A DNA stretch of 64,000 nucleotides from Enchytraeus crypticus. Taxonomy: Eukaryota; Annelida; Clitellata; Enchytraeida; Enchytraeidae. Below are positions 1 to 64,000 of the stretch, one piece after another. Positions within the stretch are counted from its first letter, which is position 1; each line of letters begins with the position of its first letter. The translations under genes and the position numbers were made by a program. The stretch spans positions 231,501 to 295,500 of the forward strand of contig CAJHZI010000512.1 in the NCBI GenBank assembly GCA_905160935.1, given 5' to 3'. The notes below the pieces were generated by a model. That model worked only from the letters and a program-made list of their open reading frames with translations, was not told the origin of the DNA and ran no database searches.

Positions 1-21
1 ACTGCTGACGAAATTACTAAG

Positions 22-60
<39 letters not shown>

Positions 61-749
61 TTCTTAGCATTTTTCTCGTGTAGGTACAAAGTCTGCTATT
101 CTGCATGCTTGCCAATCAATATTTAGTTCGGTCTAGGGCGTCATTTTATGTGAGATTGATAAGTTACATGTCTTGTTAAAATGTTGCATGTCTTCTTCAT
201 TGACGAAGTGGCGAAACAGAAGTTTAATTTTGTCAATGATCTGTTTATTTTCTTGTCTATTCTTCTCTATCGCATCTTTATACAAAGATTTCAAGACAAG
301 AAGAGCGAAGAGAGCTCTGCATCTCTGCCCAGAGTGCACAAAGAGAGAGAGAGATATTATTAGATTCAGCAGTGTCAATCATTTCTCAGGTCAATCAGGG
401 TCAATAGGGAAAAAACTTTTAAAGATTACAAGTATTAATCGAGCCGGAGGTCCGGTTCTTCAGTGGACTGAATCCACTCCTCTCTGTTGTCAGGGATGAC
501 GTTGATGATCCACTGGAGTTGATATCCAGTGGCGTCCTTCAACTTAGTCAATGCTTGAGATGAAAAATTAAATTTTACAGCTAATTTCATGGAAGACTTC
601 CATGCCTGTTAAACAGCATTTAGATCTATTGGGAGAGAGAGAGTGAGAGAGAGAGAGAACTATGTTTATTGAAGTACACATACAAGTATACATACATCAC
701 AAGGTCATCAAAGAGGGTATATATACCCTATCTAGTTGACAGCCAGTAT

Positions 750-1000
750 TGGCCACTAATCGAGTCTATATCTAGCTAAGAGACTAACTGAAGCTAATAG
801 CCTATATTTAGATATAAGAACCTATATTTAGCTAAGAGTCTAAATGTAGATTAGAACCTATATTTAGCAATAAGAGCCTATATGCAGCTGTATGAGAATA
901 TATGCAGCTGCAAGAGCCTATATTTAGCTATAAGAGCCTATATGTAACTATAAGAGCCTATATGTAGCTATAAGAGCTTATATGTAGCTTAGAGCCTAAG
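750..1000 (+). repeat. 20-bp minisatellite
   Basis: Unit near GAGCCTATATGTAGCTATAA, about 11 diverged copies. Confidence 0.75.
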
Positions 1001-1009
1001 TTATTGCTA

Positions 1010-1070
1010 CTGCAATGCTACAGCAATGTTATTATAAGGCTAATGTAGCAGTATTACTACTAGTGTTATC
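1010..1070 (+). repeat. Dispersed short repeat, also at 10850-10915
   Basis: AATGCTACAGCAATG, then TTATAAGGCTAATGTAGCAG, almost identical at both places. Confidence 0.65.
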
Positions 1071-1079
1071 CTGTAAGCT

Positions 1080-2090
1080 GATACCTCAATGACGCCATGG
1101 CAGTGATTTGAACCTATGGTCTGCTGCCTAGCAGACTAGAATATAATGAATTATACCAACTCGAATATATTCATCATATAGTCTGCTAATTAGTCTGTAA
1201 TTAAGTCTGTATGTAGGCCTATACTGTAATTAATCATCAAACAAATATCTTCAACGATAACCTGGTAGGCGCCTAAATGCAATTGTTTAGACTCACGTTG
1301 ACAAAACCATGAGAAATGCGATCACTCAAGTCGCACTGAGGAAATGTATTGGAGAATTTCTGCGATATTGCATCGTCACCATCTAGTCGTCTTTCACTTT
1401 TCTCAATACAGACTAAAACCTTTGTAAAAACGTCGACTCATCTTTCATCCATTGTCTTACGGGAATTCATCGGATTATAAAACAATTCTGCGTTATTTAT
1501 CGAGCTGGAACTGTTGTGTAAAATTGTCTAGAATGTGAGATAGAATATTATCCAATAATGCGAATGGTATAAAATTTATTTAATGGAATAAACTGCCACA
1601 CTTGATTAATTTGGATTCACAGAAAGGAAGATTTTACAATTGCTGTAAGGGATTTTTAATACTATTTGCATTTTAATTAAATCAATTGATCATTGCAGCA
1701 GCTGTATTAGTTTTACTCTGTGTAATTGTCCTGTGTGAATTTTATTTTATGTAAATGTATTTATTTTTTTAATATTTAATTATTTCAAGCTTAAAATTAT
1801 AGGAGGCAGAGTTTTGCGCATTGATGGAGCGTGCTGAGAAAAATCTAGAGATCTCGTTTCAAATCTCAGATCAGTCAGTAACAAATGAAAGTCAAGTTAT
1901 TGAAACACATTAGTAATTCTTATGTCATTTCAAGCGACAATGCAATAAAAATAAACAATTATAACTAGATACGTAGAAATAAATAACGAAACAATAAAGG
2001 CAACAACTTCGGAAGGGGAACTGTTTAAATACATATAGGCCTACTATTGTTATTCTTATCTATGACTATCAATATATTCCTAATGCAATA
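1080..2090. other. Intergenic, no feature seen
   Basis: AT-rich unique-looking sequence; no coding frame or repeat family recognised. Confidence 0.6.
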
Positions 2091-2093
2091 GAG

Positions 2094-2134
<41 letters not shown>

Positions 2135-2208
2135 CAATAATTAATACGAATATAATTAAATATAGAATATCATTACATTAAAAGAATAAATTAATAATAA
2201 TGATAATA

Positions 2209-2239
<31 letters not shown>

Positions 2240-2635
2240 TATAAGTACGTCACACGTAGGTAGTTAAATAAGACATTTCCCACTACTCTGTGCAAAAATT
2301 CAGAATTTGCCTAATTGAGAGATATTTGTGAAATCTTGAGGGGGTTAGGGGGCGGGGGTTAATAGGATTGGCCAGAACTCGGGGCTGGACCCCCCACTTC
2401 TACCGGATTTGATGATTAGAGGATTGCTGGACGGCTGGAGGGTGTAACGATCTCTCTGAAGGACGCTTTAATAATGATCAGTCCATGAAAAGAACATTTT
2501 CTTCCAGATAATCGAACCGTTTTATGGTTTCCCGGTAACAAGACGATCCGAGTCCAAGAATGAGTGGGGATATTCGAACAACGTATAAATAATAAAGAAA
2601 AAGTTATCTTAATGATTTTCTGTTGCATATATATC

Positions 2636-2812
2636 ATCATCATCATCTTCCCTTAATCCCAATTTAACCAGGGTCGGGATACGAATAGACTTTCTAAATC
2701 CATTCGTTTAAGTTTTGTAGTAATTACTGGAGCCTAGGCGCTCACCAACCGAATGCCCATTCTGACGTTGGTATGAATCTTAGTGCGTTAGTCGCCTTCT
2801 ACGACACGTGCA
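2636..2812 (-). mobile_element. (GAT)n-tailed repeat, 3' end
   Basis: Minus-strand 3' end starting at ATCATCATCATC, then CCCAATTTAACCAGGGTCGG, AGCCTAGGCGCTCACC and the TCGCCTTCTACGACACGTG part. Confidence 0.65.
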
Positions 2813-2820
2813 GTCACCGG

Positions 2821-2873
2821 TTATATATATGTTGCATATATATATATGTATATATATATGCAATATATATATA

Positions 2874-2930
<57 letters not shown>
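2821..2930. repeat. (TA)n microsatellite
   Basis: Long AT alternation. Other (TA)n tracts: 28-53, 4466-4531, 4707-4771, 4885-4950, 11697-11760, 22051-22096, 48568-48770, 48846-48963, 56563-56616. (CA)n at 4666-4706; (AAT)n at 2098-2250. Confidence 0.95.
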
Positions 2931-2931
<1 letters not shown>

Positions 2932-3814
2932 TATGGGCATGCATTTCCTCGCTACAAATGAAGATGTGCCTACCAGAGTCTCTGGACTAGGGATCGAATC
3001 CGCGTCTGCTCATTTGTTACACACTTCATCTTGTGCACTACCAGTGTAAAGTAATTGAAACGGGAGGTGTTATTATTATTTTTGTACACTTGCAAGTTAG
3101 TATAACAGCCTCGTCTATTTACGAAATGTTGTGCTATATTGTCATTGTACTTGCCTTTGTGGGCTGAGAAATTTGTGATAAATGTAGATATTGATTGTTC
3201 GCCAAATTGACTTAACGTCAGCCCAAGAGGGTCATTTATTGCTCTATATGAAATATTGAATGTGCTGCGGTGGGTCTTCAAAACGTCGCCTTCTGGAAGC
3301 GAATCGAACTATTTGCATTTCAGTAGCCATTAAGCGCTCTACTGTGTATTCTTAAATATTTGCTCTGAGAAATAGGTTTTATTTTTCGTTATTGGCTGGT
3401 CTAGCCTACTCTAGATATTCTGTGTAACCCTCTGTCTCTCTCAGTTTCTGTCTAGTGGCAGGTCCATGCCATACAATTTTAATTCTCTCGAATTCCTTCT
3501 GTTACAATCTGCTCGCTAAAAAGCTAGTGCATATCCTAAAATAGCTCTAATCAAAATCGTCCCGTAAATGTTTATTTTCCATTTAAATCATAATAGAAAA
3601 ATTATTGATTTTGGTCAATGAAAATGTAATTTGAAGTTCATAAATTTTTGTAATTAAATGCAAAACATCTTCAGTAAATTCGTAAAAATATTTCCATGTT
3701 TCTAAACATTTTATTATTATTAAAAACCTCAAACAAACACTGTGATGTAATTGGCATCGAACCATTACCGCGAAATCAAATTTATTACCTGTTTCCTTAT
3801 TATTATTATAATAA

Positions 3815-4045
3815 TCATCATCATGTTCTTCCCCTGAATCCCAGTTTATCTAGACTCGGGATACGAATTACTTTTCCATTTGCTTTAGCGATTTTTGTAG
3901 CAATGTCTGGAGCCTAGGCCCTCACCAAGCAAATGCCTTTTCTTATGTTGATTTTGATCTTAGCGCTTTGTCGCCTTTTACAACACGTTCAGTTCACGGT
4001 TGGTCTATTCTTCAGCAAATAGGACACAATACGGTTAACCGTTTT
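3815..4045 (-). mobile_element. (GAT)n-tailed repeat, longer 3' end
   Basis: Reaches further 5' than most copies: it includes CACGGTTGGTCTATTCTTCA and GGACACAATACGG. Confidence 0.65.
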
Positions 4046-4463
4046 TCTTAAGATACAAAATTATAATATAGTATAATTTAGATACAGCGGTATGCCACTG
4101 GCTGTGACACAGTATGATAGTTAAGTAGTCTTATAAATTAACTTGGCGGGATGGTTTTACTACTCGAGAGTTCACAGTGAGTCCAGACTAGTGATCATTT
4201 AAAGGTCAATCTGCGCTTCCGGTGTGGGTCCGATAGAACGTTTTATGGACCTTCCAGATCCTGGTTTCAATCCCTACCATGGATATTAAATTCATCGAAT
4301 AAGTTGTCAATAGTATAGTAAATTACGTTTCGAGCGCAACCTTGATGCAATCTAGTAGTTAAAGAGCTCAAGATGTTAAGTGATTTCAAAGAAAAATGTA
4401 CATAAACTATTTTAATATAATCTCGACATTTTCTAGTAAAATTTAGAATTAGGCTTAATTAGG

Positions 4464-4507
<44 letters not shown>

Positions 4508-4660
4508 GTATATATATATATATATATATATCTTAGTGCACTGCCCACTGGTAGGTCCATGGTATATAATGCCTCCACTCTTCTCTGTCTTCCGCCTTCC
4601 TCTTCATTTCCTTTCCACATACGAGTGGGTCTTTAAATCATCTAACATACCTAATCTTAT

Positions 4661-4717
<57 letters not shown>

Positions 4718-4721
4718 CTGT

Positions 4722-4771
<50 letters not shown>

Positions 4772-4773
<2 letters not shown>

Positions 4774-4883
4774 GGACTGACTGATGGATGATATGATGTA
4801 TGACAGAGAGCAGAGAGGATTTGAGACAGTCTATTCATATCCCGAACTGCGATAAACTGGGATTCAAGGGAAGATGATGATGA

Positions 4884-4888
<5 letters not shown>
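4772..4888 (+). mobile_element. (GAT)n-tailed repeat, variant
   Basis: Plus strand, GGGACTGACTGATGG...TAAACTGGGATTCAAGGG and (GAT)n. It is embedded between two (TA)n tracts. Confidence 0.6.
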
Positions 4889-4953
<65 letters not shown>

Positions 4954-5462
4954 ATATACATGTATAGATATCAAGGACTGCAGTAACTCTAGTCACATAG
5001 ACTTCATGGTAAGTTCCAGTGATCAGAGCTTTTATGTGCGTGCACTGAATTGTAATTCAATAGCCTCTCAAGCTCTGGAATCACCCGGCTGGGAAATTCC
5101 GCTGTTAAGGAGTTTTAGGATTACAATCTATCGGTAGTTTTATTTCGAGGTCAAGCTTATAACTCTGCTCGATATGAGATTTTCTCTTAAAATCAAGTAG
5201 CCTTTTAATATTAAGAATTATTTCCGATTCTCACAGAAAATCTTCGTTTCAGTTAAATATCTGAAGGGGTCTAAATTACCACCACTATTGTGGCGTTTAG
5301 CTGTTTTACTTGTTATCGGAGGCATCAATGCTCGTCGAGAGCTTTTTAACATTTAGCAACTTTCATTCAGTCTAAATTTTTCTCTACGCTGGACTACATT
5401 TGCATATAAAGAAATCGCACCACAAAATCTACGCTTGTCATGTAGAAATGAAATGGAAAAAG

Positions 5463-5590
5463 CTAAAAAAACTTAAGGTTAACGTCGGTTTCCTCACTCG
5501 AGAACAATGTCAGTGACGGGAGAGCCCAGAATTTGAACCCCGTACGTACTGATCCGCGTTCGAGTATCAAACCGCCATTGGCTCCAGCCA
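5463..5590 (-). mobile_element. SINE family A (tRNA-derived), copy 1
   Basis: Defining copy. On the minus strand: a tRNA-like head (TGGAGCCAATGGCGG..., B box GGGGTTCAAATTC), then a conserved tail CGTCACTGACATTG...GAGTGAGGAAACCGACGTTAACC and a short A/T end. Other window copies share a head of TAGTGGCGAAGTCGGTAAGA. Confidence 0.8.
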
Positions 5591-5834
5591 AGAGAAGATG
5601 AAATGGAATTAAAAGTTATATTATTGATCTGTTGATTACCAGGATACTGGGAGAGATATAGAGTACAACGTAGTTTTAATTATTTGATGGTTATATGGAA
5701 GGTCTGTCGTATACTAATAGATTTATTTCTACCATCGAAACGGAAGATATAATTCCATATTTCTCTTGTAGGACAAAATGTCAAATAAATCCGTTCATAT
5801 GATTGGACATTGAATAGAATCATTTATATGACTC

Positions 5835-6400
5835 TAGCGTTTCCCGGTGCTTCTATATGTTTCGTATTTGTTTTCATATGCTTCTAGATTTTTATAGCCG
5901 TTTCCAGTGAATTTGTACCTTTCCAGTTGTTTCTATATGTTTCTAGGAGAGTTGCTTTGTTCTTGTCCAGTTGTTTCAATATGTAAGCTTTTCTAGTTGT
6001 TTTAGCAGTTTCTAGTTGTAGTTTGTGTTTCTATTTCTTTACATACATGTATAGTAAAAGCTGTTTCTAGGTATTTCAAATTGTTTCAATGTGTTTTTAG
6101 TTGTTCCAATGTGTTTTCTAGTTGTTTCATTTTGTTTCTAATTGTTCCAATGTGTTTTCAGTTGTTCCAATGTGTTTCAAGTTTTTTCAATGTGTTTTCA
6201 GTTGTTCCAACGTGTTTCTAGTTGTTCCATTGTTTTTCAAGTTGTTCCAATGTTGTAAACACATGCGGTATGTCATGTGTGTAACTATACGGAATAGAAA
6301 AAAAGTGTTTCAAGTTGTTCCAATGTGTTTCTAGTTGTTCCAACGTCCTTCCAGTTGTTCCAATGTGTTTCCAGGTGTTTCTAGAAGCTTCTAGAAGCTC
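5835..6400 (+). repeat. ~22-bp degenerate minisatellite
   Basis: Unit GTTTCTAGTTGTTCCAATGT with many variants over ~560 bp. Confidence 0.75.
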
Positions 6401-6584
6401 TAGGGGTTCGGTACATTCCTAAAAGCTTCTTGCTGCTATGATTTATACGGAAGTTTCGCGGAACTATCATAACTCATATTTAAATCCCATCTTTTCACTT
6501 CACTTCTGATATAAAATCCAAGACAATTTTAATGATCAATGTTCTTCGCTTAATGCTTTTCCAAGTTCTTAAGTTAGGATTTTA

Positions 6585-6972
6585 CTTGCCGGTGTATGGG
6601 GGAACAGCACCACGTTGTCAGGGTATTACCTGACGGGGTATGGGGAAACAGCACCCCGTTGTCAGGGTATTACCTGACGGTGTTTGGAGGAACAGTAACC
6701 CGTTGTCAGGGTGTTACCTGCCGATGTAGCGAGGAAACAGTGCCCCGTTGTCAGGGTATTACCTGACGGTGTTTGGAGGAACAGTAACCCGTTGTCAGGG
6801 TGTTACCTGCCGATGTAGCGAGGAAACAGAGCCCCGTTGTCAGGGTATTACCTGACGGGGTTTGGGGGAACAGTAACCCGTTGTCAGTGTGTTACCTGCC
6901 GATTTATCGGGCGAATAGTAACCCGTTGTCAGGGTATTACCTGACGATTTATAGCGGAAATAGTACCCCGAT
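6585..6972 (+). repeat. 44-bp minisatellite with a hairpin in each unit
   Basis: About 8-9 copies. Each has GTTGTCAGG-GTATTA-CCTGACGG, a 6-bp perfect stem, plus GGAAACAGCACCCC-type spacing. Two unit types alternate. Confidence 0.85.
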
Positions 6973-7261
6973 GATGACAATGATAATAAAGCTTCTGCTT
7001 CCTATTTGAATCAATTCGAATTTTTAAAATTCATGGTTTTGATTAAATTTCATAGTTTTGCAAAATACATAGTTATGAATGAAATTCGAATTGTCTATAT
7101 CTTCCAGGTGTACTATTACCTGTACTATTTTGTGTTTAATTTACGGATGGACTAGGTTGAAGTTAGATTTGTCGACTTTCCGTGTGTGTGTATGTGTGTT
7201 TATGTGCACGTGTTTCTATGCGTGTATGTGTGTGTATGTGTGTATATGTGTGTGTGTTAAA

Positions 7262-8520
7262 ATGGTCAAACATCACTTATTTTCTCTGTCTATCTTATTT
7301 ACCCATTCAATGGTTGTAGAACATTTTACAGACCTCTCGTTCATGTGCTTATTTATCTCCACGCCTATTATTACCTATGATAAATGACTTCTAAGATACC
7401 AAGTAACCTGAGATTGGATAGAATTTCTCTTTCTCTCAAAATCAATAATTTTTAAAATAAATCTCATAAATACTAAAAAGTTTCTTTCAATTCGCTCTAA
7501 CATTTGTTTGTATTTTGTGGTTTCTCAACGTTAGTTAAATGCAAACCATGCAACAAAAGTCCTCGTAACTAGACACATTTAAATAACTTTAGATTTATTG
7601 ATTAATTGCCGACGATTATTGTTGTTGATAACACTGGGCGGTACTAATAATCAATACACCTTTTACTATCTTCTAAAACAGTTCATGATGTCCTCTGTCG
7701 CCATGATGTAATAAATCACCGTTATTAATTCCTATTGATAATATATATATATATAACACTGCAAGAATGCATGCTACAATACAGAGTAATGTATTTGAAC
7801 CCGATTTCATGCGGAATGTTTAAGATTGAACCAAACAAATACCATAAGTTTCACAAGAGTCGTCTAAAGCAGATGATGAGAAAAGCAACGAACAGTTCTT
7901 CACTCATATTCACGATTGATCAAACAAGAATACTAAACTATTCGTAAACCAACTTTAAATTAGCTATTTATATTTACTATTATATTATTAACTATTACTT
8001 AGCTTTTCGGACAAAATTAGTGGTTGTACTAGACAGATCAGTTTTATTTTTTTATATTTAAAAAAAGTGTGCATTATCACTGTAAATCATAAATGCATGA
8101 AATATCGCAGGTATTATGATCACGGAGCTTTTGAAGACGACCAGGATTAACACTTTTTTGAATCGCAAGCCTCTTGTTTACAGCATACAATGTGCTACCG
8201 ACTAGCCTGCTAAATATTAAGCTTTTCGAAGAAGGGGCGAGCATAGAATTTGAACTCAACATCTACCGATCAACTGTCGAACATTTTATCAATAGCCACC
8301 GGCAAAGTCCAATTAATCTGATGTAAGTTGTATCAATAGCAATGCACTAGTCAGCTTGAAATAGAAACCTATTATCCGTATTTGCCAGCAAGGCAGTATA
8401 CCATGCTCCAATACTTAGTAAAATTTAACAAGCCCACTTTGTATTGGACGTGGAACACTGTCTATTAAACCCTGCAATGAAAAGCTTAAACCTAAATATA
8501 TCTTTACTTTCATTCTGTAA
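7262..8520. other. Intergenic, no feature seen
   Basis: AT-rich, short frames only; a TG-rich tract precedes it (7185-7260). Confidence 0.6.
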
Positions 8521-8524
8521 TATT

Positions 8525-8995
8525 GTTAATTACACATCTAATCGCTCGTTTCAGTTTCATATTAATTAAAATTTGAAGCTAAAAATAAATTCATTCAAGA
8601 AAATCTTTTATTTTTACATCAAATCAGCAATTTTTGCCGTCATTATTAAATTTCATTTTAAAAAATTAATTTATTATAATAAATTTCAGCTTCTTTGTGT
8701 GGAATTAGGTTAGATGTGGACATTCATTGTCGTACTGGTTTGATGGCTGAGTTGATGGCGAGCTTGCTTGGCAGCCTCAAGGTCATCATATTCAGCAGTG
8801 CAGGCTAGGCTTCAACACTTGCATTAGTTTTAATTTATTAAAATTAATTAAATTATTTTCTGAAGTTTAATAATGTCTCATTCACGGCAAAAATTTTTAT
8901 TCGATGTAAGAAATAAAAGATTTTCTTGAATGAATTTATTTTTAATTTGAAATTTAAATGAATTTGAAACTGACTCGAACGACTGGATGTGTTAT
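8525..8995. mobile_element. Inverted-repeat (foldback/MITE-like) element
   Basis: The arms, 8525-8690 and 8830-8995, are ~165-bp reverse complements of each other. For example, ATTCATTCAAGAAAATCTTT on the left pairs with AAAGATTTTCTTGAATGAAT on the right. The loop is ~135 bp (TTAGATGTGGACATTC...CTAGGCTTCAACACTTG). No coding potential. Confidence 0.75.
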
Positions 8996-9478
8996 TAAAA
9001 CATTACAGTTATTTTCTAACGTATCCTCCATGAAAAATAATGCAGTCCCTATTAGCTTTTGCAAATCAAAACCGTCAAAAATTCTGATAATAATTCAGTG
9101 ATTTAGTAGCTTAGAATATCGCAACGTAACGGCTAGCAAAATTTTAACGTATATCCCATAGATTTCAGCAAACAAAAGACTCGATTAGGTTGATTGTTGT
9201 ATTGGTAGGAATTCTTTCACATAGGTTGAAATTTCGAATCTACTGCAGTCTAAACTTTTCATTGTTTCAGTTGTAATAATAACTTAGGCCATATTCCGCG
9301 AAATCGTAATTTACTACTTTATAGTGTAAGCATATTTACAATAGCAAAAATAGCAACGGCAAAACAACACGAAATATAAGTGTTATCGTAGTCCGTGACA
9401 ACATTTAACACCGCTAAACCAATATCAGTTTGTGGAGATCAGTATTATTTCTATTAGTTTTACTAACTACACATTTAT

Positions 9479-9514
9479 CTACTAACTGACAACATTATCG
9501 TTGTCAGTTAGTAG
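9479..9514. other. Perfect 15-bp hairpin
   Basis: CTACTAACTGACAAC, 6-nt loop ATTATC, GTTGTCAGTTAGTAG. Not followed by a T-run. Confidence 0.8.
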
Positions 9515-9519
9515 AGACG

Positions 9520-10370
9520 AATATTCAAGGAAGGAAAGTAGATTTGCTCGTTGGTAAAATATAATAAAATACCGGATCCTTTTCTGTATCCTAAGAATAA
9601 AATTTTTCTCTTTTCGTTATAATCTTGTTGGTTTTTGTTATTCGTTATTATTTGTACCTGTATATGTCTGCAATAAAGCGATTTGGTTTTGACTATAGTT
9701 GTAACATATTCAAGCTAAATCGACTAAAGATTTTCTATATTGCTACTACTATATGAGCATTTTATTTCTTTTCACTGAACATGTCCTGATTTTTCTTTTT
9801 GTTACATTCCATTACGATTTTAACTGATTAAAAACTTCATGTTCCCACCTCCCGGCATGATGCCACGTTACAAAATGCTAATCCATTTTAAATTTTACTT
9901 GCCGCTACTTTCAATGAAAGGATGAAATAGACAATATCTTAAATCCCCCAAAAATATCCGGTTTCCGATTTCTCGTTTATTTCTGAAATATTTCGCAGCA
10001 GATTTCAGGCGCTATTCCATTCTTTTATATGACTCTAGCGTAATTTTTGCGTACATCCGGTCTGGTAAACTATCGACTGGCTCTTCCAATTGTCATATTA
10101 AAACGAAGCACTCTGCTGAATTGTATGCACTCATTGCAAGCAGCTGATATGCTTTTATACAGCATTACAAAAACATACACTACAATTCGCCAAGCATTTT
10201 CTTTATTTCCTGTTTGTGATGGTAAACTCTTTCAGTTCAGCCGTATTACATTTCCCGGCCTTTTTGATTCTAATTGTATCGTATTGTTTTGTTTTCCGGG
10301 TCCATTAAAGCAGAGAAGTTTATATGACTATCTCTCAATAGAGTGGCGTCACTGGTTCTCTCTCTCTCTC
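9520..10370. other. Intergenic, no gene seen
   Basis: A 138-codon frame at 10047 has no recognisable domain, and its end is (CT)n and repeat F, so it is not called. Confidence 0.55.
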
Positions 10371-10371
10371 T

Positions 10372-10555
10372 CTCTTAGTGCAATGCCTACTGGCAGGTCC
10401 ATGGTATATATAACGTCTCCACTCTTCTCTGTCGTCCGCTTTCCTCTTCAGGTCTACATTTGAGTGGTTCTAACATATCAAATCTTAGCCTGCATTTTGC
10501 CTCTTTTTCCTCCATTCTACCTTCTATGACCTCTTTTAGTAGTCTCCCCCCCTTT
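10372..10555 (-). repeat. Dispersed repeat F, variant block
   Basis: Contains CTACTGGCAGGTCCATGG...CTCCACTCTTCTCTGTC, preceded by (CT)n. The same block is at 4530-4660, and a fragment at ~3450-3470. Confidence 0.55.
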
Positions 10556-10576
10556 GAATATATCCTATCCAACTAA

Positions 10577-10714
10577 TGCTAAAAAGCTAAAAAAGTTAAG
10601 GTTAACGTCAGTTTCCCCACTTAAAAGCGATGTCAGTGACGGGCGAACCCAGGATTTGAACCCGCATCAACTGATCCGCGGTCGAGTATCTTACCGACTT
10701 CGCCACTGGCTCCA
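10577..10714 (-). mobile_element. SINE family A, copy 2
   Basis: Full-length copy with head and tail; minus strand; lies in intergenic DNA. Confidence 0.8.
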
Positions 10715-10919
10715 ACACTTCTTCCTATTTATTAATGCGTTGATAATTATATATCTCTACCAACTCTCTCCATCAACTCAGCTCATTACTGCAACAAACT
10801 CCAGTACTGAAGTTTACATGACACTTCAATGAAGCATTGTAGAATAAGAGTTAATGCTACAGCAATGCTACAGCAATGCTATTATAAGGCTAATGTAGCA
10901 GTATTATTACTGTTATAAT

Positions 10920-11694
10920 GCTATTTAAATTCGAAAGAAACGTGTCGTAATGTTTATGCAAAAACAATGCCGTATAGCAATGGCTTCATCTAATTCTTCA
11001 TTTAAATGACTAAATGTTTAAAGAATTATTGAAGTAGACTTATGTTTGAATTATTTGCTTCCTAAGATATGAATATGATTAAAGCTAATTAATTCTTATT
11101 ATGCCTAAGCGGAGTCCGTAAAGTGCTTTTTAAAATTATGTATATTTGTTTCGTGAGCCTTTTCGGTTTTCTTCGAATTCGAATTAAAAGCTGTACATTG
11201 CATACATGACTTAATGGAGACTTAATCTATTGACTTTATCACTTGGAGCTATCAGAGTCTCGAAATCCAGTTTCCATTCACTGGATTTACTCAATCCTGT
11301 GCAGAATTGGGACAGACACGGACTGGATGTCCATTTTTCTTGTCATCGTCACGGATCGTAACGATGCTCGGTGTATATCTTCCATTAATCATTCCATGTG
11401 AATGGATTACAGGACTCGATCCCTACTTACAGGTCCTTCCAATCTTCTTCCAATTATCCATCAGCTTCTTCATAGTCCTGTTCTTCATGCTCCTGTCTTT
11501 TCCTCTCTCAGTGCGTTCTCCACTTACTATATTATCATACCAGGAGTTTACGTTTCTCTAGGACTGAAACAGCAGTCTATGCAATGATAACTGTGCAAAT
11601 ATTCTGCTTTAAACTTAACTCTCTTTCTCCGACATTCTCTTTCTCTATTTCTCTCTCTATCTCTTTCTCTCTGGTGCTGGGATGTATATGATAA

Positions 11695-11759
<65 letters not shown>

Positions 11760-12900
11760 AGTGGTGGGATGCACTGATATATACATGTAGTCTATGTGAT
11801 TTTATGTCATCGTAATCAATCAATCAACCAGTCATCAATCAATCAAATCATTTGACAGAAAAATGGGTGCAATTGAAACGTAAATTCGTAATGCCCAAAA
11901 GTTCAAGGCTTGTATTTTGATGGCGTTTTGTTTATTTACTAGTTGGATGAACTAGTTAGTAGAGCACTTGCTTGACAGTCAAGAGGTCTCAAGTTCGAAG
12001 ACAAATAGAAGCATCTCTGATAATGTCGTAGAGAAGTGGGTTTAGATGTTAAATATAGCTTAACTTAGTTCATATAAGTCTCAATTTCTCCTCTCTTCAC
12101 ATTTCCATCATTTCTTTAATACAAATATTGACTAGTTCTTCTACCTTCTTTCTGCGTTGCTCTCACCCGTCTTGAAAACAAATTTTCGCAATTTTATTTC
12201 AGCAAGAATTTTTTAAATCAAAACAGTTTAGCAAATGTGGGCGTTCTATAGTTATTAGTTTCACATAATATATTCGCAGTGACGTAGGGGGGGGGGGGTG
12301 CAGAAGGGTGAGGAAGGAAGGGGCAGGGGTAGGAGGGGAGTCAGGAGGGCAAGAGTCCCCAAGATACTCTGTAAAATTTTATGAAGACCATAATTCAAGT
12401 GTGCCAACTGTTTAAGGTATACGCCTCTATTTCTAGTGCCTCCCCGTGATTAATGCCTCTCCTCCAATATTAAATCCTAGCTACGCCTCTATAGGATAGA
12501 TTAGGCATTCTAATATAAGCACAGCATAATTAGACCTATTAGCGTTTCTCCTACATTATTTCGGGCTTTCTCTTAATTTAATACCTCTTAATCGTCAGCC
12601 TAGCTGCTTTCCTCTGAGCGCCTATCAGCTATCTAACGGTCACATTAACCGATCAGTTTTAGAAATCTCTTTCCAAGTCTTTTAAATTGGCGAAATGAAC
12701 TGACTGGATTGGACATCTGAAAATTGAGCTAATTTTCTTTTCAGCGTATACGCAGATATTTCGAGAAAGCTTTTCGATTATGCATCGCTAAAGTTTAATT
12801 GTACCTTCTGGCCCTTCCGGAGCCGATTGTCGCAATATTTGAAATATTTCCTTTCATTCTGAGATAAAGAGATTTATACACAAGAAACGATTTAGTAGAC
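10920..12900. other. Intergenic with G-rich patch and tRNA-like scrap
   Basis: Holds a (TA)n tract, a weak tRNA-like piece at 11945-12000 (AACTAGTTAGTAGAGC...CAAGTTCGA), and a purine-rich patch at 12285-12355 with 12 consecutive G. Otherwise nothing. Confidence 0.55.
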
Positions 12901-12914
12901 GTAATTGCGTAAAC

Positions 12915-13045
12915 AGGTGTAGGCCTACATGTGTATTTAGGCCTACATGTGTATTTAGGCCTACATGTGTATTTAAGCCTACACGTGTATTTAGGTCTAC
13001 ATGTGTATTTAGGCCTACACGTGTATTTAGGCCTACATGTACAGT
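12915..13045 (+). repeat. 19-bp minisatellite
   Basis: Unit AGGCCTACATGTGTATTT, 7 copies. Confidence 0.8.
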
Positions 13046-13404
13046 ATTTATTTTACCGATCCACTAATCTGTAATATAGGTTAACCCTAGCTTAAAGGTA
13101 AATTCTTGCGTAATATATCCTGCTATGCTCAGCATTTAATTAGAAAATAGACCAAGCGTAAACTGTTCTCGTTAGTAAGAGACCACCAACAGAGACACTA
13201 GGCTTTTACTTTGTACTATAAAAGTCTGTACATCTGCGATTCAGCTAAATTTTCTGATAATTGGTAAAATACCAGTTAACCTTTAGATAGTTATCTAAAC
13301 TATCAATGTGCAGATATACAGTAAACTATCTATCCTATCGAAGCAATCAATAGCTATCTGTGCTTGTGAGTCTTTTGTGCTTACTGCTTAGTTATATAAT
13401 TTCT

Positions 13405-13700
13405 GTGTGTATTGGTGCTTACAGAAGTATGTGTTTATGCGTGTATGTGTTAGTGCTTACTGTGTTATGCGTGTATGTGTTATTGCTTAATGTGTTTGTG
13501 CGTTTATGTGTTAGTGCTTACTGAAGTATGTGTTTATGCGTTTATGTGTTAGTGCTTACTGAAGTATGTGTTTATGCGTTTATGTGTTAGTGCTTACTGA
13601 AGTATGTGTTTATGCGTTTATGTGTTAGTGCTTACAGAAGTATGTGTTTATGCGTTAGTGCTTACTGAAGTATGTGTTTATGCGTTTATGTGTGTGGGAG
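13405..13700 (+). repeat. 37-bp minisatellite
   Basis: Unit contains TATGTGTTAGTGCTTACTGA and TATGTGTTTATGCGTT, about 8 copies. Confidence 0.8.
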
Positions 13701-14151
13701 TTTGTTTACTCCCGTGTGGATATTTGCGCAGAGTAAACATGTAAATTCTTTTAAATCTGAATAATATGATTAGTATTTTCAGCAAACAAGTAAAATGTTC
13801 TATTTTTCTAATTTTTAAGCTATTTATTTCGTTTCCACGAGATACGTGAATGAACGCTACTTGTTAGAGAATAATGAATAGGCTATTCCATGAAATCTCT
13901 CATTTAGCCGGCAGGTGAATGAACGGAACTATTTTAAAAGACTTTATTCAATTCCCAACGACGTCAATAGAGCAATAAGCAATTACTCTAAAATGTCGTT
14001 TCCGTGTGCGGTTAGTGAAACGTTAAGATCAACAGGCAACTGTTCGTGTTTCCTAGTATATCTTTAGAGACGACTAACGAAGGTATTGATTTTAACATTC
14101 ACATTTCTTTCGCAGATTGGTCTGGGTGAATAGATCTGTAATGATGCGTGC

Positions 14152-14226
14152 TGTTGGGGACGTCCCTGACATCATCCCTGGATGAGGAAACGGAAGTTAA
14201 ACCTTTATTATATTATTATTATTATT
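14152..14226 (+). mobile_element. SINE family B tail with TTA-repeat end
   Basis: Defining copy: GACGTCCCTGACATCATCCC, then TGGATGAGGAAACGGAAG, then TTAAACC and (TTA)n. It shares the TGACATC...GAGGAAAC-GACGTTAA core with family A, so both seem to use the same 3' domain with different heads. Confidence 0.7.
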
Positions 14227-14575
14227 AATACCGGAAAATTGCATGCAAGCTATCTTGTTAGCCTGCATCTCGGCTAATAGTAATGGCTGATTTTATATAA
14301 AAAATAAGACATCCTTTTTCAGTGAAAGCAGCTTAAGGATTAGAGTCAAGCTCTTCAATGAGCGTGGCATCGATTCTACCTTAGAATGCTCAAATACGTG
14401 CCGTGAACCCCTATGATTTAACTGTTTGTTGCCAGAGAGAGGCAGAGATAGAAGAGGGCAGAGAAAGATAGAGGGAGATAGAGAGAGAAGCAGAGGGAGA
14501 GAGAGAGAGAGAGAGGAGAGAGATATACTGTTTTATTGTACAACTTATAATATAACAGGTATCTGTTTACATGTA

Positions 14576-14646
14576 GCATCGGTGGTTCAGTGGTAGAATG
14601 CTCGCCTGCCACGCGGGCGGCCCGGGTTCGATTCCCGGCCGATGCA
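14576..14646 (+). tRNA. tRNA-Gly (GCC anticodon)
   Basis: A 71-nt cloverleaf: acceptor stem GCATCGG paired with CCGATGC, A box TGGTTCAGTGG, anticodon arm CTGCCACGCGG with GCC, B box GGTTCGATTCC, discriminator A. A TTTTT run follows directly as a Pol III terminator. It has no intron. Unlike the tRNA-like SINE heads nearby, it has no SINE tail and full stems, so it looks functional. Confidence 0.96.
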
Positions 14647-14948
14647 CGTTTTTCCTTCCAGTAAATTAAGATGTTGAATTGAACTTTCTACACATTTACA
14701 CATTCCTAACAGGAAACTAACTGATAAAAAATCGGATCTATAGAATTGTAGCCATTAGGCAATGGATCTCTGCTTATTTGAATGCTTTTTATATTGCTAC
14801 AGCATGTGTCTCTGCATGAGTGTATAAGTATAAAGCATTACATGAACGTACCGTATATTTTATTCTACAGAATATGATGTGTGTATTGTATTATGTGCAT
14901 TATTACATATGTACTACATCATGTGCACTTCATTATTGTGCTATCGGG

Positions 14949-14994
14949 AAGTCCTTGACATCATGCTTAGATGAGGAAACTGACGTTAAACCTA

Positions 14995-15027
<33 letters not shown>

Positions 15028-15070
15028 CTGACATTTATTATATTATTATTATTATTATTATTATTATTAA
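14949..15070 (+). mobile_element. SINE family B tail and TTA repeats
   Basis: Tail copy (GTCCTTGACATCATGC...), then two (TTA)n runs separated by TCTGACATTTA. Confidence 0.65.
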
Positions 15071-15249
15071 ACGTTGCTGGTCGCAGCAGCGGGTGACATT
15101 GCCCTGAATCCACTGCTTTTGGCTCCAGCAGCGCCCGTCTCCACTTCATCTGTTATCGATCCACCACGACGGTGACTCCTCTGAACAGGCGTTGATGATT
15201 ATTGTTATTATTATTATTGTTATTATTATTATTATTATTATTATAAGAA

Positions 15250-15455
15250 GTATATTACACCTTGTGCACTACATTATTACATGTGCATTACATTTTGGGC
15301 ACTTCAATATTACATGTGTATTACACCTTGTGCACTGCATTATTACATGTGTATTACATTATGTGCACTGGAATATTACATGTGTATTACACCTTGTGCA
15401 CTGCATTATTACATGTGTATTACACCATGTGCCCTTCATTATTACATGTGCAATA
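15250..15455 (+). repeat. 33-bp minisatellite upstream of the GPCR
   Basis: Unit ATTACATGTGTATTACACC-TTGTGCACTGCATT, 6 copies; diverged units also at 14880-14940. Confidence 0.8.
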
Positions 15456-15539
15456 AAATATATTTCTGACATGTACGTGTATAATCATATACTTCAGGCG
15501 TATTTTTGATTATTTCTTTCAGAGATTCCATGAATTAGC

Positions 15540-15630
15540 CCAATCTTTGATCAATACCATTGATCAATACCCTATCATTGATCAATACCACTGATCAATA
15601 TCCTATCATTGATCAATACCATCAATCAGT
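15540..15630 (+). repeat. TGATCAATA short repeat before the GPCR ATG
   Basis: About 6 units of ATTGATCAATACC, ending 10 bp before the start codon. Confidence 0.75.
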
Positions 15631-15641
15631 TTTAACAAGAG

Positions 15642-18600
15642 ATGGATAAGATGGACACCCTCAGCACAAGCCCTGCCATCACACATCTGGACAACTCTAC
15701 CCTAGACCTCTACCTCTCAATCATCTACTTCGAGAAGGTCCTCAGCATTGCCGTGCCTGTCTTCTTCACCATGATAGCCCTCCTGGGATTCGTTGGGAAC
15801 TTGATGGTTATAGCGGTGGTTATATCTAACAGTCAGATGAGAAATACGACTAATCTTCTGATCATATGTCTGGCCATTGCAGACCTTCTCTTCATCATCA
15901 TCTGCGTGCCGTTCACTGCGATCACCTTCGCTATACAGATCTGGCCGTTTGGCAGCATCTTCTGTAAGGTTGTATCAAAAGCCATAAAAAGCTAAAGTTA
16001 ACGTCAGTTTCCTCACTCGAATGCGATGTCTGTGTCGGACTAGCCCAGGATTTGAACCCCGCACATACTGATCCGCGGTCGAGTACGTTACCGACTTCGC
16101 CACTGGTTCCAGCCAGTGTGAAAGTCCTTTAGTTTTGATTTTTAGGCGGCTTCCGTCAATACTGATTCATAATATTTAGATTTTAATCATTTTCATTTTC
16201 GCTCTTTCTTCTCGTTCTTTAAAGGCAGTACACGAAGAGGATTTCATACGGGGTTTGCCAGTAAATAATGTTTCCTTTTCATAAATCTGGTTCATGATGC
16301 CTAACTATAGTCCACATGTAGATTATTTATGCAAGCATAAGCAGCGGTACTTTTTGCAATAGTATAGCATAGTATGCCGCGATACAGTGTGTCATAGTAC
16401 AGTGTAGCACACAGCAGTAATTTAAGCCATAGAATTGCAAAGTAAGCTGTGGCACGGTATTCCATAGCATAGCATAGTATACTGCGGTACGGTATGCCTT
16501 AGTATAGCACAGTAAGCTACGGTACGGTATGCCCTAGTATATCATAATATGCGGCGGTATGAAATGCTATAATATAGCATAGTACGCTACGGTACGGTAT
16601 GCTGTAGTATAGCATAGTACACAGCATTATTTACGCCATGGTATAGCACAGTATGCTGCGGTACGGTATTCTATAGTACAGCATAGTATGCGGCAGTACG
16701 GCATGCCATAGCATTACATAGTATGCTGGAGTACAGTATGCCATAGTATAGCATAGTATACTTTGTACGGTATGTCATAGTATAGCGTAGTATACTTTGT
16801 ACGGTATGTCATAGTATAGCATAGTATACTGCGATACGGTATGTCAGAGTACAGCATAGTATACAGAGGTACGGTATGCCATAGTATAGCATTATGAGCT
16901 CATCCCGAGTCTTTCGTGGCCCTCAATCCCTCATATGTATTTTAGATTTACATTAAACATTTATAGAATTTGTTTTCATTGCAAGCTTGGACCACAGCGA
17001 AACTTAATTATTGTCAGTTTGCATGCGCAGTACAACCGAATTAATTGACTGGAAATGATTCAATGAATCGCACCTGTATACTCGCTCAATAGTGGTACGA
17101 TGAGGTGGCTTTGTTTAAAATCTGCTCTCGTTCCTGGCACATATAAAACTCATTTATAAATATCGATGCTCTTTCCTTGGTATCGTTGAATACATTTACA
17201 TCTGTAGCCCGTCACTGACATCGCTTTCGAGTGATGAAACTGACGTTAACATTAGCTCTACTAGTTTAACTTTTACCTGACGCCTCCATCCGCTGTGCTA
17301 TTTAGACATTTTGTTAAACACTATAGATGGATGGTGAAATATCGGCGCACAGTATGTTTTTAATATTTATTTGTACACGTATCAGTTTATCAGAAATCTT
17401 ATTCAAATCGCAGTCTTATGCGCAAAAGAAAAATTCTGAGATGAGATATACATGGAAGAGTTGCTTAGCATGAACTTGATACTAAAACTAATAATATCAA
17501 AAATTAGAGTGCTAGAGTCATCAATGACAAAATCGAGCACTATGGAGACAAAATCAAGCCAGCGAGCAAAAAGAAGGTCCAAAAACGGTGCAAATTCCAA
17601 AACCCAGAAAATCAGTCCAAAGATACATGTAAAGGGAATTAAAGAAAAGGAGGTTTAGGCGCTAGTCGCAACTCTTGGACACTGGATGGAAAAAAGAGAT
17701 GGAAAAGGTATACTATAGGTATTCACCTGCCTATGGAACTAGGCTCTAGACTGAACTGCCAATATTTATCAGATCTTTTTTTCTGCTTGTGTGATACAGG
17801 GACGTCCCTGACATCATCATCCGATGAAGAAACGGACTTTACACATTTATTATTATTATTATAATAATTATTATTACTATTACTATTGATGAGGATAATA
17901 ATAATTATTATTGTTTTTAACCATCGGCATAAAGAACCCGGGTTTGATTAAAGCGATTCGAGCAATACGTAAATAATCGCCGCCCGGCTACTCGAGGTCA
18001 TCTAGCGACTTAAAAGAATTGCTGAAGCAATGTGCATGAAATCTTTGCAAAGTTTTATTATTATTATTATTATTATTATTGTTATTATTATTATTATTAG
18101 TCATCTTATTTACATTTAACACCTTTATTTGTACTGTTTATCCAGGTATATCAGTACGCCATTCACGTGACAGCCTATGTGAGTGTCTACACCCTGGTAC
18201 TCATGTCTCTTGATAGATACCTGGCTGTTGTGCATCCCATTCGATCCATGACCCTGAGAAATCAGCGCAATACGTTCATCGCAATAGGCTCTGCCGTTGG
18301 GCTCATCCTGCTCCTGAACGGTCCCACGCTGATGGATTTCGGTGTGTACGAGTTTGTGGACTTCCTCGGTGAGAATCGATCCATGTGCATCCACATGGGA
18401 ACCGTTAGCGCTGACCACTCCGACACATTTGCTTTCTACCTGTAAGTATTGATCAATCAGTCGACCAATCTATCAATCGAACAATCAATCAATCAAACAA
18501 TATATAGATCAATCGATATATCAATCGATCGATCTATTAATCAATCAATCGATTGATCGAGCGATCGATTCATCGATTCATCGATCACTCAATCAATCAA

Positions 18601-20694
18601 TCAATTAATGAAATATTAATTGATCGATATGATCAATCTATCAATCAATCGATCGATCAATCAATCAATCATGAAATCAATCGATCGATCGATCCATCGA
18701 TCAATCAGTCAATCAGTCTATTAATTAATGCAAATAGTGTTAGTGAAATTATAAGTTGGATATATGAAATAAACTGATACTCCAAAGACATAACTGAATG
18801 TCGTTCAACAGTATCTAAATCAACATTAATAATTTATAACGAGTTAATGAGCTAGATCCATATTACTTTTCACGCTTCCCTGTATACATGTATGTTACTA
18901 TGATAAGAATGGCATTTAGCGCCAGCTGGTCATATATCTAAATACGTTTCCAGTGATTAGTTTTCTTGACATGTATTCACATATTTTAAGCAAGAGGGCT
19001 TAACTAGGTTAATATTTCTGAGATTCTTTGATTCAACCAAGACTTTGTTTACTTCTAGACTTAGAATGCAATTTAGTATAAAGAGTTTTATTTGAAAAAA
19101 TCTTTTATAAATTTATGCCATTTTCTGTATATAAGTTGTGAACTTAGGTTAATTTTAAGTGGATGCCAGTTTTCATCTGGTAGTTAAATGTTTTAAGCGT
19201 TTTAAATGTTATCCCTCTCCGTGTCGACCCCGAATAGGGATTAACGGAAGTTTAAATCATCTAAACGGAAGTTTTTATTTGCTGCAGATGTTTCTTCACA
19301 TTCGGCTACGCCGTCCCACTAGGACTGGTGATCCTGTTATACGGACTCATGCTGTACCGGCTGCTCTATGGAATGCCTCGTACCGGATCAGGGCGTCAGT
19401 CAGCAGAGAGCGCAAAGAGCAAGAGACGAGTTACCAGACTGTGCGTCGTTGTCGTCAGCTGCTTCGCCATCTGCTGGCTTCCGCTACAGGTAAATTAATC
19501 AATCAATCAATCAATTATTCTATTCTAAGCTTCCACTACAGGTAAATCAAATCAATCAATCAATTAATTATTCTATTCTATGATTCCCTACAGATAAATC
19601 AAGCAATGAAACAAGTAGTGAATCAATCAATTTTTCAATTCTAAGCTTCCACTACAGTTAAATCAATCAATCAATCACTTCGTGAATCAGTTAATTATTC
19701 TATTCAATTCTCCCAGTACAGGTAAATCAATCAATCAATCAATCAATTAGTGAATCAACAATTATTGTATTCTGTGCTTACACTACATGTAAATCAATCA
19801 ATCAGTCAAGTCAATTATTCTAATCTATGCTTCTGCAACAGGTTAGTAAACTGAAGCTTGCAGTGATACCAAATTTCAAATATAATATTAATACCAAAAT
19901 TTCAAATAAGTTTATACCGAAGCCTTCGATGAATCGTAAGCCTAATCTTGAAATTGCTCCTGCTGGTATAACGAGTTATATATTTCTAGTTGTTATTGTT
20001 TATAGTAGTATTTTACCAACTGTTGTTCTTATGTTTGTGCAATATATTATATATTTTTAATTGTTGTTGTTGATATTAGTATTCTACACAACTGTTGTTC
20101 TAATGCTGGTGTAACAGATCATATATTTCAAATTATTGTTGTTTCTGCTAGTATCTTACACAACTGTTGTTCTAAAGATGGTGTAAAAGATCATATATTT
20201 TTATTATTGTTGTTTTCAATAATCTTTTTACCCATCTATTGTTCTTGTTATTTTTGATATTAGTATTCTATACTACTCTTGCTCTCCTATTCGTACCACA
20301 GATCATATTTCTCCAGCAGTTTGTTATCGGGATGTCCAACGAGGCACAAGAAGGAAACTTCCTCGTTGTGGCTAAGGTCGTGTCCAACTGCCTCGCCTAC
20401 CTTAACAGCTGCGTCAATCCCATCCTCTACGCCTTCCTATCCGAATCCTTCCGCAAGAGTTTCAAGCGACTCCTCTGCAAGGAGCAGGAGAAGGCGGATA
20501 GGTTCCGGAGCTCTCCCATGGAACCCTCCAGGTGGGTCCGGGTGGAGAAGTCCCGAGTGGAGACGATGGAAGAGGGAGGGGTGTGCGGACCTCTGATGTC
20601 CAGTAAGGGAAGTTTGGTGGAAAATCTGGAGGTTAACGGAGTGGGGAAGATGAATGATAGATTGATGCCTCCAAGTGTTACCTCCATTTTGTAA
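15642..20694 (+). CDS. Allatostatin-A / galanin-type G-protein-coupled receptor, 4 exons
   Basis: Predicted neuropeptide receptor (class A GPCR, plasma membrane). Exons: 15642-15968, 18146-18441, 19288-19489 and 20302-20694, with the TAA at 20692-20694. The joins keep frame and give 405 aa. Seen: an N-terminal NST glycosylation sequon, TM1 with GNLMV, TM2 with [17 protein letters not shown] before TM3, [13 protein letters not shown] (the DRY region), an extracellular-loop-2 Cys in [10 protein letters not shown]6 [10 protein letters not shown]7 [11 protein letters not shown], and a basic start to the C-tail ([13 protein letters not shown]). Family knowledge: the stretch [20 protein letters not shown] is characteristic of allatostatin-A receptors and their galanin-receptor relatives. 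Galanin-like is the alternative name. The exon 1 donor (AAG|GTTGTA) is weak but is the only one that restores the family alignment. The ATG used is the first in frame after a run of TGATCAATA repeats. A 5' non-coding exon cannot be excluded. AATAAA at 20724 or 20843 could be the poly(A) signal. Confidence 0.9.
15985..16118 (-). mobile_element. SINE family A, copy 3, just after the GPCR exon 1 donor
   Basis: Full-length, minus strand. Its 3' end lies only ~15 bp downstream of the weak exon 1 donor at 15969, inside intron 1. Confidence 0.8.
16345..16895 (+). repeat. ~35-bp minisatellite in GPCR intron 1
   Basis: Unit AGTATAGCATAGTATGCTGC-GGTACGGTATGCCAT, about 15 copies. Confidence 0.85.
17203..17265 (+). 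mobile_element. SINE family A, tail fragment
   Basis: Only GCCCGTCACTGACATCGC through GACGTTAACATTAGCTC remains; plus strand, GPCR intron 1. Confidence 0.65.
17799..17868 (+). mobile_element. SINE family B tail
   Basis: In GPCR intron 1; GACGTCCCTGACATCATC... with a (TTA)n end. Confidence 0.65.
18449..18730 (+). repeat. (ATCA/ATCG)n tract after GPCR exon 2
   Basis: Imperfect tetranucleotide repeats begin within 10 bp of the donor at 18442. Confidence 0.85.
19476..19850 (+). repeat. Tandem copies of the GPCR exon 3 donor junction
   Basis: The exon end CTTCCGCTACAG|GTAAAT and following ATCA repeats recur ~6 times (CTTCCACTACAGGTAAAT near 19531, others near 19583, 19650, 19712, 19780, 19832). 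GT is intact in about four copies. Unit ~50-65 bp. Confidence 0.85.
19970..20320 (+). repeat. Tandem copies of the GPCR exon 4 acceptor junction
   Basis: The junction CACAG|ATCATATTTCTCC has ~100-bp-spaced copies upstream: GTAACAGATCATATATTT (~20112) and GTAAAAGATCATATATTT (~20184), plus a weaker one near 19970-19990. They are separated by ATTGTTGTT and CACAACTGTTGTTCT blocks. Confidence 0.75.
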
Positions 20695-20985
20695 CAATGT
20701 TTCAATCGTGTGATCAGCAAATCAATAAATCAATAAATAAGTCATCTACTCAGCTAATTCATCAATCAATCATTTAACCAATAATCAAGCTCACGAAGGA
20801 GACGAAACTGACGCTGACGTCAGCTGTGCAGCCATTACAATCAATAAAAAGGTATAAATAAACTTCCACAGTTCGTCCATCAATCAATCAATAAATCAGT
20901 CAATGGATCAAGGTTTTAAGGAGTTGTTAAAATTAGACTGATGCCTCATAGTGTTACCTCCATTCTGTAACAATGAGTCAACCGC

Positions 20986-21118
20986 TAAAAAGCTAAAGCT
21001 AATGTTAACGTCAGTTTCCTCACTCGAAAGCGATGTCAGTGACGGGAGAACCCAGGATTTGAACATCGCACATACTGATCCGCGGTCGAGTATCATGCCG
21101 ACTTCGCAACTGGCTCTA
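20986..21118 (-). mobile_element. SINE family A, copy downstream of the GPCR
   Basis: Full-length minus-strand copy ~290 bp past the GPCR stop. Near-identical diverged tail pieces (GAGACGAAACTGACGC) also occur at 20790-20830 and 21255-21290. Confidence 0.78.
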
Positions 21119-21299
21119 GTTCGTGCGATCAGTAAATCAATAAATCAATCAGTCATTTACTCAGCAAATCTATCAATCTAATCGATAAGAATATTGTGAA
21201 TTGTTATGATAGCTAATCATTTAATCGATAAATCTATAACTGATGTCACTCTCGAAGGAGACGAAACTGATACCGACATCAGCTTTACAGCCTCTACAA

Positions 21300-22043
21300 T
21301 CAATGAATTAAAGATGAGATAATTAAAAATCTAAAGTTCGTCCATCCATCAATCAATCAATAAATCAGTAGATGGACTAAGTTTTAACGTTGTCGTTATT
21401 ATTATAATTTAATCTTGGCTTAATTCCCCGTGTTGTGTCCGGATTGCTTGAAGAATTAGCCAACCGTGTACATATGCACGTGTAGCGAAATTGGACTTTC
21501 GCTTTTATTACGCTTGTTGCATTAAACCAGTATAAATTTGTACGCTTCCGTAAACTGGTAGAGATTAAACGTAGCACCAGTTTAGGGATTTTTCAAGAAT
21601 ATAAAAATAACCATAAATATCAATATTAGAGATAAAGTTGAGCTAGTGATCAAAGGAAAACTCTAATTCGTTAGCGATTCGTGTAAAAAAAAGTAGATAT
21701 CATTGGTTGTAAATGCTATAATGTACGTAGGTGGCCTATATTAAATTAGAAAGACGTTATATTAAATTCGAGGAAAAGTCAGTCAAACGCTATAGGAGGT
21801 TATAAACGGTTTTATCTAGATTTGTGTATATTTCGATAAGGTGCTGGGGAACCCAGTGGATAGGGCGCCCCAGCGCTATTAGTAGGGGTGTCGAATTTTC
21901 GTGACGAGCGGCCAACTTCTGGTCGGTGACTTGCTAGCAGTTGCCGGTCGGAAGATAGCGCCAATCTGAGCACTATACAGACACGACAGCATTTTTTCTG
22001 TGAAATTTGGCAGGGTGGGACATCAAAAAGCACCCCTCATAGA

Positions 22044-22097
<54 letters not shown>

Positions 22098-22100
22098 CCT
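21300..22100. other. Intergenic; possible old element at 21840-22020
   Basis: The block GAACCCAGTGGATAGGGCGC...GGGACATC is GC-richer than its surroundings and may belong to the LINE-like element that follows. Otherwise unassigned. Confidence 0.4.
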
Positions 22101-22762
22101 CCAAGTGTTTTCCAACAAATTAGGGGAGATGGCCGAACAAAACACAGATAAAAGGCCAGTGTCCCAAGCCTCCTCTATGTCGAACGCGGGACTTACCCCC
22201 GATTCAGGCCGTGACGACCTGGCACGAGACCTGAATTCCCACGAACCCACCAATAGGGCAGAGGCCATAGCCCTAACACAGGCGGGAGACAAAAACATTC
22301 CCACCTTTAGTCGTGACGATCTCGGCGCAGTAGTAGAAAGCGGACATTCACAATTGGCCGAGTTCCTAGGCCTTTCAATAACCAGGAACACACAAGCCGC
22401 TGACCCAATTATCCAAAGGTCATACTACCACAGCCCATTAGCTCAGTGGGTGGATGGGGAAGCCCTAACCAACAAAAACATTTAATGTTGGAGGGAGCTG
22501 AGCAATACCGGCGTCCAAGACCAAGCTATGACCCCAATGATATGGGAAGTGTGCACGCACAAGCCGAGCGTTTCGCGACAGCACATATCGTAGAAGGCAA
22601 CATAAAAACTAGATCTAGACCAACTCCAGAAAGGGCATTCGGTTGGTGATCGCGCCTAGGCTAAAGAATTGCTACAAAAACTTAAAAGAATGGATTGAAA
22701 GTCTATTTGTATTCCGACCCTGGTGAAACTGGGATTTAGGGGAAGACGACGATGATGAATAT
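22100..22762 (+). mobile_element. Longest copy of the (GAT)n-tailed LINE-like repeat
   Basis: A two-part remnant: a GC-richer block with a broken open frame (MAEQNTDKRPVSQASSMSNA..., to 22485), then the common 3' part (GCATTCGGTTGG...CCTAGGCT...GACCCTGGTGAAACTGGG) ending in GACGACGATGATGA. Short GAT-type tails are typical of RTE-like LINEs. No reverse transcriptase is visible, so that assignment is inference. Its left border follows a (TA)n tract. Confidence 0.55.
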
Positions 22763-22797
22763 TGGCTTTGACGGATCAGCCAATGCCAAAGACTATA

Positions 22798-22936
22798 AAG
22801 CTAAAAAAGCTAATGTTAACGTCAGCTTTCCTCACTCGAAAGTGAAGTCATTGACGGACGAAGCCAGGATTTGAACCCCACACATACTGATACGCGGCCG
22901 AGTATCTTACAGCCATCGCCACTGGCTCCAGCCTGT
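22798..22936 (-). mobile_element. SINE family A, copy
   Basis: Full-length minus-strand copy, immediately downstream of the LINE-like element ending at ~22762. Confidence 0.78.
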
Positions 22937-23226
22937 TACTGGCTATACCCAGTCTAGAGTTTGGTCTAGTACACACATACAAATAGGTCTACCGAGAGTC
23001 TCTCTACAGTGCACATACTGTCAATGCATCATCAGGAATGGGCAAGTACATTGGTCGACCAGCTACAAATATTAGCAGTGCTCGTTTGATCAATATTCTG
23101 AAGATTTCTGAATCAATCAATTAATATACTAATTAATAAATTGCTGCGTTAATCATTTCTAAAATAAAAGCCCAGTGCGCTAGCAACAACAACAATAACA
23201 ACAACAACACCACGTCAGTGGTCAAA

Positions 23227-23290
23227 CTGATAAAGCTAATGCTAACGTCAGTTTCCTCACCCGAAAGCGATGTCAGTGATTGGCGAGCAA
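23227..23290 (-). mobile_element. SINE family A tail, chimeric
   Basis: The tail region is followed not by the SINE head but by a piece of the (GAT)n-tailed repeat (TTGGTCAATTCTTC...GGACACAACACGG, to ~23342). This is a nested or recombinant junction. Confidence 0.6.
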
Positions 23291-23685
23291 CTCGCCATGT
23301 CACCGGTTGGTCAATTCTTCAAACAACTCGGACACAACACGGGGAAATATTTCGATTAATCAATGCAATTAATTAGTCAATACGTCCCTCTGTTGCATTC
23401 TGTCAAATGGCTGGTCCTGGATATATTCCTACTCAATGTGCTGTCACGCTCCATAAAGAGCACTCCATCGATAGTTAATAAATCCGTTTACAAAAGTCTA
23501 TGTCTTAACTACGCTCTAATGTAACCTAGCTAGCTATTACATGGAAGAATTAATATCACTACAGCTTTAAGGTTCTTCCTTCCTTCGTGTGGTTTCCTTT
23601 ACCCTATAAAATTTTTCCTTAGTAGCCTCTTACGATACATGAATAATCCTATTATATAAATCTTTTCTAATAGTTGCTTCTTACC

Positions 23686-23822
23686 GGCTGGAACCAGTGG
23701 CGAAGTCGGTAAGATACTCGACCGCGGTTCAGTAGGTGCCAAGTTCAAATCTTGGGCTCGCCCGTCACTGACATCGCTTTCCAGTGAAGAAACTGACGTT
23801 AACCTTAGCTTTATCAGCTTTT
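23686..23822 (+). mobile_element. SINE family A, plus-strand copy
   Basis: Full-length: GGAACCAGTGGCGAAGTCGG head, B-box-like AAGTTCAAATC, tail ending in ACCTTAGCTTTATC. Ends ~600 bp before the CaMKII start codon. Confidence 0.8.
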
Positions 23823-23994
23823 TTACCAAATGCCTATACCCCTTTTCCTAGCATCTTTAGCTACAGTTAACTTTTAAATATTTACAATCGCGGAATATGC
23901 AAGTGCTATCCGTAGCCTCTATAAACCGTTTCACTCTTACTTGCGGAATGTTGATTTCTTTTCCTTGTAAAATGTTTGAGAATATTTATATGTG

Positions 23995-24190
23995 TTTGAT
24001 GTGATAAATGTAAAAAATAATACACAGTCAGTGAATGTTCCATCTTTTACTCTCAGATCAGCGCAGCCGAGAATCGATCTTGCGAGGGTTTAATTCACCT
24101 AAGGATCTGTCACTTAAAATTTCATTATGTATTACCGGACCGTCTTGACGCCTCTAACCACTACGCTATTAGAACATTCAGTACTTTTCC
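23995..24190 (-). mobile_element. SINE family C, copy 1
   Basis: On the minus strand: tRNA-like head (TAGCGTAGTGGTTAGAGGCG), then AAATGACAGATCCTTAGGTG-like sequence, a B box and GAGAGTAAAAGATGGAAC. It is diverged and lies ~230 bp upstream of the CaMKII start. Confidence 0.65.
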
Positions 24191-24419
24191 TTGGACTGAA
24201 TTTCAGAATTTTTGTTTTTGCCACGTTTTTTGACCCCACACTCTACTCATCAGATCGGATCATAGAATAAAGAATTAATCTTATTCTGTATCTTTGGATT
24301 GGATTTAGTGTCGTAGTGCTTAATGCTGTCATGGACAACAGCAGCAGTGAAAGGACGAGGATTATGAGATATACAGGCGCCACCTGTTTCACATTGCTAA
24401 TGTAAACATAATAAGCAAG

Positions 24420-40988
<16,569 letters not shown>

Positions 40989-40997
<9 letters not shown>

Positions 40998-41199
40998 CAC
41001 CGCGACCGCGGGGGGCCCCTGCGACCCCCCGGACCTCTGGACAACATTCCTCGACCTTCAGAACTCTGGCAGTCGTGGCTCGTCCACCGACTGGCTGCGA
41101 CGTTTAGCCACTGATGCTACCGGAGGTCGCGTGGTACTAGTCAGCTTTCTTACTACTGCTGTTGTTTCTATTGTTGTTGGATTGTTGTTTTATTCTTAG
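40989..41199 (+). CDS. Candidate alternative last exon of CaMKII with C-terminal hydrophobic segment
   Basis: A strong-looking acceptor (pyrimidine-rich tract ending CCCTGCAG at 40988) lies inside the normal last exon. Joining exon 17 (phase 2) to 40989 opens a frame one step from the normal one, and it stays open for 69 codons to a TAG at 41197-41199. The peptide is GC-rich-coded at first ([17 protein letters not shown]), has [13 protein letters not shown], and ends in a ~20-residue hydrophobic run ([19 protein letters not shown]) right before the stop, like a tail anchor. It would replace the final strands of the association domain. I know of no CaMKII isoform like this. The frame may also be open by chance. 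Confidence 0.25.
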
Positions 41200-41294
41200 T
41201 GTCTCATTGTTCGTGCTGAACTGTGTGAGTAGTGTGTGAGGTGCTGTGTCGTGGTAGATTAGACTGGTTACTACGTGGTGTGAGCACTTGTTAG

Positions 41295-41297
<3 letters not shown>

Positions 41298-41351
<54 letters not shown>

Positions 41352-41563
41352 TATCTCTCTCTGTATCTCTCTCTCTCTCTCTGTATCTCTCTCTCTCTCT
41401 CTCTCTGTATATCTTTCTCTTTCTCTATATCTCTCTCTCTTTCTCTATATCTCTCTCTTTCTCTTCCTCTATATCTCTAATCTATCTATCTAATCTATCT
41501 ATGTATCTATCTATCTATCAATCTATTCTATCTATGTTTCTCTCTATCTACCTACAGTATCTG

Positions 41564-41600
<37 letters not shown>

Positions 41601-41615
41601 TTATCTATCTATCTG

Positions 41616-41669
<54 letters not shown>

Positions 41670-41765
41670 ATTCTATCTATCATTCTATGTGTCTATCTAT
41701 CTAACTATCTGTCTGTCTAGCTATCTATACATTTATCTATCTATCTACCTATCTGTCTGTCTATC
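41298..41765 (+). repeat. (CT)n then (CTAT)n tract downstream of CaMKII
   Basis: About 180 bp of CT-rich and 280 bp of CTAT repeats, with a strong strand asymmetry. Confidence 0.95.
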
Positions 41766-41769
41766 TATC

Positions 41770-44700
41770 TGTATGAGTGTGTATATACGTGTGTTGTTGC
41801 GAGTAGAACATAGCGGGTGAATGCTGGAGAAGATTATGAAAGTCACCGCAAGTCTGGCTTGCTGGCACTGTTTGAGAGCAGAATAAGTAAATCCTGTAGC
41901 GATTAACTGAGTTGAAATGTTACTTTTCTAATTAGCAGTGGCTCCAGTCATGCATCGAGTGTAAGAATGATTTCTGTGAAGTTTTAATATTGTTCTGACG
42001 AGGTTGTCTTTCTTCTAAATGTGTATACATAGTTTATACTGTTACTATATTCTTGTTATGCCGTAGATTTGTAACAATTCCTATTGTGTTCATTTTATTC
42101 CATTGTTGTGATTTCTCTGTTATGTAATTTCATTGCACTAGTTTAGTGTTTATGCAAATTTACAGATTTTCTTCACAGTGCAGCGTGGAGTAATTGCTTA
42201 TGTTAATAGTTGCTTTTTTTAAACTTTTGGATTGACTAGCTTTTGAATGAAAGAAGTAGTCTAAATCTGAGCTGTAAACGTAGATGGCTTTTGATTTTAT
42301 AGTTGAAATAGTTAATACTTGATTTAATTTCTACCATTCATTTTTCTTTACTATTAATAGCTCTCCAAGGAACCTTTCTACCCTACTTTTTGTATTGGTC
42401 ATAGATTTAAAATAAAATTTTCTATTTCTCACTAATTTCTATGATTGAAGATGAGATAAATGATGAGGCTCTAACGTTTTTACTTTTATTTAATATATTC
42501 TATATTATAGTATATTGCTTCTGAGGAAGTTGTTAAGTGGATCTTAACAGCTTCCTGATATTTACTGATGTTGCCTGCTAATTACTGGATCTAATTCTCC
42601 ACATTCCGGTCATTTTGAAGAAATCCACGAATATTATAGAAATGTGTAATGCTATTAATGATGCAGGCATTTCTTAGCTTAATGCTACGTAAATTTAGAA
42701 TGATTAGCTGCTGGCGAGCATTCGATATTATAGTCGTGTATTGATTGATTGATTTTGCGAGTAGTTATTCTTTTGTAGTTATGTTTATTCCAGACACAGC
42801 AACATTGGAATCTCTATTTTTCACTCTATTTCGTATGTCTTTGTGTGGCACACACAGGGCATATTGGAAGTTCGTAGTTTAATTTTGTAAGCATTCGTGA
42901 TCACTATTGATTTTACTGTTTGTTTTATTTTAAATTAATCGATATTTAATATTTTACTTCGGCATTTTTTGTGATTACTATATAGTTTGTATATTAATTT
43001 AATTGTTATAGATTAATTACGTTTCTAGTAAGGAGATACTTGTTTTCTATTGTTGACTTCTTTCTCGCTATCAGTTGGACATAATCATATATAATTGATG
43101 TTAGACTATATTAGATTAATTGAATAGTTTTGTTCAATGTTAGCCTGGAACCACGGTTTCCAATTTCTCTCTCTTTTATTGCATGTGTATATATGCCTAT
43201 TCAATTATGTGTATTTATATGAATGCCTGTATATACGTCGAAGTATTTTTGACATCTTTGTCTATTTTTCAACTTTTATTAAATTTTAAATCTCTGTTTT
43301 TGCTCTGAAATTACAGCTATTGTACATGCTGCTTTGCTCCCATTGAGCTCTCGCACTCTACGAACTCTGTGTGTTTTTTCTTCTTCTAGCTCTGCATTTT
43401 ATCGGGTTTGTGCAGTAAATGTCGTAACTCATGCTTAAAATCTTACATTGAAAGCGATTGTAAACAATTACAATTTGACAAACAATTTTTTCGCATCTGC
43501 ACTACAATTTTACAAACATGTGGCATGATAATTTTAAGCTGATGGATTTAAATTTATTTTTCTAGGTAGTGAAACAGAGCAAAAACGTCTTGCTTTGAGC
43601 TGGAAATGAGTGTGCAAATACAGTTTTGGGGAAAACCATGATCGTGTGCATTTTGAAATGATAAGTATGGCATCCCTATAGAGTAAGAGAGAAATTTCTA
43701 GATGAATTTTTGTTTTTTATATTATATTTTTAACACTTTGCATCTGGGTTGTGTCCCGTTGCTTTCCCGTGTTGTGCCCAGGTTGCTTGAAGAATAGACC
43801 TAAGGGTTATTTTATCTTAGCCAGCTACATGTGACTGGAACAATGAAATGAAAATTGATGCATTCTTCCGCAATTTCCGTAGGCATTTTATCAATGACTT
43901 TTTTCATTTAGATCTACACTTGACATCGAATATTAAAATTTATTTTAACAAGTTGATATTTTTGAATTTTATATATTTTGTGGTCTCATATTATTTTAAC
44001 TTTAAATAATATTTTCTCCTTTTAATTAATGTCTATCTAAAATATAGATGTCTTTCTCCTCTATGTCTTAATAACTGAAAATAGAAATCTATATTAGAAT
44101 ATAGTAAATGAATGTTCCGTTCCACTACCCAACTAGACGTCATGAACGATGTCGACTTGTGAGAGAATTGAACTTGTCGCTTTGATCATCTGAGGTACAA
44201 ATGAAAGATCCTGTCTGCTATCAGATGCACACTCGGAGATCTAGTGTTCTATTTGTAGGTTGAGCGGGGTTTGAACCCGGTACTCCGTCACTTGAGCCGA
44301 AGCTTGTCATTCTAACCACTCAACAGACCATTTACTTCTTAAAAACTTATCAATTATTGAATTTTTAATCGTCAGTGGTCATATGCTTGCTGTCAAATTA
44401 AGAAATTAAAAAACTGTTTTTGAGTTACGACATTATTGCATCAGCCAGATAGTTTGTGCTATATTTCTATATTTATATCGTCAGTTTTTCTATGAAGATC
44501 GATGTTATTTTAACTATTGTCTCTTCCCTACGGACTGTTTCTGTCTAGATTGTTTGTTGGTAGCTTGGCTGACTTCAATGCGGGGGTTTGCGGGGTTCGA
44601 ATCTAACCTAATCCCGAGGAATGTAGATCTTGATTGAAAATTGTAGTAGAATAATTATCAAAAGTCCTTTGTTAAGTGGTGTATTTAAAATTGTTACAAT

Positions 44701-45080
44701 TAACAACTATTTAACTTAAATTCAACGCGGCTAAAATGTTAATTAGTCTTTTTATTTACATTATTTTTCATTGTAAAATTCTAAAGTTCATGATTAATTT
44801 TTAATTAGTCGCAATCAATCAATCGATTTCATTAATTATTATAATTAATTATATTTTAGAATGCGTCCAATGACGAGAGTCGACTTAGAAGCTGACCGAA
44901 AATCACTTCGGTGGCTATTACATTATCACTGAGCTGGTGTAATTATGCTGATATAATTCTGTTTCCAATATCAGCTTCAGTTTAATGAAAAATTCTATTC
45001 TTGGATCAGATAGTTAATTAGTACTTTTTTTGTTCACGATATCGAAAATTGTGAAATATTTGAGGGAATCAGATTAACTT
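41770..45080. other. Intergenic, no gene seen
   Basis: AT-rich. It probably includes the CaMKII 3' UTR; AATAAA at 42411 is one possible poly(A) signal. Repeat scraps at ~43740-43800 (GTGTTGTGCCCAGGTTGC). Confidence 0.5.
44245..44330 (-). mobile_element. Pseudo-tRNA / SINE head
   Basis: The minus strand shows TGGTCTGTTGAGTGGTTAGA and GGGTTCAAACCCC, giving A- and B-box matches without a clean acceptor stem. Confidence 0.5.
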
Positions 45081-45084
45081 TATG

Positions 45085-45160
45085 GGGAGGGGATATGGCG
45101 CAACGGTTAGAGTGTTCGCCTCGGATACAAGTGACCTGGCTTCAAAGCCCAGGTCAGTCA
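45085..45160 (+). mobile_element. tRNA-like SINE head
   Basis: GGGGATATGGCGCAACGGTT, anticodon-like CGCCTCGGATA, B box GGCTTCAAAGCCC. The stems are imperfect and other sequence continues downstream, so this is a SINE or pseudo-tRNA rather than a tRNA gene. Confidence 0.5.
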
Positions 45161-45523
45161 AGTAATGATGGATATCCCCTTGGGCCCATGGAAGGTTAAT
45201 CTTGTATCGGAGAGTGGTGCCAATATATTGAAGGATGATATTCGGAAACTTGTTAGTTGTGACGTGTGATAATAAACTTTTATAAACAGAGCTAAAATGG
45301 ATAAGATGTAGAAGATTATTGGGCATAGTCTATAGGCTTGGGCATGGTGTATTAGTTTACTGCCTCTCCTAACAACTCGTACAGTCTTTTGCTTATGATA
45401 TTTGTGGGCTTGTAACTGGTAGTTATTGTTTAGTATATTGAGACTATTCCATTGCTGTTTCTCTATTATAATCGTTTTATATGAATCTTGCAAGAATATT
45501 AGTTAATTTCCCTTTCTTATTCT

Positions 45524-45561
<38 letters not shown>

Positions 45562-45890
45562 GTCTCTCTTATTTCTCTCTATTAATTCATTCTTTATCGT
45601 TCCTCTTTGTCTAATCATTCCCTATTTTAGTCTATTCTCTTTTATTCTTACTGTTCCACTCTTTCTAAATCTTTCTTTTTTCATCTTGTATCTTTCAATC
45701 ATGTCTTTCTCTTTATCTCCGCTTACATTTTCACGTCATGTTCTCCGTTATGTTACTCGTTTACTCTTTCCATCATTTCCTTCCCTGGTTTAGGAAGCGC
45801 TAAAGGGAGTCGGGCTTTAAACTAACCTAGTTACTTTTAAATAGATTATGTTTGCTTTATTTAACAAAAAGGCTGAAATTGTTGAAAACT

Positions 45891-45966
45891 AAGCCGCGCC
45901 TTTAGCCCCGCCCTTTACCCATAAGTCACGCCCCTAACCCGCCTCCGCAGCTATCTATTGGTCAAT
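45891..45966 (+). promoter_or_regulatory. GC-box / inverted CCAAT cluster, candidate promoter
   Basis: Contains AAGCCGCGCC, CCCCGCCC, CACGCCCC and CCCGCCTCCG, and an inverted CCAAT (ATTGG at 45957). It stands out in AT-rich DNA 1.7 kb upstream of the lectin/EGF exon 1. No TATA box or initiator could be fixed. Confidence 0.3.
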
Positions 45967-46161
45967 CTTTCTGTGCGTAGTGTCTGTTGTTCATTTAATT
46001 AATGCTCAAAACCTCTTTATTGAAATATTTATTGAATATGTTACCATTTGATGTATTTTGACACGAATCCTCAATAAACGTGCCGTGCTGTTGAAAGTGT
46101 AGCGTTGAGTCGTTGTGTTGTTACAGTAATGTTGAGTACTATTAATTTACTATGTCTATTT

Positions 46162-46194
<33 letters not shown>

Positions 46195-46319
46195 CTCTCT
46201 TTCTTTCTCTCTCTCTCTCTCTCTCTATTTCTCTCTTGCTCTGTCTCCGTCTCTTCCTCTTTTTCTCTAACTCCATGTGCCTATCTTTTTCTTTGCTAAA
46301 GTCTATTTTAAGACAATGA

Positions 46320-46432
46320 TGGTAAGAGACCCTACTGCTGATCAGTACGTGCGGGGTTCAAATCCGGGGCTCTCCCGTCACTGACATAGCTTTCGAGTGA
46401 GGAAACTGACATTAACATTAGCTTTGACAGCT
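46320..46432 (+). mobile_element. SINE family A, partial
   Basis: The B box region and complete tail are present; the 5' half of the tRNA-like head is degenerate. Confidence 0.65.
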
Positions 46433-46559
46433 ATTTTAAAATTGTCAAACTATTTAAATAAGTAGTATTAAAAATAAACACATTTTAATATTTTAATAAA
46501 TATTAAAAGTGATAGATATCAACATAGTTGATCAATTACTACGCTACAAGCTACAGGCT

Positions 46560-46692
46560 GAAGCCAGTGGAAAAGTCGGTAAGATACTCAACCGCGGATC
46601 AGTATGTGCGGGATTCAAATCCTGGGCTCGCCCGTCACTGACATCGCTTTCGATTGAGAAAACTGACGTTAACCTTAGCTTTACCAGCGTTT
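46560..46692 (+). mobile_element. SINE family A, full-length
   Basis: Lies in tandem with the partial copy 130 bp upstream, same strand. Head GAAGCCAGTGGAAAAGTCGG. Confidence 0.8.
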
Positions 46693-47035
46693 TACAATGC
46701 TTATTAGTAGGGTTCAATGTAGCGCTGGAGTGCAATTGATAGACGCTGCCACAGAAATGGAAAATTAATATGATCACTTTTACTTGTTTAAACTCAGTCG
46801 ATTTAAAACTAAGCTAAGTTCTGCTTTTCAAAACGTCTTACGTCATATATTTATTTACTCTCTGTTGATCTATTTTGATAAATATCAGAGAAAATATTTA
46901 AATCATTAGTATCTGTGTCTTCTAGCATAGTATAGAGATAGAAGTGTAAGGAATAAACATTTGCAGAAAACAAAACAAAGTATTTCTTTTCGCAAACGAT
47001 ACAGCCACCATCTTGAAATTATCGATTTTATAAAT

Positions 47036-47236
47036 ACACCGTCTTATCATTATATTACCTTGAATCTAAGTTTAACTAGGTTCGGGATTAGACAATTTTG
47101 TAGCAATTTCTGGAGCCTATGCGCCCGGCAATCGTTTTCCCTTCCTGATGTTGGTTTTTATTTAACTTTGTCGCCTTCTACGACACGTGTAGTCCACGAT
47201 TGGTCTATTCTTCAGCAACCCGGATGCAACACGGAT
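47036..47236 (-). mobile_element. (GAT)n-tailed repeat upstream of the lectin/EGF gene
   Basis: Minus-strand copy with GAGCCTATGCGCCCGGCAA and GACACGTGTAGTCCACG; the GAT tail is lost. Confidence 0.55.
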
Positions 47237-47664
47237 TAAAAAAACTATTTCATAAGCAAAGAACTTCAAAGTCATGGGGGGGGGGGGTGAGAAGGGACTC
47301 ACTAGGGAATTTAGACATAGATATAAGGCATTTAGATACAGGACATTTAGGTAAATGCAAGTAAGAGTTTTTGCGTATACATGTGAACGTTCTTTATTTT
47401 AGCAAAGGATGTTCAAATCGTTAAAATCTACGATATCAAACAGACTATTGGGACATAGAATTTAAGCCCTGAGCTTACTAATTGACTGACAAACTGATTA
47501 ATATATAATGTGACCTCACGTCGATCAATGGATAATACTACAGCGATGTTTGTGCTTAAATCGACTTCATGCTGGCCTGGCTTACCTAGGAATCGAAATG
47601 TGGGCTAAGAGTTAGACTCCGAGTCTGCACTGCCCTTGCCAAATCGTTTGAACTCTGTGATGAA

Positions 47665-47767
47665 ATGCTAATGACTGGAACAACGACTGAACTCACCATC
47701 TGGATAGAGAAGCCCTTGCAGCCCGCCATCTTACTGCTCCTATTTCTAAGTCTTCTAACACACGTGG
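47665..47767 (+). CDS. Exon 1 of the lectin/EGF gene: probable signal peptide
   Basis: ATG at 47665 (or in frame at 47671) opens a short frame ending ...[15 protein letters not shown] followed by G|GTTAGT. The hydrophobic run fits a signal peptide, although the n-region before it is long (~17 residues). The exon ends in phase 1, as the lectin exon's acceptor at 48251 requires. The frame stays open upstream of the ATG back to a TAG at 47587, so the true start may differ. Confidence 0.5.
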
Positions 47768-48573
47768 GTTAGTGTTATGTAGATGCTACATGTGTAGTAA
47801 GGTAGATGATCATAAAGGAAGAGCGATTTGAGAAATGCTAATTACACATAATTATACTCTGCTTACACATAATTAGAAAGGCAACGGGAAACCACCTCAG
47901 AATCCATAGTTTTCCAAAATAGGCTACATAAGGTATGGATAAGGCATAGACTTTGTGAAGGGATTAACTTGTTGATCTAAGGAGTGCTTATATGGAGCGA
48001 GAAAACAGACTTTGAGTATGAATATGTACCTTGAACCTGCCACTTGACAGCGCACTGAGGAAGAAGACAAATAATTACACTATAATTTTATATTCACGAT
48101 GAACCAATTAATAAGAATTTGTATCGTCTGTCGAATGAAATGTTCTGCCTTCTTCATAACATCATCGTTGACGAACCATCATTCGATGAATTCATAAATC
48201 AATGAACCGTCATTCGATGAATGAATTATTCATCTGATGAATTGATTGTAGAACGAGTCGGCTCTGAGCCTGACCGTCCCGTGCTGATGCTCTGCCCTAG
48301 GACTCAGGTCCTGCACATCCTCGGCCTCACTCCCCTAGACCAGGACCTCAGGGTCCTCGTCGACCCCAAGGAGGACTGCCCGGACCTCGCCCTGCTCGAG
48401 GCCTCGGTGCGGCAGGGCTGTGAGGGGCTGCGGAGCTGCCTCGTCGATCACTCGCGGCTGATCACCTCAGAGGCCTGCCCTAGAGTAGCCTACCTCTCCG
48501 TAGATACCTTCTGCTTGGGTAGCACCTCTGATCTTCTTGTAGTTAAGTGTATATGTATAAATGTGTGTGTATA

Positions 48574-48629
<56 letters not shown>

Positions 48630-48690
48630 ATGTATATATATATATGTGTATTTATATATATATATATATATGTACACATATATATTCATG

Positions 48691-48733
<43 letters not shown>

Positions 48734-48917
48734 AAATATGTATATATATATATATGTATATATATCATAATACTAATACTAATAATAATAATAATAATAA
48801 AGGTTTAACGTCCGTTTCCTCATCTAGGAATGATGTCTAGGAGGATATATATATATATATATACATGTGTATATATAAATATATAATATATATATATATA
48901 TATATTATATTTATAAC

Positions 48918-48967
<50 letters not shown>

Positions 48968-51900
48968 TATACTGTTGCTGAACTGATACAGACCTGAACT
49001 GACACTGCAGCAGAACTAGCGTAGAACTGGTACTGGCGCTCAGCTGAATCAGTAGCATTGCTATACTTTAGAAGAACTGACTTACAACATATTGTATAAT
49101 CTACAGATTTAGTAATTTATTTCTATTTAAATTAATTTTTAAATTTGTTACTTTCAGAAATCGCTATAACCACCGCTACCACAACCACTTCTTCTACCAC
49201 AACAACAACAACAACGTCTGCCACGCCCTCTACTGAAACATCCAGCACGTTCTCTACTACTGTTTCCACAACGTTGTCTACAACGTCGTCTACTACGATT
49301 CAAACAACGATGCCTACAACGTTGCCTACAACGACTTCCAGTACAACCCCAACACCCACGAGAAATCCACTTCCGATTAATCCACTTAATATCCGTCTCA
49401 ATCCATACAAGATCATCTGCCAGGAAGTTCGGTTTCTGTCGGATAATTTCGACGACGAGGATTCAGAAGATGAGGATGAACGGAAGTCCACGGAGGGGAC
49501 ACTCCGGGAGACACTCCAGGAGATGTGCGCCAGACTGGAGAGTGGCTCCGTGCGGAGTGACCTTGAACGTGACTTCTTGTCGACGTACTGCCCGACTGTT
49601 GGTGCTGGAAAGATAAACAGGACAGAAGAAGAAGAAGAAGAGGAAGAAGAAGAACCTTCTACTGAAAATACTGGAAAGATAAATAGTACGCAAGAAGAGG
49701 AATCTACTACTGGAAATACTGGAAAGATAAATAGTACGCAAGAAGAGGAATCTACTACTGGAAATACTGGAAAGATAAATAGTACAGAAGAAGAAGATTC
49801 TTCTACAAAACATTCTGGAATGATAAATAGGGCAGAAGAAGAAAAATCTTCTACTGGAAATACGGGAAAGATAGGTAGGACAGAAAAAGAAGAATCTTCT
49901 GCTGGAAATACTGGAAAGGTAAATGGGACAGAAGTAGAATCGATAAAGAAGAAGAAGAAGGAAAAGAAAAAGAAGGTCAAGAAACTTGATAACGCTGAAT
50001 TAACCAAAGATCGGATGAACCAGAGGCACCGAAATCGAAAGAATAAGAAAAATAGAAAGAAAGACAGAAAAGAAAACAGTGAGAACACTGCAGACAATTG
50101 GTTATTTCTGGCGGCAGAACGAAAGCTGAAAGAATACAGTAAAATTAAGAGAGATAGTGGATTAGAAACCAGGCAGAGACGTAAGAGACAAGCAGTGGGG
50201 ATCGAGGACTCAATTAGCGGGAAAACTGTTGATGAGTCAATTAGCGGTAAAAATGTTCATGAGTCACTTAACGGGAAGCCGGTTGACGAGTCATTTAGCC
50301 GAAAAATGCAAGCTAACTTCTCCAGAGATTCTCAATTCGTTCATATGTTGAGAAATTTAGTATTGCAAGAGACTCGAGCAGCTAGGCAGGAATCTACTGA
50401 TAAACGTATTCCGCCCAGACATCCTGCTGAACAATTCGATAATCTTTTAAAATGGTACAGAAGCGGAAATAATGGTTTCGGCAGATTGATATCAGTGAAT
50501 CCGAACGACAAAATCTTTGCAGTCCTTTTGATTCCAGGGACTGCGGTACTGCAACATACTTCTGGATATCATGTTCTTATCGCCCGATCAGCACGGTATA
50601 ATTTTGATAGCTCAAAAAATGGGAAAAGATACGATTTCCTTGGGAAAACCCCCGATTACTCTACCATAACGAAAAGACGATATTTACGATCCGTTAATCC
50701 AACTGGAGTGGAGAAGGGAAGCCCTAATGGAAAGCTACCAGTGTCTGATCTGGAGTGCTCTGTTATGAAAGACGAAAACACTTGCTACTGTTTGAAACCT
50801 AAAGAATTACCGGAAACCCTTCGCAGGATTATTCAAGCCGTGGAGAGAACGGGAAATTCTTTGGTAGTGGTGGAAATGAGCAACGGAAGCAGGTTCTTCC
50901 GATTGCTTGATAGAATGTCGAACACGAACCGGTCGCCACCAATCAAAAGTCCAAAAAGTCGGGTAGAACCAGAAATGGAGAGAAATAGAGTGGAAAACAA
51001 AGGAGAGAATGCAAATACCGCCAAACCAAATTCCAAAGGTAGGAACGAAACGAGATTTAATACACCTGTAGATCCGACTAAGATTGGAAGGGCTGAGGAA
51101 GGAAGTACAAATGTGAAAGAAGCTATAGCAGCTGATGTTAAAGCTGCAGAACCTTCTGTGATTAAAAGTAATACCAAACAAGTAACGGAACATCACTCCA
51201 AGAAAAAAACTAAAACTAAATCCGGTAAAGGACATATTGCAAACACCCCAGGACCTGTCGTTGCTGATGAAAGGAAAGTGTCAAATGAAGTCAGTTCTAA
51301 AGAGAAGACTACGTCAGTGGATAGGACTAATAACAAAGCTGCATCAAATAGCATGCCAGCTATCAAAGACACTACAAATGGCAACGATAATAACAAAGAC
51401 ATCGCTAGTGGCAAAGCTAATAGCATAGTTTCTTCGAGTAGCAAAACCATTAACAAAACTGTAGCAAATAATGACGATACGAAATCTGTAGCGAGTAATA
51501 CTGTGGTTAACAAGGCGAGTAGCACGATTGTTAACAACGACACTACAAATGGCAACGATAACAGCAAAGATACCGCTACTAGCAAACCTAGTAACATAGT
51601 TTCTTCAAGTAGCAAAACGATTAACAAAACTGTAGCAAATACTAACGATAAGAAATCTGCAACGAGTGTGGTTAATAAAGCAAGTAGCAAGACTGTTAAC
51701 AACGACCCCAAAAATGACAACGTTAATATCAATGATAACTCTACTAGCAAAGCTAATAGCATAGTTTCTTCAAATAGCAAAACCATTAAAAAAACTGTAG
51801 CAAATACCAACGATAAGAAATCTGTAGCGAGTAACACTGTGGTTAACAAAGCAAGTAGCAAGCCAGCTGTCAAAGACATTACAAATGGCGACGATAATAG

Positions 51901-54667
51901 CAAAGACATAGCTAGTAGCAAAGCTAATAGCATAGTTTCATCAAGTAGCAAAACCATTAACAAAACTGTAGTAAATAGCAACGATAAGAAATCTGTTATG
52001 AACAATACTGTGGTTTCTTCTATTAACAAAGCAAGGACTAAATTTTCAGCTAGTGATAAAATTAACAGCAGTCCAGAAGGTAGCCAAACTTCTGAGTCAC
52101 TCTCTTCCAGTAAAGCTGATTCAGTAATCAAACAAGGCAGCAGCAATACGCAGTTCAATATTCAGAGCAATATGACTGAAGGGGATAAGCTAAGCTTATC
52201 GCTACGGTGTGATGTATTGAATTCGTCGACCAATTGCAACATATCCAGAGATGTAGGGGCACAGGGGAAGAGGAAAAACTCCAGTGCAGAGACAACCACG
52301 GACCCGTCGAGCATTCCGAGTCCACTGAATGGACCAATCCCAATTGCCACTCTGGACACACAACCGTCTAATGGTTCTGATATAAATGCAACGTCGGACG
52401 CTTTGCAACCTAAGAGTTATAATATAAATGCAACGTTGAACATTCTACAACCAAAGAGTTATAATATAAACGCAAAGATAGTCGGAGTACAACTTAATCA
52501 TTCAAACCAAAGTTCAACGCTAAGCGTAGTACAGTTTAACAATTCAAATTCAAATGCAACGGTAAACACAGTACAGTTAAACAATTCACATGCAACGGTA
52601 AACACAGTACAGTTAAAGAATTCAAATGCAACGGTAAACACTGTACAATTTAGCAATCCAAACGCTACGCTAGCGACAATGCAAAGTCAAATAAATGCGC
52701 TGACCAATCAGATGGAAGCCGAGCTGGCCGCTATTAAAGAGATATCAGCCTTAGCTCTACCCTCTCCTTCCATTGGCGCCTGCAGCATCACACCACTTAG
52801 GTGTGTCAATGGGGGAACCTGTCAGGACCAGCAAGGTTCTCCGGGTTACAGTTGTACCTGTCCATTCGGTTACGTGGGTAACCGCTGCCAAACTCGTCTT
52901 CGTCGCTGCCTGATGTCAGCCTGTCAGAACGGCGGCACTTGCGTGGAAGCCCACGGCAACGTGAGGTGCCTCTGCAGGAGGGGATACAAAGGAACATTCT
53001 GCGAGATCTTTGAGCCAGCGGCCTCCTGTACCATGACCACCTGTGCCTTTGGATCTGTCTGCCTCATCGTCGGTGGATTGCCCAAGTGTATCTGCCCGCC
53101 GGGTAGGTCTGGAGATCTGTGCGAGTACGCGAGAGATGGTTGCGCCAACGACCCTTGTGACCTATCGTCCACCTGCATGAGGACGACCCAGGAGCCGTAC
53201 TACTTCTGTCTGTGTGATCGACAGCACTTCGGACGTCACTGCGACTGGACGGTCATCTCTAAGTGCAGCCTCTCGTGTCAGCACGGCGGTATCTGCGTGT
53301 TCCGCCCAGAGCTTGGGCTAGGCTGCCTCTGTCCTTTGGGATATTCCGGACCTCTCTGTCAGGTAGCGGAGGATCTGTGCCTGAGCATGCCTTGCGGAAA
53401 CGGCGGAATCTGTCAAACTATGGCGTCAAATTCCTACGTGTGTTCCTGTGCGCAAGGATTTACAGGAAAGAACTGTGAGGAGAGGATTCCGTACGTACTC
53501 GGGATTGGAGTTCCTCCGCTACAGCCGTCCGCCATAGCAAACCGTAACCCACCCCGTCGCCTGGGTAGCATCGTCTGTGCCCTCAACACCTGCGCGAATG
53601 GTGGAAGATGCGCCGTGGTCGCTGGCAAGCCAAGTTGCAACTGTCCTCCTAACTACGGAGGTCCCATCTGCGCCGTCCTACTGACAGGTTGTGACAGTAA
53701 TCCATGTATGAACGGCGGCATGTGCATTGTGCATGATAGGACTGAGAGCAGTAGGGCTGGATTAGGTGGAAATGTTGGAACGACTGCTGGAAAAGTGGAA
53801 TTTGACTCTCAGATGGCTGGAAATAAATATCAGAAAGGCGGATCGTACCATCAAAAAGTTGAATATAACTCTCAGTTGGGAAAATCCAACCCACCGTTAG
53901 CCGCATCGAGCTCCAAGCAGGCTAAATCCCAGTCAAGTGGACTCGACTCTAAGACGGGTGTCTCTAAAGGGAAAACAACTACAACTGTTGAAGCACCCAA
54001 AACAAAAAATATCACCATAGGAACGTTAACGAAGACCGGTGAAGTTACCTCGCTTAGTGAGTCCAAATTGGGTGCCGGTCCAGCACTGGAGCAGGCTGAG
54101 GAAGCTTTGGATAGACAGGACCGTGGGACTTCCGGCCAGATGACGGAGTATCGATGTATGTGCGCCAGTGGATACTTTGGAAGTCACTGTCAGTATCGTT
54201 CAGCCGCCTGTCAGCCCGACACCTGCATGAATGGAGGAACGTGGTGAGTGCATGGACGAATTACGCCTTTAAAGTAAACACGCACTATAGAGAAATGATC
54301 AACTATGTTGCTATCTATCACTTTGAACACCACATGTTTAAACCGTTAGGGAATTTATTGTCCAGTTTCTATTACCAGTCCAGTGAATGTCTGAGATTTT
54401 ACCCTCAGATCAGCGCGTCTGGGATTCCCAGGAACCCAGGAAGGTTCAATTCACCTCAGGATCTGTCTTTTAAAACTGCATGACATTACCCCTACGCTAT
54501 CAAGACATTCAAAGAAACGCCTTTGTAGAAACGTTAAATGGAATGCCTATAATATAATATTTTACTGCTCTGGTTTGCTTTTCAGATTTAGTTTCAGCTT
54601 TTAGCTGAATGTTTCTTTTACTAATTTGGAAATATTGATAAGCTTAACTAATAAAATTTTTATAATA

Positions 54668-54707
<40 letters not shown>

Positions 54708-56559
54708 GTACTGACTCCTCTACACCCACACCCACGAATGCTTTTCAATAATAATAATAATAGTAAAGGTTAACGTCCGTTTCCTCATACAAGGATGATG
54801 TCAGGGACGTTATATAACCGATATCGTCATGAACGACTGTAGCACCTAATGCTGTGTGATTGCTTGCGAGCAGCCGAGCCTCTAAGTCACTGCCGGGCTA
54901 CCAGTGCAAGTGTCCCGTCGAGTACGCCGGTATCAACTGCGACATCTCCAGTCCGTGCCTGAGTAGACCCTGCCTGCACGGCGCAGGCTGCCAGGTCAAG
55001 GACGACGGTAGCTTCTACTGCTCCTGTCACTATGGTTACGCAGGACTGCTCTGTGACGTCAGAGTTCCGCTACAGCCTGGACAGGGTTAGTGTCCATTGA
55101 ATCCGGGATTTACTGGACAGGATTAGTATCCGCTAAATCCGGGATTTACTGGTCAGGATTAGTATCCGATAAATCCGGGATTTACTGGACAGGGTTAGTG
55201 TCCATTAAATCCAGGATTTACTGGTCAGGATTAGTATCCGTTAAATCCAGGATTTACTAGTCAGGATTAGTATCTGTTAAATCCAGGATTTACTGGTCAG
55301 GATTAGTATCCGTTAAATCCAGGATTTACTGGTCAGGATTAATATCCTTTCTGGACAGGGTTAGTGTTCGTTAAATCCGGGATTTACTGGACAGGATTAG
55401 TATCCGTTAAATCTAGGATTTACTGTTCAGGATTAGTGTCCATTAAATCCAGGATTAGCTGGACATGTTTAATGCGGATTTACTGTCCATTCACTCGTCT
55501 ACAATTAAACTAGACTACTTAATTTTTTGTCCTAAAATCTACATGTACTAACCGTAGTGCACTTCGCACTACGCTTTTCGCATTCTTCTGCCATAATACG
55601 TCACAGGTTTCGCACTGGCTACAGCCAGTGCGAAATGCACTGATTGATTGATTCACTCGTTTATATCTATTTTGCTCTGGAATTTTTTGATTGAGATTCA
55701 TTATTTCATTAGTTCATAACAATGTAGTCAATGCTTAGTTGGATAAGTATTTGAAGCACAAAAAGTATAATATAACTGAAGAGAATCTGTTTAAAACCAG
55801 TACTGCTGCTCCAGCTGCTTAGCTTCATTACTGCTTTACTTCAGCTTTATTGATTGATTGACTTATTTATTTATTTATTTATTTATTGAGTGAGTCAGTT
55901 ATTCATATATAGTGATTGTTTGAATGTTAGCTTCATTGATTGATAGAATGTGCTCTATCAGTATGAACCCGCCCCTATTCATCCTGTCCTCTACAGCCTT
56001 TTATAATTTATAATAAAAATAATAATACTAATAATAATAATTATTATTATTATAATTATAATTTTATAATAACTGATGAATGCATTGATTGCATACCCAG
56101 CCCCGCACGCGTGCCTAACCGACCCGTGTCTGAACGGCGCTGAGTGCAGACTGCTCGGCGCGGGTAAGTTCACGTGTATCTGCCCTGTGGGCTACAAGGG
56201 CGAGGCATGCGAGCAGCAGCTGCTCACTGCCTGCAGGTCCCAGCCCTGCCTCAACAATGCCACCTGCCTTCCCCACACCAGTGGCTTCCGCTGTCTTTGT
56301 ACCTCGGCCTACACCGGGCTCACGTGCGCCGAGCCTGCCGAGCAGGGGAACGGGCGCGCCCAGGCCGGGCAGGGGAACGGGCACGCCCAGGCCGGTGAGA
56401 GAGGGGACCAGCAGGAGCAGGAGAGGCTGCCGCAGTATAAGCACAATCAGGCCCTTCAGAAACAAATACAGGTGAGACGAAGAGGTTTTCGTTCAAAAAA
56501 GTGTAGTTGACGAGTTTATTTTAATAAATTTTGATTATATATTAAATATACAATCTCTG

Positions 56560-56618
<59 letters not shown>

Positions 56619-59600
56619 ATACTATTATATTATAAAACCTCTATGTTACTGTTACAATATAGAGGTTTTAGCACAAAATGTGTGGTTGAAGAGTTTTGCT
56701 TTGTTCTGGGAAAAGGCTATTATGATTGTGTCACAAGCAGTATCGCAGGCTAATCAGAATCAGCTGGCATACTCTTGTCACAGTCACTTATCAATAATCG
56801 CTGATGTAACTTTATTCAGTGGTGGGCAAGAAAAGTAGCCTAAAAGAAGTAATGAAGCTTTTTTGAAATTTTTCTTACATAAATAATTAAACTTTGTCGC
56901 CTAAATGGACAAAATAAGGACTTTTATTTAGCAACTTTTTGTTAATCCAGACATAAATATTTTCAAGAGTTCATGTTTTTACTTAGCCTATTCTAAAATG
57001 TTACATACACAACGTTTTAAAATGTTACATAAACAAGCATTTTAGAATAGCCTATTCTAAAATGCTAGGCTCATATAATAGGCACTATTAGATAGATTTG
57101 CATTATGTTGACTTTCCAATTGACAATTTGATTAATTAATTGATAAATTGATTAAATAATGGAGTACTATATTCATTGATTGATTGAGTTATTGGTCGAT
57201 TGATTAATTGACTGATTCATTTGACAAATTTTTCTGGTACAACAGAAGGAATCTAATCAGCTGGACAGCCAGCAGCTTAAGCTGGGGCAGCAAGAAGCTA
57301 AGCAGCTGGAGCGCCTACAGCTGCAGCAGCTGAAACATGACGAGAAGGAACAGCTGCTGATTGGTCGCAAGCAGCAGCTGCAGAGTAAGCTACAGCAGAA
57401 ACAACAGCAGCAGAACAAGCAACAAGAGCGGCTGCAGCAGCAACAACAACAGCTTCAACAGATGTGCGGCACAGTACGGTGCCTCAACGGTGGCCAGTGC
57501 TACGTTTGTGTTCACTTGTAATCTCCAGTTAATTAATTGAGTAAATAATAAGTAATTAATTGATTGACTGAGTAATTGATTGATTAATTAATTATTTATT
57601 TTGTAATTAATTACAACGATAGCCAGTGCTTCGTTGGCGTTTCACTTGTTATCTCTAATTTATTAATTAAATAAATAAATAAATAATTGATTGATTGAGT
57701 AATTAATTAGTTATTTATTATGTAATTAATTACAACGATAGCCAGTGCTTCGTTGGCGTTTCACTTGCTATCTCTAATTTAATTAATTAATTAAATAAAT
57801 AATTAATTGATTGATTGAGTGATTGATTGATTAATTAATTAGTTATTTATTATGTAATTAATTACAACGGTGGCCAGTGCTTCGTTGACGTTTCACTTGC
57901 TATCTCAAAATTAAGCAATGAATTAATTAGTACTTAATCAATTATTAATTAATTAATTAGTAATTTAATTACATCGTTGATCAGTGCTTAGTTGGTATTT
58001 AAACTTATTATCTCTAATTAATTAATTACTAATTAATTACAACGGTCCTTCGTTTGTGTTTTACTTGCTATCTAATTAACTAATTTATTTGTACATTAAT
58101 TATAAGAATGGACATTTTTTAGCACTTTCTGGAGCCTAGGCCCTCACCAACCCATTCTGACGTCGGTTTGGATATGAAATATAGTGCTATGTCACCTTTT
58201 GCGCAAAGTGCAGTTCACGGATGGGAAATTTTTCAGCAACCCAGGCACAATACTGCTAATATATAACATAATAATTACAGTAATATAGCACTGTAATTAT
58301 ATAGTATAATAATATAATATACTGTAGAAATATAGTGATATAATATACAGAAATAAGTTTCAAAGAGAGCATAAAATTAAAAACAATATAAACAACTATT
58401 ATATACATGTACGTATATATTAGGTTTATTATAAGTATTTGGTATATGAAGACCGGAATGAGTGTTGCTGGATTGTATAAAGTTCCATTCATATGTAGAC
58501 ATTTTTTACTAGTTTAGCTATTAATATAAATGTAATTGTTATTTAGCTTATTATTACTATTGAACACTTTCTGTAAAGTAGTCTCAAAGACCGAGTTTGG
58601 CCATGACACTGCTAAATAAGTTTTCGTTGGTAACAATAATAATTAATAATTAACTGTATTTATCTTTAATAATTAACTGAATTAATAATTAACTGTATTT
58701 TTTCAATAATTAACTGTATTTATTCTCTTATCTGTATTTATTCTCTTAATTGTCTTTATTCTCTTAACTGTATTTATTATCTACTCAACCTTTGATCGCT
58801 CAGGACACTAGCGGATCAGGACTGCTGTGTTTCTGCTCAGCCCGCTACACGGGTCCAGACTGTAGCGTGGAGGTCAGACCCTGCGAGTCTAACCCCTGCC
58901 TCGTCAACCACACGTGTGTGGAGGTCATACAGGCTGATAACATAGGATACAACTGCTCGCTTAAAGGTACGGGGTTGTGGGTACTTTTTATTTATTTATT
59001 TATTTAGATCACCAAAAGGGTCATTCAACCCTGTACAGTTCACAAGCAATGCAAACAAACAAGTAAATGCAATAAGTGAGCACAATTTAAATGTGAACCA
59101 TGGTGAACTTAAAACGAAAATGTAAAGTAGAAATTAAAGAATTGCAATAAAGAAATTCAAAATAAAGAAAATTAATGATAATAGGTACGCATAATTATAC
59201 ATTTAAGATCAGTATCATTAATAACTATTTAATAAGCTTGACGAAGATTAATATTGAAACAGTTAACGGAAGGACATGATCGTAAATTAGGTAGAAGGGA
59301 TAGCCAGTATCTAGGGCCTTGTACAGCGATATACTTTTCGCGACAGAGGGTTCTGAACGATGGTATAGTAAATTCCGAAACTTGTCGAAATTTATAAACA
59401 GAATTTACAACATTATTTAATAGCAACGAATAGTTGTAACATGAAGGCATATCATTATGAATAAGTTTATACAGAAATACGCAACAGCAATGTTTATGAA
59501 TATCACTTAACTTTAAAATTTTAAGTTCTTTAAATATATTGTTCGTATGACTACGAAACTCTGCATGTTGAATTATTCTAATTGCTCGTTTTTGAAGTAC

Positions 59601-62269
59601 TATCAATTCGTTGAGCAAGGTTTTAGAAGCGTTCCTCCAAACAATATTACAATAAATTAGATGCGGATATATTAGACTGTAGTATAAATTTAACATACAA
59701 TGTTTAGGTAACTCAGTTTTAACCCGATGGAGTAATCCAATGGATTTGGCTAATTTTTGTGCAGTATAAGAAATATGATATTGCCACGATAATTTTTCAT
59801 CAAGAATTTATGCTGCATTATCATCATCGTCGTCGTAATCGTCGTCGTCAGCACCAACATCATCATCGTCGTCGTCGTGGTCATCATCATCATCATTATC
59901 ATTGTCATCATTATCATCATCATCATCATTATCATCAACATCATCGTCGTCGTCGTAATCAGGACTGGTTTCATATGTAACAGGTTTAGAAGAACTAGTT
60001 TCATATGTAACAGGTTTAATTGGACTGGTTTCATATGTAACAGGTTTAGAAGGACTGGTTTCATATGTAACCGGTTTAGAAGGACTGGTTTCATATGTAA
60101 CAGGTTTAGAAGGACTGGTTTCATACACAACAGGTTTAGAAGGACTGGTTTCATATGCAACAGGTTTAGAAGGACTGGTTTCATACACAACAGGTTTAGA
60201 AGGACTGGTTTCATATGCAACAGGTTTAGAAGGACTGGTTTCATATGCAACAGGTTTAGAAGGACTGGTTTCATATGTAACAGGTTTAGAAGGACTGGTT
60301 TCATATGTAACAGGTTTAGAAGAACTGGTTTCATACGTAACAGGTTTAGAAGGACTGATTTTATATGTAACTTATGTTTCATATCATCATTGTATGAGGA
60401 AACGGACGTTAAACCTTTATTATTATTAACAGGTTTAGAAGGGCTTGTGGAGCTCCACTCTAAGGTCTCATCGGTGGAAAGTTTCGTCGTCTTCTGCATC
60501 TTCATCGTCGTCATCCTTTGTGCCTCTATATTGCTGTGCTACTCCTTCAACTGGTAAGTTGTCAATACTACTAGATACTCCTTCAACTGGTAAGTTATCA
60601 ATACTGCTTTGTTACTCCTTCAACTGGTAAGTTATCAATACTGCTTTGTTACTCCTTCAACTGGTAAGTTATCAATACTGCTTTGTTACTCCTTCAACTG
60701 GTAAGTTATCAATACTACTTTGTTACTCCTTCAACTGGTAAGTTATCAATACTGCTTTGTTACTCCTTCAACTGGTAAGTTATCAATACTACTTTGTTAC
60801 TCCTTCAACTGGCAAGTTATCAATATTGTTTTGTTACTCCTTCAACTGGTAAGTTATCAACACTGCTTTGTTACTCCTTCAACTGGTAAGTTATCAATAC
60901 TGACCAATATAAAAAATGCTACGCAGTATTTTTGCCATAATTCGTCACAAGTTAACGAAATTAAAACGACGCTAGACCTATATTTCGTGCCATTTCTCTA
61001 TTACATGTTTCGTCATGTGCGGACGACAGCATTTACTACATACCATTTTCTAATACAGTTCGGACATGTGCGGACGACAGCGTTTACTGCACACCATTTC
61101 TCTATTACAGTTTCAACATGTGTGAACTGAACAACAGCATTTACTTTATACCATTTCTCTATTACAATTTCGACATGTGTGAACGACAGCATTTACTCTA
61201 TACCATTTCTCTATTATAGTTTTGACATATGTGGACGACAGCATTTACTGCATACCATTTCTCTATAACAGTTTCGATATGTGCGGACGACAACATATAC
61301 TGCATACCATTTCTCTATTACAATTTCGACATGCGCAGACTAACTGCTAGTTCTATTCTGCCATAATACGTCACAGGTTAACGAGAATAAAACGACGCTA
61401 GACCTCTATTTCATGCCATTTCTCTATTACAGTTTCGAAATATAAGGACGACAGCATTTACTGCATACATTTCTCTAATAAAGTTTGGACATGTGCGGAC
61501 GACAGCATTTACTGCATACCATTTCTCTATTGCAGTGACGACTGCATTTACTGCATACCATTTCTCTATTACAGTGACGACTGCATTTACTGCATACCAT
61601 TTCTCTATTGCAGTGACGACTGCATTTACTTCATACCATTTCTCAATTACAGTGACGACAGCATTTACTGCATACCATTTCTCTGTTACAGTGACGACTG
61701 CATTTACTGCATACCACTTTTCAATTACAGTGACGACAGCATTTACTGCATACCATTTCTCAATTACAGTGACGACAGCATTTACTGCATACCATTTCTC
61801 AATTACTGTGACGACAGCATTTACTGCATACCATTTCTCTATTACAGTTTCGACATATGTGAACGACATCATTTGCTCTATACCAATTCTCTATTACAGT
61901 TTCGACCTATGTGGACGACAGACGAGAGTGAGCGACGACCGGGTGTACGAGAAGCTCGACCTGTGGGACGCCTGGACGACCAGCCCTCGTCTCACCCTCC
62001 AGGACGCCATCGTCCCCTCAGAGACCATCGTGGCCCGTCACCCTATCGTCTTCACCCAGTCCTCCAGCAGCGAGGGGGAGGTCCCCCGCAGCGAGCCTCT
62101 CCTCCAAACCATCCCCGAGGTGGACGATGCTGATTGGGGCAGACAAATGTGGAGCCCGGGCAGCCCAAGAACGTTTGGCTCTAACCTCAATCGAACGTCG
62201 AATAATAGAAACGCCGTGAGGTCGAAGCTGAGAACTAAAGTTAAGAAAACTCGACGACCGATTTATTAA
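47665..62269 (+). CDS. Large lectin/mucin/EGF-repeat type I membrane protein, 9 exons
   Basis: Predicted cell-surface protein of ~2316 aa; no close named homologue recognised. Exons: 47665-47767 (signal peptide, tentative), 48252-48518, 49158-54243, 54874-55085, 56101-56471, 57246-57503, 58804-58966, 60433-60553, 61900-62269. All phases match and the total of 6951 nt is divisible by three. Order: signal peptide; SUEL-type lectin domain (res. ~35-123); Thr-rich stalk (~125-198); acidic then Lys-rich repeats; RQRRKR furin-like site (~462-467); an unassigned region; Asn/Ser-rich repeats; EGF domains from ~residue 1331; a Gln-rich coiled-coil-like insert; last EGF modules; TM helix (~2172-2191); cytoplasmic tail. 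Typical EGF unit: C-x4-C-NGGTC-x-C-x-C-x2-GY-G-x2-C. This architecture suits adhesion or an extracellular coat. Ligand and role are unknown. EGF-domain continuity across introns supports exons 3-7 strongly. Exon 1 rests on phase and hydrophobicity alone. Confidence 0.85.
47875..48062 (-). repeat. Dispersed repeat F, second copy
   Basis: Reverse complement of 25937-26150. It ends just upstream of the lectin exon (48252). Confidence 0.6.
48252..48518 (+). CDS. Exon 2: SUEL/rhamnose-binding-lectin-like domain
   Basis: The acceptor is TTGATTGTAG and the donor G|GTAGCA; both ends are phase 1, the usual format of a shuffled extracellular module. The 89 residues carry the SUEL pattern: a first cysteine in [40 protein letters not shown], then [15 protein letters not shown]. 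Family knowledge: SUEL domains bind galactose or rhamnose through a loop near an N-terminal Glu and a late diglycine-like loop. The canonical ANYGR motif is missing here (HILGLTPLD instead), so sugar binding is uncertain. Confidence 0.75.
48782..48842 (-). mobile_element. SINE family B tail in lectin/EGF intron 2
   Basis: Minus-strand tail lying between two (TA)n tracts. Confidence 0.6.
49158..54243 (+). CDS. Exon 3: 5.1-kb exon with stalk, charged and Asn/Ser repeats and EGF domains 1-8
   Basis: One open exon of 5086 nt. From the start: Thr/Ser-rich mucin-like stretch (49160-49370); acidic [10 protein letters not shown] (~49450-49480); a Cys pair region (MCARLESG...YCPTVG); about six ~16-residue repeats of the [16 protein letters not shown] type (49608-49930); a Lys tract [13 protein letters not shown] (~49945); RQRRKR|Q at 50171-50188, a proprotein-convertase-like site; an unassigned globular-looking part ([17 protein letters not shown]..., 50450-50900); four ~57-residue Asn/Ser-rich repeats built on [17 protein letters not shown] (51350-52010); ~13-residue repeats of [12 protein letters not shown] (52500-52690). 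Seven EGF modules follow, then an eighth interrupted by a ~120-residue insert, and the start of the ninth. Donor ACGTG|GTGAGT splits a Cys codon of EGF 9. Confidence 0.88.
54266..54520 (-). mobile_element. SINE family C in lectin/EGF intron 3
   Basis: Nearly complete minus-strand copy, starting ~22 bp after the exon 3 donor at 54244. Confidence 0.75.
54749..54814 (-). mobile_element. SINE family B tail in lectin/EGF intron 3
   Basis: Minus-strand tail ending ~60 bp upstream of the exon 4 acceptor at 54873. Confidence 0.65.
54874..57503 (+). CDS. Exons 4-6: EGF domains 9-12, Gln-rich linker, start of EGF 13
   Basis: Exon 4 (54874-55085) completes EGF 9 ([13 protein letters not shown]) and holds EGF 10. 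Exon 5 (56101-56471) holds EGF 11 ([12 protein letters not shown]...) and EGF 12 ([12 protein letters not shown]...), then an Ala/Gly/Gln-rich tail. Exon 6 (57246-57503) is a Leu/Gln/Lys-rich, coiled-coil-like stretch ending in [13 protein letters not shown], the first half of EGF 13. The exon 6 donor is a weak TAC|GTTTGT. It is fixed by the next exon, which continues the EGF fold exactly ([17 protein letters not shown]). Confidence 0.85.
55076..55480 (+). repeat. 36-bp array copying the exon 4 donor of the lectin/EGF gene
   Basis: The junction CCTGGACAGG|GTTAGTGTCC continues into ~10 copies of GGATTTACTGG(A/T)CAGG-(G/A)TTAGTATCC-TTAAATCC. GT is kept in the copies near 55196 and 55360; others read ATTAG. 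Confidence 0.9.
57037..57065. other. Near-perfect 14+1+14 palindrome in lectin/EGF intron 5
   Basis: GCATTTTAGAATAG, C, CTATTCTAAAATGC. Half-copies lie just upstream (16 bp, ~56986-57001). Confidence 0.8.
57485..58060 (+). repeat. ~118-bp repeats copying the exon 6 donor of the lectin/EGF gene
   Basis: The exon end AACGGTGGCCAGTGCTAC|GTTTG recurs as AACGATAGCCAGTGCTTCGT at ~57615 and ~57732, AACGGTGGCCAGTGCTTCGT at ~57866, and decayed forms at ~57972 and ~58040. Each is followed by TTTCACTTG, TATCTCTAATT and TTAATTAAT runs. Confidence 0.88.
58108..58255 (-). mobile_element. (GAT)n-tailed repeat in lectin/EGF intron 6
   Basis: Minus-strand internal part (GAGCCTAGGCCCTCACCAA... to GCACAATACTG); the tail is missing. 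Confidence 0.55.
58804..58966 (+). CDS. Exon 7: second half of EGF 13 and a degenerate EGF 14
   Basis: After the acceptor GATCGCTCAG the frame reads [13 protein letters not shown], closing EGF 13, and then [12 protein letters not shown]...YNCSLKG. The last unit has the first four cysteines but loses the final C-x-C...C part and runs into the membrane-proximal segment, so it is probably a broken or partial EGF. The exon ends in phase 1 (AAAG|GTACGG). Confidence 0.82.
58986..59812 (-). mobile_element. 5'-truncated Jockey-like LINE, reverse-transcriptase C-terminus and 3' tail
   Basis: On the minus strand the frame reads [57 protein letters not shown] and [15 protein letters not shown], the thumb/connection region typical of Jockey/CR1-type non-LTR reverse transcriptases. 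It ends in a (TAAA)n tail (read as TTTA repeats at 58986-59007). The catalytic part is missing. It lies in intron 7 of the lectin/EGF gene in antisense orientation. Confidence 0.85.
59955..60365 (+). repeat. 30-bp array copying the TM-exon (exon 8) acceptor
   Basis: About 13 copies of GTAACAGGTTTAGAAGGACT-GGTTTCATAT. The real junction reads TTAACAG|GTTTAGAAGGGCTTG at 60432, and a SINE tail now separates it from the array. Confidence 0.9.
60376..60430 (+). mobile_element. SINE family B tail abutting the TM-exon acceptor
   Basis: TGAGGAAACGGACGTTAAAC is followed by TTATTATTATTAACAG. The element's TTA end forms the DNA right up to the exon 8 acceptor at 60432. Confidence 0.7.
60433..60553 (+). 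CDS. Exon 8: transmembrane helix
   Basis: The 121-nt exon starts in phase 1 and ends in phase 2. It encodes [16 protein letters not shown] and then a ~20-residue hydrophobic helix ([19 protein letters not shown]). Both boundaries are copied many times in the flanking introns: the start in a 30-bp array upstream, the end in a 37-bp array downstream. The acceptor sits just after a SINE tail of TTA repeats. Confidence 0.85.
60541..60905 (+). repeat. 37-bp array copying the exon 8 donor
   Basis: CTCCTTCAACTG|GTAAGTT recurs nine times after the true donor at 60554. Eight copies keep GTAAGT and one reads GCAAGT (~60813). Spacer TATCAATACTGCTTTGTTA. Confidence 0.95.
60985..61899 (+). repeat. Array copying the exon 9 acceptor
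   Basis: About 17 units of CATTTACTGCATACCATTTC-TCTATTACAG followed by TTTCGACATGTG-GGACGACAG or GTGACGAC. The true junction (61899|61900) is the last unit. Unit ~52-60 bp early and 39 bp at 61500-61820. Confidence 0.93.
61900..62269 (+). CDS. Exon 9: cytoplasmic tail
   Basis: Last exon, ~123 residues, GC-richer than its surroundings. It begins TG|T TTC GAC CTA TGT, giving [20 protein letters not shown], contains Ser clusters ([13 protein letters not shown]) and acidic EVDDADWG, and ends basic ([14 protein letters not shown]) before TAA. No SH2/PDZ-type consensus is obvious. The acceptor TATTACAG|TTTCGACC has many upstream copies. Confidence 0.82.
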
Positions 62270-62344
62270 GATGTTGAGCGCTCAGAGGTAGGCTGAAAGA
62301 AAATTGTTTGAGAAGTTGGATTGGATGAAGATTGAATTTTATTA

Positions 62345-62590
62345 GAAGTTGAGATGAGTCATAGGAGTGTAGCAGAGATGAGTCATAGATGAGTCATAGG
62401 AGTGTAGCAGAGATGAGTCATAGATGAGTCATAGGAGTGTAGCAGAGATGAGTCATAGGAGTGTAGCAGAGATGAGTCATAGATGAGTCATAGGAGTGTA
62501 GCAGTGATGAGTCATAGATGAGTCTTAGGAGTGTAGCAAAGATGAGTCATAGAGGTGTAGCAGAGATGAGTCATAGATGAGTCATAGTGG
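62345..62590 (+). repeat. Minisatellite in the presumed 3' UTR of the lectin/EGF gene
   Basis: GATGAGTCATAGGAGTGTAG-CAGA units, ~10 copies, starting 75 bp after the stop codon. Each contains TGAGTCA, an AP-1-like heptamer. Confidence 0.85.
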
Positions 62591-62984
62591 CACATCAGGA
62601 GGAATGACTTATTAAAAATTGAAACGTTAAGTGATTATGAAGATCAAAGTAGAGATTGTAAGGCATTTTCAAAATATTTAATAGTACAAATATGTACATT
62701 GTAAAACTGATAATCGACTCACAAAAAGATGCAAGCGTTCTTAAGAGGCAATAATAGAGCAGATGTTAACTGTGGCCAAATGATATCATGTTTCTCATAT
62801 TTAATTTAAAAGCCCCACTTTGAAGGCTGACTCAGCAGTATACTCGCTTCTTAAACACAAAGTTTGGCTTTCAAAACTCAGCCAGTTCATCTCTAATGTT
62901 ATCTCTGTGATACTGAGCAAATAGGTGGAGGCCGTTAGTAATTGTTTAATTTTATTTGTGGTTTGGTGTCACCTAAACTTTTGA

Positions 62985-63225
62985 ATGACTCAATAGCACA
63001 GTGGTTAGAGGCGTCAGGTAACGTCATGAGTTTTAAATGACAGATCCTGAGATGAATTGAACCCTCGTGGTTTTAAATCCCAGCCGCGCTTATCTGAGAG
63101 TAAAATCTCGGACATTCACAGGACTGGTTGCACAGAAAATTGAATAAATTGCCTAACGTTTAAACCAGCAGTATTACGCCTAAAAGTGGTAGATAGCAAC
63201 ATATTTGATCATTCACTATACTGTG
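62985..63225 (+). mobile_element. SINE family C downstream of the lectin/EGF gene
   Basis: Best plus-strand copy: AATAGCACAGTGGTTAGAGG head, ATGACAGATCCTGAGATG, then CGGACATTCACAGGACTGG and a body ending near GATCATTCACTATAC. Confidence 0.78.
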
Positions 63226-63229
63226 TGTT

Positions 63230-64000
63230 ATTATTATTATTCAACGTGCAAATACTGACTCAAAAATCAATACAAGTAGAGTTACACTGAACCGATAGAG
63301 TTACCAGCGCCATAATTATATAGTTAAGAATAATAACAATAATAGCAATTAGGGTGCTACAGTCAGTCATCAATGACAACATGAAGCACTACTGAGATAA
63401 AATAAAGATTAATGTAGACTATAGCTAACAGATAAAATGGCTTCTGAGATGGTTTCCCGATTTCTTCCTCAGTTCTTGCGCAGTCGTCTCTTATGTACGT
63501 ATTTCGGCTGGTCCATTCTACCCGTATTATGTCCAGACCACTAGAAAACAGTATGTCATCTATGATTAAGTAAAGTTTTGGACGGATTAAGCGAAGTGCC
63601 TACATCACAACTGCGCAGTAGAATTTGAAGATTGGGTAACAAGAGTTGATGATTTTGTAAGTAAACTACACGCTGCTGACAGCCTAGGCTCCGATGATTT
63701 AACGACAGCCTGACATTCGCTGCCTGACAACTCAGTAGTGACTGGAGATGTTCCCACCCACGCTGCAAGGTTTTCACTCCAGAGCTGGTAGCACTGATTC
63801 ACTGGGTACCTGCAGATAGCCTTACACTGGAGACACGTTACCACCTGATGACTGCGACCTCGTTTCCCTACAGAGATATAAACAAATTATACAGAGCTAA
63901 TACTTTAAAATAGTCCCAACCTCTCGTCCCTTTTCATGTAAAATTACATAAAATTTCATGTAAAAGTCTGTAATTTTATATTTGATCAACAATGTTGATA
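63230..64000. other. Window end, nothing assignable
   Basis: A 79-codon minus-strand frame (63605-63844, four Cys, no known motif) is the only open stretch. A short piece at 63330-63420 (AGTCATCAATGACAA...) resembles 17505-17550, so dispersed repeats are likely. Confidence 0.4.

Follow-up and report, generated by a model that had tools for sequence, protein, structure and literature searches.

The window, by which we mean the whole stretch of 64,000 nucleotides analysed here, contains three genes on the plus strand, whose hand-built models comprise 54 splice junctions in total (the preliminary description had arrived at 56). The first gene encodes a rhodopsin-type GPCR, presumably allatostatin-A-receptor-like, in four exons (15642-15969, 18146-18441, 19288-19489 and 20302-20691, then the stop codon). 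Its spliced frame of 405 aa carries a 7tm_1 domain (Pfam PF00001, E=1.9e-54). The second is a CaMKII gene of 18 exons (coding 24420..40997; our junction scripts set the end of its last exon at 40993, 4 bases before the end of the stop codon) with a spliced frame of 521 aa plus the last codon and the domains Pkinase and CaMKII_AD; its product aligns with solved CaMKII chains, for example PDB 2wel_A, a delta chain (E=3.1e-175). The third, an EGF-repeat gene of 8 coding exons (48221..62269, with an uncertain 5' start), has an open spliced frame, in which PF00008 (EGF) was found on one of the two pieces scanned, and by eye a hydrophobic segment can be seen close to the C-terminus of its product. 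In all three models, spliced at the outermost sites, the splice phases are consistent and the spliced frames are without internal stop.

Each junction in the window was represented by a query of 20 exonic and 20 intronic bases, which was compared with the rest of the adjacent intron and with 100 Markov shuffles as the null. Thirteen of the 54 junctions beat all 100 shuffles. At eleven of the 54, the copies span the border with at least 8 exonic and at least 4 intronic bases, compared to 0/101 windows from exon interiors; the acceptors of CaMKII introns 9 and 15 beat the shuffles, but match an intronic simple repeat only. At a score of at least 30, matches were obtained for 12/54 junctions, for 0/101 exon-interior windows and for 5/640 comparisons of junctions with non-adjacent introns of the same gene. 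This last rate somewhat disfavours introners, in which one repeated, intron-associated element is copied in many genes (PMC9860276), whereas each of the annelid arrays is copied from its own junction. Copies occur at both ends of 3 window introns, at the donor only of 3, at the acceptor only of 2 and at neither end of 19 (p=0.056).

In the GPCR gene, the positive junction is the donor of intron 3 (array at 19490..19802, plus strand as all arrays below), where 4 junction-spanning copies include 11-13 exonic bases and GT is kept in 2/4. At the other end of the same intron, a 72-bp tandem array (19961..20245) contains about 11 bases that resemble the beginning of exon 4. Three similar units can be seen, but the array is not significant as a junction array (p=0.07), and it is the one among the twelve junctions named in the preliminary description whose copies could not be substantiated, the other eleven being identical with our positives once EGF introns 4, 6, 7 and 8 of that description are taken as introns 3, 5, 6 and 7 of our model. 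The acceptor array of CaMKII intron 8 (31715..31880) is built from a 36-bp unit of 9 intronic and 27 exonic bases, the latter coding for GVILYILLV, a peptide that is identical in the solved CaMKII chains aligned. Given this agreement with solved chains, the exonic parts of the CaMKII units represent old coding sequence, and the direction of copying therefore is from the exon border into the intron. CaMKII intron 10 (33040..33113) harbours a single copy each of the donor junction of exon 10 (33040-33058) and of the acceptor junction of exon 11 (33076-33113); the latter lies 17 bases after the former, resulting in a miniature of the intron's own two ends. Intron 17 of the same gene contains a donor-junction copy (39944..39975; 27/32 identical) and an acceptor array (40645..40893) of 3 junction-spanning copies, with AG kept in 1/3. 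A weak case had been suggested for CaMKII intron 14: with a longer window its acceptor (38098..38227; 58-bp units, about 2 copies) reaches p=0.002, yet with only about 6 exonic bases.

The remaining positive junctions belong to the EGF-repeat gene. The donor array of intron 3 (55077..55465) consists of 7 junction-spanning copies of a 36-bp unit, of which 2 keep the donor dinucleotide, and the donor array of intron 5 (57610..58075, end coordinates by eye) of 3 copies with 19 exonic bases, spaced by 119 and 132 bp. In the acceptor array of intron 6 (59960..60380, ends by eye), a 30-bp unit is present in 12 copies, 11 of them with AG. Intron 7 is affected at both ends, by a donor array (60554..60905, end by eye) of 9 copies of an approximately 37-bp unit (GT kept in 8/9) and by an acceptor array (61000..61899, start by eye) of 18 copies with units of about 52 and 39 bp (AG kept in 15/18). 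The term minisatellite, as used in the preliminary description, is appropriate for eight of the eleven junctions, which have at least three copies; the single copies at both ends of CaMKII intron 10 and at the intron 17 donor are better regarded as duplications.

We then sampled the 524-Mb assembly, in which searches with profiles yielded 137 exon places for protein kinases and 81 for myosins. On 4.3 kb of its mitochondrial contig C802, the genes nad3-nad2-cox1-cox2-atp8-cox3 (names by our reading) follow each other in one direction, as is usual in annelids. For Enchytraeus crypticus, a genome with 35.4% GC and a mitochondrial gene order like that of Lumbricus have been published (PMC8460440). 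Outside the window, the sample comprises 26 stretches (260 kb), which were hand-picked for likely multi-exon genes and thus are not random: 20 stretches of 10 kb cover 26 kinase places and 6 cover 29 myosin places. Most of the borders outside the window come from a purpose-written exon finder, trained partly on the window genes and used at a threshold of 13 for the kinase and 9 for the myosin stretches. Applied to the window itself at a threshold of 12, it recovered 18/24 internal exons exactly and 21/24 at least partially, with 9 predictions outside genes; false exons would dilute the rate of junction copies. Before counting, we removed low-complexity matches, windows containing N, cases with less than 60-100 bases of flank and matches that did not cover the junction by 6 or more exonic and 4 or more intronic bases.

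Copies were found at 25/323 junctions in the 26 stretches outside the window (binomial p=4e-8) and, with the window included, at 36/377 (9.5%), namely at 15 donors and 21 acceptors. In this sample of the annelid genome, junction copies are thus spread over many genes and affect donors as well as acceptors. For the 20 kinase stretches, the counts were 7/90 donors and 11/91 acceptors, with exon interiors at 0/420 and 3/424 and, for introns and flanks, one-sided array edges at 71/3836 and 67/3834; under other filters, at a score of 34, 19/185 junctions compare to 4/857 interior windows in these stretches. Among exons confirmed by the profiles, 11/100 junctions were positive (kinase 7/50, or 8 when a low-complexity case is counted; myosin 4/50); exons of the myosin stretches that were predicted but lacked such confirmation gave 3/86, with 0/42 donors.

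One alternative is that we are dealing with ordinary minisatellites, which are abundant, arise uniformly and overlap junctions by chance. Tandem repeats are indeed plentiful in this DNA (TRF lists 188 rows for the 64 kb, overlapping ones included), and many arrays in the window introns do not touch any junction. As a control, we therefore determined the chance of an intronic window, situated between predicted exons and no closer than 150 bp to any of these, being the outermost unit of an array. Such edges were found in deep introns at 56.5/2666 positions (2.1%, mean of left and right edges), as opposed to the 9.5% at junctions, a ratio of 4.5 (bootstrap over loci 2.9-6.7; binomial p=1e-13). 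The density of edges peaks at offset 0 (donors 13/118, acceptors 14/119), stays raised for the following 100-150 bp, amounts to 0-3% at 200-300 bp into the intron and stays below 2% from 60 bp into the exon; it rises again at 300-340 bp for acceptors (3/105, 5/105 and 4/104) and at 400 bp for donors (3/98). Mere tolerance of arrays at borders cannot lift them above the level of the intron, and the excess of array edges at borders makes random overlap a very unlikely explanation in the sample. Among the 377 junctions, arrays overlap exon borders more often than expected by chance, and the recurrent duplication seeded at exon borders, which the preliminary description had proposed, is supported by this enrichment, by its peak at the junction and by the presence of at least one junction array in 18 of the 29 genes or stretches (11/29 have none).

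An excess at borders could also arise from survivorship: births would be uniform, and arrays at borders would last or stay recognisable longer, with the exon copy, held by selection, re-seeding the array. As the exonic copy is kept by selection and intronic copies drift, an array of some age is more readily recognised at a border than inside an intron, which counts against reading the excess as birth at the border; the most similar copies should be the least affected by this. The ratio, however, is 9.0 at a score of at least 60 and 7.1 at 66 or more, compared to the 4.5 at score 34, although these two classes comprise only 14 and 6 junctions, respectively. Since the excess is not smaller among the most similar copies, it does not result only from easier recognition of old border copies. 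The arrays themselves speak for both sides. In the 12 arrays with at least 4 copies, likeness to the junction (mean 0.83) equals or exceeds likeness among copies (0.78; p=0.11), a comparison favoured by the fact that the copies were found by their likeness to the junction, and likeness decays strongly with distance from the exon in three arrays (rho -0.95, -0.82 and -0.85; negative in 7/12). In 4/12 arrays (three of the EGF gene and one of sampled stretch L012), on the other hand, copies are more like each other than like the junction, so that among these larger arrays some have their most junction-like copies near the exon and others are internally homogenised. We consider survivorship as the whole explanation unlikely; nevertheless, a higher birth rate and a better survival of border arrays are only partly separated by these data.

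Altogether, 141 junction-spanning copies were collected at the 36 junctions, with 6-40 exonic bases (the query being cut at 40) and a spacing of about 20-165 bp; at least three copies are present at 18/36 junctions and a single one at 12/36. Identity to the true junction is 88.4% in the exonic and 89.6% in the intronic part. The splice dinucleotide is kept in 116/141 copies, compared to 2709/3590 for other dinucleotides (per-array p=0.03), and a positional control gave the same direction (96/117 vs 3234/4248). The drift of the copies is thus close to neutral; splice signals are retained weakly at most, and weak selection on the copies is possible. Array-bearing and other junctions do not differ clearly in splice-site strength (donor p=0.08, acceptor p=0.64).

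These figures also bear on the suggestion that selection keeps the copies, as extra splice-site modules aiding splicing or providing regulated alternatives. In its favour one may cite the retention of splice dinucleotides (82% vs 75-76% for others) and the reading frames of the acceptor arrays: in three of the four tested, CaMKII intron 8, EGF intron 6 and EGF intron 7, the extension upstream of the exon is open in the exon frame (31632-31853, 222 bp; 59791-60432, 642 bp; 61390-61899, 510 bp), and in the fourth for 60 bp. Same-frame use of an inner acceptor in these three would thus insert peptide repeats rather than a stop. However, a stop-free unit with a length divisible by three easily gives open frames, the excess of dinucleotides is small (five of the seven EGF intron 3 donor copies are without GT), the exonic and intronic parts are about equally diverged, and read-through on the donor side reaches a stop within 1-5 codons in 4/4 arrays tested. 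We therefore regard maintenance by selection as quite unlikely.

A different origin is conceivable, in which introns were gained when exonic AGGT sites were duplicated in tandem, and the copies are what remains of this gain. For lancelet globins such an origin has been proposed (PMC3087553), and in a potato RdRp gene a tandem genomic duplication carrying splice signals is reported to have created a new intron (PMC4974935). The annelid arrays, in contrast to the potato case, lengthen introns that already exist. Moreover, where copies are confirmed at both ends of an intron (CaMKII introns 10 and 17, EGF intron 7), those of the donor bear no relation to those of the acceptor, which shows that each border was duplicated separately and leads us to reject intron gain from one duplicated segment for these three. 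The intron positions of the CaMKII gene look ancient, as we assume from vertebrate exon sizes. As a general explanation, intron gain appears highly improbable.

An artefact of the assembly is scarcely conceivable as the source of the arrays. To be sure, the assembly is a hybrid one, to which 80.6% of the PacBio reads map back (PMC8460440), and a 2,092-bp stretch is present twice at 100% identity. As the preliminary description had argued, divergence between copies speaks against an artefact, the copies being about 11% different from the junction. In addition, the paralogous kinase genes of stretches L014 and L015, situated on different contigs and identical at 438/498 exon bases, share, by eye, a homologous acceptor array with different copy numbers (the L014 array was left out of the 36 as low complexity). 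Arrays can consequently outlast gene duplication. The twofold 2,092-bp stretch, which contains a dioxygenase gene and lies on contigs C14 and C710 (stretches L032 and L033), is either an assembly duplicate or a very recent duplication. The genome includes a dioxygenase domain such as isopenicillin synthases have; in E. crypticus, isopenicillin is reported as a horizontal acquisition (PMC8460440).

Runs of tetranucleotides were counted within 80 bp after donors and before acceptors in the window and in stretches L003-L022. AATC runs are found after donors at 8/124 compared to 41/3279 in the background, and GATT runs, their complement in orientation, before acceptors at 15/124 compared to 77/3279. 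They are associated with the arrays: a GATT run lies near 7/21 array-bearing acceptors but only 15/181 others (p=0.003), and an AATC run near 5/15 array-bearing donors as compared to 4/187 others. ATTT (7/124 vs 24/3279) and AATT runs (5/124 vs 36/3279) are raised after donors as well; the AATC/GATT pattern is therefore not specific. Judging by their complementarity, AATC and GATT runs at the two intron ends could pair in RNA, and the pattern recalls zebrafish introns, which reportedly carry complementary repeats.

Taken together, the junction copies probably are equivalents of the 'mirages' known from lancelets, that is, mostly tandem duplications whose unit spans the exon-intron junction and which grow into the intron, being recurrent, seeded at the border, tolerated through use of the outermost site and subject to near-neutral drift. 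Our sample shows arrays that are anchored at the junction and in excess at borders, copies that drift nearly neutrally, ends that were duplicated independently of each other and an association with tetranucleotide runs in the flanks. Slippage or template switching would produce local tandem duplications, and these would found new arrays at exon borders with a higher frequency than in the remainder of the intron; short simple repeats next to the splice site may contribute. Duplications that include the border would be tolerated because splicing keeps the outermost copy, and the extra copies would then turn over by unequal exchange, with changes of copy number, and by drift. A wider and more doubtful proposition, though a possible one, is that certain animal lineages, among them lancelets and this annelid, have hot spots of mutation by tandem duplication at their exon-intron borders: some process tied to borders, for example breaks linked to transcription or splicing, or the adjoining simple repeats, may keep copying junctions into introns. 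If so, it would supply intron growth and cryptic splice sites genome-wide.

In lancelets, minisatellite-like tandem duplications across 5' and 3' exon-intron boundaries, with units of 10-160 bp, were described as mirages in globin, Adh3, TnC and PGBD5 genes; RT-PCR results point to regular splicing there, and Adh3 is cited as somatically unstable (PMC3087553, PMC3902484). Both the lancelet and the annelid arrays consist of tandem copies with exonic and intronic parts, both affect 5' as well as 3' boundaries, and in both many, not all, copies keep AG or GT. As far as the available text goes, mirages were studied in a chordate and gene by gene, whereas the annelid arrays concern about 10% of the sampled junctions and are accompanied by a test of positional enrichment. 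Internal tandem repeats at exon-intron boundaries, with units of about 30 bp, also modify introns in segmentally duplicated human genes (PMC2812944). The 27 human intron modifications are in recently duplicated genes, most of them with alternative transcripts; the annelid arrays instead reside in conserved genes (CaMKII, kinases, myosins). A search of one open-licence literature collection for junction arrays in annelids found no report, and the genome paper of E. crypticus (PMC8460440) contains the word 'intron' a single time. The structure is already known from lancelets; as far as this search shows, its occurrence in another phylum, the larger scale of sampling and the test of position are new here. 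Arrays of this kind offer a tractable system for studying intron growth, the origin of new splice sites, the choice of the spliceosome among near-identical sites and differences in mutation at borders, and they are a warning for gene predictors, which meet ladders of plausible splice sites inside them.

Several other repeated or mobile sequences were noticed in the same genes. Exon 2 of the EGF-repeat gene contains coding minisatellites at 49643-49939, 51364-52015 and 52380-52669, with units of 48, 171 and 36-42 bp, all multiples of three. Two reading frames of 164 and 127 aa in CaMKII intron 4 (27058-28091) resemble a mobile or domesticated gene in decay; a Pfam scan of these frames gave no match above the cut-off. 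EGF intron 6 carries at 58985-59807 a young LINE-like fragment with, by eye, a reverse-transcriptase-like frame on the minus strand, which shows 95-98% identity to at least 39 other places in the genome. When the EGF gene stretch was compared with the genome, no junction array was encountered elsewhere among the 40 of 6496 candidates that were scored, 39 of which were taken up by this LINE. Finally, a dispersed element with a tRNA-like stretch (near GGATTTGAACCCCGCACATACTGAT) recurs in introns of different genes (16000-16120, 32520-32650 and 38350-38480 in the window, and in L015) and, by eye, looks like a tRNA-derived SINE.
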